From Betaproteobacteria bacterium UKL13-2 (GTDB taxonomy: Bacteria; Pseudomonadota; Gammaproteobacteria; Burkholderiales; Usitatibacteraceae): a DNA stretch of 64,000 nucleotides. Below are positions 1-64,000 of this stretch, one piece after another. The translations under genes were made by a program, and so were the position numbers. Location of the stretch: assembly GCA_001602455.1 (NCBI GenBank), contig CP012157.1, forward strand, positions 1,421,733-1,485,732. The letters run 5' to 3'. Position 1 is the stretch's first letter, and every line of letters begins with the position of its first letter. Below the pieces are notes generated by a model, which was not told where the DNA came from, did not search any database, and was given only the letters and a program-made list of their open reading frames with translations.

Positions 1-49
1 AGTCGTATTGCCCGTTGCGCGGGTTGCGAACACGAAACATTTCGCTCAT
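1..49 (-). CDS. 5' end of a gene running out of the window
   Basis: Only the first 16 codons are visible. An ATG at 49-47 overlaps the TGA of the nitrilase-like gene in a TGATG arrangement, the same coupling seen between that gene and the one before it, so this is probably the next gene of a minus-strand operon. The N-terminus reads MSEMFRVRNPRNGQYD. A start of this kind, with an NPR(N/T)G motif, is often seen in aldehyde dehydrogenase family proteins, but 16 residues are too few to assign function. Confidence 0.45.
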   Translation of the reverse strand, partial: MSEMFRVRNPRNGQYD

Positions 50-1089
50 TTTGATGTGGCCTTGTTCTGGATAGCGGCGATGCCGCGCTCGATGGCCGCA
101 CGAAAACCTGCACGCGATGGTTTGTCATTCGCCAGCACGTTCGGCGGATACACACTCATTTGATAGGTGGAGGCAAATGGTTCCAGCCGTAAACGCGCTA
201 GATAGTTATCCATGCCAACACGCCCACGCACATGGCGAATAGTGGCAGGGTCAATCTGGGTTAGAGCGACCATCGATTCACCGTAACCAGCTTCCGCAAG
301 AATCCGGCCTTCGTAATCAATTACCATCGAACCGCTATCCGTCGATGCCATCGGAACGTCGATGCCCGCAATACCCGCACTGTTGGCAGACACCACATAG
401 GCCAGGTTCTCCACCGCGCGTGCCCGCTTGGCAATACCTTTCTTGGTCGCTTGTGGGCTGCCGGTTTCAGATGACGAATGCAGGAAAATCTCGGCACCGC
501 GTAGCGCCAGTGCCCGTGCCACTTCGGGGAACAAAATTTCTTCGGACGCGATGCAGGCAAGTGTGCCCAGAGGCGTATCAGCAACCGGGAAGGCGGCTTC
601 CACACCATAAATATCAACAAACTTGTCCCAGACATCGTGCGGTGTGGCGGTGTACATGGAAATCAAACGGCGATAACGAAGAATCAACTCACCTTGATCG
701 TTGATGATAAAACTCACTTGAAACGACAGGTCGGAAAACTTCGGGTCGATCTCATAGGCATTGCCAGACAGATACACACCATTCTTCTTCGCGACCTCGC
801 CCAGCGCTTTGTACTCCGGCCCGTCTTGCAGCAGACACGCGCGTGCCGCCCACGTCGGCAAATCTGGTCCCGTCGGAAAACTCGTCAGAAAATACTCCGG
901 CAGCACCACCAGTTTCAAATCATCGCCGGAAAACGTCTTTGAGGCGGCAATTTGCCGGTCAATACGCTCGATGGACCGCATCATCTGCGTGCGACACGCG
1001 GCGACGTCGGTGATGCTGTTGACCGCCTCACAACGTGTTTGTAGCGCCAGCGCGCGGTATGGACCGTAGAGATTGGAGTTTGATGACAT
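46..1089 (-). CDS. nitrilase-superfamily (CN_hydrolase) protein with altered triad
   Basis: A 347-residue protein of the carbon-nitrogen hydrolase fold. These enzymes normally split amide or nitrile C-N bonds with a Glu-Lys-Cys triad in the cytosol. The Glu is clear (LPEYF, E65). The strand that should carry the Lys reads RYRRL (Arg near 141). The nucleophile elbow reads ASEEILFPEVAR, so the residue at the Cys position (C-x-D-x-x-FPE in the family) is Ser182; the nearest Cys is 179. It could be a pseudoenzyme or a divergent subfamily. I chose the ATG at 1089, which overlaps the upstream stop by one base (TGATG), rather than the TTG one codon earlier. It is the third gene of a minus-strand set headed by the enoyl-CoA hydratase. 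Confidence 0.8.
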   Translation of the reverse strand: MSSNSNLYGPYRALALQTRCEAVNSITDVAACRTQMMRSIERIDRQIAASKTFSGDDLKLVVLPEYFLTSFPTGPDLPTWAARACLLQDGPEYKALGEVAKKNGVYLSGNAYEIDPKFSDLSFQVSFIINDQGELILRYRRLISMYTATPHDVWDKFVDIYGVEAAFPVADTPLGTLACIASEEILFPEVARALALRGAEIFLHSSSETGSPQATKKGIAKRARAVENLAYVVSANSAGIAGIDVPMASTDSGSMVIDYEGRILAEAGYGESMVALTQIDPATIRHVRGRVGMDNYLARLRLEPFASTYQMSVYPPNVLANDKPSRAGFRAAIERGIAAIQNKATSK

Positions 1090-1418
1090 CAAATGACCTG
1101 TCGTGAGTCGTTAAGTTGGGAGGTCGGATGACCAAAACCATCGAGCAGCATGACCTGCGCATCACAAATGCCCTCGCGTAGTTTGCGAATCTCCGCATAT
1201 TCCGCCGAATGCCAGTAGGCGAGTGCGGCGTCTTTGTTCGGCCATTCGGAAATCACTTTCTTGCCAATGATGGGTTGCCCTTCGAGAGCATCTCCTTCTG
1301 CGCCAAGCACCAGATACTTGCCGCCCATCCGCGTAACCAATGCCGCGTTTGCCGAGCCGTATGCGGCAAATTTTTTGGTGTCGTGAATGACTGCGCTGAC
1401 AAAGATATAGACGGGCAT
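1089..1418 (-). CDS. DUF1330 domain protein
   Basis: A 109-residue ferredoxin-like alpha+beta-barrel protein of the DUF1330 type. It begins MPVYIFVSAVIHD, has a central KYLVLGAEG segment, and the C-terminal part WHSAEYAEIRKLRE matches the usual WHSPEYQ-type motif. The family is uncharacterised; members are small cytosolic dimers often found in catabolic operons. It lies 3 bp after the enoyl-CoA hydratase stop and overlaps the nitrilase-like gene, so translation is probably coupled. No catalytic residue can be named. Confidence 0.85.
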   Translation of the reverse strand: MPVYIFVSAVIHDTKKFAAYGSANAALVTRMGGKYLVLGAEGDALEGQPIIGKKVISEWPNKDAALAYWHSAEYAEIRKLREGICDAQVMLLDGFGHPTSQLNDSRQVI

Positions 1419-1421
1419 GGC

Positions 1422-2201
1422 TTAGTCAAATTCGGGTGTACGTTTTTCCACAAAGGCCGCAGCACCTTCGGCGAAGTCTTGGCCCTTAAACGCGTCCGCA
1501 AAAATCTGCTTGGTCTGGGCGTCGTCGTTGGTTTGTCCCACTCTAATCTTCAGGAGGGATTGTTTGATGCCGCGTACGCTATATGACGATAGTGAAGTCA
1601 TTTTCGCCAGCGTCGCGGCTAATGCGGATGGCAATGACGCGGGCTCGACACATTCGGTAACCATGCCCCAAGTCACGGCAGTTGCCGCATCAACTTCCTT
1701 GGCGAGTAGCAAAATCTCACGCGCGCGCGCCGCACCGACCAGCTCAACCACCCGCAAGCAATCAACTAGCCGATAAGTCAGGCCGAGTTTTGAAGGCGTG
1801 ATGGCAAACGTGGCGTCGGTTGTACACAACCTGAAGTCGGAAGCCGCCGCGAGTGCAGCACCGCCGCCGTAACACACGCCGCGAATTACCGCGATGGTAG
1901 GCTGTGGCAGCGCGGCGAAGGTGTCGAGCGCACGCGCAATCGCGGCTTGGTTATACGCCATCCACGCGGTGTCGCGGATGTGCTCACGCAACTCGTGGAT
2001 ATCGGCACCTGCGCTGAAGTGCGCACCTTCACCTTGCAGCACCACTGCGCGAACATCACCATTGACTGCAATCGCTGCACAAGTCTCTGCCAGTGCTTGC
2101 CAGGCTGCGGTGTCCAGCGCATTGCGCTTTGCCGGTCGTGCGATGGTGAGTGTCGCCACCGAATCGACAATATTGAGCAGAAGGGAAGGGCCGTTGGTCA
2201 T
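1422..2201 (-). CDS. enoyl-CoA hydratase/isomerase family protein
   Basis: A 259-residue crotonase-fold protein expected to act on a CoA thioester (hydration, isomerisation or C-C cleavage). The first oxyanion-hole segment is HFSAGADIHEL near residue 65 and the second is GVCYGGGAALAAASDFRL near residue 110. The canonical glutamates of true hydratases are not obvious at the expected positions, so a hydratase, isomerase or hydrolase role stays open. It is the first gene of the minus-strand operon. Its ATG at 2201 lies 29 bp from the TTGTCCGGACAA palindrome in the divergent promoter region shared with the hydrolase gene at 2286. Confidence 0.9.
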   Translation of the reverse strand: MTNGPSLLLNIVDSVATLTIARPAKRNALDTAAWQALAETCAAIAVNGDVRAVVLQGEGAHFSAGADIHELREHIRDTAWMAYNQAAIARALDTFAALPQPTIAVIRGVCYGGGAALAAASDFRLCTTDATFAITPSKLGLTYRLVDCLRVVELVGAARAREILLLAKEVDAATAVTWGMVTECVEPASLPSALAATLAKMTSLSSYSVRGIKQSLLKIRVGQTNDDAQTKQIFADAFKGQDFAEGAAAFVEKRTPEFD

Positions 2202-2229
2202 GCCAGATTATTCTTCAAGGGTGACAAAG

Positions 2230-2241
2230 TTGTCCGGACAA
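2230..2241. promoter_or_regulatory. TTGTCCGGACAA operator (site 1)
   Basis: A perfect 12-bp palindrome in the 84-bp divergent region between the enoyl-CoA hydratase gene (minus) and the alpha/beta-hydrolase gene (plus). The same word recurs at eight other control sites in the window. Its form fits a HutC-type GntR operator; binding by the GntR protein encoded at 32844-33566 is inferred. Confidence 0.8.
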
Positions 2242-2285
2242 ATTATATTCGTGATCCGCAACCTGTGCTTTCCGGAGTAATCAGC

Positions 2286-3101
2286 ATGAAACGACTGTTT
2301 ATCGAAACAAGCAAGGGGCAACTTCACGCACGGTCCCACGCAGGTGACTCCGCTTCTGCCACATTGCCACCGTTGGTGATGTTGCACGCGGCACCGGGAA
2401 GCGCGCTGATGTTGTCTAACTTGCAGGTGCGATTCAAGCAACGCTCGCTCGCCATTGATCTTCCCGGTATGGGTGACTCCGATCCGCTTCCACAGGGGAA
2501 CGCGGAGCCGAGCATCGGCGACTTCACGGACATGGTCGAGGAATCAATTTTGAAGACCTTCGATGAACCGATTGACGTCTATGGAACATTGTCGGGAGTG
2601 CGGGTAGCACTTGAGATCGCCAATCGGCAGTCCGTTCGCGTCAGACGCGTGGTGTTGGATGGCATCGGCATTCCCAAGCCTGAACAACTCGATGAATTGC
2701 TTGCCAACTACGCACCTGATTTCACGCCGGACATCAACGGTAACCACCTGATGAACACGTTCCAGCTTTGTCGTGACCAATATCTGTTCTATCCGTGGTA
2801 CGCGCGCGACGCCGAACATCGGCGCCCAACCGGTTTACCAAGTGCGGTAGCGTTACACACAAAGGTGATGGAAAGTTTGAAATCTGCGGCGGGATTTCGG
2901 CCATTGATTCGTGCCGCGTTTCGTTACGACTGTGCGGCTGCATTGTTGGCGATGAAACAACCCGCACTCATCACCGCTGACGGGTCTGCTGTACGCGCCG
3001 ACTTGCCTGTTCTTGAATTTCCACCCGCTGAGCCGCTCACATGCCCGTCGGATTTACTCGATAAACGTGCGGCGCGGATCGCGGCGTTTCTTGAAGCTTA
3101 G
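2286..3101 (+). CDS. alpha/beta-hydrolase-fold protein lacking the nucleophile serine
   Basis: A 271-residue protein. The ATG at 2286 has GGAG eight bases upstream. Fold markers are the oxyanion segment MLHAAPGSA near residue 35 and DLPGMGDSDP near 60. The nucleophile elbow, normally GxSxG, reads YGTLSGVRVALE, placing Leu102 at the serine position with Ser103 next to it. The lid region carries HLMNTFQLCRDQYLFYPWY, which closely matches the lid of the tandem protein at 7683-9389 (HLLWLWARLREQHLFFPW), so they form one paralogous family. It is transcribed divergently from the enoyl-CoA hydratase operon across operator site 1. The reaction is unknown. Confidence 0.85.
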   Translation: MKRLFIETSKGQLHARSHAGDSASATLPPLVMLHAAPGSALMLSNLQVRFKQRSLAIDLPGMGDSDPLPQGNAEPSIGDFTDMVEESILKTFDEPIDVYGTLSGVRVALEIANRQSVRVRRVVLDGIGIPKPEQLDELLANYAPDFTPDINGNHLMNTFQLCRDQYLFYPWYARDAEHRRPTGLPSAVALHTKVMESLKSAAGFRPLIRAAFRYDCAAALLAMKQPALITADGSAVRADLPVLEFPPAEPLTCPSDLLDKRAARIAAFLEA

Positions 3102-3410
3102 CCGCAGAGGAGGCCAATCAGCCCACACGCCGGTATGCCGGGGAAATAGAAGCGTATCCGGAATATCGCGTGGAATGGTGTTGTCACCACCCTTTTCGAG
3201 CGCTCACAATCTTGCCAAAATCAGCCAGAAGCCGCGCCTCCCGCAGTGTGACCAATTCAGCTCGCTAGACAGCGTAGTCCGAGCTTATCTGGTGTTCTCT
3301 CATTTGAAAACATGCGAGCCGCGTACGTTAGTGGCATTCAGCCATCACTAATTGTTCCAGGGCGAGACTGGTCTTCGGTGACCTCGTAGGCTGATACCGC
3401 GAGTCATACT
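3102..3410. other. about 300 bp without a recognisable gene
   Basis: I see no convincing reading frame, hairpin terminator or operator copy here. It marks the left edge of a patch (to about 4.5 kb) of small toxin-antitoxin-type remnants that separates the first hydrolase gene from the TonB receptor gene. Confidence 0.5.
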
Positions 3411-3812
3411 TTGCTTATTCCTGTAGTGCTGAAGGATGGTTCCGGCATCAGTTGCGGCGTAAACGGCCGAGGCTGTATAAAAACGTGCTCTCAGTTAAAT
3501 TTTGCTCGATTTGAAGGGCCCTCAAACCCTTACCCGATTCAAAACAATCGATTGCGGCGCGAACACCCAAGGGTTCGGACGGAGGTAGAGCGGATTGAGC
3601 GCGACGAATCTGCGCTGCTTGATGCTCTATTGAAAGCCCGTCAGGACGCGGGACTAACTCAAGCGCAGGTTGCCGAAAGAATGGGGACACAGGCTCCAGC
3701 CGTGGCGCGTCTTGAGCGCTCGCTGTCGACAGGGAAACACTCGCCGTCTGTCGCAACACTACGCAAGTACGTCAAGGCGTGCGGTAAGCGACTTGTTCTC
3801 CGCGTTGCCTGA
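3411..3812 (+). CDS. XRE-family helix-turn-helix protein, antitoxin-like
   Basis: The last 80 or so residues form a HigA-like antitoxin domain: ALLKARQDAGLTQAQVAERM is the HTH, followed by APAVARLERSL and a PSVATLRKYVKACGKRLVL tail typical of this family. The first 50 residues of the open frame do not resemble the family, and the true start is probably a later non-ATG codon near 3555-3590. No cognate toxin gene is adjacent, so this is either a solitary antitoxin or a remnant. It would bind DNA and repress its own promoter if active. Confidence 0.6.
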   Translation: MLIPVVLKDGSGISCGVNGRGCIKTCSQLNFARFEGPSNPYPIQNNRLRREHPRVRTEVERIERDESALLDALLKARQDAGLTQAQVAERMGTQAPAVARLERSLSTGKHSPSVATLRKYVKACGKRLVLRVA

Positions 3813-4028
3813 CTTATCTTACTGACAAGCTCGCTGGAAGACCGTCATCATGAACGCGGTCGAAACCGGCCAATAGCTGCCGTTCAAACGCATCGCCTAA
3901 TTTCATACGCTCATCCATCGAATGGCCCAACGAACAAGAATACTCCACCACTTAGAGTGCGATGGAGAGGGTTTAAGTCATTCGTGCGTCGCGCTTGACA
4001 ATCGAACGCACGTAAATACAATGTATTG

Positions 4029-4496
4029 ATGATCACGTTCGAGTGGGACCCGCCGAAAGCGGCAACTAACCTCAAGAAGCATCAAATATCGTTCGAAGAA
4101 GCGAGATCCGTCTTTTTTGATGAGTTCGCGGTACAGTTCTTCGACGAAGCGCACTCATTAGACGAAGAGCGGTTCCTGCTGTTGGGAATGAGTTCCGGTG
4201 CGAAATTGCTTATCGTTTGTCACTGCGAGAGAAATGAAGGCGAAGTTATTCGGATCATCTCTGCCCGTAAAGCGATGAAACGAGAAAGCGAGTTTTATCA
4301 AGGTGTGTTGCTGTGGATGCGGGCTGCACGTTCGCTCTCGGGTGATTGGACGGCAAATCGGACGGCAAATCGGACGGCACCGTGTTTGCCATCGCAGTTG
4401 ATAAACACGCACCTTTCTCCCTTACGTATTTGGCAAACACGGCCCGCGATGCTGTGGTCGGTCAGGCAAAAAATCGCTCGCCCGTTCACCTACTGA
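4029..4496 (+). CDS. BrnT-family toxin-like protein with abnormal C-terminal extension
   Basis: Residues 1-92 match BrnT ribonuclease-type toxins: ITFEWDPPKAATNLKKHQIS, FEEARSVFFDE, a core ending IRIISARKAMKRESEFY. BrnT proteins usually end close to this point. Here the frame runs on for about 60 residues of low-quality sequence that includes a 12-bp tandem duplication (about 4346-4380, giving TANRTANRT). No brnA antitoxin gene follows. I chose ATG 4029 over TTG 4026. The extension suggests loss of the native stop or a junction, so activity is doubtful. Confidence 0.65.
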   Translation: MITFEWDPPKAATNLKKHQISFEEARSVFFDEFAVQFFDEAHSLDEERFLLLGMSSGAKLLIVCHCERNEGEVIRIISARKAMKRESEFYQGVLLWMRAARSLSGDWTANRTANRTAPCLPSQLINTHLSPLRIWQTRPAMLWSVRQKIARPFTY

Positions 4497-4535
4497 CCCG
4501 CTTTCGGACGCGCCCCCATAAAATGTTCAGGCTAG
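4468..4535. repeat. dispersed intergenic repeat, copy 1
   Basis: This stretch aligns by eye with 50836-50893. Both read (T/G)CAGGC, AAAAATCGCT, CCGCTTT, ACGCGCC and ATGTTCAGGC in the same order, with small gaps. It looks like a REP- or BIME-type intergenic element rather than coding DNA. Confidence 0.45.
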
Positions 4536-4559
4536 CTGTTGGGTTGAGTGCAACTGAGA

Positions 4560-6743
4560 CTACTTAAAGCGATAACGTAGATCGACACCATAGGTTCGTG
4601 GCACGTTTATGTACGCGTCGGCAATTCCCAGTGCTGAAATGTCAAACGCGCCTGTGTAGTAGAGCTTGTTGTTCAAGTTCTTACCCCACAAGGCAACCGA
4701 CCACTTGCCGCCTTTGGCGTCATATGCGACGCGGCCATCAACCAGCGAGTAGGCGTTGGTTTTGATGACTTCTGACGTCGCCAGATTTTGATAATGGTCG
4801 CCAACGTGTTTGATACCGGCATTAATGTTGACGTTGCCACCTTCCAGCCTGATTCGGTAGTTCGTGCCGATGCCATACTGCTGCTTCGGCGCTTGTTTCA
4901 ACGCTTTACCTGAGAATGTCCCGTTGTTTACGGCGCTGTAATTTTTATACTTGCCGTCAAGCGTGCCCAAGTGTGCATTGATCTGCCAATTGCTGGTGAT
5001 CTGGGCAACCGTCTCAAGCTCAAAGCCTTTCAACTCGGCGCTTGACGCATTGGTCAGATTCGAGACGCCGTTCGCATCAAAGGCTGTCAGTTGCAGGTCT
5101 TTGTAGTCGTTCTTGAAGTAGTTGATATTGAAGCGCCACTTGCCGTCGGCCATCGTCGTTTTCAAGCCAATCTCATACGACCTGACGGTTTCGGGCCTCA
5201 ACGTGGTGAACGCTGCAATCGAGCCGGCGCGCCCGTTGTATCCACCGCTCTTGAAACCGGTTGACGCAGAGACGTAACCCAACACTTCGCGGGTGAGCTG
5301 CGCGTCTAGGCCAAGTTTCCAGTCGGTGTTGTTCCAAGAGTCTGACTTGGCGACACGGAAGGCTTCAACGCCAGTGGTGCGGACGGAGATGATCGAAAAA
5401 TCCTTCGATTCGTGACTTGAACGGATGCCGGCTGTCATTTTCCAGACAGGACTAAAGCGGTAGTCCGCTTGGCCGTAAACGGCGGTCGCCTTGACGGTTT
5501 GTGCCAACGTGTTGGTCGCACCGGTCGCAAAGATATCTTGGCGGGTCGGTTGGTCGTTTTGCTCTGTCAGGAAGAACGCGCCTGCCGTCCAGCTAAGTGG
5601 ACCTTTACCTGTTGAAATCAACTGCGATTCATAACTGGTCTGACTTTGTCGCTGATCCTGGAAGAGATGGAACCCGGTGGCATTGGTGCCGTCGAGGTCG
5701 ATGTACAGCGTGTTGTCCATCTTGCGATAGGCGACGATGTTGCGCCACTCAAGTGATGCAAAATCGGTCGATGTCACAACAGAAAAGCCACTTTGGTCGA
5801 GGTCATTTCTGCCCGTGCCGGCCGGTAGGTTAGATTGAATCGTCAGCAAATCGCCGTCTGCATTGTTAACCGGGCGGCCGAATCGTACAGCAGCAGCCGG
5901 ATCGAGAACCCCGCTCGCATACTGCGGGCCGCTACGCTGTCTGAGGATGTCCCCCGCCACGGTCACACGGGTGGAACCGATGTTGAAGCCCAAGCTACCG
6001 CGCGCGCCATAGATCTGCTCATCGTTGACCACGTCGCCGTTGGTCAGATTTTTCAAATAGCCGTCGCGCGCCTTGGACATGACGCCAAAGGTAGCGTCAA
6101 CGCCGTCGGCGAGTTTGGTGCTGACCGATGCGCGCACATCCAATCGATGGAAGTTACCAGCGCGACCTTCGATCTCGAACTTTTCTGCGCCTGTTGGCTT
6201 GGCAGTGACGTAGCGTATCGCGCCGCCAGGAGCATTACGGCCATACAACGTACCTTGCGGACCACGCAATACTTCTACGCGGGTGATGTCGAACATGTCA
6301 AACAGTGCGCCGGTCACACGCGGGATATAGACATCATCGATGTAAATGGCGACTGAAGGATCGGCGGAGAAAAGTGATTCGTCTGTGCCCACGCCGCGCA
6401 TAAATATCTTTGCCGCCGATGAAGTGCCCGTTGCAGGTTCAACGACCACGTTGGGGATCTCAAACTTCATGTCGTCCAAACGGCGAATCTGCTTTTGCTC
6501 CAAGTCTTTTGCTGACAGGGTCGTAATCGCAACGGGAACCTTCTGCAACTCCTCCTCGCGCCGTTGCGCGGTCACCACGATATTTTCGAGCTTGTCGTCA
6601 GCTTTCGCCTCCGGCGTCGCAGCGGCGCTTTGGGCCGTTGCGGCGTTCATCGTCAGCGCGGAAACCGCCAGTGCGACAGCAACGTGCATCACGCTAAATT
6701 TGCCAAGGCTGGCCTGGCCACGTTGATTCAGGAATTGGTTCAT
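4560..6743 (-). CDS. TonB-dependent outer-membrane receptor
   Basis: A 727-residue receptor. The ATG at 6743 has GGAG seven bases upstream; the open frame continues further but has no signal peptide there. Residues 1-45 form a signal sequence with a hydrophobic stretch VALAVSALTMNAATAQ. A TonB-box-like IVVTAQRREEELQ is followed by the plug (VPVAITTL, MRGVGTDES, RVEVLRGPQGTLYGRNAPGG). The barrel ends RTYGVDLRYRFK with the terminal Phe near the end. It should import a siderophore-like or organic substrate across the outer membrane using TonB energy. Its promoter region (6744-7121) contains two operator copies, so it is probably co-regulated with the catabolic genes. Confidence 0.93.
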   Translation of the reverse strand: MNQFLNQRGQASLGKFSVMHVAVALAVSALTMNAATAQSAAATPEAKADDKLENIVVTAQRREEELQKVPVAITTLSAKDLEQKQIRRLDDMKFEIPNVVVEPATGTSSAAKIFMRGVGTDESLFSADPSVAIYIDDVYIPRVTGALFDMFDITRVEVLRGPQGTLYGRNAPGGAIRYVTAKPTGAEKFEIEGRAGNFHRLDVRASVSTKLADGVDATFGVMSKARDGYLKNLTNGDVVNDEQIYGARGSLGFNIGSTRVTVAGDILRQRSGPQYASGVLDPAAAVRFGRPVNNADGDLLTIQSNLPAGTGRNDLDQSGFSVVTSTDFASLEWRNIVAYRKMDNTLYIDLDGTNATGFHLFQDQRQSQTSYESQLISTGKGPLSWTAGAFFLTEQNDQPTRQDIFATGATNTLAQTVKATAVYGQADYRFSPVWKMTAGIRSSHESKDFSIISVRTTGVEAFRVAKSDSWNNTDWKLGLDAQLTREVLGYVSASTGFKSGGYNGRAGSIAAFTTLRPETVRSYEIGLKTTMADGKWRFNINYFKNDYKDLQLTAFDANGVSNLTNASSAELKGFELETVAQITSNWQINAHLGTLDGKYKNYSAVNNGTFSGKALKQAPKQQYGIGTNYRIRLEGGNVNINAGIKHVGDHYQNLATSEVIKTNAYSLVDGRVAYDAKGGKWSVALWGKNLNNKLYYTGAFDISALGIADAYINVPRTYGVDLRYRFK

Positions 6744-6765
6744 GAGGAACTCCGATTGTGGTGTG

Positions 6766-6832
6766 GTTGTGAGTTGTGAGTTGTGAGTTGTGAGTTGTGA
6801 TTTGTCAGTCGTCAGTTGTAGCTTGTGACTTG
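6766..6832. repeat. heptanucleotide tandem repeat in the receptor leader
   Basis: About five exact copies of GTTGTGA (6766-6800) followed by degenerate copies to 6832, lying 23-90 bp upstream of the receptor ATG, in its presumed 5' untranslated region. Slippage here could change the leader length. Confidence 0.75.
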
Positions 6833-6936
6833 TACAGGCCATTGGCTGCATCACGATTAAGTTAGATGTAACCAAGGCATTGCTCCAAGGGCGGTACCGA
6901 AACTTAACTTGTATTTTGTTGCAGGGCAGACTAGAT

Positions 6937-6948
6937 TTGTCCGGACAA
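6937..6948. promoter_or_regulatory. TTGTCCGGACAA operator (site 2)
   Basis: A perfect copy of the cluster operator in the divergent region between the TonB receptor gene and the gene at 7122. It lies inside a larger inverted repeat: a 13-bp arm starting CTAGATTTGTCC at 6931 is repeated in inverse at 6958-6970. Confidence 0.8.
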
Positions 6949-6952
6949 CTAT

Positions 6953-6964
6953 TTGTACGGACAA
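6953..6964. promoter_or_regulatory. TTGTACGGACAA operator (site 3)
   Basis: A one-mismatch copy of the operator with its centre 16 bp from site 2. The spacing of about one and a half helical turns and the shared inverted repeat suggest paired occupancy by regulator dimers. Confidence 0.7.
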
Positions 6965-7121
6965 ATCTAGTCTTATCGACTGATGGTGTCAAGATAATGA
7001 AACAAACCCGCCGTGAGCCCGCGCAAACCGCCGGTCTTCTACAACGCTGGCGCAAGAAGTAAGAGTGGCTACCACCTATCTTGAAACTGTCTTGAGGCGA
7101 CTGACCAATTTACGGAGCGCA

Positions 7122-7571
7122 ATGAATCCAATCAAACAGTTCATGCCGGCTTTGCTAAGGCATAACGGTATCTGGGAGGGCATCTACCACTTGGTTGATG
7201 CAGAAGGCAAAACGCTTGACCGGCATCACTCGTGCATAGAAGTGCGATTTCCCGAATCAGGCTCGTACCACTACACCCAGAAAAATTATTTCTGGTGGGG
7301 GGATGGACGCGACACACATGGTGAATATCCGGGGGTATGCCGCGATGGCGTCTTGTATTGGGACAACGAATTGATTCGCGGTAAAGCATGGTCGGTGGAT
7401 GAGCTATCCACCGTGCTCACATGGCAGCGCCACGATACGCCGGACGCATATTTGTACGAACTTATCGTCATTAACCAAACAAATGATCAGCGCAGCCGCA
7501 CTTGGCATTGGTTTCGGGATGGGGTGATCTATCAGCGTACCTTGATTGAAGAATCCAAGATTTCGGATTGA
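7122..7571 (+). CDS. uncharacterised lipocalin-like protein, paralogue of 30663-31172
   Basis: A 149-residue protein with no family I can name securely. Conserved blocks are HNGIWEGIYHLVD, EVRFPESGSYHYTQKNYF, WDNELIRGKAW and RTWHWFRDGVIYQRTLI. Each has a direct counterpart in the protein at 30663-31172 (HEGVWDGWYRHYD, CRFPESGPYPYHQTNYYSW, FDNDLIKGWAAE, RVWHWYRDGRIVSRTLI). The alternating aromatic pattern suggests a small beta-barrel ligand binder or enzyme, which is inference. The paralogue begins MSAKQMLPLL, which supports the ATG at 7122 (GGAG just upstream) over an in-frame GTG at 7065. Confidence 0.75.
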   Translation: MNPIKQFMPALLRHNGIWEGIYHLVDAEGKTLDRHHSCIEVRFPESGSYHYTQKNYFWWGDGRDTHGEYPGVCRDGVLYWDNELIRGKAWSVDELSTVLTWQRHDTPDAYLYELIVINQTNDQRSRTWHWFRDGVIYQRTLIEESKISD

Positions 7572-7618
7572 CGGACGTGCGCGATTGTCCAATCCAAGTT
7601 TTGCCGTTAATATGTAAT

Positions 7619-7630
7619 TTGTCCGGACAA
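7619..7630. promoter_or_regulatory. TTGTCCGGACAA operator (site 4)
   Basis: A perfect copy, palindromic for 14 bp with flanking T and A, 47 bp after the stop of the preceding gene and about 52 bp before the preferred start of the tandem hydrolase gene. It probably marks a promoter for the 7683-11874 gene run. Confidence 0.8.
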
Positions 7631-7682
7631 ATTATTGATGGCAGTTTGTTCCCTCCGGGCGATGCAACCGGACTTAGCGCGT

Positions 7683-9389
7683 ATGTCGATCTCTTTCCCC
7701 GCTGTTTCCACGCAGCCCGTATCAACCCAGTTCGTCGATGTTGCTGGTCGGCGGGTGTTGGTGCGATTTGCCGGATGTGGCCCGGCGGTGTTGTTGCTCC
7801 ACCAGTCGCCGCAAAATTCGCGCGCCTTGATCCCTTGGATTGAGCGCTTGTCGACTCGCTATGCGGTGTTCGCGCCGGATACGCCGGGCTTTGGCTATTC
7901 CGATCCATTGCCACTCGCACAGCCGACCATCCCGGACTATGCTGCGGCGTTGAATGCGCTCCTCGATGCCCTCGGTATTGAGCGGGTCATCGTAAACGGT
8001 GTTCATACCGGCGCGGTGACCGCACTGCGATTTGCCCTTGACTTCCCGGCACGGGTGGGTGGATTGATCTGTGATGGTTATGCACGTTTCAACGCCGACG
8101 AACGTCAGCTCTTGCTGAATGGTTATCTGCCGCCATTCGAGCCGCAGTGGGACGGTAGCCATTTGTTATGGTTGTGGGCGCGTCTGCGTGAGCAGCATCT
8201 GTTTTTTCCTTGGAACACGCCGACCAAGTCCGCGCGCATGGCCTATCCGGCACCGTCAACGCAGAAACTCAACGGTGATGCGCTCGACATCCTCGACGCC
8301 GGGGACGGTTATCGTGCCGGCTACCGCGCGCCGTTTTTATACGACGACGCGACGGCCGCATCGCGGCTGACGGTTGCGACGCGCATCTTTTACCGTGCCG
8401 AGGATGTGCTCGCCACGCATTTGCCGCGACTGCAGAGCCTGCCTGCAAATGTGACGGCTGAGATTGTCAACGGCGGTCCACAGGGCTTGATCGACAAGAC
8501 TGACGCATTCATCGCCTTGCGAGCAGCGAATGCAAGTAGTGTTGATGCCGCGGTAGCAATTCGCACGGCGGTTTCAACTCGGCGGCGGGTGTGCAACACG
8601 ACACATGGGGCGATGTGTGCGCTGATCGCGGCCAATGGCGGCGATCTTGCGAGTTCGTTGGTTGTGGTGCATCTGAGTGACATCGGCACACCGGCCCGGA
8701 TTCCAGTCGACGTGCCACACGGCACACCGGTGATCGCACCGGAGTTACCCGGACACGGCGCGTCGCAAGTTTGGTCGGCGGAGGCGCTTACGCCGATTGC
8801 GGTCGCACAGTCCGTGTTGGAGGTTTTGCAGGCGCTTGGTGTGACACGTTTTGCGGTCAGCGGCGATGGTGCCGCCGACGCAATTGCAGCGGCGCTGGCA
8901 CAGATCTCGGCGGTAACTCCTGCGGGGCCGCGTTGCGAACAGATGCGCTTGCACAATCCGATGCTGCTCAACGACGCCGAGCGTGAGCAGTTTCTCGCTC
9001 AGTTGCCAGACCTGACGCCGCACGCCACCGGCGCGCATCTGCTTGCCGCATGGAACTGGGCGCGGATGAAGGCGCTGTTCTGGCCTTGGCAGCAGCCAAC
9101 CATCGCTGCCGCACGCAAGGTCGATGCGCCGGCTCCGGTGCGAGTACATACAGAAGTCGTGGAGATATTGCGTGCCGGTGAAATGTTCGCGCCGCTTTGG
9201 CGGGCGGCGTTAACGGAAACGGCATTTACCGCAATGATAGATTTTGCCGGGCCTATCACTGTGCAATGTGACGACGAACCCGAACGGGTACGTATCGTCA
9301 ACGCATTGGCAAAAACACTTGGCCTTGTCGAGGCGACATTGTCGGCAGGTAAACAGTCAACCGGAATCAGATCATGGCAGAAGCCCTAA
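7683..9389 (+). CDS. tandem (two-module) alpha/beta-hydrolase-fold protein
   Basis: A 568-residue protein made of two related modules. Module 1 (about 15-290) has LLHQSPQNSRALIPW, APDTPGFGYSDP and the elbow NGVHTGAVTALRFA, where His108 occupies the nucleophile position. Module 2 (about 295-560) has PELPGHGASQVW and a degenerate elbow SGDGAADA with Gly396 at the nucleophile. Both modules and the protein at 2286 share a lid motif of the form HLL..W...R...F.PW. Starts at 7638 or 7662 are possible; 7683 gives MSISFPAVS and a leader from operator site 4 close to that of the 2286 gene. The stop overlaps the next gene by 16 bp. A two-module protein with no serine in either elbow is unusual; the reaction is unknown. 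Confidence 0.8.
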   Translation: MSISFPAVSTQPVSTQFVDVAGRRVLVRFAGCGPAVLLLHQSPQNSRALIPWIERLSTRYAVFAPDTPGFGYSDPLPLAQPTIPDYAAALNALLDALGIERVIVNGVHTGAVTALRFALDFPARVGGLICDGYARFNADERQLLLNGYLPPFEPQWDGSHLLWLWARLREQHLFFPWNTPTKSARMAYPAPSTQKLNGDALDILDAGDGYRAGYRAPFLYDDATAASRLTVATRIFYRAEDVLATHLPRLQSLPANVTAEIVNGGPQGLIDKTDAFIALRAANASSVDAAVAIRTAVSTRRRVCNTTHGAMCALIAANGGDLASSLVVVHLSDIGTPARIPVDVPHGTPVIAPELPGHGASQVWSAEALTPIAVAQSVLEVLQALGVTRFAVSGDGAADAIAAALAQISAVTPAGPRCEQMRLHNPMLLNDAEREQFLAQLPDLTPHATGAHLLAAWNWARMKALFWPWQQPTIAAARKVDAPAPVRVHTEVVEILRAGEMFAPLWRAALTETAFTAMIDFAGPITVQCDDEPERVRIVNALAKTLGLVEATLSAGKQSTGIRSWQKP

Positions 9390-10996
9390 ACGAACAAGCA
9401 ACTCAGGCAACTCACGCAGCTCAGGCGAGGAGGCCTGCGGCCAAGCCGCCATTGCCAGCGTGGTTCACGACACTACAGGTGGCGCTCGGTGCCGGGGCGG
9501 TGGCAGCAGACGATGCCACGCTTGATTTTTACGCCCAGGATGTTTTCAGCCAAGGCGAGGCGCTTGCAGTGGTGGTGTCACCGAGTGCAGTCGATGAGTT
9601 GCAGTTGACCGTGAAAACGCTCGCGGCCGCCGGGGTGGCGATGGTGCCGCGTGGTGGTGGCTTGAGTTACACCGATGGCTACTTGGCGAGGCAAAAAGGC
9701 TCGGCGCTAATCGATTTGGCGCGTATGGACAACTTGGTCGAGCTCAACACGGTGGATCGTTATGTCACCGTTGAGACCGGTATGTATTGGTCGACGTTAA
9801 ACGATTTGCTGGCGCCGCATGGCTTGCGTACGCCGTATTGGGGGCCGCTATCTGGGTTGCGTTCAACGATCGGTGGTGCGCTCTCACAGTGCAGCGTGTT
9901 TTTAGGCTCTGGTGAATACGGTAGTGTTGGCGATAGCGTGTTGTCGCTCGAGGTGGTGTTGGCCGACGGTTCTGTTCTGACCACGGGCAGTGCGGCGGCG
10001 GGCGGCGAGACCAAACCCTTCATTCGTTATTTCGGCCCCGATCTAACCGGGTTGTTTGTTGGGGATGCGGGTGCACTTGGTATCAAGGCGAGGGCGACCT
10101 TTAAGCTCATTCCGCGCGAAGTTGACATCGATTTTGTCTCGGCTGAATTTGATGATCCGACCGCGATGATCGAAGCGATGTCGGAAATTTCGCGCAACGA
10201 TATTGCCGCCGAGTGTTTTTCCTTTGATCCCGTGTTGTTGGAGCAGCGCAAGAAGCGCATGAGTTTGTTGGCCGACGCAGAAACACTGCTCAAGGTCGTC
10301 AAACAATCGGGGGTCATGGCTGGCCTGGGTTTGGTGGCGTCGGGGCGTGACTTTGTTGGCGAGGACAAATACTCCACGCACGTTTCCATTGAAGGCAAAA
10401 CCGCTGGTGAGGTCGCGGCGAAAGTAGCGGCGGCTAAAAGAATTTTTGCGGCGAGGGGGCAGGCCACCGAGAACTCGTTTCCCAAGGCGTTGCGGGCGAT
10501 GCCGTTTGTTGCGCCGAATTCAATGCTTGGTCCCGCTGGTGAACGCTGGGTGCCGGTTCACGCAATCTTCCCGCACAGTACGGCGCAAGCAGCATTCAAA
10601 ACACTGCAAGCGTTCTTCGCCAGTAAACAAAGCTGGCTCGATGAGCACCAAATTCGCATCGGATATTTGTGTACGACAGTGGCGCAGCAAGCGGTTTTGA
10701 TTGAGCCCGTGTTCTACTGGAACGACTCCCACACGGCGTATCACAAACGTGTGGTGGAAGCCGACTACCTGAAGAAGTGTGGTGAGCCAGCGGCAAACCC
10801 TAGCGCCACTGCGGCCGTTGGCGCATTAAAGGCCGAAACTGCCCGTCTGATGCGGATTTTGGGTGGTATACATTTTCAGATCGGCAAGTTCTACACCTAT
10901 CGCGAGGGCCGAAACGCGGCTGCGCTGGCGCTGTTTGATGCCATCAAAAAACAGCTTGACCCACAAAACATCATGAATCCGGGAGTGTTGAAATGA
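9374..10996 (+). CDS. FAD-binding oxidase of the VAO/PCMH type
   Basis: A 540-residue flavoprotein. The N-terminal PCMH FAD-binding domain shows VVVSPSAVDELQLTVKTL, the pyrophosphate-binding MVPRGGGLSYTDGYL near residue 90, and GPLSGLRSTIGGALSQ. The C-terminal cap ends with IHFQIGKFYTYREGR and LDPQNIMNPGVLK, the usual VAO family terminus. Family members oxidise phenols, alcohols, hydroxy acids or aldehydes, with electrons passing to oxygen or a carrier. The position of a covalent FAD link cannot be fixed by eye. The gene overlaps the tandem hydrolase by 16 bp and is followed by ATGA coupling to the VOC gene, so the three are one transcriptional unit. Confidence 0.88.
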   Translation: MAEALNEQATQATHAAQARRPAAKPPLPAWFTTLQVALGAGAVAADDATLDFYAQDVFSQGEALAVVVSPSAVDELQLTVKTLAAAGVAMVPRGGGLSYTDGYLARQKGSALIDLARMDNLVELNTVDRYVTVETGMYWSTLNDLLAPHGLRTPYWGPLSGLRSTIGGALSQCSVFLGSGEYGSVGDSVLSLEVVLADGSVLTTGSAAAGGETKPFIRYFGPDLTGLFVGDAGALGIKARATFKLIPREVDIDFVSAEFDDPTAMIEAMSEISRNDIAAECFSFDPVLLEQRKKRMSLLADAETLLKVVKQSGVMAGLGLVASGRDFVGEDKYSTHVSIEGKTAGEVAAKVAAAKRIFAARGQATENSFPKALRAMPFVAPNSMLGPAGERWVPVHAIFPHSTAQAAFKTLQAFFASKQSWLDEHQIRIGYLCTTVAQQAVLIEPVFYWNDSHTAYHKRVVEADYLKKCGEPAANPSATAAVGALKAETARLMRILGGIHFQIGKFYTYREGRNAAALALFDAIKKQLDPQNIMNPGVLK

Positions 10997-11874
10997 ATGG
11001 ACCCAGACTCTTGCACGGCACCGTGTGTGTGCCGTCGCTCGACAACGCATTAATGCTCTATCGCGATCTCTTTGAGCAGACCGTTGTCCACACTGCAACG
11101 GTTGGCAAATCGGAAGCGGCGGCATGGGAAGCCCCGGCGCTGGCAGGCGCCAAGAGTGTGGTCATGCAGCCACCGAGTGGTTCGCCGGTCTATCTGCGGC
11201 TGATTGAACAGGTTGAGCCGGTCGGTTATCAACCTGGGACACACTACGGCTGGGCCGCGCTGGAGTTATCGGTGAAGGATGCTGACGCGATGTATGTGCG
11301 CTTACTCGCCGCAGGGACCCCCATCATCGCTGCGCCGAAACCCTTGTCGTTCACGGACAAGTTATACCCGATGCAAGCGCGTGGTCCCGGTGGAGAGGCG
11401 ATCTATCTGAACGAGGTTCGCGGCGATCTACCGTCGAGCGACTTACCGATGGCCAAGTGTTGGGTCGATCAATTGTTTATCGCCGTGATGGGCTGTCGGA
11501 ACATGGAAGCCTCCCTCGCGTTCTATCACGCGCTACTCGGGACCGGAACCGGTGGTCAGTGGGAGATGCCCTACAGCGTGATCAACCTTGCATTTGGTTT
11601 GGATGCATCCACCGCGCACAAACTCGCGACAATTTCCGATAGGCGCACGGTGTTGTTCGAAGTCGATCAATACCCAACTCAAGCAACGCCACGTCCACAG
11701 CCTGCGGGTGGTTTACCGCAGGGGTTGGCGATGATTGGCGTCAAAGTTGATACCCTGCCCACGGTCGCACACTGGATTGTTCCACCCGCGGTAAGACTAG
11801 AAGCCCCTTATTTTGGTGCGATGGTCGGTGTGATACGTGGCCCTGACGGTGAGCTGACTGAAATCGTGTGCTGA
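10993..11874 (+). CDS. two-module VOC (glyoxalase/dioxygenase fold) protein
   Basis: A 293-residue cytosolic protein with two VOC half-barrel modules: LLHGTVCVPSLDNALMLYRDLF at the start of the first and QLFIAVMGCRNMEASLAFYHALLG at the start of the second. VOC proteins bind a divalent metal and catalyse isomerisation, epimerisation or ring cleavage, but full His/Glu metal ligands are not obvious here, so binding without catalysis is possible. The start overlaps the flavin oxidase stop (ATGA). It resembles in fold, not closely in sequence, the exported VOC proteins at 19694 and 29588. Confidence 0.82.
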   Translation: MNGPRLLHGTVCVPSLDNALMLYRDLFEQTVVHTATVGKSEAAAWEAPALAGAKSVVMQPPSGSPVYLRLIEQVEPVGYQPGTHYGWAALELSVKDADAMYVRLLAAGTPIIAAPKPLSFTDKLYPMQARGPGGEAIYLNEVRGDLPSSDLPMAKCWVDQLFIAVMGCRNMEASLAFYHALLGTGTGGQWEMPYSVINLAFGLDASTAHKLATISDRRTVLFEVDQYPTQATPRPQPAGGLPQGLAMIGVKVDTLPTVAHWIVPPAVRLEAPYFGAMVGVIRGPDGELTEIVC

Positions 11875-11935
11875 GCTGACCCTGACATTTGATGCGTCGG
11901 GCAAGTTTGACGGGATCGAATTCTGAGCATAAAAT

Positions 11936-11947
11936 TTGTCCGGACAA
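11936..11947. promoter_or_regulatory. TTGTCCGGACAA operator (site 5)
   Basis: A perfect copy 37 bp before the HapK-like gene. It probably controls the long plus-strand run that starts at 11984 and continues with the SDR, deacetylase-like, lyase, hydratase and later genes. Confidence 0.8.
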
Positions 11948-11983
11948 CTTTGCAAGTCCAGCAAGTCCAACTTGGAGATTCTC

Positions 11984-12292
11984 ATGGCAACCGTCCTCGT
12001 TCTGTTCAATTTGAAACCTGGTACCGATGTCACGGCGTATGAAGCGTGGGCCAAGGCCAGCGACATTCCGCTCGTCCGCTCACTAGGCTCCGTATCCGGC
12101 TTCGAAGTCCTGAAGACCAACATGCTATTGGGCTCCGATGCCAAGCCGCCTTACCAATACGCAGAGGTTATTGAGGTGCCGGACCTTGATGCTTTCTTCA
12201 AAGACGTTAGCGCCGACGCGGTGCAAGCAGGGGCCAAGCAATTCCAAGCCTTTGCTGACAACCCAATGTTCATCGTCTGCGATAACCTTTAA
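11984..12292 (+). CDS. REDY-like protein HapK family
   Basis: A 102-residue protein with VLVLFNLKPGTDVTAYEAWA, a central SVSGFEVLKTNMLLGSDAKP, and QAFADNPMFIVCDNL at the C-terminus. This matches the small ferredoxin-like REDY/HapK family, whose function is not settled. The ATG at 11984 has GGAG seven bases upstream. It is the first gene after operator site 5 and is 5 bp from the SDR gene, so it probably leads an operon. Confidence 0.78.
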   Translation: MATVLVLFNLKPGTDVTAYEAWAKASDIPLVRSLGSVSGFEVLKTNMLLGSDAKPPYQYAEVIEVPDLDAFFKDVSADAVQAGAKQFQAFADNPMFIVCDNL

Positions 12293-12297
12293 TCGCC

Positions 12298-13170
12298 ATG
12301 GCCCATTACACAGAACTCAAAGGCAAGGTGGCGCTGGTCACAGGTGCGGGTCGCCGCAAGGGGCTTGGTGAGGCGATTGCTCGTCGACTCGCGAGTGAAG
12401 GCTGCAAAGTAGTTGTGACCGACCTCGGTCACGCCAAGGGCAAGGAAATGCCTGAAAGTGCGGTGGGGTCAGAATCGGAGATGGCGCAGGTCGCGGCTGA
12501 CATCCACGTTGCCGCGTTAGCATCTGGGAATGGTGGCGCGTGTACGGCTCTGGCGCTGGATGTGCTCGAAGAGTCACAAGTTAAAGAAACGATTGCGACG
12601 ACGGTGGCGCGCTACGGCAGTCTCGATATTTTGGTGAACAACGCCGGCATCGGTTATTTGATGAAGCCGATTGTGGAAATGTCCATTGAGGAGTGGGACG
12701 CCGTACTTGGCGTCAACCTGCGCGGCGCGTTCCTGTGTACCAAATATGCGGCGATCCAGATGATCAAACAAAACGAAAGCGGCAGGACGGGTGGCCGCAT
12801 CGTCAATATCGCCTCTCAAGCGGCGAAGTCAGGCTTTCCATTTGCCTCCGCTTATTGCTCATCCAAACATGGCATGACGGGGCTTACGCGTGTGACGGCG
12901 ATCGAGATGGGCAAGTACGGCATTACCGCCAATGCCATTTGCCCGAACCACGTCACCACCGGACTGGGTGCATGGCAGAACGAATATTTTTCCGAGGCGC
13001 TTGGTCTGACCATGGAGCAGTACATGAATGCGATGAAGTCGCGCATTCCGTTGGGACGCCCGGGCTTACCGACGGATACGGCGGCGGCGTGTGCATGGTT
13101 GTGTAGTGATGAGGCGCAATACGTCACTGGCGAGTCCATGAACGTATCCGGTGGCGAGGAGTATCACTAG
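12298..13170 (+). CDS. short-chain dehydrogenase/reductase
   Basis: A 290-residue classical SDR. The NAD(P)-binding motif is TGAGRRKGLGEA near residue 15, the structural NNAG is LVNNAGIGYL near 115, and the catalytic pair is ASQAAKSG with YCSSK. The acidic residue in VVVTDLGHA after the second strand favours NAD over NADP. It would oxidise or reduce an alcohol or ketone intermediate in the cytosol. The C-terminus GESMNVSGGEEYH is typical. No strong ribosome site precedes the ATG; translation may be coupled to the HapK-like gene. Confidence 0.92.
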   Translation: MAHYTELKGKVALVTGAGRRKGLGEAIARRLASEGCKVVVTDLGHAKGKEMPESAVGSESEMAQVAADIHVAALASGNGGACTALALDVLEESQVKETIATTVARYGSLDILVNNAGIGYLMKPIVEMSIEEWDAVLGVNLRGAFLCTKYAAIQMIKQNESGRTGGRIVNIASQAAKSGFPFASAYCSSKHGMTGLTRVTAIEMGKYGITANAICPNHVTTGLGAWQNEYFSEALGLTMEQYMNAMKSRIPLGRPGLPTDTAAACAWLCSDEAQYVTGESMNVSGGEEYH

Positions 13171-13239
13171 CGATGTCGCCGCCAACTCAGCGCACACCTA
13201 ACGGTTTCCAACTTCTCAAATTACTGCTCTGGAATCTGA

Positions 13240-14142
13240 ATGCCCGTCACAAAGAAAACACCAACTGCTAAATCTCCAAGCTGGACTTGGCCCAACAAAG
13301 CCAAGGTCGCGTTGTCCGTCGTGGTCAATGTCGAAGAGGGATCGGAGTATTCTCTTGGCGATGGTGACAAGATCACTGAGCCATTGGATGAACTCGGAGT
13401 ATCGCTGAAAAAACCCATCCGTAATTACGGCAACGAATCAAACTACCGTTACGGCATTCTTGAAGGTCACGCTCGTGTGGCGGCGCTGCTCGACAAATAC
13501 AAGGTGGCGGCGACATACACAGCCGCGGCGGTTGCCCTCGAGCGTGCGCCGGAAATCACCGACTACATCAAGGCGCGCAAACACGAGACGTGCTGCCACG
13601 GTTATCGTTGGGTGCACCAGTTTTCGTTTGATGAGGCACGCGAACGTGAATTTATCAAGAACGGTTTAGATAGCATTGAGAAATCGACAGGCGTGCGTCC
13701 GCAAGGTTGGCTATCGCGATACTTGCATACTGAAAACACGCGCCGCCTGTTGCAAGAAGCGGGCTGTCTCTATCACATGGATGACTATTCTTGCGACACA
13801 CCTTTCTGGGGGGATGTGGGCGGTAGCAAGAAGAAGATGATCATCTTGCCCTATCAACTTGATACCAACGACATGAAGATGTGGTTGGCGCCCGGTTACC
13901 TGCCATCACACTGGCTCGAATACGCGATCGACACGCTCGATCAGATGCACACAGAGGCGAGTGGCAAAACGCGCACAACGCCGATCATGATGTCGTGTGG
14001 TCTGCATCTGCGCATCATCGGTCGGCCGGGACGTATCGGTTACCTGGAAAAATTTCTAAAGTACGCTTCCCAAAAGCCGGGGGTGCTGTTTGCCCGTCGT
14101 ATTGATATCGCTAAACACTTTGCAGCGAACGTGAAGCCCTGA
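13240..14142 (+). CDS. polysaccharide-deacetylase-fold (allantoinase PuuE-like) protein
   Basis: A 300-residue NodB-homology protein. Its order of motifs is VVVNVEEGSEYSLGDG, then NYGNESNYRYGILEG, CCHGYRWVHQFS (the His-x-x-x-x-His metal pair), GWLSRYLHTENTRRLL, and MMSCGLHLRIIGRPGR near the end. These are the blocks of the PuuE and peptidoglycan-deacetylase-like branch that acts on C-N bonds of small molecules. There is no signal peptide, so a cytosolic hydrolase of an amide or cyclic amide is more likely than a cell-wall enzyme. It lies 70 bp after the SDR gene and 1 bp before the lyase gene. Confidence 0.85.
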   Translation: MPVTKKTPTAKSPSWTWPNKAKVALSVVVNVEEGSEYSLGDGDKITEPLDELGVSLKKPIRNYGNESNYRYGILEGHARVAALLDKYKVAATYTAAAVALERAPEITDYIKARKHETCCHGYRWVHQFSFDEAREREFIKNGLDSIEKSTGVRPQGWLSRYLHTENTRRLLQEAGCLYHMDDYSCDTPFWGDVGGSKKKMIILPYQLDTNDMKMWLAPGYLPSHWLEYAIDTLDQMHTEASGKTRTTPIMMSCGLHLRIIGRPGRIGYLEKFLKYASQKPGVLFARRIDIAKHFAANVKP

Positions 14143-14143
14143 C

Positions 14144-15049
14144 ATGTTGCCCAATTCGTTGCCCAATTCGTTGTCTCTTTCGTTGCCCAACCCGCGCCGC
14201 TGTTTGCTCTTTGTGCCAGGCGCTCGGCCAGATCGGTTCGAGAAGGCACTCGCGACCAACGCCGATCAAGTTTGTATTGATTTGGAGGATGCCGTGCCGC
14301 TCGCGGATAAGGTAACGGCGCGCCGGGCGACGCTCGATTTTATTGCCGCTGCCGGTATATGCCGCAGCGAGCTGGGGTTACGCATCAATCGCGCAACGAC
14401 CGACCTTGGCCGCGCAGATCTGGTGGCGATCGCATCCGGCGGTTTTCGGCCAGCATTTGTCATGCTGCCAAAAGTGGAGAGCGCCGAGGAAATTTTGGGT
14501 GTGTTGGATGTGCTCAACCACGCTGAAATTCCGCTGATCGCACAGCTCGAGTCGCCACATGCGGTGTTTGAAGCGCGATTGATCGCACGCGCTACAAGAC
14601 GAGTTCAAGCACTGATGTTTGGTGGTTTTGATTACGCGGTCGCCGCACGCATCAAACCCGCTTACGATGGCTGGTTGTGGGCGAGGGGGATGATTGCTGC
14701 GGCTGCCGCAGAGGCCGAAATTGGCGTGATCGACGTGCCAAGTTTAGAGATCAAGGACTTGGCCGAAGTGGCGCTGGATACACAACGTGTGATGGACTTG
14801 GGCTTTACCAACAAGTCAGCGATTCATCCCGCGCAAGTTGATGCCATCCAGCGTGCATTTTTACCGACGTCACATGAGCTCGCGTATGCCGAAAAAGTGG
14901 TGGCCGCGATGAAGGCGGCGGATGGTGCAGCCATCGCAGTGGATGGCAAGTTGGTTGATCGGCCGATTGAACTCGCAGCGCTTCGCGTGATTGAGCTCGC
15001 CAAGCTCGGACTGCGTGACAAAGATTCCAAACTGGCGCGGGTAGCCTAG
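14144..15049 (+). CDS. HpcH/HpaI aldolase / citrate-lyase beta (CitE)-like protein
   Basis: A 301-residue CoA-ester lyase. Motifs are CLLFVPGARPDRFEKA near residue 20, VCIDLEDAVPLADK near 45, LMLPKVES-like FVMLPKVESAEE, and AQLESPHAV near 140. The C-terminus has FTNKSAIHPAQVDAI. Family members split or form malyl-, citramalyl- or related CoA thioesters with Mg2+. The first codons contain an 11-bp direct repeat (CCAATTCGTTG), so an internal start near PNPRRCLLF is possible. Followed by a MaoC hydratase, an acyl-CoA dehydrogenase and two CoA transferases, it probably releases a short acid and an acyl-CoA. Confidence 0.87.
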   Translation: MLPNSLPNSLSLSLPNPRRCLLFVPGARPDRFEKALATNADQVCIDLEDAVPLADKVTARRATLDFIAAAGICRSELGLRINRATTDLGRADLVAIASGGFRPAFVMLPKVESAEEILGVLDVLNHAEIPLIAQLESPHAVFEARLIARATRRVQALMFGGFDYAVAARIKPAYDGWLWARGMIAAAAAEAEIGVIDVPSLEIKDLAEVALDTQRVMDLGFTNKSAIHPAQVDAIQRAFLPTSHELAYAEKVVAAMKAADGAAIAVDGKLVDRPIELAALRVIELAKLGLRDKDSKLARVA

Positions 15050-15066
15050 AAAAATACGGGGAAGTC

Positions 15067-15585
15067 ATGGTGCAAAACGTCAAGCAGGTCGGACCCAATC
15101 GATATCGCGAACATTTCGGGCGGTATTTTGAGGACTTCAATATTGGTGATGTTTACGAACATCGGCCCGGTCGCACGATCACGGAAACCGACAACATCTG
15201 GTTTACGCTGCTGACCATGAATACCCACCCGATGCATTTTGATCCTGAATATGCAAAGGCGTCTGAATTTGGAAAGTGCATCATCTGCTCGCCGCTGACA
15301 GTCGCGTTGATGGTCGGCATGAGTGTGACTGATGTCAGTCAAAAGGCGATTGCCAATCTTGGGTGGACTGATATCAAGATGACGCATCCGCTATTTGCCG
15401 GCGACACCTTGTATGCGGAATCCGAAGTGCTCGATAAGCGCGAGTCGAAGTCGCGGCCAACTGCGGGAATTGTCAGTGTGCGTACCGATGGCTACAACCA
15501 AGACAAGAAACTGGTCTGTACTTTTAACCGCACCATGCTGATTGCACGGCAAGGTCATTCCGTTGAAGATAAAGTCAACTATTAG
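15067..15585 (+). CDS. MaoC-family (R)-hydratase
   Basis: A 172-residue hot-dog-fold protein close in type to mesaconyl-CoA hydratase. It has YFEDFNIGDVYEHRPGRTITETD, the catalytic region TMNTHPMHFDPEYAK and FGKCIICSPLTVALMVGMSVTD. It would add or remove water on a branched or dicarboxylic enoyl-CoA. The neighbouring HpcH-type lyase suggests the hydrated product is then cleaved, as in itaconate or mesaconate routes; the exact substrate is not shown by the sequence. Confidence 0.9.
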   Translation: MVQNVKQVGPNRYREHFGRYFEDFNIGDVYEHRPGRTITETDNIWFTLLTMNTHPMHFDPEYAKASEFGKCIICSPLTVALMVGMSVTDVSQKAIANLGWTDIKMTHPLFAGDTLYAESEVLDKRESKSRPTAGIVSVRTDGYNQDKKLVCTFNRTMLIARQGHSVEDKVNY

Positions 15586-15784
15586 GATTGTGTTTTGCCA
15601 CAGATGCGCGCAGACGCGACGATGCAGCGAAAACCGTCACGAGCGACTCAAAGGCAAGGCGCACGGCGCGCAGGAACAGGAATGTACTCGTTGGTAAACG
15701 AGGATTCCCGCAGTTGCCAAACTCGCCGCGCAACGTAGCAAGTGAGTCGCGCAGTAGGTTTACGCGACCAAACATGAATAGCGG

Positions 15785-15810
15785 CGGGCACTTTCAAGCA
15801 TTTCTGCCCG
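15785..15810. repeat. GC hairpin related to elements at 57558 and 59965
   Basis: CGGCGGGCACTTTCAAGCA followed by TTTCTGCCCG. It shares the GCGGGC(A/G)..TTT core and loop pattern with two hairpins downstream of tctA and the M13 peptidase gene. It lies in a 268-bp gap (15586-15853) where I see no gene. Confidence 0.4.
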
Positions 15811-15853
15811 AAAAACCGCGCCAATGCTTGTGTTTTAAGTTTGAGATAACACC

Positions 15854-17026
15854 ATGAACGCAATGACAGAAACCAGCAACTTCACGGCTGACGATGAGCG
15901 AATGTTGCTCGATGCCATCGATAACTGGGTCGAAAAATCGGTCAAGCCGATCGCCAAAGAGCACGATCACGAAGATAAGTATCCACACGCGTTAGTCGAG
16001 GAGATGAAAGCGCTCGGGCTGTTCGGCGCGACGATTGGCCAGCAATACGGTGGACTCGGTTTGCCAGCGAGTGTGTACGCCAAGATCGTCACGCGTGTCT
16101 CCTCTGTTTGGATGGCGCCGACCGGTATCTTTAATTCACATCTCATCATGGCCGCAGCAATTGAACGTGCGGGCACCGAGGAGCAGAAGAAAAAGTACCT
16201 GCCGAGGATGGCCAGTGGTGAATTGCGTGGCGGGCTTGGCTTGACTGAACCGGATTGCGGAACAGATTTGCAAGCAATTCGTACCGTCGCAAAAAAAGAT
16301 GGCGACCACTATGTGGTCAACGGCAACAAAATTTGGATCACCAACTCTGGCAACGGTGGTGCAATTTTGTTGCTGGTCAAAACTGACCCGACGGCGGAAC
16401 CGCGTCACAAAGGCATGAGTATGCTCATCGCTGAAAAGGGCGAGGGTTTCATTGTGTCGAACAAGATGAAGAAGCTCGGATACAAGTCAATCGATAGCTG
16501 CGAGCTTGCCTTCCAAGACTACCGGGTACACGGGAGTTGTTTGCTTGGTGGTGTCGAAGGTAAAGGCTTCCAGCAAGCCGTTGGCGGGCTAGAGCTTGGG
16601 CGCATCAACATTGCGGCGCGTGGTGCGGGCATTGCCGAAGGCGCAACGCGTTTGGCAGTGCGGTATGCACAAGAGCGCAAAACATTCGGCAAACCGATTT
16701 GCGAACATCAGGCAATCCAGTTGAAGCTAGGCGAGATGGCCACGCAAGTAGAAGCCGCGAAGCTATTGGTCGAGAGTGCCGCGCGTGCTTACGACAGTGG
16801 ACAACGCTGTGACATGGAAGCGGGAATGGCGAAGTATTTCGCCTCCGAAGCAGGGGTGTTCTGTGCCTCTGAGGCGATGCGAATTTTTGGTGGCGCGAGT
16901 TATTCGGTGGAGTACGAGATCGAGCGTTTTTATCGCGATGCGATGCTGATGTGTATTGGTGAGGGTACCAATGAAATGCAGCGCATTATTATTGCCAAAC
17001 AGTTGGTTGCGCGGAATGCTGTTTAG
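15854..17026 (+). CDS. acyl-CoA dehydrogenase
   Basis: A 390-residue flavoprotein. Signature blocks are GGLGLTEPDCGTDLQAI near residue 130, YVVNGNKIWITNSG near 155, and the C-terminal MRIFGGASYSVEYEIERFY followed by CIGEGTNEMQRIII, where the Glu of GEGT is the expected catalytic base. It would introduce a 2,3-double bond into an acyl-CoA with transfer of electrons to ETF. Placed between the MaoC hydratase and two CoA transferases, it fits a beta-oxidation-like step on an unusual acyl-CoA. Confidence 0.93.
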   Translation: MNAMTETSNFTADDERMLLDAIDNWVEKSVKPIAKEHDHEDKYPHALVEEMKALGLFGATIGQQYGGLGLPASVYAKIVTRVSSVWMAPTGIFNSHLIMAAAIERAGTEEQKKKYLPRMASGELRGGLGLTEPDCGTDLQAIRTVAKKDGDHYVVNGNKIWITNSGNGGAILLLVKTDPTAEPRHKGMSMLIAEKGEGFIVSNKMKKLGYKSIDSCELAFQDYRVHGSCLLGGVEGKGFQQAVGGLELGRINIAARGAGIAEGATRLAVRYAQERKTFGKPICEHQAIQLKLGEMATQVEAAKLLVESAARAYDSGQRCDMEAGMAKYFASEAGVFCASEAMRIFGGASYSVEYEIERFYRDAMLMCIGEGTNEMQRIIIAKQLVARNAV

Positions 17027-17167
17027 CGATGTCGTGCCGGCGCGGGCGCGTACGCAATCTTCTTTGCGCCCTGAGACTGGCAAAACTTGGATCCCGGACT
17101 GCCACTGCGTGGCCTCCGGGATGACAGGTTTTGAATCTTGGGCCACGCGATCGATTGGGCGATGGTC

Positions 17168-18376
17168 ATGACGCAGGAGCGAATAGATTTGCCTCTCGCG
17201 GGCATCCGCATCGTTGCGGTCGAACAATACGGTGCCGGCCCTTACGGTTCGATGTACTTGGCCGATCTGGGTGCCGAGGTCATCAAGATTGAAAACCCGA
17301 CAACGGGTGGTGATGTCTCACGCGCCAATGGTCCTTTCTTTTTGGGCGAGGGGGACTCGGAGTTCTTCCAAACTTTCAACGCCAACAAGAAATCCCTCGC
17401 GCTGGATCTGAAAGCGCCTGGCGGTCGCGCGGTGTTTGAGAAATTGGTTGCTCATAGCGACGCCGTGTTGAACAACCTACGCGGTGATCAACCAAAAAAA
17501 CTCGGGCTCGATTACCTCACTCTGTCGAAAGTGAAGCCGTCCATCGTCTGTGCGCATCTTTCGGCATACGGACGTGACAACGATCGTACCGATTGGCCGG
17601 GCTACGATTACTTGATGCAAGCCGAAGCTGGTTTTTGTATGTTGACCGGTGAGCCGGACAGTCCTCCTGCAAGATTTGGTTTGTCCGTGGTCGATTTTAT
17701 GACCGGGATGACGATGTCGATTGCATTACTCGCCGGTGTCGTCGGCGCATTGAAGTCGGGCAAGGGGCGCGATGTTGATGTGTCGTTGTTTGACGTTGCG
17801 CTGCATCAGCTAAGTTACCCAGCGACCTGGTATCTGAATAATGGTCACGCGACGCAACGTATGCCGCGTGGCGCGCATCCGGCAACCGTACCCGCGCAAA
17901 TGTATCAAGCCAAAGACGGCTGGGTGTTTGTACTTTGTATGATCGATAAATTTTGGGTGGCGTTGTGTGACGGTATCGGTAAACCAGAGCTGGCGCGTGA
18001 TCCACGCTTTGATTCGATTCCGAACCGTCGCAGTAATCGTGATGCGCTCACGCCCATTCTCGACGCGGAGTTTATGAAGCGTACGCCCGATGAATGGATG
18101 CAAAAACTCGGCGGCGTCATACCGATTGCGCCGATCTACGACATGGCGCGGGGGTTGGACAATCCGTATGTGGCGCAGGTGGGCATGATTCAGACGCTGA
18201 ATCATCCGGCCAATCCGGCCCTGCGGCGGTTGGCGAACCCGATTAAGGTTGATGGTCAGCGTTTACCTGCGCAACCGGCGAAGGCGTTGGGTGCGGATAC
18301 CGAAGCGATCATGTTGGAGATTGGTTATTCGCGAGATGAGATCGCGGCGTTGCGAAGCACGAAGGCGATTGCGTAG
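17168..18376 (+). CDS. class III (CaiB/BaiF) CoA transferase
   Basis: A 402-residue family III CoA transferase, which moves CoA between carboxylates through an aspartyl-CoA anhydride. LPLAGIRIVAVEQYGAGPYG and FNANKKSLALDLK are the N-terminal blocks; the expected catalytic Asp is D176 in LSVVDFMTG. C-terminal parts include DPRFDSIPNRRSNRDAL. I took the ATG at 17168 (MTQERIDLPL); ATG 17162 and TTG 17138 are also in frame. The 141-bp gap before it holds a short inverted CCCGGA/TCCGGG repeat but no gene. Confidence 0.9.
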   Translation: MTQERIDLPLAGIRIVAVEQYGAGPYGSMYLADLGAEVIKIENPTTGGDVSRANGPFFLGEGDSEFFQTFNANKKSLALDLKAPGGRAVFEKLVAHSDAVLNNLRGDQPKKLGLDYLTLSKVKPSIVCAHLSAYGRDNDRTDWPGYDYLMQAEAGFCMLTGEPDSPPARFGLSVVDFMTGMTMSIALLAGVVGALKSGKGRDVDVSLFDVALHQLSYPATWYLNNGHATQRMPRGAHPATVPAQMYQAKDGWVFVLCMIDKFWVALCDGIGKPELARDPRFDSIPNRRSNRDALTPILDAEFMKRTPDEWMQKLGGVIPIAPIYDMARGLDNPYVAQVGMIQTLNHPANPALRRLANPIKVDGQRLPAQPAKALGADTEAIMLEIGYSRDEIAALRSTKAIA

Positions 18377-18536
18377 TCTTTGTGTTTTCAATTGACAGAA
18401 TTAAGCATGCATGTAACTAACTCAATGTCGTTCCGAGTGGCCTTTCGCGAGGAATCTCATCCGTTTCGTGTACTGCCACACCTCGACAGGATGAGGTCCC
18501 TCGGCTTCGGTCGGGACGACGAGGTCTGAAATCAGG

Positions 18537-19661
18537 ATGAAACTCTCCGGTATCCGCGTCATCGACCTCTCGTTGTTCCTGCCCGGCCCACATCTGACGA
18601 TGTTGATGGCGGACCACGGTGCCGAGGTGATCAAACTTGAGCCGCCGGGTGAAGGCGAGCCGGTGCGGCATGTCGGTGCTTCACAAGCGGGTCACACGGT
18701 GTGGTTTCGTAACACCCATCGTGGCAAAAAAAGTATCAGCCTCGACCTCAAAGACGCGGCGCAGAAAGAGGCGCTTCTTCAGCTCATCGATACGGCGGAT
18801 GTGGTGGTAGAAGGTTTTCGGCCCGGTACGGTGGAGCGTCTCGGCATTGACTACGCGACGGTAGCCAAACGTAATCCACGTATTGTCTATTGCAGCATCT
18901 CTGCTTTCGGGCAGACCGGCCCCAAGCGTTTGAAGCCTGCGCACGATTTGGCGATACAAGCCGATAGCGGTGTGGTGAGTTTGAATCTTGGCCGTGATGG
19001 TAAGCCAACACATCCAAACATGCCGGTTGCCGATATGGCAGGTTCATTGATGGCACTGTCAGGCATTTTGATGGCGCTGTATCGGCGCGATAACGTCGTC
19101 AACGGCACCGGACAGGGCGATTACCTTGATATCTCGATGCAGGACTCGCTATTGAGCTGGACGCCGAATGTGATGGGCATCCCCTTCGCAGAAAACAAAT
19201 CGCCGCAAGTGCAACAGCAGCGCAGCTTTGGCGGTGGCAGTTTTTACAACCTCTATGAGACGACTGACCACAAGTGGCTGGCACTCGGCGGCAGCGAACA
19301 CAAGTTTGTGAAGAATCTGCTCACCGCATTAGGCCGCCCCGATCTCATCGCTGCGGGATCAACGCCCCCCGGCCCATCCCATGAGCCAGTGAAAGTATTT
19401 CTTCGCGAGATTTTTGCCACCAAGACACTCGCTGAGTGGACGGTATTTCTCGATGGCGTTGATGTTTGTTGGGCGCCGGTGCGGGATTTGTACGAAGCGA
19501 CTCAAGAGGCGCATTTGGCTGTGAGGGGCACGATTCATGTCGATGCTGATCGCGCAAAACATTTGAACAATCCGATCAAGTTCACCAATGAACCCGCACA
19601 GCCGGATTGGCGTTTGCCGGATGTTGGCGAACACAATGAACACTACACGGGTAAAAAATAG
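18537..19661 (+). CDS. class III (CaiB/BaiF) CoA transferase
   Basis: A 374-residue second CoA transferase, clearly diverged from its neighbour. It has LSGIRVIDLSLFLPGPHLTML, the RGKKSISLDLK segment and the expected catalytic Asp at D166 (NMPVADMAGS). The ATG at 18537 follows AGG. The gap of 160 bp before it contains a sequence rich in short inverted words (18430-18530) resembling common intergenic repeats. Two different CoA transferases suggest that two acids, or the substrate and a product, exchange CoA in this pathway. Confidence 0.9.
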   Translation: MKLSGIRVIDLSLFLPGPHLTMLMADHGAEVIKLEPPGEGEPVRHVGASQAGHTVWFRNTHRGKKSISLDLKDAAQKEALLQLIDTADVVVEGFRPGTVERLGIDYATVAKRNPRIVYCSISAFGQTGPKRLKPAHDLAIQADSGVVSLNLGRDGKPTHPNMPVADMAGSLMALSGILMALYRRDNVVNGTGQGDYLDISMQDSLLSWTPNVMGIPFAENKSPQVQQQRSFGGGSFYNLYETTDHKWLALGGSEHKFVKNLLTALGRPDLIAAGSTPPGPSHEPVKVFLREIFATKTLAEWTVFLDGVDVCWAPVRDLYEATQEAHLAVRGTIHVDADRAKHLNNPIKFTNEPAQPDWRLPDVGEHNEHYTGKK

Positions 19662-19693
19662 TGTTGACAATGGTTTTTGACAAAGGAATTTCT

Positions 19694-20290
19694 ATGAAAA
19701 AGTTTTTGTTTTCTGCGCTTGTGCTGTTGGTGGCGACCATCGGCGTCACCAACGCCCAGCCCGTTGCCGACAATGAAAAAATCCCGGTGGATGTTCGCCG
19801 GACGACACTGGTGGTACGCGATATTGAGAAATCGTTGCCGTTATATCGAGATGGTCTTGGCCTGAAGGTTGTCTACGACCAACTCATCGGTGGCGGCAAG
19901 GATAAAGACGGCAAGGTGACGCCGCCGACCATTCGTCTGGTGTTGCTGCGTGCAAACGATCAATTCATCGGTGCTATCGGACTCATGCAGCGACTCAACC
20001 AGCCAATGGTGCCGCCAGTCACAGAATTCAAACGGCCAAACGCGGGCGGCATGATCATGGTGATTAACGCCAAAGATTTAGAAGAGCGCTGGCCGAAAAT
20101 CAAGGCGCTGCCAAACATCAAAGTTGACACTGAGCCTTACCGCATCGAATATCCGGGGCCAAACAATACAGTGATCCCCGTTTTGTTTAGTAGCGTGTTT
20201 GACAATGATGGTAACTTTATCGAGATCAACAAGTTACTCGGCACGGCAGCAGGTGCCACTGCCACTGCGGCTACACCAGAAAAGAAGTAG
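19694..20290 (+). CDS. exported VOC-fold protein
   Basis: A 198-residue protein. The ATG at 19694 after AAAGGA gives a clean signal peptide (MKKFLFSALVLLVATIGVTNA with cleavage before QPVAD), so it should be periplasmic. A single VOC module starts RRTTLVVRDIEKSLPLYRDGLGLKVV and ends VFDNDGNFIEINKLLG, where the last Glu is a usual metal ligand. Export is unusual for this fold. It lies 32 bp after the CoA transferase and 5 bp before the Tat-type amine oxidase. Confidence 0.85.
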   Translation: MKKFLFSALVLLVATIGVTNAQPVADNEKIPVDVRRTTLVVRDIEKSLPLYRDGLGLKVVYDQLIGGGKDKDGKVTPPTIRLVLLRANDQFIGAIGLMQRLNQPMVPPVTEFKRPNAGGMIMVINAKDLEERWPKIKALPNIKVDTEPYRIEYPGPNNTVIPVLFSSVFDNDGNFIEINKLLGTAAGATATAATPEKK

Positions 20291-20295
20291 CGGCT

Positions 20296-21720
20296 GTGGT
20301 AACCCGTCGCACACTTTTGAAGTTGGCGGGAGCGGGCGTCGTTCTTGCCACATCGCAACCACTGTTGCGTGCGCAGGTTGCGTCGCTCGACGTCATTGTG
20401 ATTGGGGCCGGATTAGCCGGTCTACATGCGGCACGTTTGCTGGAGGCGTTCGGACTTAAGGTACGGGTGCTTGAGGCCAGCAAACGTATCGGCGGTCGTA
20501 TATTCACGCTTGATGATGTCGCGGGTAAGCCCGAAGCTGGCGGGAATCAGATCGGTGCCGCCTATGCACGTACTGTTGATGTCACGACACAACTCGGCTT
20601 GAAGTTAGAACCGAGTGGACGCTCGCCTTTGCTGCGAGACGATCGCTTAGTAATTCACGTTGATGGGGAACGTTATGACCTCGCAGAGTGGGGTAACTCA
20701 GCCGCGAATCCGTTCGCAGAAGCGTTTCGCAACCTGCCGCCGGATCGTGTGTTGTCGCGCGTGGTGGGACCAAGCCCGCTCGAATCGGCCGCTGCGTTTC
20801 GTGACCCGAAACACGCTAAATGGGATGTGCCCGCGCTTAATGTCTTGCGCGAGAAGGGCTTTTCGCCCGCCGCGCTACAGTTAATGGCCGTGACCAATGG
20901 CCTCGGCGATACACTCGCGGAAACCTCGCTGCTCAATTTGTTTTACGCTCAATCCAATATCGCGGAGATCATTAAGATCAAGGGACCGACGCAGAATATT
21001 GTAGGTGGTAATCAGCGTCTGCCCGAAGCCATGGCGCGTTCTCTAAAGGGAGACGTATTACTACAGCGCCGCGTGGTGGCGGTGGATGCCGATACGCGCG
21101 GCGCAGTGGTGCGTACCGACGACGGTGTTGCTCACCGCGCACGATTCGTGGTGTGTGCACTGCCGCTGCCGACAATGCGCATGATCGCCTTCACGCCCGC
21201 TTTACCCAAAGCGCATGCGGACGCCGTCGCGGTGGCGGCGTACGGCAAGGTTACGCAGATTCACTTGGAGGTCACACGACCGTTCTGGGGTGACGACGGT
21301 CTTGCGCCCTACCTCTGGTCGAACGGGCCGCTGGAGCGCGTATTCCCTCAAGACAGTCGTGGTGACGGTAATCCACCGAGCGTGATCGTCTGGATCAACG
21401 GTGCTGAATGCGCATCTTGGGACCGACTCGACGATGCCGCATTTGGCGCACGCGCAATCGCGGAGCTTGAGAAGGTCTACCCCGCGTCCAAAGGCGCGTT
21501 GCGGATGGCCAAACGTATCTCGTGGCACCACAACGCACTGGCAGGTGGCGCATGGATTAACTGGGCACCAACGCAGATCACACGTTTTGCGCACGCGATT
21601 TCACAGCCGGCAGGGCGTGTCCATTTTGCCGGCGAACACACCGGCCATACCCTGCGCGGCATGGAAGCCGCGATGGAATCTGGTGAGCGTGCGGCAACAG
21701 AAATTCTTGCGAGAGCCTGA
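20296..21720 (+). CDS. exported flavin amine oxidase
   Basis: A 474-residue FAD protein of the monoamine oxidase family. It starts with GTG at 20296; residues 3-12 (TRRTLLKLAG) form a twin-arginine signal, so it is probably folded with FAD and exported by Tat. The FAD dinucleotide fold is VIVIGAGLAGLHAARLLE followed by LEASKRIGGRIFTLDD; the C-terminal FAD block is GRVHFAGEHTGHTLRGMEAAMESG. It would oxidise an amine or a C-C bond to an imine or enone with release of reduced acceptor. The close spacing to the exported VOC gene suggests the two act together in the periplasm. Confidence 0.9.
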   Translation: MVTRRTLLKLAGAGVVLATSQPLLRAQVASLDVIVIGAGLAGLHAARLLEAFGLKVRVLEASKRIGGRIFTLDDVAGKPEAGGNQIGAAYARTVDVTTQLGLKLEPSGRSPLLRDDRLVIHVDGERYDLAEWGNSAANPFAEAFRNLPPDRVLSRVVGPSPLESAAAFRDPKHAKWDVPALNVLREKGFSPAALQLMAVTNGLGDTLAETSLLNLFYAQSNIAEIIKIKGPTQNIVGGNQRLPEAMARSLKGDVLLQRRVVAVDADTRGAVVRTDDGVAHRARFVVCALPLPTMRMIAFTPALPKAHADAVAVAAYGKVTQIHLEVTRPFWGDDGLAPYLWSNGPLERVFPQDSRGDGNPPSVIVWINGAECASWDRLDDAAFGARAIAELEKVYPASKGALRMAKRISWHHNALAGGAWINWAPTQITRFAHAISQPAGRVHFAGEHTGHTLRGMEAAMESGERAATEILARA

Positions 21721-21752
21721 TATGATAAAAAAAGTCCTAAAGTAGGCCGCAT

Positions 21753-21781
21753 TCCACATTCCATATTCCACATTCCAATAT
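21753..21781. repeat. ATTCCAC/ATTCCAT short tandem repeat
   Basis: Four 7-bp units with alternating last base between the amine oxidase and the S9 peptidase gene. Probably a slippage product in the leader; no function is evident. Confidence 0.6.
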
Positions 21782-21846
21782 GGTAGCCTCATTTGTTTTG
21801 GCATTCTCAGTTTTGTTGGCACCAATTTTCTGAAAGGAACTCAGTG

Positions 21847-23763
21847 ATGAAAGCTTCATTAAGAGTGGCAAGCTTTGCGGCATTATTGTTTGCCTTTTCG
21901 GTCGCCGTGCCTGCTGAGGCGATCGCCTCAGCGGCTGCAAAAGCTACGCCCGGCAAAGCGGTGAAGCGATATACGATCGAGCAATTTATGGCGACGACGA
22001 GTTACGCAGGCGCCTCGTTTAGCGCTGACGAGAAGAGCATTCTTTTCAGCAGCAATGAGACGGGAGTCTTCAACGCCTACAAGATATCGACTGCGGGTGG
22101 CAAAGCCGAAGCCAAAACTAAATCCGCAACCGATTCCACCTATTCGGTTAGTTTTTTCCCCAATGATGATCGCATCTTGTTCACCCGCGACAATGGCGGC
22201 GACGAGAACAATCATCTGTTTGTGCGCGAACTCGACGGCAGCGAGAAAGACCTGACGCCGGGGGCAAGACTCAAGGCTAACTTCGCGGGCTGGAGCGCCA
22301 ATGATGCGGCGTTTTATGTCACCACTAATGAGCGCGACCCGCGCTTTTTCGACCTGTATCGTTATGACGCGAAGACTTATGCCCGTACCATGTTGTACAA
22401 AAACGATCAGGCATTCCAAGTCGCCGCGATCAGCCGCGACGAAAAGTGGATCGCCTTAGGCAAGACCAACACCACTTCAGACAGTGATATCTACCTCTAT
22501 GATGTGGCGAAAGCCGAAGCCAAACTCATCACCGCACACACCGGCGTTGCATCATTCTCTGCGTCTACATTTGATCCTGCGTCGAAAAGGCTCTTCTTCA
22601 CAACCAACGCAGACGGCGAATTTACCCAACTCAAAACTTATGACTTGGCAACCGGCGTTGTTAAGGATCATACCAAGGCCGACTGGGATGTTAACGGTAC
22701 CTATTTCTCCAAAGACGGTGGTTATCGTGTGACGACGATCAACCAAGACGGTAGCACTGTTATTCGTGTCACCGAAGGCGCGGACGACAAGCCAGTTGCA
22801 CTACCGAAGTTACCTGGGGGCGAAATTCGTGGGGTGACTTTCTCCAAGAGTGGCGCGAAGATGGCGTTTTATCTGAATGGCGATCGTTCACCAAACAATT
22901 TGTTTGTGCACGAGTTCAAAACCCGCTCGACCAAACAGTTGACACAAAGCCTCGCGAAGGACATCAACCCGGCAGATTTGGTCGAAGCACAAGTGGTGCG
23001 GTTTAAGTCGTTTGACGGCATGGTAATCCCCAGCATCTACTACAAGCCGCATGGAGCGAGTGCAACCAACAAAGTGCCTGCAATTGTGTATGTACACGGC
23101 GGCCCGGGTGGCCAAACACGGCGTGGTTACAACGCGCAGATTCAATACTTGGTGAATAACGGCTATGCCGTGCTGGGCATCAATAACCGGGGTAGCTCCG
23201 GTTACGGCAAGTCCTTCTTTGCCGCCGACGACAAAAAACACGGCCGTGAGCCGCTGTGGGATTGCACGGAAGCAAAAACATATCTGGCGAGCTTGGGTTA
23301 CATCGACGCCGACAAGATCGGCATCATGGGCGGCAGTTATGGCGGTTATATGACCGTCGCCGCGCTAGCGTTTCGTCCCGAGGTGTTCAAGGTTGGCGTG
23401 AATATTTTTGGTGTGACAAATTGGATTCGTACCCTAGAGAGCATCCCGCCGTATTGGGAAGCGAGCCGCAAGGCGCTGTACCAAGAGATTGGTGACCCGG
23501 TTGCCGATCGGGAGTTTTTGCTCGCCACCTCTCCGCTGTTCCATGCGAAAGAAATTCGTAAGCCGATGATCGTGATTCAAGGTGCCAATGACCCGCGCGT
23601 GATCAAGGCGGAGAGTGACGACATCGTCGCTGCGGTGCAGAAGAATGGTGTGCCGGTTGAATACGTGGTGTTCCCAGACGAAGGCCACGGCTTTTCGAAG
23701 AAGAAAAACTCGATGGAAGCGAATCAGAAAATTCTGGCGTTCCTCGACAAGTATCTGAAATAG
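21847..23763 (+). CDS. S9-family prolyl oligopeptidase-type peptidase
   Basis: A 638-residue serine peptidase with a signal peptide from the ATG at 21847 ([20 protein letters not shown]). Residues about 40-380 form WD40/TolB-like beta-propeller repeats ([33 protein letters not shown]). The alpha/beta-hydrolase domain has [17 protein letters not shown], the nucleophile in [10 protein letters not shown] (Ser497), then IQGANDPRV for Asp and PDEGHGF for His. It should be periplasmic and cut short peptides. It ends the plus-strand run just before the cassette-like patch; whether it belongs to the regulon is not clear. Confidence 0.93.
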
Positions 23764-23789
23764 GGCGGGTTCGCCCGCTCGCGACGGTT

Positions 23790-23904
23790 TCGCTTCGCGT
23801 TCAGCAGCAGTGGTGGTGAAGGCGTCTGGTGCTTGTTCGTAGGCCTCCAGCATAAGCGCCCGGTAGGCAACGACATCGGCGGCGGTGAGGGTGGAAACAC
23901 GCAT
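23790..23904 (-). pseudogene. 5' fragment of a GNAT acetyltransferase gene
   Basis: About 38 codons starting at ATG 23904 read MRVSTLTAADVVAYRALMLE and then AYEQAPDAFTTTAAERE, the first beta-alpha unit of a GNAT acetyltransferase. After this the frame enters the antisense of the S9 peptidase gene and the fold is lost. It lies directly beside an attC-like site, so it looks like a cassette gene cut off at the left edge of the array. Confidence 0.6.
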
Positions 23905-23914
23905 TGGTTCTGTA

Positions 23915-23971
23915 GCCTAACGTCCGAATTGACGGGCGCCGCTAAGCGTCCCGGTAAATGAAACGTTAGGT
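23915..23971 (-). repeat. attC-like recombination site (57 bp)
   Basis: It begins GCCTAAC (R'' type, RYYYAAC) and ends GTTAGGT (R' type, GTTRRRY), with an imperfect inner stem between. It ends 1 bp from the stop codon of the GFA-domain gene, the expected place for a cassette gene in minus orientation. Confidence 0.65.
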
Positions 23972-23972
23972 A

Positions 23973-24374
23973 TCAATCGCTCGCTTCAGCATCCGAATGG
24001 ACGTGCCACCACTTTGGTCTAGGCCCAACATAAGAGTGGGACGTAGATGCAAGTTCTTTTCGGTTTGCAGAATCGAATGCGCCAAGAAGCAATGCGATAG
24101 TCGGATTGTCATCAATGGCACCAATGGAGCTGCCACAAACGCTGCAAAAAGCACGGCTGGACCAGTCCGAGGATCGCCAAGTCGTTGGTGCGCCACCGGG
24201 CCCGATCCACTCGACACTAGCTCTTGGGAAGTCGACCCATGCGACCGTCAATGCACCGGTATGGCGCTGGCACATCTTGCAGGAGCAAGTGTGCGGCTTT
24301 GATACAGGGGCGGTAGCAACGAAACGGATGTTGCCGCATAGGCAACCACCTTCGTAAATCTTCTCCCTAGACAT
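23973..24374 (-). CDS. GFA/CENP-V domain protein
   Basis: A 133-residue zinc-binding protein of the glutathione-dependent formaldehyde-activating fold: GGCLCGNIRF, then CSCKMCQRHTGA, and CSVCGSSI as the later cysteine pair. Members bind one or two Zn ions; activity of this type of protein is rarely proven. GFA genes are frequent cargo of integron cassettes. It is flanked by attC-like DNA on its 3' side and by the 145-bp repeat on its 5' side. Confidence 0.85.
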   Translation of the reverse strand: MSREKIYEGGCLCGNIRFVATAPVSKPHTCSCKMCQRHTGALTVAWVDFPRASVEWIGPGGAPTTWRSSDWSSRAFCSVCGSSIGAIDDNPTIALLLGAFDSANRKELASTSHSYVGPRPKWWHVHSDAEASD

Positions 24375-24489
24375 GGTGAATTCTCAACATCCTTTGTATT
24401 GACGCCCAACTAAATTCATGCAGACAAGTTAGATCTGCACAACATTTCGGGCTGATACACAACATTGTGGGAATCAGTGGCGCAAACCG

Positions 24490-24634
24490 TTTGCAATCAA
24501 CCGGTTGTTGAGGGTTTTTGGAGCGAAGTGTCTTCATAACAGAATCGAGGTTTACGTCAGTTTCGATACGCCACAATACCGCTGAAATCGGCATGTGTCG
24601 AGACGCACTTCAGGTTTCAACGCCCAACCAGCCA
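24490..24634 (-). repeat. 145-bp direct repeat, left copy
   Basis: Identical to 27895-28039 except for one base. It carries GCCCAAC (24622-24628) near one end and, on the minus strand, the last codons of a mazF-like gene ending GVET and stop, followed by a short frame starting MPISAVLWRIETDV. The two copies flank about 3.3 kb. Confidence 0.9.
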
Positions 24635-24664
24635 TTGCGAGCCGGCTCGAACGCCCGATTAGGG
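24622..24664 (-). repeat. weak attC-like site
   Basis: GCCCAAC at one end and ATTAGGG at the other, with a central palindrome CGAGCCGGCTCG. The second box departs from GTTRRRY by its first and last bases. It overlaps the stop of the SRPBCC-like gene, which fits a cassette end. Support is weaker than for the sites at 23915 and 25140. Confidence 0.4.
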
Positions 24665-25135
24665 CTGGCCATACGCGAAACCATTGGCGACGAGGTGCTC
24701 CCAGCGGCGCTGCCGATGGCGATAGAAGAACCAAGCGAACGCCCAGACAAGCGGCGTGAGAAGACCGGCTCGGACTTCAACTCGATCGGAGTAGCTGCAG
24801 CCCTGCCCGGAGGCTTGGATGGTAATGAGATGGTCCCGCTTGGACATTAGGGTCCCGCGGCCGTTGTCCCGGAGCTCCACGTAAAAGCGCCCGAATTCGT
24901 TTGAGCGGTCCCGCCCAGAGATGTTGACCCACTGCCGACCCATTGGCAGGAGGCCGAATATCCGAACCGAGACGAGGTATTCCTTCTGTTCCCACCGTTC
25001 CGGCAGAACTTTCGGCTCAATGGGTGCGAACCGCACCAGTGGCCTGGCGATGTGCAGCAGGAGGCGCGGAGTCTGGACCTCCGCAAAGCACTTCTGCGGA
25101 GAACATGAAAGAAAGACGGTGCGCTCGACGAGCAT
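24659..25135 (-). CDS. SRPBCC-like hypothetical protein
   Basis: A 158-residue protein. MLVERTVFLSCSPQKCFAEV at the start, WVNISGRDRSNEFGRFYVEL in the middle and an aromatic end with VWAFAWFFYRHRQRRWEHL suggest the helix-grip (START/SRPBCC) fold, though the match is by eye only. Such genes are common integron cassette cargo. The ATG at 25135 starts 5 bp after an attC-like site, which is the usual compact arrangement. Confidence 0.6.
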   Translation of the reverse strand: MLVERTVFLSCSPQKCFAEVQTPRLLLHIARPLVRFAPIEPKVLPERWEQKEYLVSVRIFGLLPMGRQWVNISGRDRSNEFGRFYVELRDNGRGTLMSKRDHLITIQASGQGCSYSDRVEVRAGLLTPLVWAFAWFFYRHRQRRWEHLVANGFAYGQP

Positions 25136-25139
25136 AGAG

Positions 25140-25209
25140 CCCTAACGTAGAAGTCACTGGCGCTGCGCGGCTTTATCGCGCAGCGCCAGTGTGGACTACC
25201 GCGTTGGGC
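25140..25209 (-). repeat. attC-like recombination site (70 bp)
   Basis: CCCTAAC at 25140-25146 and GTTGGGC at 25203-25209 form the outer boxes. Inside is a perfect 14-bp inverted repeat with arms ACTGGCGCTGCGCG and its complement around a 7-bp loop. It sits between the stop of the methyltransferase gene and the start of the SRPBCC-like gene, exactly where an attC site should be. The best-formed site in the window. Confidence 0.75.
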
Positions 25210-25226
25210 GTCTTCGGATAGATTGG

Positions 25227-26276
25227 CTACCTCGCGCCAGCCCCAGAAACAAACAACGCTCCTTGAGCCAGAGATTTATCTTTCGACTTTGCTTTCTTTG
25301 CGGGGTCTAGTGTGCAGATCGTCTCACCAATAAAGCAATTGGCATGGCTGTTGTTCATCTCCCCCAGTACTCGCTTCATAGTCTCAGGGCTATGCCCCTC
25401 TAGGAACCGAAGTGCGGATGCAGCAAGATATTCCCGATTCATCTCAAAAGTGAGCCACCTACGCTTTAGAGCTTCGGCGGCAAATCCGGTGGTGTTTGAT
25501 CCGCCAAAAATGTCTAGGACGACATCCTCCTCGTCGGTCAGCATCTTGATAAAGAACGCGGGGATCTCCGAAGGGAATCGCGCCGGATGGCGTTCGAGTC
25601 CAAGTTCCTTGCAGAGTCGGAGATAGCTTGAGTTGCTGTCGGTGTTCGGTATAGAAAGGAGGTTGGAAGGAATCGCCCCTCCATTATCCTTGCCAAACCC
25701 AGCACTTATGTCATGGCCTGACGGGCGTTTATTTGGCGTATAGAAACTCTCCGGGTCTTCGATCAACTTCTTCATCCGATCGGAATACGGAGCCAGCACT
25801 TTCCGAACGTCGGCTTTCGGAAAGGCGGTCTTACTAAACCACCAAACAGTGTTAACGGAATCCTTTGCCCGAATTTTTCGTTTGTTTACCCATTCAATTG
25901 GTGACGGCAGCTTTGCCGGATTGAACCAGTAAAAATCTTCAGCAAGGTGAAACCCGATCTCGTCACAAAAAGCCAAGAGTACGCGGAAGTTATACAGAGA
26001 ACGGGAAGGAACACCAGAACGATATGCTCCCCCTAAGTCGAGAACGAAACTCCCACTTTCCTTGAGAACTCGGAAAACCTCCTGGCCGAATGGCTTAATC
26101 CAACGGACATATTCTGTTTCCTCAACATTGCCATAGGTCTTTTGGCGCAGAAGTGCGAACGGTGGCGATGTCATAACTAGATCAATGCTGTTGTCGGGCA
26201 ATTCTGAGAGAAGCTCAAGAGAATCGCCAACATAGGCATGACCACTGGCGGTGTGGTAAAGCGGCTTGCTCTGCAT
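25227..26276 (-). CDS. beta-class DNA methyltransferase, N4-cytosine type
   Basis: A 349-residue site-specific DNA methyltransferase. The catalytic motif IV VMTSPPFALL (residues about 35-44) comes before the AdoMet motif LDIFGGSNTTGFAAEAL (about 255), the permuted beta-class order; TSPPF is usual for N4-cytosine enzymes. The target domain lies between them. It is encoded 1 bp after the HEAT-repeat gene, so the two are one operon and probably form a restriction-modification or related protective pair. The target site cannot be read from sequence. Confidence 0.88.
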   Translation of the reverse strand: MQSKPLYHTASGHAYVGDSLELLSELPDNSIDLVMTSPPFALLRQKTYGNVEETEYVRWIKPFGQEVFRVLKESGSFVLDLGGAYRSGVPSRSLYNFRVLLAFCDEIGFHLAEDFYWFNPAKLPSPIEWVNKRKIRAKDSVNTVWWFSKTAFPKADVRKVLAPYSDRMKKLIEDPESFYTPNKRPSGHDISAGFGKDNGGAIPSNLLSIPNTDSNSSYLRLCKELGLERHPARFPSEIPAFFIKMLTDEEDVVLDIFGGSNTTGFAAEALKRRWLTFEMNREYLAASALRFLEGHSPETMKRVLGEMNNSHANCFIGETICTLDPAKKAKSKDKSLAQGALFVSGAGAR

Positions 26277-26277
26277 G

Positions 26278-27753
26278 TCAGTATTCCCTCAGGTCGTTGA
26301 CCCAGCTTGCCACAAGCTGCCACAACACACTTGCGGCGAAATAGACTTGCGGGTCTGCCTTGCAGATGCTTTCAACATCGCCCTGAACAAATTTATCTTT
26401 GCCGTAGCCGACGACGTAACTCATCCATTTTCTAAGGTTGTCATCGGCGCCGACGACCAAGTCTGATGGATTGAATTGGCCAGTTCGGGCGAGTACCCAT
26501 GATAGGCCATCGCGCTTGGAGTGGTCACCGTTCTTCAGGAGATCAATCAAGTGAGGAATTTGTGGCTCGGCAATCCGCAAAAGGGCGCGGGCAGCTTCAA
26601 CCTTGATCTCCAAGGGACTTGAGTTAAATGTATCAACAAGTGCAGTCGCCGACGTAGTAGAGGCAAATTGGCCAAGTGCCCAAGCTGCTCCAGCGCGCAG
26701 TTCGTCGTCACGTTGCGAGTCCCGCAACACTTCGATCAACAACTCTTCACTCCGGCTCTTGGGTATTTCGGATGCGACTATGACCGTTTCAAGCTGCGTC
26801 TCAAGGGGAACCGTCATGACCGGACTGCGCAGCTTGCTCTCCATGAACTCCCAGCCGTTCGACTCGCCATATGCCGCAAGCGCAGCCGCAGCCTCAAGCT
26901 GGACATAAATATCCTCGTCGGCATCGTTCATTCTTGCTGCGAGCAACGGCTTGGCAGTGGTGTAGCCTCTGTAACGCAACGCTTTTGCGGCAGCGTACCG
27001 CTCGCTTAAGTTGACGCTTGCGAGCTTGTCTATGAAGTAGGCTTCGCTAACTGACGCGGGGCACTGGAGCTTTGTGTTGACCGGAACAACTGACGCCACA
27101 ATCTGATTGGCCTCGACGGTATCACCAGCGCTGACCTGTGGCAGCAAGGTTATCTTGCCTTTGCTCCGGCTTAACTGGATTGATTGACGCCGTGCCGCCG
27201 GGATTGGAGTCAAGCTGATCCTTCCGGACTCGACGGCGAAAACAACTGACCACAGATTGGCGGCAGCACATGTCCACATCACCCGTATTTCGGAGCCTTC
27301 CTCAACACCTTTGGGTTGGGTGATGGATACCTGTCCGGCGGCAAACGCCTTCCGCATGTCCTTCACGCTGACGAAGTGAATAGGCGAGATTCGTTTCAAA
27401 TCTACGGGAGAATCGTCGTCTTGCTCGAAGACGACGATTGAAACAAGGTCGTCGTCCCGCATACCAGCATCCCAAGCCCGCTTCGGGTCATTAAGGGAAT
27501 GTGACATTGATATCTCAAGCTTTGTCTTACCACGGGACTCAAACCGCAGGCCTGTGTCCAAGCACAGAATGTCGGGAACCCGCACTCGCTTGATCTTGAT
27601 CTTCTTCCATATTTTGAAACCTGTGGAACCGCGCTCAAGTTCTATAGGATTAAATCCCATCGACTTCAAGCGGTTGATCGTTGCATTCGTGCCAGCGGCA
27701 CCGATGGCGAGTTTTCTCAGGAAACTGTCATCACTCTTGAAGTTATTTGCCAC
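26278..27753 (-). CDS. HEAT-repeat protein, candidate restriction partner
   Basis: About 490 residues from a GTG at 27753; a TTG at 27783 is also in frame and no start has a clear ribosome site. The N-terminal part has a charged segment with VPDILCLDTGLRFESRGKTK, which could be a divergent PD-(D/E)xK nuclease core, but the residues do not align cleanly. The C-terminal half holds HEAT-like helical repeats (RYAAAKALRYRGYTTAKPLL, LEAAAALAAYGESNGWEFME, LRAGAAWALGQFASTTSATA, KVEAARALLRIAEPQIPHLI). With its methyltransferase partner it may be the effector of a type II-like system. The function is inferred from context only. Confidence 0.65.
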   Translation of the reverse strand: MANNFKSDDSFLRKLAIGAAGTNATINRLKSMGFNPIELERGSTGFKIWKKIKIKRVRVPDILCLDTGLRFESRGKTKLEISMSHSLNDPKRAWDAGMRDDDLVSIVVFEQDDDSPVDLKRISPIHFVSVKDMRKAFAAGQVSITQPKGVEEGSEIRVMWTCAAANLWSVVFAVESGRISLTPIPAARRQSIQLSRSKGKITLLPQVSAGDTVEANQIVASVVPVNTKLQCPASVSEAYFIDKLASVNLSERYAAAKALRYRGYTTAKPLLAARMNDADEDIYVQLEAAAALAAYGESNGWEFMESKLRSPVMTVPLETQLETVIVASEIPKSRSEELLIEVLRDSQRDDELRAGAAWALGQFASTTSATALVDTFNSSPLEIKVEAARALLRIAEPQIPHLIDLLKNGDHSKRDGLSWVLARTGQFNPSDLVVGADDNLRKWMSYVVGYGKDKFVQGDVESICKADPQVYFAASVLWQLVASWVNDLREY

Positions 27754-27894
27754 GGCGTAACCACAGCGATGTTTTTCGAGCAACCATTATAGTCGCGAGA
27801 TACTTCGTGACGCCCAACTTAATGTAGAGACGCGAAATGCCGCATATCGTGGCAGGCTGCGCCCTACCGTGGCGCAAAAAGTTCCCGAAAAACT

Positions 27895-28039
27895 TTTGCA
27901 ATCAACCGGTTGTTGAGGGTTGTTGGAGCGAAGTGTCTTCATAACAGAATCGAGGTTTACGTCAGTTTCGATACGCCACAATACCGCTGAAATCGGCATG
28001 TGTCGAGACGCACTTCAGGTTTCAACGCCCAACCAGCCA
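27895..28039 (-). repeat. 145-bp direct repeat, right copy
   Basis: Matches 24490-24634 with one mismatch. On the minus strand it begins inside the 3' end of the mazF-like gene, so the left copy carries a duplicated mazF tail. GCCCAAC boxes occur here (28027-28033) and 80 bp further left (27812-27818), close to the start of the HEAT gene. Confidence 0.9.
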
Positions 28040-28364
28040 CGCAACGCGGCATCCACAGCGGCAATCTCACTTTGACTCGCCGCGCTGATTGGATTTTATC
28101 GACCATCACTTGCGAAGTTACGCTTAGGCCATTGCGTTTGAGTGGCTTTATAGGGATCCGAAACAACGGCGCGTCGACAAGTGTGCTGGTGACAAGGCAG
28201 ATCGTTACGCTCTGGTGGGTGCCGTTGCACAAATCCGGCTGCACCACGAGCGCGGGCCGGGGTTTGCGGTAGTCGCCGACGCTCACGACCAACACAAAAT
28301 CACCACGAGACATTTCGGGCGCTGGTTTGTTCTGTTGCCGCGCACCACCTTTTCCTGCAGTCAT
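28015..28364 (-). pseudogene. mazF/pemK-like toxin gene with apparent frameshift
   Basis: From ATG 28364 the frame gives a MazF-type ribonuclease start: RGDFVLVVSVGDYRKPRPALVVQ, CLVTSTLVDAPLFRIPI, GLSVTSQVMVDKIQSARR. It then departs from the family. Two bases over, the sequence reads SEIAAVDAALRGWLGVET and stop (28017-28015), which is the expected MazF C-terminus. Loss of one A in an A-run near 28070 would explain this. Without correction the frame runs to 27957 with a nonsense tail. The gene is 3 bp after the ribbon-helix-helix antitoxin gene. Confidence 0.7.
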
Positions 28365-28367
28365 CGG

Positions 28368-28574
28368 CTATTTCGTCCAGCCACGTGTATCGCTCTCAAA
28401 ATCTTCGTCCTCAGCGGTACTGACCAGCAGGGATTGGCGTTTTGCTTCGTCCTCATTGGTTAGAAGATAGCGACGAATCGCCACTCGAGCATGGTAGCTC
28501 TTCGGTTTACCCGAGCGTTCGGCCAGCGCTTCGAGTTGCGCTTCCAGTCGACGTTCCAGTCGAATGCCCAGCAT
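28368..28574 (-). CDS. ribbon-helix-helix antitoxin
   Basis: A 68-residue protein. MLGIRLERRLEAQLEALAER gives the beta strand and first helix of a ribbon-helix-helix DNA-binding domain, and YHARVAIRRYLL the second helix. The acidic C-terminal tail (STAEDEDFESDTRGW) would wrap the toxin. It pairs with the mazF-like gene 3 bp downstream. A 20-base palindrome lies 12 bp upstream of its start and is probably its own operator. Confidence 0.8.
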   Translation of the reverse strand: MLGIRLERRLEAQLEALAERSGKPKSYHARVAIRRYLLTNEDEAKRQSLLVSTAEDEDFESDTRGWTK

Positions 28575-28585
28575 GACCCCACCGC

Positions 28586-28607
28586 TTGTTGAACAAATGT
28601 TCAACAA
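28586..28607. promoter_or_regulatory. palindromic operator of the toxin-antitoxin pair
   Basis: Two 10-bp arms, TTGTTGAACA and its exact complement TGTTCAACAA, separated by AA. It sits immediately upstream of the antitoxin gene, the usual position for autoregulation by a ribbon-helix-helix antitoxin. It is unlike the TTGTCCGGACAA operator of the main cluster. Confidence 0.7.
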
Positions 28608-28767
28608 CGTTAGCACCTATTTCTCCGCGACGCAAGGGCGAAAGACGATCAACCGCTATCTCCAACTCAACAGACAACTTCCGAGCGGCGTTGATTTCGG
28701 GCATGTATTTTGATGACCTTAAAGCGTAAATTCTGTTGATTGACAACCAACCATCATTAGGGACGCG

Positions 28768-28998
28768 ATGAAATCTTTAACCAAAACTGTCTTCCAACTT
28801 GTTGCTGCGTTGATAGTGTTGAGTACTCAAACGCTGGCAGCGTTTGCGCAGGCTTGGCCGAACAAACCGGTGAAACTTGTTGCGGTTTTCCCACCCGGTG
28901 GCTCGGTGGATCAGGTCGCACGCATAATGTCGGTGCCGTTGCAAAAGGTGCTGGGCCAGCCGGTAATTGTCGACAACAAGATCAAGGCCGGTGAATGA
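28768..28998 (+). pseudogene. truncated TctC/Bug-type solute-binding protein
   Basis: Seventy-six residues: a signal peptide ([19 protein letters not shown]) followed by the canonical Bug start [16 protein letters not shown] and [19 protein letters not shown], breaking off after VIVDNK. Full proteins have about 320 residues. The stop overlaps the ATG of the next gene (ATGA). The remaining 245 residues, including the ligand-contact loops, are absent, so it cannot bind ligand as a normal receptor. Confidence 0.85.
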
Positions 28999-29549
28999 CA
29001 ACAACGATTCAGCCGGCGTTTGACGGAGCCGAGCGGCTGCCGCTGCCGCCGCGTGATACGTGGACCGCCGCCCAAGCAGAGGCCGCGAAGGAGCTTGTTG
29101 CCGGGCCGCGCGGCGGGGTGATCGGGCCATTCAAGCCGTTGATGTACAGCCCGGACTTGATGGCGCGTGTACAAAAGACGGGTGAGTATTTACGTTACAA
29201 CACCGGACTGGACAAACGATTAACGGAACTCGCCATCCTCATCGTTGCGCACCACTGGGGGCAACCTGTCGAGTGGAATATTCACTACCCAATCGCGCTG
29301 CAAGCAGGGGTCAAACAAGCCGATGCGGATGCGATTGCGGCTGGCTCTGCACCGCAGATGCTGGACGCTGAGCAAACGCTGGTTTACGACTTCTGCCGAC
29401 AGGTTCTAACGCACAAGGCCGTTGACGATGATTGTTATGCTGCACTACTTGCCGCGTTCGGCGAGCGAGGTGTGGTCGATCTAACGAGTTTGTGCGGTTA
29501 TTACTCGTTATTGGCGATGGTGATGAATGTGGCACGCACACCCGATTAG
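28995..29549 (+). CDS. carboxymuconolactone decarboxylase family protein
   Basis: A 184-residue AhpD/CMD-fold protein: [47 protein letters not shown] and the helix with [14 protein letters not shown]. There is no CxxC pair, so it is not a peroxidase of the AhpD type; the EW..H motif is that of the decarboxylase-like branch. It may open a lactone or decarboxylate an intermediate. It overlaps the truncated Bug gene, from whose promoter it is probably read. Confidence 0.85.
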
Positions 29550-29582
29550 GGTGTGCCTCCAATGACACCCGATTAGGGTGTG
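29536..29582. terminator. paired hairpins between convergent genes
   Basis: CACACCC GATTA GGGTGTG occurs at 29536-29556, with the CMD stop codon in its loop, and again in a shorter form at 29565-29581. The two hairpins lie between convergently transcribed genes and probably end transcription from both sides, although no T-run follows. The direct duplication is noteworthy. Confidence 0.5.
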
Positions 29583-29587
29583 CGCGG

Positions 29588-30604
29588 TCAATTCGCGACG
29601 ACGGTACGCGGCCCGACGCGACCAACCTCGGTGTACATCTCACATTGCAAGCCATCCGGGCTGAACAGGATGCCAAAAGCATACGGCGTTGGTTTATCAA
29701 AGTAGTTGAAAAGGGTCGGTTTCAACAAAAATTTATAGCCAAGTTTCGCGGCATTCTCGTAGGCGGGCATCGCGTCGGCGTACAAGAAGCCGATGTGATC
29801 GATATTGCTGCGGAACTGTTTGGGGTCGCGTGTGATGACGTTCTCGCGTTCCAATCCAAGCGCCGCTGGCTCGGAGAGTACAAACAGATGTTTGCCGATC
29901 TCCATTAGGGTTGCCTGATCGTTGCGGCTTTTCACCACGCCGCGAAATACATCGGCGTAAAACTTGACGTTAGCCGCGACGCTGCCGACCAGCAATTGAA
30001 TATGGTCAATCGCGTAGGCACTATTCAGCTTGGCTTCAGGGCGCTCAACCAACACGAGCAGGTTGAAATCCGGCGTGTGGACCGCCGCGGCTTTAGTCAT
30101 CGGCTGCCCGGGTAGTTTGAAACTACGCGATGCCACACTCACGCCATTGGCCTCAAGTGTTTGCAGCGACTTGGCGAGATTGTTGGTGGTGAACGCAATC
30201 CAATGCACACCGTACATGGCGGGTAGTGTTGCGGCCGGTGGCACCGTTTCCTTTTCCCAGCGCTTAGGGTCACCAACACGCACGCCTTCGAACGGTCCCT
30301 TCGGTGAGAGGTTGATGGTGGATTGTGTTGGCGAAATGGCGAGGAAATCGATGAAGCGTAGCGGATTTTTTGGCTGCTCGCGCATGGGTTTTGCGCCAAA
30401 GTGCGTGATAAAAAACGCCTTCATTTTGTCGTGCGCCACGCTGTAGTAATGGAGGTCATCCAGCATGATTGGCGCGAGTTTGTCCTCGGCTGCAACGCTG
30501 CTCGGCGTGTCATTTTGTGCAATCGCGGCTGAGCTGATCAACAGCAGGATGACCACAAGACTGCGAGATAGAGCAAGACTGCGAGATAGAGACCTGATAA
30601 ACAT
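29588..30604 (-). CDS. exported two-module VOC protein
   Basis: A 338-residue protein from ATG 30604 (GGAG upstream). The signal peptide (SLVVILLLISSAAIAQ) contains an RSLSRSL repeat caused by a 16-bp tandem duplication (30558-30594). The first VOC module starts LDDLHYYSVAHDKMKAFFITHFG; the second starts AIDHIQLLVGSVAANVKFYADVF and ends PDGLQCEMYTEVG. It is the second periplasmic VOC protein of the cluster and lies beyond the terminator that follows the DUF-type gene at 30663. Metal-ligand positions in the second module are partly kept. Confidence 0.83.
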   Translation of the reverse strand: MFIRSLSRSLALSRSLVVILLLISSAAIAQNDTPSSVAAEDKLAPIMLDDLHYYSVAHDKMKAFFITHFGAKPMREQPKNPLRFIDFLAISPTQSTINLSPKGPFEGVRVGDPKRWEKETVPPAATLPAMYGVHWIAFTTNNLAKSLQTLEANGVSVASRSFKLPGQPMTKAAAVHTPDFNLLVLVERPEAKLNSAYAIDHIQLLVGSVAANVKFYADVFRGVVKSRNDQATLMEIGKHLFVLSEPAALGLERENVITRDPKQFRSNIDHIGFLYADAMPAYENAAKLGYKFLLKPTLFNYFDKPTPYAFGILFSPDGLQCEMYTEVGRVGPRTVVAN

Positions 30605-30617
30605 GTTGCGCTCTCCA

Positions 30618-30649
30618 AATAAAAAATCGCACCATAACGGGTGCGATTT
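30618..30649 (-). terminator. rho-independent terminator
   Basis: On the minus strand, AAATCGCACC and GGTGCGATTT pair around a short loop and are followed by a T-rich run. It follows the gene at 30663-31172 and would separate it from the exported VOC gene, whose ATG is at 30604. Confidence 0.75.
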
Positions 30650-30662
30650 GAGGGTTCGGCGA

Positions 30663-31172
30663 TCATGCCGGCAGTGGGTCCCCGACGAAGGTTGGCCCGT
30701 CAATGCCCCGCCATTCATGTGATACCCGTTGTTCGTCGATCAACGTCCGCGACACAATGCGGCCATCGCGATACCAGTGCCACACTCGGTGCCGCGCTTG
30801 ACCATCGTCGGACAATTGAATCATCTCGTAGAGGTAAAGGTTGTCGTCGCCTTTGCGTTTCCAGTAGAGCATGACAGTGCGATTGAGGTCATCTAGCGGT
30901 ACTTCAGCGGCCCAGCCCTTGATCAGATCATTGTCAAACCACATACGACCATCGTGAATCTGTGCGGGAAAATCGCGCACTTCAGTTTTGCCATCCGGCC
31001 AACTGTAATAGTTGGTTTGGTGGTAGGGGTACGGGCCTGATTCGGGGAAGCGGCATACCAGACGCGATTTGTGTTCATCAATCATCTTACCGTTCGGATC
31101 ATAGTGACGATACCAGCCATCCCATACGCCTTCATGTTTCGATAGCAAGGGCAGCATCTGTTTTGCGCTCAT
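30663..31172 (-). CDS. uncharacterised lipocalin-like protein, paralogue of 7122-7571
   Basis: A 169-residue protein with no assigned family. It shares ordered blocks with the protein at 7122: HEGVWDGWYRHYDPNGKMID, RFPESGPYPYHQTNYYSWPD, WFDNDLIKGWAAE and HRVWHWYRDGRIVSRTLID. No signal peptide. It belongs to the minus-strand operon with the methyltransferase and the small protein at 31197. Having one paralogue beside each arm of the regulon suggests a shared cluster-specific role. Confidence 0.75.
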   Translation of the reverse strand: MSAKQMLPLLSKHEGVWDGWYRHYDPNGKMIDEHKSRLVCRFPESGPYPYHQTNYYSWPDGKTEVRDFPAQIHDGRMWFDNDLIKGWAAEVPLDDLNRTVMLYWKRKGDDNLYLYEMIQLSDDGQARHRVWHWYRDGRIVSRTLIDEQRVSHEWRGIDGPTFVGDPLPA

Positions 31173-31196
31173 CAGTGTCTCCGTGAAGTCAGTCGG

Positions 31197-31574
31197 TTAA
31201 TTTCGCTTGAGGTCTTCGGCTTGCGCCTCGATGTCAACATTGTTTTCGGGCTTACTCATCGCTTCGATTTCTTGTTGCACAATTCGAAGCACGCGTGCGA
31301 TATACATGCGCTGCCACTCGGCGCGCTCTGTCGCGGATGCAGGGTCGGGCGCGTAGGTGTCGATGTCTGCACGGGTGATACTGCCGTTTTTCTCAAGCAG
31401 TCGCTCCACGGTGTCGAGTCGCTCGCGGATAACAGCGACTTCTTGTGCCACCGCCATGGTGATCGCGAGCACGCGCTCGACGGCCGGGTCGTCGAAAAAA
31501 TACGGCCGCTTTCCTGAAGGTTTTGCACCTGTGAGCGGAATCCAATCAAAATTGTCGGCTTGTATGGTTGTCAT
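31197..31574 (-). CDS. small uncharacterised protein
   Basis: A 125-residue protein that I do not recognise. The middle is helical and may form a coiled coil (AITMAVAQEVAVIRERLDTV, EAEWQRMYIARVLRI type segments); the C-terminus is acidic. The ATG at 31574 overlaps the stop of the methyltransferase gene (ATGA), so the two are translationally coupled and may act together. Confidence 0.65.
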   Translation of the reverse strand: MTTIQADNFDWIPLTGAKPSGKRPYFFDDPAVERVLAITMAVAQEVAVIRERLDTVERLLEKNGSITRADIDTYAPDPASATERAEWQRMYIARVLRIVQQEIEAMSKPENNVDIEAQAEDLKRN

Positions 31575-32755
31575 TTGGTCACCCCGAACAGGTGCCACGC
31601 GGCTTTGCGACCGAAGTCTTCGCCTGTGTCCTTCTGTTTGCCGAAGATCGCTTCGTCTAACACGCCAACCGCACGATCTTGGAACATGTTGGCGCGATCG
31701 TATCCGGCATCGGCCATCAGTTGATCGATATCGAGATCATGCATACCAGTCCAGAATGGTTCATTGTTATAGAGCGAATCCCAGTCGCGCATGAATGCCT
31801 CGAACGGCGGAAGGCCTGCATATTGTGGCTGCTCCAAGTGGAAACTCAAGCCGCCGGGTTTGAGCAGACGATAGGTTTCCGCCATGATTTTACGAATGGC
31901 GAGATTGGATGTTTCGTGCAACATGATCGTCGTGTACACCACGTCAAACGAGGCGTCCGGCTCAGGAACGTTTTCGGCATTTGCTTGAATAAACGTAATG
32001 TTGTTCACCCCAAGTGACTTTGCGCGCGCGTGGGCAAAGCGCAGCATTGGTGCCGCGACATCAACGGTCACAAATTCGGTATTAGGCAGGTGTTTAGCCA
32101 AGGCTGTAATGGTGTGGCCAGGGCCGCAACCCATATCAAGAATACGTTTTGGCATCTCGCCTGCGCAGCGCTTTTTGAGCCACTCATATACGGCGAGTCC
32201 CGCGCCATCGTTATAGCAGCCTAGACCACCTGCGGTCGTGGCAAAAATGCCTATGTCGTAGTTTGCTGCCGCGCCAACATCATCAGGCAAGAGTTCGCCC
32301 ACGTAGCCGCCGGGCATGCAATGGAAATCGACTTTGCTGACATAGGCGGGTGGTACAAACGTTGGATCGAGTTTCAGTTGTGGCGAGTTGCGATTCAGCG
32401 CGGCCGCCTTCTGATTGAGGGCGGCCAATTGACGGAGTACCACCTCGCGGCCATTCTGCTGCCGCAGTTCCATCGACGACCGACGCAGTGCACTCCATAT
32501 TTGGAAGTGTGCGTCCTTCAGCATGGCGCGTCGGACTTCGTGGCGGTCTGTTGGCTCCCGCCCATGCTCAGCGACGAACGCTGGCTTCACGCGTTTCTCA
32601 TATGCAGTGGCATTGGCGGGCACTACAGTCGCTGCCAAATGAGTATTGAGTTGTGCAAGGAAATTGAACCGTGCGATGTCATCATGCTTAAACGTCGGCG
32701 AAACGCCATGTTTGCCAACCAAGTTGTACGGGGGAGGGGAGGGCCAGCCGCTCAT
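31571..32755 (-). CDS. class I SAM-dependent methyltransferase
   Basis: A 394-residue protein from the ATG at 32755 with AGGAGA upstream. The AdoMet site is RILDMGCGPGHTITALAKHL (near residue 215), followed by VTVDVAAPMLRFA and AENVPEPDASFDVVYTTIML. The first 170 residues are a helical extension (RFNFLAQLNTHLAATVVPAN) of unknown function. It may methylate a cluster substrate or protect an intermediate. It follows the gntR gene by 88 bp and probably shares its promoter, with two operator copies. Confidence 0.88.
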   Translation of the reverse strand: MSGWPSPPPYNLVGKHGVSPTFKHDDIARFNFLAQLNTHLAATVVPANATAYEKRVKPAFVAEHGREPTDRHEVRRAMLKDAHFQIWSALRRSSMELRQQNGREVVLRQLAALNQKAAALNRNSPQLKLDPTFVPPAYVSKVDFHCMPGGYVGELLPDDVGAAANYDIGIFATTAGGLGCYNDGAGLAVYEWLKKRCAGEMPKRILDMGCGPGHTITALAKHLPNTEFVTVDVAAPMLRFAHARAKSLGVNNITFIQANAENVPEPDASFDVVYTTIMLHETSNLAIRKIMAETYRLLKPGGLSFHLEQPQYAGLPPFEAFMRDWDSLYNNEPFWTGMHDLDIDQLMADAGYDRANMFQDRAVGVLDEAIFGKQKDTGEDFGRKAAWHLFGVTK

Positions 32756-32843
32756 AATGTCTCCTGCGAGAAAGATGGATCGTGTGTGTGGCGCATACGG
32801 CACATACGATAGGCGATCAATTCGACGCTTCTTTTGCGCGCCA

Positions 32844-33566
32844 TCACGCTTTGGATTGCTTGAGCGACATCGAATAGATGAAGTCAGAGCCGGGATGAAG
32901 ATTGACCGCCGCGACGATCAATTTACCCGAGGTGTCAAAGTACCTGCGGGCGATCCGTAGGCAAACGGTTGATTTCAATACGCCTAGCTCGGCGGCGTTT
33001 GCCAGCGGCAGGGGGGCGGCACTCATCTCTTGCTCGACCGTTCCAATATGGTCAATCTCAAGTTCTTCGACCAGCGCATAAACGGCACCACGGACTTCCA
33101 TGAGTCGTTTGGACAAGGGGTCTTTGCCCGCGACGCGATAAATATCTGAAACGCAGAAGGGCGCTTCGCCTTTTTGAGCACTACGCAATCCGTGGAGGTG
33201 AATGAGTTCGGTGCCGACATCGCAGCCCAATAACTGTGCAAGCTCGTCATCAGCAGAAAATTTCTCGGTATGCTTAATGGTCAACCGGGTGTTCGCGCCA
33301 TACTGCAACAGATCATGAACCGAGCTAATGCTGTGGTTGAAACGCTGTCGGGAGCTCGCAATGACCATCGTACCCGAACCTTGCTTGCGTTCAATCATGC
33401 GATCGTAGATCAGCACACGCAGCGCTTCTCGCGCCGTGTGCCGCGAGATTTCATAGGATTCGCAAATCTGCAATTCGGTCGGGAGCAAGGTGCCGACGGG
33501 GTAGCGCCCCTTTTCAATGTCACGGCGGAGCTGGTCGGCAACAGTTTGGTAGCGCGGTTTTGACAT
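32844..33566 (-). CDS. GntR-family transcriptional regulator, HutC subfamily
   Basis: A 240-residue regulator. The winged helix is RYQTVADQLRRDIEKGRYPV, then SYEISRHTAREALRVLIYD; RKQGSGTMV is the wing. The C-terminal UTRA domain starts FNHSISSVHDLLQY and includes LIHLHGLRSAQKGEAPFCVS and a final FDTSGKLIVAAVNLH. UTRA domains bind small effectors, often a substrate or CoA-ester-like compound. It is the only regulator gene in the cluster. Its promoter region shares two TTGTCCGGACAA-type palindromes with the MmgE/PrpD gene, so it probably binds that word and regulates itself. Confidence 0.92.
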   Translation of the reverse strand: MSKPRYQTVADQLRRDIEKGRYPVGTLLPTELQICESYEISRHTAREALRVLIYDRMIERKQGSGTMVIASSRQRFNHSISSVHDLLQYGANTRLTIKHTEKFSADDELAQLLGCDVGTELIHLHGLRSAQKGEAPFCVSDIYRVAGKDPLSKRLMEVRGAVYALVEELEIDHIGTVEQEMSAAPLPLANAAELGVLKSTVCLRIARRYFDTSGKLIVAAVNLHPGSDFIYSMSLKQSKA

Positions 33567-33655
33567 TGATAAAAATCAGATCATTGAAATGTGGGGTCGA
33601 TATCCATCTGCCATATTCTGATGATTGCCCGGAAAGCAAACTCGGAGAGCACAAT

Positions 33656-33667
33656 ATGTCCGGACAA
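33656..33667. promoter_or_regulatory. ATGTCCGGACAA operator (site 6)
   Basis: A one-mismatch copy of the operator in the divergent region of gntR and the MmgE/PrpD gene. It lies near the expected -35 region of a TATAAT promoter at 33682-33687. Confidence 0.75.
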
Positions 33668-33693
33668 CTTTATTATGCGCTTATAATCAAAAT

Positions 33694-33705
33694 ATGTCCG
33701 GACAA
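33694..33705. promoter_or_regulatory. ATGTCCGGACAA operator (site 7), overlapping the MmgE/PrpD start
   Basis: A one-mismatch copy whose centre is 38 bp from site 6. A TATAAT at 33682-33687 lies between them. The ATG of this palindrome is in frame with the MmgE/PrpD gene, so the operator may also be its start codon. Confidence 0.75.
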
Positions 33706-35124
33706 ATTTATCTGAATGCGTCGACAAAAGCCAATCTTGCCGAATCGGTCGGGCCAAACGCGAGCATCCTGACAATTCTTGCGGCAACACTTGCGGCACC
33801 CGTCGATGAGGCGACGCGCCGCCGTGCGGCGTCTCATGTACTCGATTGGCTGGGGTCGACGGTGATGGGCGCGATGAGACACGGGGCGGCCGGGTTTCGT
33901 GCGAGTATCGCGGCTAACGCGACGGGCCCGAGCCGGGTGATTGGTGCCGGGCGCACTGACTGGTGGTCGGCGCTGCAAGTGAATGCTGCGCTGGGGAACA
34001 TCATGGAAATGGACGATCTGCATCGTACCTCCATCTTGCATCCAGGGCCTGTGATTGTACCTGGGGCTATCGCCGTCGCCGAGCACATTGGTGCCACTGG
34101 CGAGGCGCTGCTCGATGCGATCGTGCGGGGCTATGAAGCGACTATTCGTATAGGCCGCGCACTTGGTACTGGTCACTACAAGTATTTTCACAACACCAGT
34201 ACCTGCGGCAGCTTCGGTGCCGCTGCTGCATCCGCTTCGCTACTGAGGCTATCGCCGCTGCAAACGACATGGGCACTCGCCAATGCGGGTAGTCGCACGG
34301 GTGGGCTTTGGCAAATGCGCCACGAGGCTTGCGAGACAAAGTCGCTACATAACGTAATGGCCGCGCAGACCGGTGTGCAAAGTGCGTTTCTCGCCATGCA
34401 CGGCGTCCGTGGGCCGACCAAGCTGCTTGAAGGGCCGCAGGGATTATTCGCGGCGACTGCTGATCACGCTGACCCTCATGCGGTGGTGCTGCAGTTGGAC
34501 AGCGATCCATACTGGCTGATCCATGACGTTAGTTTCAAGCCGTGGCCAGCTTGCCGCCACGCGCATCCCGCGATTGACGCCGCGATGGTAGTGGCACCGC
34601 AGGTGCTGCACCCCTGTATCGCGTCGGTTCTGGTGGAAACCTATAAGAGTGCGATTGATTTCTGCGATAAGCCTAATCCCACGACGGAGCTCGAAGCGAA
34701 ATTTAGCTTGCAGCATTCCGTCGCCGTCGCTTTACTTCAAGGCGCCAAGCAGCAACGCCCCACACAGAACGATTTTGCGCCTGCTGCGCTGAGCCAACCG
34801 GATATCGTGGCCTGCCGCAATTTGGTCAAGGTCGTGGAGGATCAGGAAATGACATGCGCCTTTCCACGTCACTATCAGGCCCGTGTGACGGTGACCTTAG
34901 ACAATGGTGCGGTTCTTGCACATACGCAGCACGATGCATGGGGAGATCCTGAATTGCCTTTGTCAATGGATGGCTTGCAAGCAAAGTTTCGCGAACTGGT
35001 GACGGGCGCGGGGGTATCGGCGAATGTGACAAAAGAGCTTCTACGCACGACGCTCGAATTAGCAACAACCTCAATGGCGTCTGACTGGACAGCGCATTGG
35101 CCGACACTTGGTGCGGCGAAATGA
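33694..35124 (+). CDS. MmgE/PrpD family protein
   Basis: About 476 residues of the 2-methylcitrate dehydratase-like fold: RRAASHVLDWLGSTVMGAMR, VNAALGNIMEMDDLHRTSIL, GYEATIRIGRALG and a final part with KAKFRELV-like AKFRELVTGAG. Family members dehydrate or isomerise tricarboxylic or related acids; the exact substrate is unknown. The ATG at 33694 lies in operator site 7, seven bases after TATAAT and with no ribosome site, which suggests a leaderless message; a later start such as near NASTKANL cannot be excluded. ATGA overlap links it to the next gene. Confidence 0.85.
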   Translation: MSGQIYLNASTKANLAESVGPNASILTILAATLAAPVDEATRRRAASHVLDWLGSTVMGAMRHGAAGFRASIAANATGPSRVIGAGRTDWWSALQVNAALGNIMEMDDLHRTSILHPGPVIVPGAIAVAEHIGATGEALLDAIVRGYEATIRIGRALGTGHYKYFHNTSTCGSFGAAAASASLLRLSPLQTTWALANAGSRTGGLWQMRHEACETKSLHNVMAAQTGVQSAFLAMHGVRGPTKLLEGPQGLFAATADHADPHAVVLQLDSDPYWLIHDVSFKPWPACRHAHPAIDAAMVVAPQVLHPCIASVLVETYKSAIDFCDKPNPTTELEAKFSLQHSVAVALLQGAKQQRPTQNDFAPAALSQPDIVACRNLVKVVEDQEMTCAFPRHYQARVTVTLDNGAVLAHTQHDAWGDPELPLSMDGLQAKFRELVTGAGVSANVTKELLRTTLELATTSMASDWTAHWPTLGAAK

Positions 35125-36521
35125 GTAGTACTGAGCGTCGTGCTGAGGTCGCCCCGTGTGAGCACGTTGATCGTATTGTGGCGTACTTGAAGTCGCATCG
35201 TGATCCGTTGTCGGTGCCGATTGAAGCGCGCCAAGCGGCAAAGAAATTCTTGTTTGATAGCGTCGGCGTTGCGCTCGCTGGTGCCACAGTGTCGGAGTCT
35301 GATTTGGTGCGGCGAGTGGTTTCAAGTTGGGGCGAGGGCAGCGATGCCACCGTTTGGGGCAGCCATAAAAAACTGCCGGCACCCTCAGCGGCAATGGTGA
35401 ACGCGTTTCACATTCACAATCAGGAATTCGATTGTGTACATGAAAAAGCGGTGGTGCATCCGATGGCAGTGATCCTCGCTGCGCTGATGGCGTATGCGGA
35501 ACGTAATGGCCAAGTAACGGGCACAAAATTCTTAGCCGCGCTTGCAATTGCGGTAGATGTGGCGACCGTAATCGGCATGACCGCCACCAAACCGATTCGT
35601 TTTTTTCGCCCTGCACAGTGTGGCTGTTTGGGCGCTGCGGTTGGTATGGCCTATCTGGCGGAGATGGACGAGGGCGGCATCAAAAACACCTTGGGGCTCG
35701 CCTACAGCCAACTCGCAGGAACGATGCAGGCGCATATTGAAGGCACACCAACACTTGCATTACAGGTGGCCTTTGCGGCGCGCTCAGCGGTCAACGCGGT
35801 CGATCTCGCCATACTTGGCTTTCGTGCCCCGCATGACGTGCTGGACGGCAAGTACGGCTATTTTGCGTTGATTGAAGATGGCGCGGCCAACGTGGCGCCG
35901 TTTGCCGCGCTTGGCAAGGTCTGGCAAATCACCCGCGTGTCGCACAAGCCATACCCGACGGGGCGCGCCGCGCAGGGTGCGATCTCCGGTTTGCAACAAC
36001 TTCAGCGTGAACACGGATTTATCGCGGCGGATGTGCAACGTGTTGAGTTGCACGCGCCGCCGCTTATCCGGCAACTCGTTGACCGCCCGTATCGTGATGA
36101 TATGCCGGTGAACTATGCGCGGCTGTGTGTATCGTATCTGCTCGCTGTCACGCTGCGCGACGGTACGGTGGGGCTTGACGCCTACCGAGAGACCAATTTG
36201 CGTGGCGGCGAACTCAAGGCGATCGCCGCAAAAGTTGTTGTTGTGGCCGATGGCAACGCCGACCCCAACGCCCTGGCGCCGCAATCGATCACTATTGTGT
36301 TGAACGACGGTCGAATTGTTACCGCGCACCAAGAGTATATCTACGGTTCTCCGGAGGCACCGATGACCATCGACGCGCAGCGGGATAAATTTATCGGTTG
36401 CTGCCGAAACGCGAAATGGCCGCTGGACGACGCGAGCATCGCCGCGCTAAGCCACGCTATTCATCACATCGAGCAGACGAGCGATGCCTCCGCTATCGTT
36501 GGGCTAACCATCGGGCGCTGA
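35121..36521 (+). CDS. MmgE/PrpD family protein (second copy)
   Basis: A 466-residue protein from ATG 35121, overlapping the upstream stop. RQAAKKFLFDSVGVALAGAT and VNAFHIHNQEFDCVHEKAVV are the helical-domain blocks, and KPYPTGRAAQGAISGLQQL begins the second domain. It shares the fold but little sequence with the copy in front of it, so the two probably form a heteromer or handle successive intermediates. No signal peptide. Confidence 0.87.
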   Translation: MSSTERRAEVAPCEHVDRIVAYLKSHRDPLSVPIEARQAAKKFLFDSVGVALAGATVSESDLVRRVVSSWGEGSDATVWGSHKKLPAPSAAMVNAFHIHNQEFDCVHEKAVVHPMAVILAALMAYAERNGQVTGTKFLAALAIAVDVATVIGMTATKPIRFFRPAQCGCLGAAVGMAYLAEMDEGGIKNTLGLAYSQLAGTMQAHIEGTPTLALQVAFAARSAVNAVDLAILGFRAPHDVLDGKYGYFALIEDGAANVAPFAALGKVWQITRVSHKPYPTGRAAQGAISGLQQLQREHGFIAADVQRVELHAPPLIRQLVDRPYRDDMPVNYARLCVSYLLAVTLRDGTVGLDAYRETNLRGGELKAIAAKVVVVADGNADPNALAPQSITIVLNDGRIVTAHQEYIYGSPEAPMTIDAQRDKFIGCCRNAKWPLDDASIAALSHAIHHIEQTSDASAIVGLTIGR

Positions 36522-36540
36522 TCTCTGGCTCACTATTCCC

Positions 36541-36571
36541 TCTTCACCCTTCACCCTTCACCCTTCACACC
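36541..36571. repeat. CTTCACC short tandem repeat
   Basis: Three or four copies of a CTTCACC heptamer directly before the start of the CoA ligase gene, which therefore lacks a good ribosome site. The length of the tract could alter translation. Confidence 0.6.
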
Positions 36572-37972
36572 ATGCCCCAGCCCCTCTATTTTGATTCGTT
36601 CGACTGGCCGTCGTTAAAACAGGCCTATCCCATTGGCGCGGATTTTATGACGCGCTACAAAGGTATCAGTCGCGACCGTTTGTTTGGGATTCAAGACGCG
36701 CAATTTAAGCGCTGTATGGCACGTGGCTGGAAGATTCCTTTTTATCAACGGCTATGGGGTGCGAAGGGGATTGAAGCCGGTGACATCAAGGGACTAGAAG
36801 ACATCACAAAGTTGCCAACCTTCTCCAAGACCGAGTTGATGGAGAGTGTTGAAATATCGCCGCCACTGGGCGACTATCACGGTCTTGATAGTTATGACGA
36901 GGCGACCCGCCCACCGATGATTCTGCACACCACCAGTGGCACCACCGGCCGACCACAGCCGCTGGTGTTTGGACCGCGCGGTCGTGAAATACAAAACTTG
37001 CTGCTGGGACGCGCCTATACCTTTCAAGGTATCGGCGAAGGCGATACGGTGCATTCAGTGTACGGCCACGGCCTGATTAACGGTGGTCATTATGTGCGTG
37101 AGGCGGTGCTGCACTACACGCGAGCGGTGTTTTTGTCAGCGGGTACTGGCGTTGAAACTCGGTCGCTTCAGCAAGTGCAGGTCATGCGTGATTTTGGCGT
37201 GACGGCAGTCGTAGGATTCGCGGACTACATCAAAAAACTTGCGGAAGTTGCGCATGAATCTGGCATCGTGCCGGGACGCGATATTCCAGTGCGCGTGATT
37301 TCTGGACACCTTGGGCGCGAATCGCGCGAGGCAATTTCCGCTTCTTGGGGCGACTGCGAAATTTATGATTGGTATGGCGTTGGTGATACCGGACTGATCG
37401 CTGCCGAAGGCCCAGATCACGATGGCCTCTATGTCATGGAAGACGCGCAATACGTCGAGATTGGTCATGTCGATACGGATATTCCTGTCGCCGATGGCGA
37501 AACTGGCAACTTGATCGTGACCTGTTTGTACAAAGATGACGTGTATCCATGTATTCGCTTCAATACTAAAGACGTATCAGCGGTAAAGGCGGGGGCATCG
37601 AACATTGGGCTTGGCTTTAAGCGGATTGAAGGATTTCTCGGTCGCTCAGACAATATGATCAAACTGCGCGGTATCAACATTTACCCGCAGGGAATGGCGC
37701 CGGTACTCGAACAAAACAATGCATATGCTGGCGAGTACTTGTGCGTGGCGGAGCGCGACGTCGATGGTCGCGATGATCTCATGGTACGGGTCGAAGTGAA
37801 GGCTGCTTCAGTCGGTGATGCGGGTCTTGCAAAGGCATTTGAAGAGCTACTGAAGCAGCGTTTTGGTGTGCAGATGAAGGTCGCCTTGGAGTTGCCCGGT
37901 GCGCTCGCCCCCTTAACCGGAACCGAGACGCGACAAAAACCGATTCGCTTGATTGATAAACGCTTCAAGTAG
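36572..37972 (+). CDS. PaaK-like AMP-dependent CoA ligase
   Basis: A 466-residue adenylate-forming enzyme of the phenylacetate-CoA ligase type. The phosphate-binding loop is ILHTTSGTTGRPQPLVFG near residue 118; YDWYGVGDTGLIAAEGP is the A5-type block; FKRIEGFLGRSDNMIKLRG near 350 is the hinge with its Asp and Arg; QMKVALELPGALAPLTGTET leads to the C-terminal Lys region KPIRLIDKRFK. It would activate an aromatic or other carboxylic acid with ATP and CoA, so it may supply the first CoA ester of the pathway. The ATG at 36572 follows a CTTCACC tandem repeat instead of a clear Shine-Dalgarno. Confidence 0.9.
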   Translation: MPQPLYFDSFDWPSLKQAYPIGADFMTRYKGISRDRLFGIQDAQFKRCMARGWKIPFYQRLWGAKGIEAGDIKGLEDITKLPTFSKTELMESVEISPPLGDYHGLDSYDEATRPPMILHTTSGTTGRPQPLVFGPRGREIQNLLLGRAYTFQGIGEGDTVHSVYGHGLINGGHYVREAVLHYTRAVFLSAGTGVETRSLQQVQVMRDFGVTAVVGFADYIKKLAEVAHESGIVPGRDIPVRVISGHLGRESREAISASWGDCEIYDWYGVGDTGLIAAEGPDHDGLYVMEDAQYVEIGHVDTDIPVADGETGNLIVTCLYKDDVYPCIRFNTKDVSAVKAGASNIGLGFKRIEGFLGRSDNMIKLRGINIYPQGMAPVLEQNNAYAGEYLCVAERDVDGRDDLMVRVEVKAASVGDAGLAKAFEELLKQRFGVQMKVALELPGALAPLTGTETRQKPIRLIDKRFK

Positions 37973-37993
37973 TGGCCTGAGAGTGCATCCGGC

Positions 37994-39325
37994 ATGATCG
38001 ACTTTTCCACATTAGTCCAAGACATCAAAGCACGCGACCGCGAGGTGGGCGCGTTTGTGGCGTTTGTGGAGAATCCAAAGTCCAATATCGACGGGCAGTT
38101 TCAGGCAAAAAGCGCTGAAAACGCCCTACAGGATTGGACTTTTGCAATCAAGTCCAACATTGCCGTGGCCGGGCTGGCACATACTGCGGGCATTGGTGGT
38201 TACCGCGATCGCATAGTGTCAGCCGACGCTTTTTGTGTGACACGACTACGCGCGGCTGGGGCTGTCATCATCGGCACGGTGAACATGGAAGAGGCCGCAC
38301 TTGGTGCTGTCACCAACAATCCGCACTTTGGCAAAACACACAATCCGCTTCGTCATGGATACACTGCCGGCGGATCGAGTGGCGGCAGTGCGGCGGCGGT
38401 GGCAGCAGGCATGGTGCGCGTGGCGCTTGGCTCCGACACGATGGGCTCATGTCGCATACCTGCCGCATACTGCGGCGTGGTCGGTTTCAAGCCGAGTTAC
38501 GGCCGTATCAGCATGCGTGGAGTGGAACCATTGTCGCGCAGGCTCGATCATATTGGCATCCTCGCCAACAATGTTGCCGACGTGCGCGATGTGCTTGCGG
38601 CACTCGATTTTTTTGATGCGAACGACGCCGATGCACGTCAGTATGAAAACACGTTGATGGCGTCAGCTCAGCCGATTCGTCTGGCGGTGCTTGACGAAGC
38701 ATCGCGTGCCGGGCTCGATGATGATGTGCGTCGTGACTATGAGAGCGCGTTGGGCATCATTTCGCGTTCAGGTTACCAGCTTGCAGAACGTGCGGTCGAT
38801 CAAACAAAATTGGCGGCGGCGCGGCGCGCGGGTTTGTTGATTTGTGAAGCCGAGCTTTCAGTTACCTTGGCCGACTTGCTGGCCAAAGACAATGGCGGTG
38901 TTTCCCCCCACTTATGCAAACTTATCGCCTTCGGTGCCGCCAAATCGCCGGCAGACATCTCAAACGCCCATGCGGCCATTGATGCAACCGCGTCAGTATT
39001 GGATGAACAGTTAGACGGCGTTGATGCGCTGTGTTGGCCCACCGCACCACAGACTGCATTTGCCTTTTCCGCAACGATTCCCGCGAACCAAGCTGACTTC
39101 ACCTGTCTGGCCAATTTCACTGGCGCACCGGCGATCAGCCTGCCGATGCCGTGCGCGCCGGGCACCATGCCCAGCGGCTTGCAACTGATGATGGCATCGG
39201 GTGAGGATGGCGCGCTGCTTAATCTTGCCGAATCGCTTGCCGAATCGCTCGCCGAATCGCTTGCCGAATCGCTCGCCGAATCGCTCGCAATAATAGTAGA
39301 GTCCACCCGACGAAACGCGATATAA
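37994..39325 (+). CDS. amidase signature family protein
   Basis: A 443-residue amidase. The catalytic Lys is in FAIKSNIAV, the Gly-Ser-rich loop [17 protein letters not shown] carries the cis-Ser, and the nucleophile Ser follows in [15 protein letters not shown]. It would hydrolyse an amide to an acid and ammonia or amine, possibly feeding the ligase. Near the C-terminus a 12-bp unit is repeated five times, coding LAES five times, which is absent from the family. It starts 21 bp after the ligase gene and ends 22 bp before the MFS gene. Confidence 0.92.
39224..39283 (+). repeat. 12-bp in-frame tandem repeat (LAES x5)
   Basis: Five units of CTTGCCGAATCG or CTCGCCGAATCG inside the amidase gene. 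Because the unit is a multiple of three, copy-number change keeps the reading frame. The encoded amphipathic helix may be tolerated as a C-terminal extension. Confidence 0.85.
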
Positions 39326-39347
39326 CGCCCGACTAGGAAAACTTGCC

Positions 39348-40595
39348 ATGACCGATACGCCTATCCCGCTCGCCGCCAAGCCGAATACCATTTACCCTTG
39401 GGTAATGGCCATCATGGCCATGCTGTTGTTGCTGGTCACCAACGGGCTTACCACCACTGGCATCACGGCCTTCGATAGTGCGCTGCTAAAGGAATTCGGC
39501 TGGTCGCGTGGTGAGTTGAAATTTCGTGACCTGCTCACGCTCGTCGTTGCCGGGCTGTGCGCGCCATTCGCCGGGGCGATGATTGATCGTTTTGGCGTGC
39601 GGCGCTTGATGATGTTGGGGCTGGGGATTTTTGCCGTGCTGTATTTCCTCTACGGCCAGATTCAGGACAAAACCCATCTCTACGCCATCCACTTTGGCTT
39701 CGGCATCATCTTGGTAATGGCGGGAATCAACGTCGCTGTGATCCTTGCTTCTCAGTGGTTTGTAAAACATCGGGGCACGGCGGTGGGTCTTGCGGTTGTG
39801 GGCAGCAGTTTGGGTGGAATTGTGCTGCCGCCGTTGATCATTAGTCTCATCGGCGATTACGGTTGGCGTATCGCGTTCGGCATCGTCGCCATCATTCCGG
39901 TGGTGTTCATGCTGTTGACTTGGTGGCTGGTGCGCACACCCGCGGAGAAGAACACCGTACCCTTGGGCCACGGCGTGCCGAACAAATCCGCCGCCGCGCC
40001 ATCGCCGAATGACTTGCGCTATAAAGAAGCCTTAAAGACCCGCAGCTTCTGGGCGCTATCTTTTGTTGCAATGGCCACCTTTTATTCGGTGTTGGCCGTG
40101 GTTGCACACCTGATTCTGTATGTCATTCCACTGGGGTTCGATCCCAAATACGCGCTCGCGTTGTTGTTTCTTCCAGGCCTTTTTAGCAAATTTCTGTTTG
40201 GCTTCCTAGCCGACATCCTGCCGCCAAAGTGGGTATTTCGCGGCAACCTGTTCATCATGCTGATTGGCATGGTGCTGCTGATTACCTTTGATAAAGATTT
40301 GGTCAAAGCGGCGGTATTGATCATCGGCTTTGGTTGGGGTGGGGCGTATACCCTGATTCAGTTACAGGCCATAAACAACTTCGGCTTGACTGACGCTGGC
40401 AAGATATTGGGAACCATCACCATGATGGATGCCATCGCCGGTGGGCTCGGCATTTGGCTCACGGGGGAGATGTTCGATAAGTTCGGCAACTACCACGTTG
40501 CGTTTTATATTTTGTGTGCCCTCGTCGCGGCGGCGTTTTTGGTGAGCTTCTTTGTTAAACGCGAGATCAAAGAGGTGCCGGTGGTTGCGGCGTGA
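39348..40595 (+). CDS. MFS transporter
   Basis: A 415-residue permease with twelve predicted membrane segments. It starts WVMAIMAMLLLLVTNGLTTT, has the MFS loop motif GAMIDRFGVRRLMMLGLG between helices 2 and 3, and GFLADILPPKWVFRGNLF in the equivalent loop of the second half. It belongs to the oxalate/formate or monocarboxylate-type branch. It would carry an acid or a related metabolite across the inner membrane. The ATG at 39348 follows AGGAAA. Confidence 0.9.
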   Translation: MTDTPIPLAAKPNTIYPWVMAIMAMLLLLVTNGLTTTGITAFDSALLKEFGWSRGELKFRDLLTLVVAGLCAPFAGAMIDRFGVRRLMMLGLGIFAVLYFLYGQIQDKTHLYAIHFGFGIILVMAGINVAVILASQWFVKHRGTAVGLAVVGSSLGGIVLPPLIISLIGDYGWRIAFGIVAIIPVVFMLLTWWLVRTPAEKNTVPLGHGVPNKSAAAPSPNDLRYKEALKTRSFWALSFVAMATFYSVLAVVAHLILYVIPLGFDPKYALALLFLPGLFSKFLFGFLADILPPKWVFRGNLFIMLIGMVLLITFDKDLVKAAVLIIGFGWGGAYTLIQLQAINNFGLTDAGKILGTITMMDAIAGGLGIWLTGEMFDKFGNYHVAFYILCALVAAAFLVSFFVKREIKEVPVVAA

Positions 40596-40679
40596 GGGGG
40601 GAAGGGAGAAGGGGGAGGGGGAAAAAAGGGGGAAGGCAGAGTCGGTAGTTTTTGAGAATGGATCGTAAAGGAAAATGAA

Positions 40680-41585
40680 ATGTGCAAATTAAAATCAATC
40701 ATCGCGGCAACGTTGGTTGCAGCGGCAGGACTGAGCAGCGTCGCCTTTGACAGTGCCGCGTACGACGTAACGAAGCCGGAAAATTCTGGTGAGGCTTTTG
40801 TCCGCATGCGGGGAGACACGTCAGGGGCAGACGTGATCGCCGACTGGCACACCACCGTGTTTATTGTGGAGCCAGGCAAGCGCGCAGTCGCGGTAATGCG
40901 GTTGGATGGCTTCAACGTAGGCCGTGCCAGCAAAAATGCGGATGGCTCCTACCAATGGTTGTCGCGTGAAGTGGCGTACTACCGCGATCTAAAAACCGGA
41001 AAAATTCTCGATAAATGGGAAAACCCGCTCACCGGCAAAATTAATGACGTCATTCAAGTCATCAACGACCCGGTGAACAGCGTATTTGGCCGACCGGGTG
41101 GCAGCCTGCCATGGCGCGTGAAGGGGGACGATGTGTTCATGACCATTGACGTGCCACTTGCGTACCCAAATTCGTTACTGCCGGCGGATTTTCCGGAGGA
41201 GTCGACAGGGCCGATGTACTTTGCGACGGAGAGCTTTATGTTCTTTTCAAGGCAGAGTGATTTTGCCAACCCCAAATTGACTTCCGTGCCGACCACTTAC
41301 TCGTGGGCGCGTACCGGCCCGTGGCTACCGTGGATGAAGATGGGGACTCGTCCCGGATATGTGCTGTACACCGGGCAGGGCAAAAAACTCAAGAATGCGG
41401 CGGAACTCGATCCAGTGGTGCGTGAGTACACAGAAAAAAATCATCCAGATTTCATGTTTGCACCGAAGGCATTTGTGGCACCCAACGAGACCAGTTGGAC
41501 CTACTACCGGAAGCTATCTGGCAAGAAAGTGACTAACCCGGTGGTTGGCGGTAAAGACGCCCCCGTCGCCGCATCCCAGAAGTAG
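40680..41585 (+). CDS. exported DUF1838 family protein
   Basis: A 301-residue protein with a signal peptide (IIAATLVAAAGLSSVAFDSA) after ATG 40680, which follows AAAGGA. Family blocks are DKWENPLTGKINDVIQVIND, followed by PVNSVFG, then SLLPADFPEESTGPMYFATE, TTYSWARTGPWLPWMKMG and YRKLSGKK. DUF1838 has no proven reaction; members recur in catabolic clusters with TonB receptors. A polypurine tract (40597-40636) separates it from the MFS gene. A terminator follows its stop. Confidence 0.85.
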   Translation: MCKLKSIIAATLVAAAGLSSVAFDSAAYDVTKPENSGEAFVRMRGDTSGADVIADWHTTVFIVEPGKRAVAVMRLDGFNVGRASKNADGSYQWLSREVAYYRDLKTGKILDKWENPLTGKINDVIQVINDPVNSVFGRPGGSLPWRVKGDDVFMTIDVPLAYPNSLLPADFPEESTGPMYFATESFMFFSRQSDFANPKLTSVPTTYSWARTGPWLPWMKMGTRPGYVLYTGQGKKLKNAAELDPVVREYTEKNHPDFMFAPKAFVAPNETSWTYYRKLSGKKVTNPVVGGKDAPVAASQK

Positions 41586-41622
41586 CATCGCCATGTAATT
41601 GACAGTGACGAAGATGGCATCA

Positions 41623-41650
41623 AAAAGGGGCAGCCGACGCTGCCCCTTTT
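41623..41650. terminator. rho-independent terminator after the DUF1838 gene
   Basis: AAAAGGGGCAGC pairs with GCTGCCCCTTTT around a 4-bp loop. It closes the 33694-41585 transcription unit before the next operator region. Confidence 0.85.
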
Positions 41651-41747
41651 GTTTGTGCGGGAAATTGTGCATTGCCAGCCCAGTAGTTTTGCCGAGTTGA
41701 CATTACCGTCGCGACGATTGTTGCAGCCTGCCAACGGCAGGTTGGGG

Positions 41748-41759
41748 TTGTCTGGACAA
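41748..41759. promoter_or_regulatory. TTGTCTGGACAA operator (site 8)
   Basis: A one-mismatch copy upstream of the second TonB receptor gene, with its centre 31 bp from site 9. It lies near the expected -35 region of the GATAAT at 41773-41778. Confidence 0.75.
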
Positions 41760-41778
41760 CTTCCTTGAAAATGATAAT

Positions 41779-41790
41779 ATGTCCGGACAA
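41779..41790. promoter_or_regulatory. ATGTCCGGACAA operator (site 9)
   Basis: A one-mismatch copy immediately after GATAAT, in the same layout as site 7 (operator, -10 box, operator). It would place a bound repressor over the start point of transcription. The receptor ATG is a further 108 bp downstream. Confidence 0.75.
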
Positions 41791-41898
41791 CTTTGTCCGC
41801 TGGCGTGCGGTCTGAACCTGCGCGTCACGTTGTTGGAAAAGAGTGAAGGTCAGAATCGCAACAATCGTAACTACCGCTGTATTTTTTCGGAGGCATCC

Positions 41899-44538
41899 AT
41901 GAAGATAAAAAAGATCACCCAAGCTGTCGGGCTAGTACTGACAGGTTCCATGATTGCCGCCACATCGGCGTTTGCCCAAGGTGCCGCCAAGGTTGAGAGG
42001 ATCGAAGTCACCGGCTCCAACATCAAACGCGTTGACGCGGAAGGGCCACTTCCGGTCACCGTCATATCCCGCGATGAAATTGATCGCTCTTCTGCGGCGA
42101 CCCTTGGCGACTTTGTCCGTAACCTGACCGTCAATAGCGGCGGCAGTGGTGGTGACGGCGAACTGAACGCCGCCTCGGCCGGCTCCGCCGGTATCTCGCT
42201 ACGCGGTCTCGGCCAAAAATCCACACTGGTATTGATCAACGGCCGCCGTATGGCCAACCACGCCTTTGCGCGAAACTTGCAAGACACCTTTGTCGATATC
42301 AATTCGATTCCAAAGGGGGCCATTGAGCGTATCGAAGTCTTGAAAGACGGCGCCTCGGCAATTTATGGCTCGGATGCAATCGCCGGCGTGGTGAACTTCA
42401 TCATGCGTAAGGACTACTCTGGTGGTGTGATCGGTGGGAGCGCTGGCAAATCGACTGAAGGTGGTTTAGGCGAGCGCAGCATGAACATCGCCGCTGGTTT
42501 TGGCAACCTTGCCAAGGACGGCTACAATATTTTTGGTACGCTTGACTACATGCACCGCGATCGCCTGCTGATTTCCGAACGCAAGTTCATCGGTGAAGGT
42601 GACATGTCGCGTTTTGGTATCGGTAACCCGTTCCTGTCGTCGTCTGCGGGTACCTGGGTATCGGTGGCCCCACAGCAGGGCTTCCTGCAAGGGCAATTGG
42701 CGTTGGTACCGCTTGGAACACCTACGGTGGTACGTCGTGCGGCATTCACGACCTGTTTAGGCAATGGTTTCCGCCAAACCTTGGTGCCATTTGCGCCGCT
42801 GGCATTCAGCACAGGAACGGTCTGTGCGAATAGCGTCGCGCCTTTCATCACGGCATTCCCTGAAGTCACCCGGCTCGGTTTTCTGTCACGTGCGACGATT
42901 GACCTGAAAGGCGGGGTGACGAGTTTCACGGAAGTATCCTTGGCAAGTAACGAAAGCAAGTTGATCTCGCAGCATCAATCCATGACCAACGTGACACAGG
43001 TGTTTGATCCGGTGACACAAGGCTCACGCTTGTTTAACCCGTCCATCCCGGTTGGTAACGCTTCGAATCCTTTCCCGTTCGCCTACCAGCTGCGCTATAC
43101 CTTCTTCGATGTCGGTGCGCGGGAGATTAAGTTACAAACGGACGCGTACCGTGTATTGACGGGATTGAATGGAAATTCGGGCAAGTGGGATTGGGAAGTC
43201 GCCATCGGCAGCTCTGAAAGCAAGGTAAAGGAAGATACTGGTAACCAGGTCGATGCGCTGGCATTGCGTAACGCGATCACCAACAATACCTACAACTTTC
43301 TAGCACCTACGCCGGCGCAGACCGCCGCCTTACGGATTTCCACACAACGTAATTCCACGTCGAAGCTGACCTTCGGTGACGCAAAAGCGACTACTTCGCT
43401 CGGCGCGATGGCCGGCGGAGATGTCGGCTTTGCGGTTGGCTTGGATGCACGTCGCGAATCGATCAACGACACACCCGATCCACTGGTGCGTGGTGGACGT
43501 CTGTTGGGCACTGGTTCATCCATCACCAACGGTTCACGCAATGTGGTGGCGGCGTATTCTGAAATGGTATTGCCATTGTCCAAGGTGTTTGAAGTCCAAC
43601 TCGCTGCGCGTGGCGACCGCTATAGCGACTTCGGCAGCGCCTTGTCACCAAAGATTGGTGCCAAGTGGACGCCGTACGACACCATTCTTGTGCGCGCCTC
43701 GCACAATCGTGGTTTCCGTGCGCCGACCCTGACTGAGAACACGCAGTCGACCTCGTTGACGCTGACCTCGGTGACCGGTATTCCCGGAGGCGTGAGTGTG
43801 ATCTACACGGGTAACCCGAACCTCAAAGCCGAGAAGTCGGAATCGACCTCTATCGGGATTGTTTGGGAGCCGACTAAAACCATCTCGATGAGCGCAGATT
43901 GGTACTACATCATTCAGCGTGATTTGGTTTCGCAAAATGGCGTCGCCTATATCGTTGCAAACCCAACATTGTTTGCTGCCGACATCGTGCGTGATTCCAC
44001 TGGTGCTATCACCACCATCTTCGACCGTTATAACAATATCGCGAAAGTCGTGGTGGAAGGCATTGATGCAGAAGCCCGCTGGACTGTTATGAGCGGCAAG
44101 AGCGGACGTCTTGTGCTGCGTACCAACGGTTCGTACCTCGCTAGCTTCCAACAGCCGCCGGCCATCACTCAGGCGATTGCTGAGTTTGCCGGTGGTAACG
44201 CCGGACCGCGTGGTGCCTTGCCGCGCACAAAAGCAAAAGTTGGTGTCGACTACGACTACGGTGGCTTTGCGTTTACGCTCAATGGCAACCTCACCAGTGG
44301 CTACGCGCAAAAGCGCGTTGGGCCGTTCACGACAACCCAAACACGTGTGCCATCCCAGTCAACGGTCGATTTCTCGGTGGCTTACTCCGGTATCAAGAAT
44401 CTGAAGTTGTACGCCAGCGTCCAAAATGCCGGCGACGAACAACCCCCGTTTGACGCGAGTGTCGGTTACTACGATGGCACCCAATATGACTTGCGTGGAC
44501 GTTATGTTCGCGGCGGTATCGAGTACAAGTTCAAGTAA
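41899..44538 (+). CDS. TonB-dependent outer-membrane receptor
   Basis: An 879-residue receptor. The ATG at 41899 is six bases after CGGAGG and gives a signal peptide (AVGLVLTGSMIAATSAFAQ). The plug starts VERIEVTGSNIKRVDAEGPL, PVTVISRDEI, and later GAIERIEVLKDGASAIYGSD. The C-terminus ends RYVRGGIEYKFK with terminal aromatic. The form of the plug is that of receptors for plant- or microbe-derived compounds rather than vitamin B12. It is not closely related to the receptor at 4560, so the cluster may take up two forms of substrate. A terminator follows. Confidence 0.93.
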   Translation: MKIKKITQAVGLVLTGSMIAATSAFAQGAAKVERIEVTGSNIKRVDAEGPLPVTVISRDEIDRSSAATLGDFVRNLTVNSGGSGGDGELNAASAGSAGISLRGLGQKSTLVLINGRRMANHAFARNLQDTFVDINSIPKGAIERIEVLKDGASAIYGSDAIAGVVNFIMRKDYSGGVIGGSAGKSTEGGLGERSMNIAAGFGNLAKDGYNIFGTLDYMHRDRLLISERKFIGEGDMSRFGIGNPFLSSSAGTWVSVAPQQGFLQGQLALVPLGTPTVVRRAAFTTCLGNGFRQTLVPFAPLAFSTGTVCANSVAPFITAFPEVTRLGFLSRATIDLKGGVTSFTEVSLASNESKLISQHQSMTNVTQVFDPVTQGSRLFNPSIPVGNASNPFPFAYQLRYTFFDVGAREIKLQTDAYRVLTGLNGNSGKWDWEVAIGSSESKVKEDTGNQVDALALRNAITNNTYNFLAPTPAQTAALRISTQRNSTSKLTFGDAKATTSLGAMAGGDVGFAVGLDARRESINDTPDPLVRGGRLLGTGSSITNGSRNVVAAYSEMVLPLSKVFEVQLAARGDRYSDFGSALSPKIGAKWTPYDTILVRASHNRGFRAPTLTENTQSTSLTLTSVTGIPGGVSVIYTGNPNLKAEKSESTSIGIVWEPTKTISMSADWYYIIQRDLVSQNGVAYIVANPTLFAADIVRDSTGAITTIFDRYNNIAKVVVEGIDAEARWTVMSGKSGRLVLRTNGSYLASFQQPPAITQAIAEFAGGNAGPRGALPRTKAKVGVDYDYGGFAFTLNGNLTSGYAQKRVGPFTTTQTRVPSQSTVDFSVAYSGIKNLKLYASVQNAGDEQPPFDASVGYYDGTQYDLRGRYVRGGIEYKFK

Positions 44539-44553
44539 CCGTAAATGCCACAG

Positions 44554-44586
44554 AAAAAAGCCCGACTTAGGTCGGGCTTTTTTTTC
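44554..44586. terminator. rho-independent terminator after the second receptor gene
   Basis: AAAGCCCGAC pairs with GTCGGGCTTT around TTAG, followed by seven or more T residues. It marks the right end of the catabolic cluster. Confidence 0.9.
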
Positions 44587-44599
44587 GGTTTCTGGAATA

Positions 44600-45265
44600 T
44601 CGTGTGGGGTCGATCGCTGGGAATGTCTGATTTGCGGCGGCAGGAACCGCGGCTCCTGAACCGTAGCGGACATGGCGGTTTCCCGAACGCGGTCAGTTAA
44701 TGGTTGAGTTCAGCCGCGACCGAAGGCGGTGGGCGCCTCGAATGAGGGGTGAGGCCTCGCTCGCGTACGGAAGGCGCGGCGAAGAAGTTGGATTACTTTC
44801 ATTCTCCTGCGTCTTCTACGGCGTTTCGCCAGTAATGTGGACTTACCTCAAGCAGTCGTTTCGATTGCCACTCGCCTGGTTTGCCCGGAACGGCAACGGC
44901 GACTTCTACTTCCGTGCCCCAGAGGGAGAGCCGTTCTTGGCAAATTCCGCATGGTGCCAAGACCAGTTGTGGTGCCACGAGCCGAAAAAAGTCAAGCGCG
45001 ACACTTCTGCGCATCACGACATGCTCAGGCTGGCGGATGCTTGAAGAGTCTATTTGAATCATTTGACTGTCGCAATGAATCGCCTCAGTTTTTACGGAGG
45101 TGCCTCAAGGGGAATTGTGAGGAATGGACGCAAATTGATCGGAAAAAAGTGACCTATCCCCCTGAAGATTTACGGCGCAATGCCGTAAACCTATTGAAAG
45201 TGTCCCTCCCGGTTTGAGACGTTTGGCGGACGCAGACATTAACCGAGTCCAAAAATAGTCGCCTT
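44600..45265. other. about 670 bp with no convincing gene
   Basis: A frame at about 44830-45044 (MWTYLKQSFRLPLAWFARNG) could code for a 70-residue protein, but I see no family features and no clear ribosome site. No operator copy is present. It separates the cluster from the signalling genes. Confidence 0.4.
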
Positions 45266-47506
45266 ATGCCTGATAGCCTTGTATCCCTTTCAACTGCCTA
45301 TCACGCAGACGCGGTGGATGGCGGCGCACCAAAAGGTAATCGCAATGCATTGGTGTTGGTAGTTGACGATGAGCCCTTGTCACGCTTGATGACGCGGATT
45401 ATGTTGGAAGAGCATGGGATGAAGGTACTCGAGGCCTGCGACGGCATCGTCGCCCTTGAGCAGTTCATCGAGCATTCCCCAGGCATTGTTTTGTTGGATG
45501 CGTTGATGCCCAACGTCGATGGATTTGAGACCTGTCGAGCCATTCGGGCGACTGCTTCTGGGCGTCACGTGCCGATCTTGATGCTCACCGGGCTCGACGA
45601 TGAGAAGTCAGTTGCGACTGCATATGAGGCGGGCGCGAGCGACTTCTTTGTTAAATCGACGCATTGGACCTTGCTTGTCCAGCGCTGCCGTTATCTGCTT
45701 CGTGCGGCGAGATTGCGGGCCGACTTGGTTCGGAGCGAGTCCCGGGTGTCAAAGGCGCAACGTATTGCGCGTCTCGGTATCTGGGAGTGGGATGTGGTGG
45801 AGTCGCGGGTGTACGCATCGGTAGAGTGCTGCGAACTTTTAGATATCGAGCACGCAAACAATGGTGTTTTGTCGGCTATTGCATGGGGTGGTGTCCATCC
45901 GACTGACAAAGCGCGTGTCAAAGGGTGCTTTGATCGTCTCGTATCTGGAGACAAAGATGCACGCTTCGACTGCGAAATTTTGCGACGCGACGGTTCAACC
46001 CGCGTGATTCACGTCGACGCTGAAGTGGAATTTGACAACGCGGGAAAGCCACTCACTATTCACGGCATTACTCAGGACATTACCGAGCGCTGTGCAGCGG
46101 AATCGCAAATCAGACATCTTGCAAACTACGACTCACTGACGGGATTGCCAAATCGGCGATTGTTTCGAGAGCAACTTTCTGCCGCAGTCGAACGCGCTAA
46201 GCAGACGAAAAAAAATGTGGCAGTGCTGTTCCTCGATTTGGATAACTTCAAGCGCATCAACGATACGCTTGGCCACCACACGGGAGACGCATTACTTCGC
46301 GAATGTGCCGCCAGACTTACCGGCTGTCTTCGCCTTAGCGACGCGGTGGCACGCGATGCGCCGATTCCTCCAAGCACGGACGAGGCCGATAGCGTGGCGC
46401 GACTCGGTGGCGATGAATTTACGGTGCTGTTGGCAAATCTAGACCATCACACCTATGCCGACACCGTTGCAAAGCGTATCTTAGAGGCATTGCAAAAGCC
46501 CTTTGTGTTGTCCGGACGAGAGTGCTATGTCAGCGGGTCGATTGGTGTGTCGGTGTTCCCGCGTGATGGCGATGACGTCGATTCAATTTTGAGGACCGCC
46601 GATATAGCGATGTATGCCGTCAAGGATGATGGTCGAAATGGACTAAGGTCATACACGCCGACACTAGACTTGGCCGCACACCAACGGCTAGATGTATCAA
46701 ACGCACTTCATCGGGCGATCGAACGCAACGAGCTTTGCTTGCGCTATCAGCCGCAAATTGACACGATCTCCGGGCGGGTGATTGCGGCGGAGGCGCTCAT
46801 GCGCTGGCAGCGCGGTGATCGCTTGGTTCCACCTGATGAGTTCATCCCGATCGCCTGTGAGACCGGCATGATATTGGCGCTAGGCGACTGGGCTATCCAT
46901 GAGGCATGTCGCCAAATTGCATCGTGGCGCGATGCTGGCCAACCGGTACTGCCTATCGCGGTCAATATCTCGGCCAATGCATTCCAATCCCCTAAGTTTG
47001 TGCAAAAGGTAGAAGATTGTGCGCGTTCATTTGGTGTCGAGCCCGAACTACTGGAACTCGAGATTACCGAAACCTTGCTGATGCAGAACCTGAAGCAGAC
47101 CTTGCCAGCACTGGAGATGTTGAGCGAACTGGGCGTGCGGCTATCAGTCGATGATTTCGGTACTGGCTACTCCTCACTATCTTATCTTCGCAAGCTTCCA
47201 ATCGACACACTAAAAATTGATCGCTCGTTTGTTCGTGAGTTGTATGAAGGCTCGGACGACGAAGCGATTGTTTCTGCAATTGCCGCCCTAGCGCGTGCCC
47301 TAGATATGCGGGTGATTGCAGAGGGTGTGGAAACAGCCGCACAAGCGAACCTGCTCAAAGTACATGGCTGCTTTCTGATGCAGGGATATTGGTTCTCCCA
47401 CCCACTTGAAATCAACGCTTTTAACAAATTTGTCGCAGCAGACTCGATGCCGACTTTGGAGCCGCCTCCAAATCCCGTCTTGCCGCTGCACCGCAAGCGC
47501 CGCTAA
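45266..47506 (+). CDS. response regulator with PAS, GGDEF and EAL domains
   Basis: A 746-residue c-di-GMP signalling protein. The receiver domain (about 27-145) has LVVDDEPLSRLMTR and the phospho-Asp in VLLDALMPNVDGFE. A PAS domain follows (IARLGIWEWDVV to HGITQDITER). The GGDEF domain has NYDSLTGLPNRRLF and an intact RLGGDEFTVLL. The EAL domain starts LCLRYQPQID with AAEALMRWQ and VDDFGTGYSSLSYLRKLPID, so both catalytic sites look complete. No kinase gene is next to it. It is probably cytosolic and sensor-driven through a partner kinase. Confidence 0.93.
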   Translation: MPDSLVSLSTAYHADAVDGGAPKGNRNALVLVVDDEPLSRLMTRIMLEEHGMKVLEACDGIVALEQFIEHSPGIVLLDALMPNVDGFETCRAIRATASGRHVPILMLTGLDDEKSVATAYEAGASDFFVKSTHWTLLVQRCRYLLRAARLRADLVRSESRVSKAQRIARLGIWEWDVVESRVYASVECCELLDIEHANNGVLSAIAWGGVHPTDKARVKGCFDRLVSGDKDARFDCEILRRDGSTRVIHVDAEVEFDNAGKPLTIHGITQDITERCAAESQIRHLANYDSLTGLPNRRLFREQLSAAVERAKQTKKNVAVLFLDLDNFKRINDTLGHHTGDALLRECAARLTGCLRLSDAVARDAPIPPSTDEADSVARLGGDEFTVLLANLDHHTYADTVAKRILEALQKPFVLSGRECYVSGSIGVSVFPRDGDDVDSILRTADIAMYAVKDDGRNGLRSYTPTLDLAAHQRLDVSNALHRAIERNELCLRYQPQIDTISGRVIAAEALMRWQRGDRLVPPDEFIPIACETGMILALGDWAIHEACRQIASWRDAGQPVLPIAVNISANAFQSPKFVQKVEDCARSFGVEPELLELEITETLLMQNLKQTLPALEMLSELGVRLSVDDFGTGYSSLSYLRKLPIDTLKIDRSFVRELYEGSDDEAIVSAIAALARALDMRVIAEGVETAAQANLLKVHGCFLMQGYWFSHPLEINAFNKFVAADSMPTLEPPPNPVLPLHRKRR

Positions 47507-47550
47507 GCGCATTTTGCTAACCGTACCCCGTTCACTACCGAGCAAACGCG

Positions 47551-49182
47551 ATGAATCCTCCGCGCTCTTCACATGGCAATGCTGCAAATCGTCGGGCTGG
47601 CCCCGTTGCCCTTGCTGCGCCAGCGCAAATGGATACCGCGCCGCATACGGCGATTCAACTGGCCCCCGCATTGCTTGCCAAGGAAGCGATCCGCCGACTA
47701 TCGCGTGACAAACTAGCACCAACGCCTGAGAATTTTGCGCGTGTTTACGACGAAATCAGCGGGCGCGCGGCAGTCGCCAAGCCGGTGGTCGAATACGTGG
47801 ATGGCGCGCATGCGGCGCGCGCAGCGCTTGCGCTCTGTGCTGTGCTACCGTTTCCGGATCGAATACGTCAGTTGATTGATCAGGCGATCCGACGTGGTGC
47901 ATGGCACGCCATTGAGCCGCTAATTTCAGAAGGACTGCAAGCACCAGCGAAGCGCGATGCCACGACCACGGTCGAGGCGATCGATGAACGGTGGGACGCG
48001 TGGACAGAAACCTCGGTGCTGGCACTCACCTCTAGCAATATGCTTTATCGCAAAACGCCAGATCTTAAACGCTCGGCCGCTAATTTGATGCATGCGATTC
48101 GCCATGTGAGGTCGGGCGAGGAGCACGGCGAGCTGCGCGAGAAAATCAAGGGATTTTCGGGCAGCTTGGCGGTGCTTCAAAATCAGGAAGATCGCACCAA
48201 TGTACAACTGAAATCGCTGCTCTCTGCGATCGTCAAAAACGTATCTGCGCTCACGGCCGAGCCTTCTTGGCTCAATGGCCAGATGCGGCGAGTCGATGAA
48301 GCGCTTTCCAATCATGCAGATGAGTCGGCGCTGCGAAGTATTGAATCAACACTGCGGGATGCAGGCCGCCGTCAAGCAGATTTGAAGAAGCATCTCGATG
48401 ACGCTAAATTGGCTTTGCGCGATATGAGCCAGGTGTTTATGGAGCGTTTGGGTTCCGTGGCAACTTCAACCAGCGAATTCAACACGCGCATTGATCATTA
48501 TGCGATTGCACTGGAAACGGCCGACGATGTATTGACGGTCACGGACGTGGTGAAGCACTTGCTTGACGATACACGCTCACTGCATGAGCGCATGTCTGAG
48601 GCGCAGCGCGAGTTAGCCGAGGCACAGCAGACAGCGTCGCAATACGAAGCGAAGTCGGCTGAACTCGAAAAAGAGCTTGCCGCAGTGAGCGAAGAAGTGC
48701 GTACCGACCACCTCACGCGTGCGCTCAATCGCAATGGGCTTGAGTCGGCCTTCTATGCCGAGTCGGGTCGCGCGCGTGCCGCCGGTTCGGCGTTATGTCT
48801 CGCCCTGTTGGATATTGATAACTTCAAGGCGCTTAACGAGCGCCACGGTCATCACGCGGGAGATGACGCATTGATCCATTTAACGAGGGGCATTCGCGAA
48901 GCCCTTCGTCCAACGGATGTTCTGGCGCGGTTGGCAGGCGAAGAGTTTGTGATCCTTATGCCGAATACGCCCTTAGACATTGCCGTCGGCATCGTCGAAA
49001 AGCTTCAGCGTCAATTGACACGTCAATTTTTCTTGCATGGGCTGGAAAAGCTCTTTGTTACATTCAGTGCAGGCGTCACCCGACTAGCTGGTGACGAGCA
49101 GCAGCAAACCGTGATTGAGCGCGCCGAGCAGGCGCTGCAACACGCCAAACGCCTAGGCAAGAATCGGGTCTGCGCGAGCTAG
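47551..49182 (+). CDS. GGDEF diguanylate cyclase with long helical N-terminus
   Basis: A 543-residue protein. The N-terminal 380 residues are helical with coiled-coil stretches (SEAQRELAEAQQTASQYEAK) and no membrane segments. The C-terminal GGDEF domain has DHLTRALNRNGLE, LLDIDNFKALNERHGHHAGD and the site RLAGEEFVILMP, a GGEEF variant that is normally active. It starts 44 bp after the EAL protein gene, so the two are probably co-transcribed. Confidence 0.9.
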   Translation: MNPPRSSHGNAANRRAGPVALAAPAQMDTAPHTAIQLAPALLAKEAIRRLSRDKLAPTPENFARVYDEISGRAAVAKPVVEYVDGAHAARAALALCAVLPFPDRIRQLIDQAIRRGAWHAIEPLISEGLQAPAKRDATTTVEAIDERWDAWTETSVLALTSSNMLYRKTPDLKRSAANLMHAIRHVRSGEEHGELREKIKGFSGSLAVLQNQEDRTNVQLKSLLSAIVKNVSALTAEPSWLNGQMRRVDEALSNHADESALRSIESTLRDAGRRQADLKKHLDDAKLALRDMSQVFMERLGSVATSTSEFNTRIDHYAIALETADDVLTVTDVVKHLLDDTRSLHERMSEAQRELAEAQQTASQYEAKSAELEKELAAVSEEVRTDHLTRALNRNGLESAFYAESGRARAAGSALCLALLDIDNFKALNERHGHHAGDDALIHLTRGIREALRPTDVLARLAGEEFVILMPNTPLDIAVGIVEKLQRQLTRQFFLHGLEKLFVTFSAGVTRLAGDEQQQTVIERAEQALQHAKRLGKNRVCAS

Positions 49183-49291
49183 CCAGAACATTTCATGGGG
49201 GCCGTTCGGCGGCAACGTCCTTCGAAATAGCGGGCGACCCATGAAGTATTCCGGCGAATCCAGCTTAGAACTAAACTAAATCAGACCTTCC

Positions 49292-50791
49292 TTAAGCCCA
49301 GTGTTTGGCGCGCTCGGTCGCACGGTGCCAGTTGGCGAGTTTGGCTTCCGCCTCGTCGCGTGAAATCGTTGGTTCCCAGGTGTGCTCAAGTGCAATTTGA
49401 TGCACGATGTCCGGGAGGCCAGACCAAGTGCCGACCGCAAGTCCGGCAAGGAACGCGGCGCCGAGCGCAGTGGTTTCGGTTACTTGCGCCTTCACGATTG
49501 GGATGCCGAGTAGGTCTGCTTGCATTTGCATCAAGATCGAATTTGCGGTTCCGCCTCCGTCGACTCGCAATTCGTGCGGCGCGATCCCCGAAGCATCCTT
49601 CATGGCACGCATCAATTCCGCGCATTGGAGGGCGATTGCTTCAAGCGTTGCGCGGGCGATGTGTGCCTTGGTGGTGCCTCGCGTGAGTCCAATCATCATG
49701 CCGCGGGCGGTCGGGTCCCAATCGGGGGTGCCGAGGCCACTAAATGCCGGGACAAATACCACACCATCGGTAGAGGCGACTGAAGCCGCGAGCGCCTCGA
49801 CATCAGACGCAGATTCGATGATGCCAAGTCCGTCGCGTAGCCATTGCACGGCTGCGCCAGCAATGAACACGCTGCCCTCGAGCGCGTACGTGGGCACGGC
49901 ATGAGCTTGGCGCCAGCCAACGGTCGAAATGAGACCCTTGGCTGGCAGGGCCGGTACGCGACCGGTATTCATCAACATAAAGCACCCAGTGCCATAGGTG
50001 TTTTTCACCAATCCGGGCTGGTGGCACCCCTGCCCAAACAGCGCAGCCTGTTGGTCGCCGACGAGGCTTGCAATCGGAACACCATGCGGCAGGCCGTCAC
50101 AACTTGTGGTGCCGATGATTTCGCTGGAACTGACGATTTTGGGCAATATCGCGCGCGGAATATCGGTCAGAGTGAGCAACTCGTCGTCCCAGTCGAGGGT
50201 ATGGATATTGAACAGCATCGTGCGCGATGCGTTAGAAACATCAGTGGCGTGGACTTTGCCTGCGGTCAGGTTGTACAAAAGCCAAGTATCGATTGTGCCA
50301 AACGCGATTTCGCCGCGCTCGGCGCGCTCTCGCGCACCCTCGATATGCTCGAGCAACCACGCGATTTTGGTGGCCGAAAAATACGGGTCGATCACAAGCC
50401 CAGTTTTGGCGCGCACCATATTCAGTGCGCCGTCGGCTACTAATCTCTCACACATTGATGCGGTTCTACGGTCCTGCCACACAATCGCAGGGGCAATCGG
50501 CTGACCCGTGACACGGTTCCACAATACGGTGGTTTCCCGCTGGTTGGTAACACCTATCGCCGAAATTGTCGCCTGCGGATCGCCAATTGTCTGGTGCCAG
50601 CGTTTGATTGCCTCCTCAGCGACTTGCCGCTGCGACTGCCAAATGTCGATTGCGTCATGTTCGACCCAGCCGGGGGCGGGAAAGTGCTGGCGGAATTCTT
50701 GTTGCGCTGAGGCGAGTGGACGTCCGCGCTCGTCAAAAACGATGGCCCGCGAGCTCGTGGTCCCTTGGTCGAGGGCGAGGATGGCAGCCAT
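49292..50791 (-). CDS. glpK: glycerol kinase
   Basis: A 499-residue FGGY kinase. [44 protein letters not shown] and the FGGY-signature regions [14 protein letters not shown] and [17 protein letters not shown] are all in place. It phosphorylates glycerol to glycerol 3-phosphate in the cytosol with ATP. I took the ATG at 50791 ([12 protein letters not shown]), which gives the normal family length; the open frame reaches further upstream. No glpF or glpD gene is adjacent. Confidence 0.95.
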
Positions 50792-50835
50792 GTGGAGGAT
50801 TAGAGTGACATCTAGTGAGGAGCGGGGGCGGGCAG

Positions 50836-50893
50836 GCCGAAAAATCGCTGGCGCGCTCACCCGCTTTGGAACGCGCCACGCGATGTTCAGGCC
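50836..50893. repeat. dispersed intergenic repeat, copy 2
   Basis: Matches 4468-4535 in order of blocks (GCAGGC, AAAAATCGCT, CCGCTTT, ACGCGCC, ATGTTCAGGC). It lies between glpK and htpX. Confidence 0.45.
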
Positions 50894-50926
50894 AAAAAAA
50901 CGCCATCCAAATGGGCGGCGTTTTTT
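50894..50926 (-). terminator. rho-independent terminator of htpX
   Basis: On the minus strand AAACGCC and GGCGTTT pair around a loop that has a further CCCATTTGG pairing, followed by a T-run. It lies 12 bp after the htpX stop codon. Confidence 0.75.
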
Positions 50927-50938
50927 CGTTTTGGCTTG

Positions 50939-51808
50939 TTATCGGCTCTGCAACGCGGCGATACGCGCTTCGATTGGGGGATGGCTCGAAAACAATGCCA
51001 TCACGCCCGCTTTATCCGAAATGCCAGAGGCAGCCATTGATTGGGGTAACTGACCTGGTTCCAAGCCGCCGAGGCGACGCAACGCGTTGACCATCGGCGT
51101 CGGCGTGCCGATGTATTGCGCGGCACCAGCGTCTGCGCGAAACTCGCGCTGGCGGGAGAACCACGCCACGATCATCGAAGCGAGCACTCCCAAAATGAGT
51201 TGACACGCGATATCGGTGACGTAATAGCCAATACCAGGGCGGTCGCTGTTGTTGCGTAATACCACTTTGTCGACGAAGTAGCCGATGATTTTTGATAGGA
51301 ACACGACAAATGTATTGACCACGCCTTGAATCAAGGTGAGGGTCACCATGTCGCCGTTGGCGATATGGGCAACTTCGTGCGCGAGTACCGCCTCGACTTC
51401 TTCCTTGGTCATCGATTCGAGCAGGCCCGTCGAAACGGCGACGAGCGCAGAATTTTTGAATGCGCCGGTGGCAAATGCGTTTGCCTCGCCTTGGTAGATG
51501 GCTACTTCTGGCATGCCGATGTTTGCCTTGTTGGCTAGGCGCTGCACGCTGGCAACCAACCACCGTTCCGTTTCGTTTTGTGGTGTGTCGATGACTTGTG
51601 CGCCGGTCGACCATTTCGCCATTGGCTTTGAGATCAAAAGCGAGATAAACGAGCCGGTGAAACCGACGACCGCGGAGAATGCCAACAACATCCACAAGTT
51701 CAGGCCTTTGGCCGTCATAAATTGGTTGACGCCGAGCGCACTCGTGACGATCGTCAGCACGAGCATGATGGCCATATTGGTCAGCAGGAATAAAAATACG
51801 CGTTTCAT
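50939..51808 (-). CDS. htpX: membrane protease HtpX
   Basis: A 289-residue zinc metalloprotease of the inner membrane, a quality-control enzyme that acts with FtsH. The ATG at 51808 gives the usual [15 protein letters not shown] start; a GTG three codons earlier is possible. Two N-terminal membrane segments are followed by the HEVAH zinc motif near residue 144 ([14 protein letters not shown]) and two more membrane segments. Third ligand Glu lies in [13 protein letters not shown]. It is followed by a terminator. Confidence 0.95.
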
Positions 51809-52053
51809 CGATGACACCCCAGAGTGGATAACTTGTTTAATGCAATTTTATCGGCTTTTTTCCGCTTTTTCGCCGCGTTTCGTCATTCGTTAGCGTAGCA
51901 GGTTGGGGGAACCGCTACTATTTCAACGGCTTAGCATTCCCCCTGCGTTGCGGCGAGCAGCCGAGCCCCGTCGCCATTTCACGAACTTTCTTGCGGGCTT
52001 TGGCAGTTTTGTCAGGAATTGGTTCCAACTCATGCACACGCTAAACTTCAGGC

Positions 52054-53079
52054 ATGCAAGATTTTTGGATTGATTCTGGCTTCCGCCAGCTTATTGTGAA
52101 TGACCGTGGATGGTTGCGGGTGACGCCAGAATATGTGCGTACGGTACTACTCCGTCCTGAGCTCGCGCCGATTCCCGCGTCTGGTCCTAGCGAGTGCGCG
52201 CTCCATCGACGACTCCTCGATGCGCCGCTCAGTGCCGTCACCGTGGACGATTTGACCAGTATCGAAGATGCCGATACACGCGGTAATTACATGCATTTTC
52301 TGCGCTTTCGGAAGCTGTTGACCGACGCTGTGACGTTGGAGCGTTTCTACCTACAGGCTTTTCGTGCCGGTGCGATCGACTTTCCCCCTGTGTTCATCGA
52401 CATGGCCGCAGAGGCCATTACGCGTAGCCTGCTCGGCCAGTCACCGCAGATGATCGAAGGTGTCTATGCCGTTCGCGCGGGTGAAATGTTCTTTCGGCGT
52501 CAGCGCGTCTCAACGGAGAATATGCGCGTTCTGATTGCGGATGCTCAAACCATTCAGGTCTTCGCCGAGTCAGGCGGATTCGGCAGTGTGGGGCGCTTGT
52601 TTGCCCAGCAGGGCACACCGATGCGAACCATGAATATGGACATTTTGTCGCACGAAAATGCGCCACTCTATTGGTTTTCCGAGAATCGCTATCGTTATGT
52701 CTTGGACGCCACGCATGGCACACCGGGTCTTGAGGCGCTGGCGGCGCTTCTCGCCAAATGGGTGAAGCACTTTTTTGGTCTTTCGGTTAACGTCACTCCG
52801 CTGGCGAAAATTGAGGATGACGCATGGCGTTGGCATATCGGACTCGATATTGAATCAACGAGCATCCTCAACGATCTTTATGCAGGCAGCCCAGTGGACG
52901 ATAGCCGTCTTCAGCGACTCGTCGCCTTGTTCAGGCTCGATTTCGACGATCCGCAAGAGATGCGCACAGACGTTGCTGGCAAGCCTGTGTATCTTGGGAT
53001 GGCGATGACCGAAGACAATATGCTCAAACTCAAACCGCAGAATTTGTTGGTTAACTTGCCGATTGCCATCAAAAGCTAA
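52054..53079 (+). CDS. DUF6352 family protein
   Basis: A 341-residue protein of unknown function. It begins MQDFWIDSGFRQLIVNDRGW and LRVTPEYVRTVLLRPELAPI, the characteristic start of this family, which is found mostly in betaproteobacteria. No signal peptide or membrane segment. It sits 54 bp before the small protein gene at 53140, and the two are probably an operon. Confidence 0.8.
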   Translation: MQDFWIDSGFRQLIVNDRGWLRVTPEYVRTVLLRPELAPIPASGPSECALHRRLLDAPLSAVTVDDLTSIEDADTRGNYMHFLRFRKLLTDAVTLERFYLQAFRAGAIDFPPVFIDMAAEAITRSLLGQSPQMIEGVYAVRAGEMFFRRQRVSTENMRVLIADAQTIQVFAESGGFGSVGRLFAQQGTPMRTMNMDILSHENAPLYWFSENRYRYVLDATHGTPGLEALAALLAKWVKHFFGLSVNVTPLAKIEDDAWRWHIGLDIESTSILNDLYAGSPVDDSRLQRLVALFRLDFDDPQEMRTDVAGKPVYLGMAMTEDNMLKLKPQNLLVNLPIAIKS

Positions 53080-53139
53080 ACTGGGCTGGTATCTTGCCGC
53101 GTCACGCCTCTAACTCGAACACCTTCAAACGGATTGCAT

Positions 53140-53379
53140 ATGAAAACGACAAAAGATCATCCAGCAGTGGAAATGCTGCGAAGTGAGATTGAACTCATGG
53201 TGTCCGACCGCGACGCATTGCTGCGTGTTGCGGGGGCGGCGGCAAAGTTTGTCGAGAAGGTCAACATTGCTAAGTTACCCGTGTCGGCGATTCCGTATGC
53301 CGAGGCGCTCGCGTCGAGCGTCAATGCGCTCTCCGAAGAGAGTTTCAAAGAGGCATTAGCCGCGATTAAGCGGCGTTGA
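53140..53379 (+). CDS. small hypothetical protein
   Basis: A 79-residue, mainly helical protein (AVEMLRSEIELMVSDRDALL, AALRVAGAAAKFVEKVNIAK-like segments). I do not recognise it. The ATG at 53140 is preferred over an in-frame TTG at 53134. It is flanked closely by the DUF6352 gene and the acyltransferase gene. Confidence 0.65.
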   Translation: MKTTKDHPAVEMLRSEIELMVSDRDALLRVAGAAAKFVEKVNIAKLPVSAIPYAEALASSVNALSEESFKEALAAIKRR

Positions 53380-53422
53380 ATCGTTCGATGGTGCAACGCA
53401 TTGGCGCGACACCAAACAGCCA

Positions 53423-54052
53423 ATGATTGACCGCGTGACGCCGGCCAACCTTGTTGTTCCCGCGCATTACCTGCGTCGGCACAACCCCGTGACGACATGC
53501 GTAGGACGACTATTGATGCGGCTGGCGGGCTGGCGGTTTGCCGGGCAATTGCCTGACGTTCCCAAGGTGCTAGTGGCCGTCGCACCACACACCAGCAACT
53601 GGGACTTTGTGGTGGGGGTGATGGCACTATTTGCGTTAGACCTGCGGATTTCGTTCTTGGGAAAACACACGCTATTCCGGGGGCTGTTTGGCAAGTGGAT
53701 GCAATCGATTGGCGGCATTCCGGTGGATCGCGCTAAACCCAATGGTGTGGTCGATGAATGCACAAGTGCAATTCGTGCGGCAGAGCGTATGCTCTTCGCC
53801 ATGGCTCCCGAAGGGACGCGGCAACTCGACAAGGGGTTTAAGTCTGGTTTTCTGCACATTGCACGCCAAGCGAACGTGCCGATTTGTCTGGCCTATTTTG
53901 ATTTCACCAATCGCGTCGTCGGATTTGGCGAATTATTCCACCCAAGTGGCGACGTGGATGTGGATATTGCGAGGATTATCGATTACTACCGCAACATTCG
54001 CGGTCGCCATTGGAAACACTGGCAGCGTCCGCTGTCGAGCGCGCCCCCATAA
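53423..54052 (+). CDS. 1-acyl-glycerol-3-phosphate acyltransferase family protein
   Basis: A 209-residue PlsC-type protein. HTSNWDFVVGVM contains the HX4D catalytic box, FLGKHTLFRGLFGKW the second block, GGIPVDR the third and MAPEGTRQLDKGFK the fourth. It would transfer an acyl group to a lysolipid or related acceptor at the inner membrane. It is shorter than PlsC, like the YihG/lysophospholipid class. Confidence 0.88.
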   Translation: MIDRVTPANLVVPAHYLRRHNPVTTCVGRLLMRLAGWRFAGQLPDVPKVLVAVAPHTSNWDFVVGVMALFALDLRISFLGKHTLFRGLFGKWMQSIGGIPVDRAKPNGVVDECTSAIRAAERMLFAMAPEGTRQLDKGFKSGFLHIARQANVPICLAYFDFTNRVVGFGELFHPSGDVDVDIARIIDYYRNIRGRHWKHWQRPLSSAPP

Positions 54053-54294
54053 CGCATTCGCGCGATCATGGTGCGCTGCAATATCGGCGCTTTGTCGGTA
54101 AGTAATTGATTTTTAGATGGAAAGGTTGATGCGCGGATTGCGTAACACCCGATGCGATGAGTGATCCTCGTCAATTCGTCCTGCGGGAGCGGGTTGCTCG
54201 ATATCCGAAAGGTTGCCCGGCTTTTTCTTTTTTAGAGCAGGCGCGATACACTATCGCGACAGGGCAAAAACAAAACAATTTTTGAGGAGACATC

Positions 54295-55401
54295 ATGATT
54301 CAACCCCCCCGTCACTTTTGGGAACTTCTAAAAACCTACTACGCGGGCGAATCTGTCAGCTCCGGTACTCGCCGTACACTGGGTACGTGTCCGCTCCTCA
54401 CTGCCAACTTCACCCGCTCGCGACGGTTTTTAGAAGCTCCCTTTTCAATCACCCGCGTGCTCGGTGCGCTCGCGGTTGGCTTTGCGTCCACCATCGCGCT
54501 GTCAGCCTCGGCGCTCGATAGTGTCAAGATCATGATCCCGGCAAACCCGGGCGGTGGATGGGACACCACCGGACGCACACTCGGAGCCGCGATGACCAAG
54601 GCTGGTGCGGTGAAGAACGTGCAGTACGATAACAAGGGTGGGGCAGGTGGCACCATTGGGCTCGCGCAGTTCGTCAATACGGCGAAGGGTGACGGCAACG
54701 CGATCATGGTCGGCGGTATGGTCATGGTCGGCGGCGTCATTCTGAACAAATCTGCCGTTAACCTCAGCATGGTGACGCCGCTTGCGCGCCTCACCGGTGA
54801 GTATGAAGTCATCGTCGTTCCAGCGGTATCCCCGATCAAAACCATGAAGGAGCTGGTGGCTAAATTTAAGGCGGACCCAGGCTCCGTATCGTGGGGTGGT
54901 GGTAGCGCAGGTGGTACCGACCATATTCTGGCGGGCATGATTGCGCAGGCGGTCGGTGTTGACCCCGCCAAGGTTAACTACATTCCATATGCCGGTGGTG
55001 GTGAAGCGCAAGCCGCGATTCTGGGTAACCACGTCACGGCAGGTATCTCCGGCTATAGCGAATTTGCCGCACAGATCAAAGCCGGTAAATTCCGCGCACT
55101 GGCTATTTCTTCGGACAAGAAGATTCCAGGCATTGAGGTGGCGACACTGAAGGACCAAGGTATTGACGTCGAATTGTTCAACTGGCGCGGTGTGTTTGGC
55201 GCACCCGGTATCACCGACGTACAAAAGAAAGCGTTGTTGGCAGCGCTTGAGACGACAGTGAAATCGGCTGGCTGGAAAGAAGCGCTCGCCAAGCAAGAGT
55301 GGACTGACATCTATATGTCTGGTGATGGCTTTGCGAAGTACATCGACGAAGAAAACAAACGCATCGGCGACATCCTCGGCAAATTGGCGCTGAAGAAGTA
55401 A
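54295..55401 (+). CDS. tctC: TctC/Bug-type substrate-binding protein with inserted element
   Basis: A 368-residue periplasmic binding protein for the TctAB transporter. The mature part has VKIMIPANPGGGWDTTGRTL, YDNKGGAGGTIGLAQFV and SWGGGSAGGTDHIL. Residues 9-50 are unlike a signal peptide: they are encoded by a 122-bp MITE-like element plus a 4-bp duplication, together exactly 42 codons. Without them the protein reads MIQPPRHF then SITRVLGALAVGF, a normal signal peptide, and has the normal length of about 326. With the insert, export may depend on a later start such as the GTG at RVLGAL. It precedes tctB by 89 bp. Confidence 0.88.
   Translation: MIQPPRHFWELLKTYYAGESVSSGTRRTLGTCPLLTANFTRSRRFLEAPFSITRVLGALAVGFASTIALSASALDSVKIMIPANPGGGWDTTGRTLGAAMTKAGAVKNVQYDNKGGAGGTIGLAQFVNTAKGDGNAIMVGGMVMVGGVILNKSAVNLSMVTPLARLTGEYEVIVVPAVSPIKTMKELVAKFKADPGSVSWGGGSAGGTDHILAGMIAQAVGVDPAKVNYIPYAGGGEAQAAILGNHVTAGISGYSEFAAQIKAGKFRALAISSDKKIPGIEVATLKDQGIDVELFNWRGVFGAPGITDVQKKALLAALETTVKSAGWKEALAKQEWTDIYMSGDGFAKYIDEENKRIGDILGKLALKK
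54320..54441. mobile_element. 122-bp MITE-like element, copy A (inside tctC)
   Basis: It has imperfect 17-bp terminal inverted repeats (GGGAACTTCTAAAAACC against the complement of GGTTTTTAGAAGCTCCC, one mismatch) and flanking TTTT on both sides, a likely 4-bp target duplication. It is 2 mismatches from the copy at 60023. It has no gene of its own and needs a transposase in trans. Confidence 0.8.
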
Positions 55402-55490
55402 CAGCCGTATCGGACTCGCGGTCGCAATTTACGTGCGTTGATAACGCTCCGCCGCGAGTCATCCTGCCAACAGGATCATAGGGAGAGGCG

Positions 55491-55994
55491 ATGACACCAA
55501 CAAATACGCCTATGGCAAACACGGCAACAAAACATTCCGGTCAGGTGGTGCTCAGCATCGCCGTCGTATTGCTGGGCACCGCACTTGCCTACGGCACCAA
55601 CCAACTGCCAGAGGCGAGCGGTTATGCCAAGGTCGGACCGCGATTGATGTCGGCGATTGTCTCGGGTGGACTGTTCGTTTTGGGACTGCTGCTGCTCAAG
55701 GAAGCGCTCACCGGCGGTTTTCGCGGGGTCGATGAGGCCGAACATACCGAGACACCAACTCATTGGCCTGCGTTTCTGTGGATTTCCACCGGTCTTGTGC
55801 TCAATGGCTTGTTGATTGTGCCGGTCGGGTTTGTTATCGCCGGTACATTGCTGTTTGTGTTGGCGGCACGTGGTTTTGGGAGCCGGGCCGATGTTCGAAA
55901 TGGCATCGTGGGACTGATCATTGCCGGTATCACATATGCGTTCTTTACCTACGGGCTCGGCCTCGGGCTACCTGCGGGCATCCTGCCGTTCTAA
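55491..55994 (+). CDS. tctB: tripartite tricarboxylate transporter small membrane subunit
   Basis: A 167-residue protein with four membrane segments (VVLSIAVVLLGTALAYGT, MSAIVSGGLFVLGLLLLKEA, WISTGLVLNGLLIVPVGF and VGLIIAGITYAFFTYGLGLG). It forms the membrane complex with TctA. The short spacing to tctA supports an operon. Confidence 0.88.
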   Translation: MTPTNTPMANTATKHSGQVVLSIAVVLLGTALAYGTNQLPEASGYAKVGPRLMSAIVSGGLFVLGLLLLKEALTGGFRGVDEAEHTETPTHWPAFLWISTGLVLNGLLIVPVGFVIAGTLLFVLAARGFGSRADVRNGIVGLIIAGITYAFFTYGLGLGLPAGILPF

Positions 55995-56066
55995 GTCGTT
56001 TTGCGGTCACCAATGCAACATTAGCCGTTCAACACATCAGGCTGCGTTGAACGCAAAGGGGTAACG

Positions 56067-57551
56067 ATGGATGTCCTGAATTCACTCGCGCAAGGATTCT
56101 CCCTCGCGCTCACCATGCAGAATCTGCTGTGGTGCTTTGTCGGTGTGACGCTCGGCACGGCGGTCGGTGTCTTGCCCGGCATCGGGCCCGCAGTCACGGT
56201 CGCGTTGCTGCTGCCAGTCACGACTAAGATCGACCCGTCAGGTGCGCTCATCATGTTCGCCGGCATCTATTACGGTGCCATGTACGGTGGCTCGACCACC
56301 TCGATTTTGCTCAATACGCCAGGCGAGTCCGCCACCATCGTGACCGCGATGGAAGGCAACCAAATGGCCAAGCGTGGTCGAGCAGGGGCAGCGTTGGGTA
56401 CGTCTGCCATCGGCTCGTTTGTCGCGGGTACGCTTACCGTTGTCGCGTTGACCTTTGTTTCGCCGTTGGTTGTCGATATCGCCATTCAGTTTGGTCCGCC
56501 AGAGTTTTTTGCATTGATGGTGCTGGCCTTCACGACCGTCTCAGCGGTGCTTGGTGGTTCAGCGCTGCGCGGCTTAACGGCACTGTTTATCGGGCTCGCC
56601 ATTGGGCTGGTGGGCATCGACTCACAGTCGGGCACGGCACGTTTCGCCTTCGACGTGCCGCAGTTACTCGATGGTATTGAAGTTGTGACCGTTGCCGTTG
56701 GACTGTTTGCCGTCGGTGAGACGTTGTGGGCCGCGTCGAAGGACTACAAGACAGTCGAGACGATGAACGCAATGCGCGGTTCCATTTGGATGACTGCGGA
56801 AGATTGGAAACGCTCATGGGGACCATGGTTACGCGGCACGGCCATAGGCTTCCCGTTTGGCACGATGCCAGCGGGCGGCGCAGAGATTCCAACCTTCTTG
56901 TCCTATGCCATCGAAAAGAAGCTATCCAAACACCCGGAGGAGTTTGGTCATGGCGCGATTGAGGGGGTCGCGGGACCGGAGGCGGCAAATAACGCATCAT
57001 CAACCGGCACTATGACAACACTGCTGGCGCTTGGCCTACCCACCTCGGCAACGGCGGCAATTTTGCTCGCGGCGTTTCAGCAATACGGTTTGCAGCCGGG
57101 GCCGTTATTGTTTGTAAATTCCGCAGACTTGGTATGGGCGTTGATTGCCTCGATGTACATTGGCAACGTCATGTTGCTGGTACTCAATCTACCGCTGGTG
57201 GGCATTTGGGTGAAGCTGCTAAAAATTCCCAAACCCATGCTTTACGCCGGCATTTTGATTTTCGCCACACTCGGTGTTTTTGGGATGCGCCAGTCGGCGT
57301 TTGACATCTTCCTGCTCTATGCCATCGGTGTTCTTGGCTTTGTGATGCGGCGCTACGATTTCCCGACGGCACCCGTCATCATCGGTATGATCCTGGGCCC
57401 ACTTGCGGAGGCGCAGTTGCGCCGGTCACTGTCGATCAGTCAGGGAGATTGGATGATCTTCCTGCAAAAGCCATTGTCGGCGAGCCTGCTGGCGATTACC
57501 GCAGCGATGTTGATCGGACCGTGGGCGTGGAAGAAAATCAAAAAAGCCTAA
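56067..57551 (+). CDS. tctA: tripartite tricarboxylate transporter large membrane subunit
   Basis: A 494-residue permease with about twelve membrane segments. The signature [20 protein letters not shown] lies near residue 33, and [17 protein letters not shown] near 70. It is the energy-coupled channel for citrate-like or other carboxylates delivered by TctC. A REP-like hairpin follows the stop codon. Confidence 0.95.
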
Positions 57552-57557
57552 TATCGG

Positions 57558-57593
57558 CGGGCAGTTTCAGCGTTTTCGGCTTGAAATTGCCCG
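57558..57593. repeat. GC hairpin directly after tctA
   Basis: CGGGCAGTTTCA and TGAAATTGCCCG pair with one G-T pair around a 12-bp loop, 7 bp after the stop codon. It resembles 59965-60000 (after the M13 peptidase gene) and 15785-15810. In the rest of 57552-57832 I see a degenerate direct repeat (TTGAT.CGGC..TAAATATGG at 57627 and 57710), but no gene. Confidence 0.6.
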
Positions 57594-57832
57594 TATTTGC
57601 TCGTGTTTGGTGTCTGGGGAACTTCTATTGATCCGGCAATTAAATATGGTGAATTTCCCCGTTCCCCGCGCAACCCTCGCGTGGACTGACGGCAATGTTG
57701 AGGTTTTTATTGATGCGGCGAGTAAATATGGAAAACTATCTCAGCCACCGCCGTCCCCGCGTCGGCGCAGCTCCAAGTTTATTCAGGCGCTAGGCCCCAG
57801 CCCGGCGCAAACCATTTTGTAAGGACCCGACC

Positions 57833-59950
57833 TTGAATCGACCAAAATTTTCCCGCACACGCGCAAATACGTTCATCCTCGTCGCGGCTGCTGTGGCCGC
57901 CGTCGCTGCCACGGCGAGCGTTGCTGTGGCTCAGCAACCCGCCGCAGAGACTGCAACGCCAGTCGGCAAAGCTGTCAGTGCCACACCAACGTCCGGTATC
58001 GATCTCAAAAACATGGATCGTTCAGTACGACCGCAAGACGACTTCTACGCTTACACCAACGGTGCTTGGCAGAAGAGCAACGTATTGCCGGCAGACAAGT
58101 CACGCTGGGGTGCCTTTGATGAGCTGCGCGAGTTGTCAGTGATCAACCTGCGCGCGATTATCGAAGAGAAGAAGAAAGAAGGGAATTTACTGGCAGGTTC
58201 TGAAGCGCAGAAGATTGTCGATCTGTACGATAGCTTTATGGACGAGGCGCGCCGCGAAACACTTGGTGCCAGCCCCTTGAAGGCCGACCTCGCCCGCATC
58301 GATGCGATGAAGGATAAATCTAAACTTGCCGAGATGGTTGCGTCGATGAACCAGATGAGGGTGACCGCGCCGGTCGGCTTGGGAGTGGTGCCGGATCGCA
58401 AAGACGCGACGCAGTATGTTGTTGCGGTTTCACAGAGCGGCCTCGGCCTGCCCGATCGTGACTACTACCTCAACGAAAACGATGCCAAGCTTGTTGAAGT
58501 ACGCACCAAGTATCTGTCGCTCATCGAAAAGACGTTCGTCGCCACCGGTGACGCGGCGGCAGCGGCGGCGGCAAATGCACGCGCGGTGGTTGCGCTTGAA
58601 ACCGAAATTGCCCGCGGCCAGTGGACGCGGGTCGAGAATCGTAATCCGGTGAAGACGTATAACCGGATTGAGGTCGCCAAGCTGTATGAACTTGCCCCCG
58701 GCTACGATTGGAATATGCACCTCACTGCCGCCGGTGTGGAGGGCAAGGTGAGCTCTGTGGTGGTTTCGCAGCCGAGTTATCTCACGGCGTTTGCCAAACT
58801 TGCCGAAAACACGCCACTCGCTGCGTGGAAGGCGTATTTCAAGTGGCACCTGATTAGTCGCTACGCGCCGTTTCTGTCGAAATCGTTTGTCAATGACAGC
58901 TTTGCCTTCACCGGAACAGTGCTGCGCGGTGTCCCCGCCAATGAAGAGAATTGGAAACTTGCCGTTCGTCTGGTTGACGGCTCACTCGGCGACGCGCTCG
59001 GCAAGTTGTACGTGGCCAAACACTTTCCACCCGAGAACAAGGCCCGCATGGAAAAGTTGGTCGATAACTTGAAACTCGCCTACGGCCAGAGTATCGATAA
59101 CCTCGATTGGATGAGTCCGGCAACCAAACTGGAAGCGCGCAAGAAACTCGCGACCATGAATCCGAAAATCGGCTACACCAATAAGTGGCGTGATTATTCC
59201 GAAATCAAGATCGTGAAGGGTGACTTGATCGCCAACTTGAAGAACATTGCTGACGCAGAGTACAAGCGCAACATTTCGCGTTTGGGCAAACCGGTTGATC
59301 GCACCGAGTGGAACATGACGCCACAAACGGTTAATGCGTCATACAGCCCGCTGCGTAACGAGATCACGTTTCCAGCCGCCATTCTGCAGCCCCCATTCTT
59401 TAATGCCGCTGCGGATGATGCCGTGAACTACGGCGCGATTGGCGGGGTGATTGGACACGAGATCGGTCACGGCTTCGACGACTCTGGCAGCCAATACGAC
59501 GAGCTGGGCAATCTGCGTAACTGGTGGACAGCCGAAGATCGCGAACGATTTAGCGCTAAAACCAAGGTATTGATCGCGCAGTATTCCGCTTATGCGCCAT
59601 TGCCGGGTTATAACGTCAACGGTGCGCTCTCGCTGGGTGAAAACATCGGTGACAACGCAGGTCTCGCGATTGCCTACAAGGCCTACAAGTTGTCGCTCGC
59701 TGGAAAAGTTGGGCCAGTGATCGACGGCTTTACCGGTGACCAACGATTATTCCTAGGCTGGGCGCAGGTGTGGCGCACCGCGATGCGTGACGACGCAATG
59801 ATTTTGCAGCTCAAAACGGGGCCACATGCACCGGGACAAGTACGCGGCACCGCGACCGTCCGCAACCAGCCCGGTTTCTATAGCGCGTTCGGCGTGAAAG
59901 AGGGCGACAAGATGTATTTGCCACCTGAGCAGCGCGTCACCATTTGGTAA
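57833..59950 (+). CDS. pepO: M13-family metallopeptidase (PepO/neprilysin-like)
   Basis: A 705-residue zinc endopeptidase. It begins with TTG at 57833, seven bases after AAGGA; a signal peptide (LVAAAVAAVAATASVAVAQQ) follows. M13 hallmarks are NMDRSVRPQDDFYAYTNGAW near residue 60, the zinc motif GHEIGHGFDDSG (His542), ENIGDNAGLAIA for the third ligand region and the C-terminal NQPGFYSAFGVKEGDKMYLP. It should cut short peptides in the periplasm. A REP-like hairpin follows. Confidence 0.94.
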   Translation: MNRPKFSRTRANTFILVAAAVAAVAATASVAVAQQPAAETATPVGKAVSATPTSGIDLKNMDRSVRPQDDFYAYTNGAWQKSNVLPADKSRWGAFDELRELSVINLRAIIEEKKKEGNLLAGSEAQKIVDLYDSFMDEARRETLGASPLKADLARIDAMKDKSKLAEMVASMNQMRVTAPVGLGVVPDRKDATQYVVAVSQSGLGLPDRDYYLNENDAKLVEVRTKYLSLIEKTFVATGDAAAAAAANARAVVALETEIARGQWTRVENRNPVKTYNRIEVAKLYELAPGYDWNMHLTAAGVEGKVSSVVVSQPSYLTAFAKLAENTPLAAWKAYFKWHLISRYAPFLSKSFVNDSFAFTGTVLRGVPANEENWKLAVRLVDGSLGDALGKLYVAKHFPPENKARMEKLVDNLKLAYGQSIDNLDWMSPATKLEARKKLATMNPKIGYTNKWRDYSEIKIVKGDLIANLKNIADAEYKRNISRLGKPVDRTEWNMTPQTVNASYSPLRNEITFPAAILQPPFFNAAADDAVNYGAIGGVIGHEIGHGFDDSGSQYDELGNLRNWWTAEDRERFSAKTKVLIAQYSAYAPLPGYNVNGALSLGENIGDNAGLAIAYKAYKLSLAGKVGPVIDGFTGDQRLFLGWAQVWRTAMRDDAMILQLKTGPHAPGQVRGTATVRNQPGFYSAFGVKEGDKMYLPPEQRVTIW

Positions 59951-59964
59951 AAGTCAAGTATCGG

Positions 59965-60000
59965 CGGGCGCTTTGGAGCAATTTCGCTTGAAAGCACCCG
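59965..60000. repeat. GC hairpin after the M13 peptidase gene
   Basis: CGGGCGCTTT pairs with AAAGCACCCG with one G-T pair. It shares TCGGCGGGC and the TTTCGCTTGAAA-type loop with the hairpin after tctA, both placed within 15 bp of a stop codon. Confidence 0.6.
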
Positions 60001-60022
60001 TCAATAAACGACTTTAGCTAGA

Positions 60023-60144
60023 GGGAACTTCTAAAAACCTACTGCGCGGGCGAATCTGTCAGCTCCGGTGCTCGCCGTACACTGGGTACGTGTCCGCTCC
60101 TCACTGCCAACTTCACCCGCTCGCGACGGTTTTTAGAAGCTCCC
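60023..60144. mobile_element. 122-bp MITE-like element, copy B
   Basis: Differs from copy A (54320-54441) at two positions and has the same 17-bp terminal inverted repeats. The flanks (TAGA and TAAA) do not give an exact target duplication. It replaces or extends the 3' end of the merT-like gene. Confidence 0.8.
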
Positions 60145-60541
60145 TAAACAGCGTCGGCGCAATAAACGCGAAGAAGAATCCCGTCGCGAACATCACCACC
60201 GAAAACGCATAGATCGCAACCGACCATTTGCGCGCTCGTGTACAGGCTGCGGCGAGGGTGGGGTCGGCAGGGCAGGGGAGTGATCTTGCCCGCCATTGCA
60301 TCACACCGGCCGCCAGCAGCATGACGCCCGCAATCGCAAACAACGGTACCTTGTGTTCTGACAACCACACAATCTGTGGGAACGTGGTGACCAATCCCGC
60401 CATTGCCGCCCCCGCGCCGATTGACACCAGTAACGCCGGTAAGGCGCAGCAAATCAACGTGCTGCCGCTGGTAAACAGCGATAGAAACGACGCGGCCGCG
60501 TTGTGTTTCAACGCGGGGTCGAGCGAAGAGTCAGCAGGCAT
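60113..60541 (-). CDS. MerT-like membrane transport protein
   Basis: A 142-residue inner-membrane protein with three hydrophobic segments. STLICCALPALLVSIGAGAA contains the vicinal Cys pair of mercury transporters, and a second segment LFAIAGVMLLAAGVMQW is followed by a Cys-containing loop (SLPCPADPTLAAACTRARKW). The last residues RELLKTVASG and the stop are encoded by the MITE-like element, so the native end is lost. It overlaps merP by 1 bp (TAATG). The metal it carries is not established. Confidence 0.75.
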   Translation of the reverse strand: MPADSSLDPALKHNAAASFLSLFTSGSTLICCALPALLVSIGAGAAMAGLVTTFPQIVWLSEHKVPLFAIAGVMLLAAGVMQWRARSLPCPADPTLAAACTRARKWSVAIYAFSVVMFATGFFFAFIAPTLFRELLKTVASG

Positions 60542-60882
60542 TACTTGCTCGCTTTGATCTTCTTTGTCAGCGCGTCAAAGCTCTCTTCGCTACGGGCGAT
60601 GGACTTCACCACGTAACCCGCGTCGGTAATTTCGGCTTTGATGGTTGCGTCGGGGATGTCCTGGCCGTCCTTGAGTGCGACCACTGCCACTTTTTTCTCG
60701 AGGCTGACAAACACCTTGTCAGTCGCGGCTTGGGATTTCATTTTTTTCTCGACGCCTTGGGCGCAAAACGCGCAGACCAAGCCGTCAAGCCCAATTTGAA
60801 TCGTTTTCGGTTTAGCGAATGCCGGTGCTGAAAATGCCGTGGCGAGAGCAACTGATGCGAGCAATGTGTAGAAGTTTTTCAT
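60541..60882 (-). CDS. MerP-like periplasmic heavy-metal-binding protein
   Basis: A 113-residue protein with a signal peptide (YTLLASVALATAFSAPAFA) and one HMA domain. The metal motif is DGLVCAFCAQGVEKKM, so the usual GMTCxxC is GLVCAFC. It would bind a thiophilic metal ion and pass it to the MerT-like protein. No merA or merR gene is near, so the pair may serve another metal or be a broader uptake or buffer system. Confidence 0.82.
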   Translation of the reverse strand: MKNFYTLLASVALATAFSAPAFAKPKTIQIGLDGLVCAFCAQGVEKKMKSQAATDKVFVSLEKKVAVVALKDGQDIPDATIKAEITDAGYVVKSIARSEESFDALTKKIKASK

Positions 60883-60924
60883 GTGATTTTCCTTTAGTCG
60901 TAGATTGAAATTCGTAATAGGGAT

Positions 60925-61662
60925 TTAGTAGTTAACCATCAACATCGTCTGCAGCTTGCGGCGCTCAGTCACGCCGATTTCCACCCAGACATTTTTCTTA
61001 AACAGGCGCACAAAGGCACCGCCTTCGGTCTTGTCCGTCATACCGCGGTACTTTTTGACCTGAGCCACAAACCACACCGCCAAGTCGTCATAGTCGTGTG
61101 CGACCGGCGAAAATCCAATCTGGCCGGTATCGATACGATCGTAGAACAGTGGCGTCTGTTGTACATCAAACTTGAGACTGGAATAAAACTGCCGTGTTTC
61201 GTAGTCGCCCTGTAACACAAAGCGGCGCGCCGATTCACTGTACCGTGCGGTCTGTGAAACGCTGTGTCCTGGGTGCATCACCCCCATCACACCCTGCTTG
61301 ACTGAATCCGCCCATCCCAATCCCGCCGAGGCAAAGATGTTGGCCTGTGCGTTTGGCATGTTCCAACGCTTCAGCAAGAAATTGAACTGCGCGGATTTCG
61401 CATCCATCTCGTGCTGCTTATTGTCGGAGGTCATTTTTACGTCAGCAATGCCGAGCGACCACCAAACCTTCGGCGCGTAGTACACCTCGGTGGAGACCAT
61501 GGTGGCATCCCGCTCGTGCATGATCGTCACAGCCTCGGCGAAGGCGATGGGTTTGGCATTTGCCGACAACGATGAGGCAAGAAGGGGGACGCCAATAAGT
61601 GAAAGAGTGACCGATAACGCGCACTTCTTCGCCAATGGAGACGAAATTAAACGATAAGGCAT
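60925..61662 (-). CDS. exported hypothetical protein
   Basis: A 245-residue protein. Starting at ATG 61662, it has a signal peptide (ALSVTLSLIGVPLLASSLSA). Many alternating aromatic residues (VYYAPKVWWSLGIADVKM, ETRQFYSSLKFDVQQTPLFY, VWVEIGVTERRKLQTMLMV) suggest an outer-membrane or periplasmic beta-barrel. I do not recognise the family. Its place upstream of the merPT-like genes suggests a metal-linked role. Confidence 0.65.
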   Translation of the reverse strand: MPYRLISSPLAKKCALSVTLSLIGVPLLASSLSANAKPIAFAEAVTIMHERDATMVSTEVYYAPKVWWSLGIADVKMTSDNKQHEMDAKSAQFNFLLKRWNMPNAQANIFASAGLGWADSVKQGVMGVMHPGHSVSQTARYSESARRFVLQGDYETRQFYSSLKFDVQQTPLFYDRIDTGQIGFSPVAHDYDDLAVWFVAQVKKYRGMTDKTEGGAFVRLFKKNVWVEIGVTERRKLQTMLMVNY

Positions 61663-61749
61663 GGCAGTTCCTGAGTAATCAATGGGAGCCTCATGCCAAT
61701 CGTAACTGGCAATGAGGGGACACAACCGGGCAGCGATGTCAGCGCGACA

Positions 61750-62172
61750 TCAAATGCGCAGGGTCGCGTTTCTCAGGAACGGCGGACTCGTGGCGACGCG
61801 ATCGGCAGGGCGCAGTGCCCGGGCGCGGTGGATCTCGACGTGGGTAACACTTGGGACGGAAAAGACGGCGACAAAGCTAATCTGATCCGCTGCAAACGGC
61901 TTGGCGAGGTTTTGATGGCCGCTTTCGCAGTGCTGTTTGCAAAGTGCCGCGTCACCGCCGATGCTGCTGGCGTTCTCAGACGGGCAATCACAATCGCGTC
62001 CGCTTTCCATTGCATGATGTGTCATCAATGCGGCGGATGAAGAAATTTTCATTGGCGAGCAGGCGTGCATGGCCACAGCGAGCTGGCTTACGCTGAGCAG
62101 CAATATGGTCAATGCGGCGATGAGCCGCTTGCCCTGCAAATGAAAGTGGAGACAGTGGAAAAGACGCTTCAT
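61750..62172 (-). CDS. exported Cys/His-rich small protein
   Basis: A 140-residue protein with a signal peptide (LIAALTILLLSVSQLAVAMH) and a Cys/His-rich mature part (MHACSPMKISSS, MTHHAMESGRDCDCPSE, LCKQHCESGHQ), as in small copper-resistance proteins. I cannot assign a named family. It is the first gene of the minus-strand metal-related group. Confidence 0.6.
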   Translation of the reverse strand: MKRLFHCLHFHLQGKRLIAALTILLLSVSQLAVAMHACSPMKISSSAALMTHHAMESGRDCDCPSENASSIGGDAALCKQHCESGHQNLAKPFAADQISFVAVFSVPSVTHVEIHRARALRPADRVATSPPFLRNATLRI

Positions 62173-62306
62173 ATTGAAGTATGGGTACAAAAAACCGAAA
62201 AAGTTCAGATATTGGAGCGGTCGGGTGTCAAAATGCTGTCATCAGGCGCGATTTTTGCACTTTTTAACGATGACCCCTAATGAGCCGACGAGCTGGAGTA
62301 TGACTG

Positions 62307-63989
62307 ATGGATGTTAGGTTTGACCGATTTTATCGCTTTGCGGAGTTTTCTGAAATCTTGCAGTGGTACGCCGCAACCTACCCGGAAATTCTCTCTATTG
62401 AGTCCATCGGCAAGAGTTTTGAAGGGCGCGATATTTGGGTGTTGACGGCCACCAACATCAAAACTGGCGCGGCTGCGGACAAACCCGCCTACTGGATTGA
62501 CGGCAACATTCACGCCAGTGAGTTGGCGGCAACCACCGCCTCGTTGTATTTCATCAACACACTGGTCACGCAGTACGGCAAGCGCGACGACATTACCCGC
62601 TGCCTCGATACTCGGGCCTACTACATTTGTCCGCGCATGAATCCAGATGGCGCGGAATGGGCGATGCGAGACTCACCGAAAATTGTTCGCTCATCAACGC
62701 GCCCATATCCCTTCGACGAGGAGCCCGTTGATGGATTAGACATCGAAGATATCGATGGCGATGGACGTATCCTGTCGATGCGTATTCCTGATGCGAACGG
62801 CAATTGGAAGTGCCATCCCGATAATCCACGCTTGATGATCGCGCGCGAACCGACAGAGTACGGTGGTCAGTATTACCGAATGCTGCCAGAGGGCAGTCTG
62901 CGCGACTATGACGGCTATACGGTGAAGGTCAACAAGGACAAGGCGGGCCTCGACCTTAACCGCAACTTCCCGGCCGGCTGGCGCCAAGAGTTTGAACAAC
63001 TCGGTGCGGGCCCTTATCCGACCTCCGAGCCGGAAGTACGCGCCGTGGTGCAGTTCATCTGTGACCACACCAATATTACGGGCGGAACGACGTTTCACAC
63101 ATGGAGCGGAGTGCTGTTGCGGCCTTCCGGTACAACCCCCGATGATGATATGCCTGCCGAAGATTTGTGGGAGTACAAGCGGCAAGGTGAAAAAGGCACC
63201 GCGATTACGGGCTATCCCGCGATCAGCACCTATCACGAGTTTCGCTACCACCCCAAAGAGGTGATCACCGGCACGTTTAATTGGATTTATGACCACCTCG
63301 GGTTGTACGAATGGACAGTCGAAATTTGGTGTCCGATGCGTGAAGCGGGCATTACTAACTACAAGTACATCGACTGGTTCCGTTCACACCCTGTTGAAGA
63401 TGACGTGAAGATGCTGGCGTGGGCAGATCGCGAACTCAGCGGGCAGGGCTACGTGGATTGGTACAAGTTTGATCATCCACAGTTAGGGCCAGTCGAAATT
63501 GGCGGCTGGAATAAGCTTCTTGCGTTTCGTAATCCTCCGCCACACCTGCTCGAAAAGGAAGTGGCGAAGTTTCCCGATCTGTTGATCCATCAAGCGCTGA
63601 TCTCGCCAAAAATCGAGATTTACGACCTGAAGTCCGAACGGGTTGCCGAGGGTACTTTCCGCCTGACGCTGGTTGTGCAGAACACGGGCTACCTGCCGAG
63701 TTACGTTTCCAAGCGCGCCAAGTCGCGCGGACAATCGCGTGGCGTGATCGCAGAAATTACCTTGCCGACTGGGGCAGCGCTGGTGAGTGGGGATGTGCGT
63801 GACAACATGGGCGAGCTTGAGGGACGCGCCTACAAACCAACGCTCATGAGCTTCTGGACCGATCCCTGCCCCACCGCAGACCGTGCGGTCACCGAATGGG
63901 TGGTGGCGGCTAAAGTCGGCGAGAAAGTGGCGATTACGGTTCGACACGATAAGGCAGGAGTCAGCCGCGGAACGGTGATACTCAAATGA
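62307..63989 (+). CDS. M14-family zinc carboxypeptidase
   Basis: A 560-residue protein from ATG 62307 with GGAG nine bases upstream. Zinc ligands are H and E of GNIHASEL near residue 72 and the His of GGTTFHTWSGVLLRP near 268; the catalytic Glu is in GLYEWTVEIW near 340. NRNFPAGWRQEFEQLGAGPY includes the substrate Asn-Arg pair. The last 140 residues form a beta-rich extra domain. No signal peptide is visible, so a cytosolic peptidase or amidohydrolase is likely. Confidence 0.92.
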   Translation: MDVRFDRFYRFAEFSEILQWYAATYPEILSIESIGKSFEGRDIWVLTATNIKTGAAADKPAYWIDGNIHASELAATTASLYFINTLVTQYGKRDDITRCLDTRAYYICPRMNPDGAEWAMRDSPKIVRSSTRPYPFDEEPVDGLDIEDIDGDGRILSMRIPDANGNWKCHPDNPRLMIAREPTEYGGQYYRMLPEGSLRDYDGYTVKVNKDKAGLDLNRNFPAGWRQEFEQLGAGPYPTSEPEVRAVVQFICDHTNITGGTTFHTWSGVLLRPSGTTPDDDMPAEDLWEYKRQGEKGTAITGYPAISTYHEFRYHPKEVITGTFNWIYDHLGLYEWTVEIWCPMREAGITNYKYIDWFRSHPVEDDVKMLAWADRELSGQGYVDWYKFDHPQLGPVEIGGWNKLLAFRNPPPHLLEKEVAKFPDLLIHQALISPKIEIYDLKSERVAEGTFRLTLVVQNTGYLPSYVSKRAKSRGQSRGVIAEITLPTGAALVSGDVRDNMGELEGRAYKPTLMSFWTDPCPTADRAVTEWVVAAKVGEKVAITVRHDKAGVSRGTVILK

Positions 63990-64000
63990 TGATTACTCGC

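Follow-up and report, generated by a model that had tools for sequence, protein, structure and literature searches.

The catabolic genes in this 64,000-nt stretch of DNA (hereafter the window) raise the question of whether they answer to a single regulator through a single DNA word. The earlier note had placed a 12-bp palindrome at nine sites, and a check of the whole window found the 12-mer or a one-base variant at all nine: the match is exact at 2230, 6937, 7619 and 11936, and carries one mismatch at the other five. A tenth one-mismatch match, at 46508, lies within the ORF 45266-47506 and is probably background. With up to two mismatches allowed, the window holds 12 matches versus 2.9 expected, and none of 100 shuffles reached 12. 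The 18-bp palindrome AAKTTGTCCGGACAAMTT is a better fit than the 12-mer. At up to three mismatches it returns exactly the nine sites, against 0.07 expected, and no shuffle out of 100 reached nine, although this window test is not independent, since the 18-mer was derived partly from the same sites. GT-N4-AC is present in all 13 candidate sites, and the central pair is CG in 12 of them and TG in the remaining one. The candidate operators and the genes around them are as follows; numbers with G denote compared genomes.

46..1092, minus strand: carbon-nitrogen hydrolase, possibly part of the enoyl-CoA hydratase operon
1422..2201, minus strand: enoyl-CoA hydratase
2227..2244, plus strand: candidate operator O1, between enoyl-CoA hydratase (minus) and alpha/beta hydrolase A (plus); exact in G189
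2286..3101, plus strand: alpha/beta hydrolase A, start codon picked by eye
4560..7055, minus strand: TonB-dependent receptor 1, an ORF with an overextended 5' end
6934..6951, plus strand: candidate operator O2a, between TonB receptor 1 (minus) and the DUF3598-like gene (plus)
6950..6967, plus strand: candidate operator O2b, partner of O2a, 16 bp on; the pair has the same 16-bp spacing in G189 and G250
7065..7571, plus strand: DUF3598-like gene downstream of O2, with a Pfam match below the cut-off; conserved in G189
7616..7633, plus strand: candidate operator O3, ahead of the operon for alpha/beta hydrolase B, FAD oxidase and glyoxalase-fold protein; also exact in G189 and G250
7635..11874, plus strand: alpha/beta hydrolase B, FAD_binding_4 oxidase and glyoxalase-fold protein
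11933..11950, plus strand: candidate operator O4, preceding the HapK-led operon; exact in G189 and G250
11984..21720, plus strand: HapK-led presumed operon, extent from gene order, with HapK, SDR, PuuE-like (polysaccharide-deacetylase-fold) hydrolase and HpcH/HpaI lyase, then MaoC/RipB-like hydratase, acyl-CoA dehydrogenase, two CaiB CoA-transferases, glyoxalase-like protein and amine oxidase
29588..32803, minus strand: rest of the presumed gntR operon (methyltransferase, small protein, DUF3598-like, glyoxalase-fold), extent from gene order
32844..33566, minus strand: GntR/UTRA regulator, 240 aa
33653..33670, plus strand: candidate operator O5a, in the control region shared by the divergent gntR and MmgE1; retained in G189 and G152
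33691..33708, plus strand: candidate operator O5b, with the likely MmgE1 start codon, ATG at 33694, 6 nt past a TATAAT box
33694..41585, plus strand: presumed operon, by gene order, of MmgE1 - MmgE2 - AMP-binding-type ligase (domain match to the C-terminal domain only) - amidase - MFS - DUF1838
41745..41762, plus strand: candidate operator O6a, upstream of TonB receptor 2; variant TTGTCTGGACAA, also found before a TonB-receptor gene in G250
41776..41793, plus strand: candidate operator O6b, immediately 3' of a GATAAT box
41779..44538, plus strand: TonB-dependent receptor 2, as an ORF; the gene probably starts near 41899, inside this longer ORF

The sites thus lie in control regions or upstream of starts, as proposed earlier, with the exception of 33694, where the operator contains the likely MmgE1 start codon. 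Likewise, the cluster has a single regulator if an XRE-type helix-turn-helix gene beside a BrnT toxin gene (3411-4496) is set aside. Judging from the sequence, the GntR/UTRA protein encoded at 32844-33566 very likely has AAKTTGTCCGGACAAMTT as its operator and acts as a repressor of the cluster.

A word of this length might simply be a dispersed repeat or a chance palindrome, and we therefore consider its distribution over the whole genome (3.39 Mb). Twelve one-mismatch places accompany the exact copies, and some of these one-mismatch copies are background inside reading frames: the places at 46508, 61026, 620631, 2052569, 2552678 and 3041403 each fall inside an ORF and were rejected as operators, while the one at 1103900 lies between large ORFs. 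Relatives without the regulator also hold between 0 and 11 places at up to one mismatch. Against this, the exact 12-mer occurs eight times versus 0.19 expected from base composition (P about 3e-11), and all eight copies are in control regions. The backward-read 12-mer pattern gives one place versus 20, and the 18-mer gives 18 places versus one when read backwards. All 11 of the 18-mer places with zero to two mismatches are candidate operators; of the seven with three mismatches, two are candidate operators (6950 and 41745 in the window) and five are background-like. A genome-wide repeat was rejected on the backward-pattern controls and the clustering of the places, and a word devoid of regulatory function has a negligible probability. 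The word is also not equally frequent elsewhere, since about 50 kb out of 3,387 kb contain 11 of the 20 matches that have one mismatch or none. It is, however, not confined to the cluster: besides the four exact copies in the window, one lies 3.6 kb before it and three are unlinked, at 1.11, 1.87 and 2.40 Mb, upstream of a second DUF1838 gene, a cyclophilin-like gene and the ETF-ubiquinone oxidoreductase (ETF-QO) gene.

Conservation in relatives points to the same conclusion. In G189, all eight exact words are kept exactly while their flanks drift. Footprinting against two near relatives (18 comparisons covering 11 site groups, all 11 with G189 and seven also with G152) showed 214 of 216 core bases kept, versus 478 of 720 bases in the 20+20 flanks. 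The word also tracks the regulator across the family. Among 28 family genomes, the six with a regulator orthologue (54-100% identity) hold 8, 10, 10, 8, 5 and 3 exact words, and the remaining 22 hold one in total (for G410, six of its nine places were among the matches listed, exact ones first). That single copy, in G407, lies inside a 344-aa reading frame, which we take to be dihydroorotate dehydrogenase, and was rejected as an operator. Fisher's test gives P 2.7e-6 for the co-occurrence of word and orthologue if the genomes were independent, which they are not, and the test is partly circular because the cluster sites vanish together with the cluster. A distant homologue (31-42%) is encoded in three of the 22 genomes that lack a close orthologue, in two of them with an adjacent one-mismatch word.

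Individual sites differ among relatives. Two sites stand before TonB receptor 2 here, versus a single one in G189 and in G152. The site at ETF-QO is restricted to some lineages: it occurs in three of the five regulator-bearing genomes with upstream DNA, and not in G250 or G406, while G069, which has no orthologue, nevertheless carries the word with one mismatch 176 bp upstream of ETF-QO. A 71%-identical counterpart of the second DUF1838 gene, which is unlinked here, lies within the G250 cluster next to an exact word. Such DUF1838 genes (E up to 1e-20) are present in six of the 28 family genomes, exactly those with the regulator, and five of these six have an orthologue that is 69-100% identical.

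The identification of the cluster regulator as a HutC-type GntR protein was borne out by both of its domains, an N-terminal GntR winged helix (PF00392, 67.7 bits vs cut-off 27) and a C-terminal UTRA domain (PF07702, 42.5 bits vs cut-off 23.8). Its four best solved-structure matches are NagR (YvoA, Bacillus subtilis) and DasR (Streptomyces), which bind dre-type sites and share the GntR + UTRA architecture. Leu32, Arg42, His43 and Gly63 align with NagR Arg38, Arg48, Met49 and Gly69, and in NagR, Arg48 contacts G-4 and Arg38 contacts G-5 (excerpt of PMC4333415). In the candidate sites, G stands at -4 in 26 of 26 half-sites, alongside Arg42. T stands at -5 in all 26, alongside Leu32, so that the NagR-type reading of G-5 by arginine has no counterpart here. 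Compared at equal spacing with the NagR-type operator given in the same excerpt (GTGGTCTAGACCAC vs AATTTGTCCGGACAAATT; PMC4333415), T-6, G-4, T-3, C-2 and their partners are identical. Arg38 to Leu thus accompanies G-5 to T, and Met49 to His accompanies central TA to CG; the operator base differences from NagR match substitutions at NagR's base-reading residues. A dimer of the regulator would sit on each palindrome, with Arg42 reading the G of each TGT half by analogy with NagR Arg48, Leu32 pairing with T one position further out, where NagR has G, and His43 pairing with central CG instead of TA. The proposed GntR recognition code could be tested cleanly on such paired changes of residue and base. 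We rejected the simple rule that any homologue with Leu/Arg/His at 32/42/43 uses this operator: several that carry the three residues have no word upstream, among them L041 and L043 (39% identity), which lack it at up to one mismatch, and the residues are therefore insufficient to predict the operator.

Could another transcription factor, encoded elsewhere and perhaps of another family, bind the word, with the GntR gene merely one of its targets? The three exact sites unlinked to that gene would fit such a factor, yet we regard it as quite improbable. We examined 330 bp upstream of each of 41 homologues (30 of 70 matches plus 11 from further searches). The word is present at up to one mismatch in 20 of these regions and exactly in eight, whereas 400 palindromes of the same composition gave a mean of 0.05 and a maximum of nine, with no exact copy; 21 of the 41 regions have no word at up to one mismatch within the 330 bp. 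The 20 word-bearing homologues belong to 8 of 22 genera and several are only 31-36% identical (the word recurs beside homologues of 31-54% identity), although the neighbouring genes differ. Outside the order, in G577, the one-mismatch form ATGTCCGGACAA precedes MmgE1-MmgE2-ligase-amidase-CaiB, 1.3 kb from a regulator of 41% identity, and in G175 ATGTCCGGACAA lies between the regulator and MmgE1. Moreover, exact words are almost absent from family genomes lacking a close orthologue, and the GT-N4-AC layout is that of HutC-type sites (excerpt of PMC4494728). Within the genome, only one of three UTRA proteins, the cluster regulator, has the word upstream. The other two show R/R/V and M/Q/G at the aligned base-reading places and no such site, and the word is absent at up to two mismatches from the other GntR-type loci (roughly 3 kb fetched around each). 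These proteins were set aside as binders on this basis, although distance from the word is weak evidence. The assignment of the word to the cluster GntR/UTRA protein as its predicted operator is strongly supported.

The positions of the sites suggest an autoregulated repressor. By occupying -35, -10 or start regions, the regulator would most likely repress the gntR operon, the catabolic operons and the two TonB receptor genes, and binding of a small-molecule inducer from the pathway to the UTRA domain would release it. Alternatively, the same protein could act on the same operator as an activator, or as repressor or activator depending on the promoter, which we consider unlikely. It is at ETF-QO that activation finds its support: by hand count, the operator centre lies about 45 bp before the transcription start that a conserved TATAAT would predict, just beyond the -35 region on its upstream side, where occlusion alone is a less obvious mechanism, and genus members without the regulator keep a TATAAT there but not the operator (by eye). 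In contrast, the operators of MmgE1, TonB receptor 2 and the unlinked DUF1838 gene overlap or follow the -10 box or immediately precede the ribosome-binding site, an arrangement (judged by eye) that suits repression. NagR blocks transcription of its targets (excerpt of PMC4333415), and DasR is filed as a repressor (PMC4918961).

At MmgE1, repression may take a particular form, since the site seems also to supply the start codon of a leaderless mRNA. We give roughly even chances to a transcript that starts at the A of ATGTCCGGACAA, with the 12 bases forming the repressor site at +1 to +12 and encoding Met-Ser-Gly-Gln; if true, this reading would explain why the MmgE1 site has ATG and not TTG. 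The ATG form is in frame with MmgE1 in all six regulator-bearing genus members. From the end of a TATAAT-like box (at most one base different) to the ATG, the distance is exactly 6 nt in five of them and 7 nt in the sixth. Outside the genus the pattern weakens: in G577 the ATG form is in frame but the box has another spacing, and in G175 the ATG frame does not run into MmgE1.

Compared with known systems, the regulator is very probably a GntR/HutC-type switch of the ordinary kind. The likeness of the sites to HutC-type operators, claimed earlier, holds for the GT-N4-AC spacing and not for the published central TA, here CG in 12 of 13. The consensus GTMTAKAC is described as a trend rather than a defining rule (excerpt of PMC4494728), and the candidate sites do not match its strict form with central TA. 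Most sites here are near-perfect palindromes, unlike natural B. subtilis NagR sites, and the targets differ from the NagR/DasR genes for N-acetylglucosamine use. The best NCBIfam model is the phosphonate regulator PhnF (TIGR02325, E 2.1e-26), at 92.9 bits below its cut-off of 156.8; the histidine-utilisation repressor HutC (TIGR02018, E 8.7e-25), of the same subfamily, scores 87.4 bits, below its cut-off of 220. The annotated regulon genes include neither phosphonate nor hut genes. In open-licence literature, the exact word surfaced in one paper, which its title and abstract place in Drosophila stem-cell work, and the 11-mer was absent among the GntR/UTRA/regulon matches listed. Titles and abstract starts in the same literature gave no match for DUF1838, for MmgE/CaiB/DUF3598/HapK/UTRA combinations, for cyclic imide/imidase clusters or for GntR operators with leaderless starts. 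The motif may already be listed in RegPrecise.

By hand count along the gene order, the predicted regulon takes in about 30 genes of the window, together with about six shortly ahead of it and three that are unlinked. Orphan catabolic genes can thereby be treated as a single testable regulon, with its regulator named, its 18-bp operator defined and the contact residues predicted; distant genes are drawn into it as well, among them ETF-QO, which is central to the respiratory chain. In related bacteria the operator can serve to detect additional members, and knowing which genes belong to the regulon limits the choice of possible substrates. Uptake of the compound is probably through the TonB receptors; amide or imide bonds would be opened or cleaved, and a CoA-linked dicarboxylate would pass through an itaconate-like CaiB - MaoC - HpcH step. 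As in the itaconate degradation operon, whose genes carry the names RipA, RipB and RipC, the CaiB, MaoC and HpcH/HpaI genes stand together, and the RipB/Ich model matches the MaoC protein (E 3.3e-73) at 245.3 bits, below its cut-off of 340; the gene set here is far larger, with amide- and imide-type hydrolases. An imide or a tetrapyrrole fragment was considered as substrate from the PuuE-like hydrolases, the amidase, an isochorismatase and the itaconate-like triad.

All nine positions at which the earlier note had placed a 12-bp palindrome, the word (2230, 6937, 6953, 7619, 11936, 33656, 33694, 41748 and 41779), held up when the sequence was checked. The word was too short, since an alignment of the genome's 13 candidate operators, on both strands, gave an 18-bp palindrome, AAKTTGTCCGGACAAMTT, in which positions 3, 4 and 5 from the centre are invariant in all 26 half-sites and position 8 is identical in 25 of 26. 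With up to 3 mismatches allowed, the 18-mer matched exactly the nine listed sites in the window, against an average of 0.07 in shuffled windows; in the genome of 3,387,087 bases it matched 18 places, comprising the 13 candidate operators and 5 apparent background matches at 3 mismatches, and the reversed 18-mer (read backwards) matched 1. The exact 12-mer has 8 copies in the whole genome, where 0.19 are expected. Four are inside the window, and those outside it are:
Genome 1418134, 3.6 kb before the window: exact 12-mer in a divergon
Unlinked: exact 12-mer 15 bp upstream of a second DUF1838 gene
Unlinked: exact 12-mer upstream of a cyclophilin/FG-GAP gene
Unlinked, locus L028, 6574-6585 (genome 2396073): exact 12-mer upstream of the gene for ETF-ubiquinone oxidoreductase (ETF-QO)
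The copy at 1418134 has a LeuC/LeuD-like (aconitase-family) pair on one side; the operon on its other side encodes acyl-CoA dehydrogenase, an isochorismatase-type protein and two proteins of the polysaccharide-deacetylase fold. One-mismatch versions of the 12-mer occur at 12 places, five of them on the earlier list, one at 46508 and six elsewhere; all of these six except 1103900 lie within open reading frames.

The earlier note had attributed the sites to one regulator, a HutC-type GntR protein; the protein, encoded at 32844..33566 (minus strand, 240 aa), has a UTRA domain. This regulon withstood the sequence comparisons and proved bigger than first stated; as predicted from sequence, the system is a HutC-type GntR regulon, an addition to an already known type. 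Three UTRA proteins are encoded in the genome, and the word stands upstream of the regulator only; it was found neither upstream of the other two nor within roughly 3 kb around any other GntR-type locus of the genome. In the family, 28 genomes were compared: 6 carry a close orthologue (54-100%) and have 3-10 exact words each, and the 22 without one have a single exact word altogether, within a reading frame. A distant homologue (31-42%) is present in 3 of these 22, and a one-mismatch word adjoins it in two.

Homologues at E up to 1e-20 were found in 46 of 399 genomes sampled from the order, and in 7, own genome included, of 369 sampled from the class. For 41 homologues, chosen from the better-scoring ones, the upstream DNA was compared: the word was present with at most 1 mismatch in 20 (exact in 8) and absent at this threshold in 21, and random control palindromes of the same composition averaged 0.05, the largest score of 9 coming from one presumed to be a close variant of the word. 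In one of the 21, G577, a genome outside the order, the word lies 1.3 kb off, ahead of MmgE1. The gene neighbourhoods of the homologues vary from an MmgE core (G577 and a second related genome, G175) to CaiB-led clusters, and the word therefore goes with the regulator lineage, not with one pathway.

In the related genome G189 (regulator 86% identical), each gene marked by the word in our genome is marked as well, and this extends to the three unlinked genes and to the divergon ahead of the window; G152 (regulator 86%) gave the same result for the 7 of 11 site groups compared. Over 18 comparisons, 214 of 216 core bases agreed versus 478 of 720 flanking bases, the latter figure being raised because some flanks include a neighbouring operator or coding sequence. 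At TonB receptor 2, where the window carries two variant sites, G189 and G152 carry a single exact one, and the flanking DNA shows no alignment (10 and 7 of 40). The more distant G250 (regulator 54%) has the word at the regulator/MmgE1 region, hydrolase B and the HapK operon. A TonB receptor with 30% identity to receptor 1 has a pair of words there, again spaced by 16 bp, and a further TonB-receptor gene is preceded by the same variant pair as 41748/41779, spaced by 32 bp and not 31. The DUF1838 gene that is unlinked in our genome lies within the cluster in G250, with an exact word adjoining. In G250 the variant TTGTCTGGACAA, which in the window precedes TonB receptor 2 (41745-41762), likewise precedes a TonB-receptor gene; a second role as part of a -35 box may be the reason.

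PMC4333415 describes NagR, a Bacillus subtilis GntR/HutC regulator, on GTGGTCTAGACCAC, where Arg38 reads G-5, Arg48 reads G-4 and Gly69 anchors the wing. These residues align with Leu32, Arg42 and Gly63 of our regulator; the candidate operator differs from the NagR site in having T at -5 and shares G at -4. The residue following the second Arg is His43. A comparative study associates the position after the second Arg with the central base pairs for HutC proteins and, for YtrA proteins, a His at this position with G/C (PMC4494728); the centre of the candidate operator is CG. On this alignment, Leu32, Arg42 and His43 would fit the operator bases, yet several homologues with the same residues are without the word.

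With promoter elements identified by eye, one of the two operators at MmgE1 overlaps the expected -35 region and the other would cover +1 to +12. The second of the pair at TonB receptor 2 lies immediately 3' of a GATAAT box, and the operator of the unlinked DUF1838 gene is just upstream of the ribosome-binding site. Such an arrangement suggests repression by occlusion, in which the regulator would block promoters at its predicted sites and a ligand of the UTRA domain would free them, as for NagR.

The most unusual trait of the regulon is a predicted operator that seems to double as a start codon: the operator at 33691-33708 appears to hold the MmgE1 start codon on a leaderless mRNA. Each of the 6 genus genomes that carry the regulator has ATGTCCGGACAA as its MmgE1 operator, read as Met-Ser-Gly-Gln in the MmgE1 frame. 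The distance to the ATG from the end of a box at most one base away from TATAAT is 6 nt in five of these genomes (own, G189, G152, G250 and G405), and in G406 it is 7 nt. An in-frame stop lies 1-4 codons upstream of the ATG in G250, G405 and G406, with no start codon between, and an earlier MmgE1 start is therefore excluded there. The ATG form is also present in G577, in frame with a different box spacing, and in G175, where reading on from the ATG does not lead into MmgE1.

Comparison of the ETF-QO upstream DNA provided a control, only a partial one, for circularity of the co-occurrence. ETF-QO is present in 26 of the 28 family genomes, and its upstream DNA was compared in 23, one with 27 bp only. 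The exact word occurred in 3 of the 23 (own genome, G152 and G189), all of which have the regulator, and was not found upstream of ETF-QO in two regulator-bearing genomes, G250 being one. Other genus members keep the TATAAT box and have no operator there. An exact operator in three genomes only, with TATAAT alone in the others, suggests that a central respiratory gene was recruited lately to the predicted regulon; the site there lies outside the -35 region, and ETF-QO may be tuned, not shut off. In G069 (locus L163), which has no regulator, a one-mismatch word lies 176 bp before ETF-QO, either a remnant or a chance match.

The domains encoded in the cluster point to uptake via TonB receptors, cleavage of amide or imide bonds, transfer of CoA and an itaconate-like cleavage; among the NCBIfam models listed, none of 10 proteins reached the cut-off of any. 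Within the cluster, an XRE-type helix-turn-helix gene adjoins a BrnT toxin gene (3411-4496), a probable toxin-antitoxin pair. Two genes at 25227-27783 (minus strand), at which the window scan found no operator, lie between the HapK operon and the gntR operon and break up the cluster; the first presumably resembles a DNA methyltransferase, judging by its motif.
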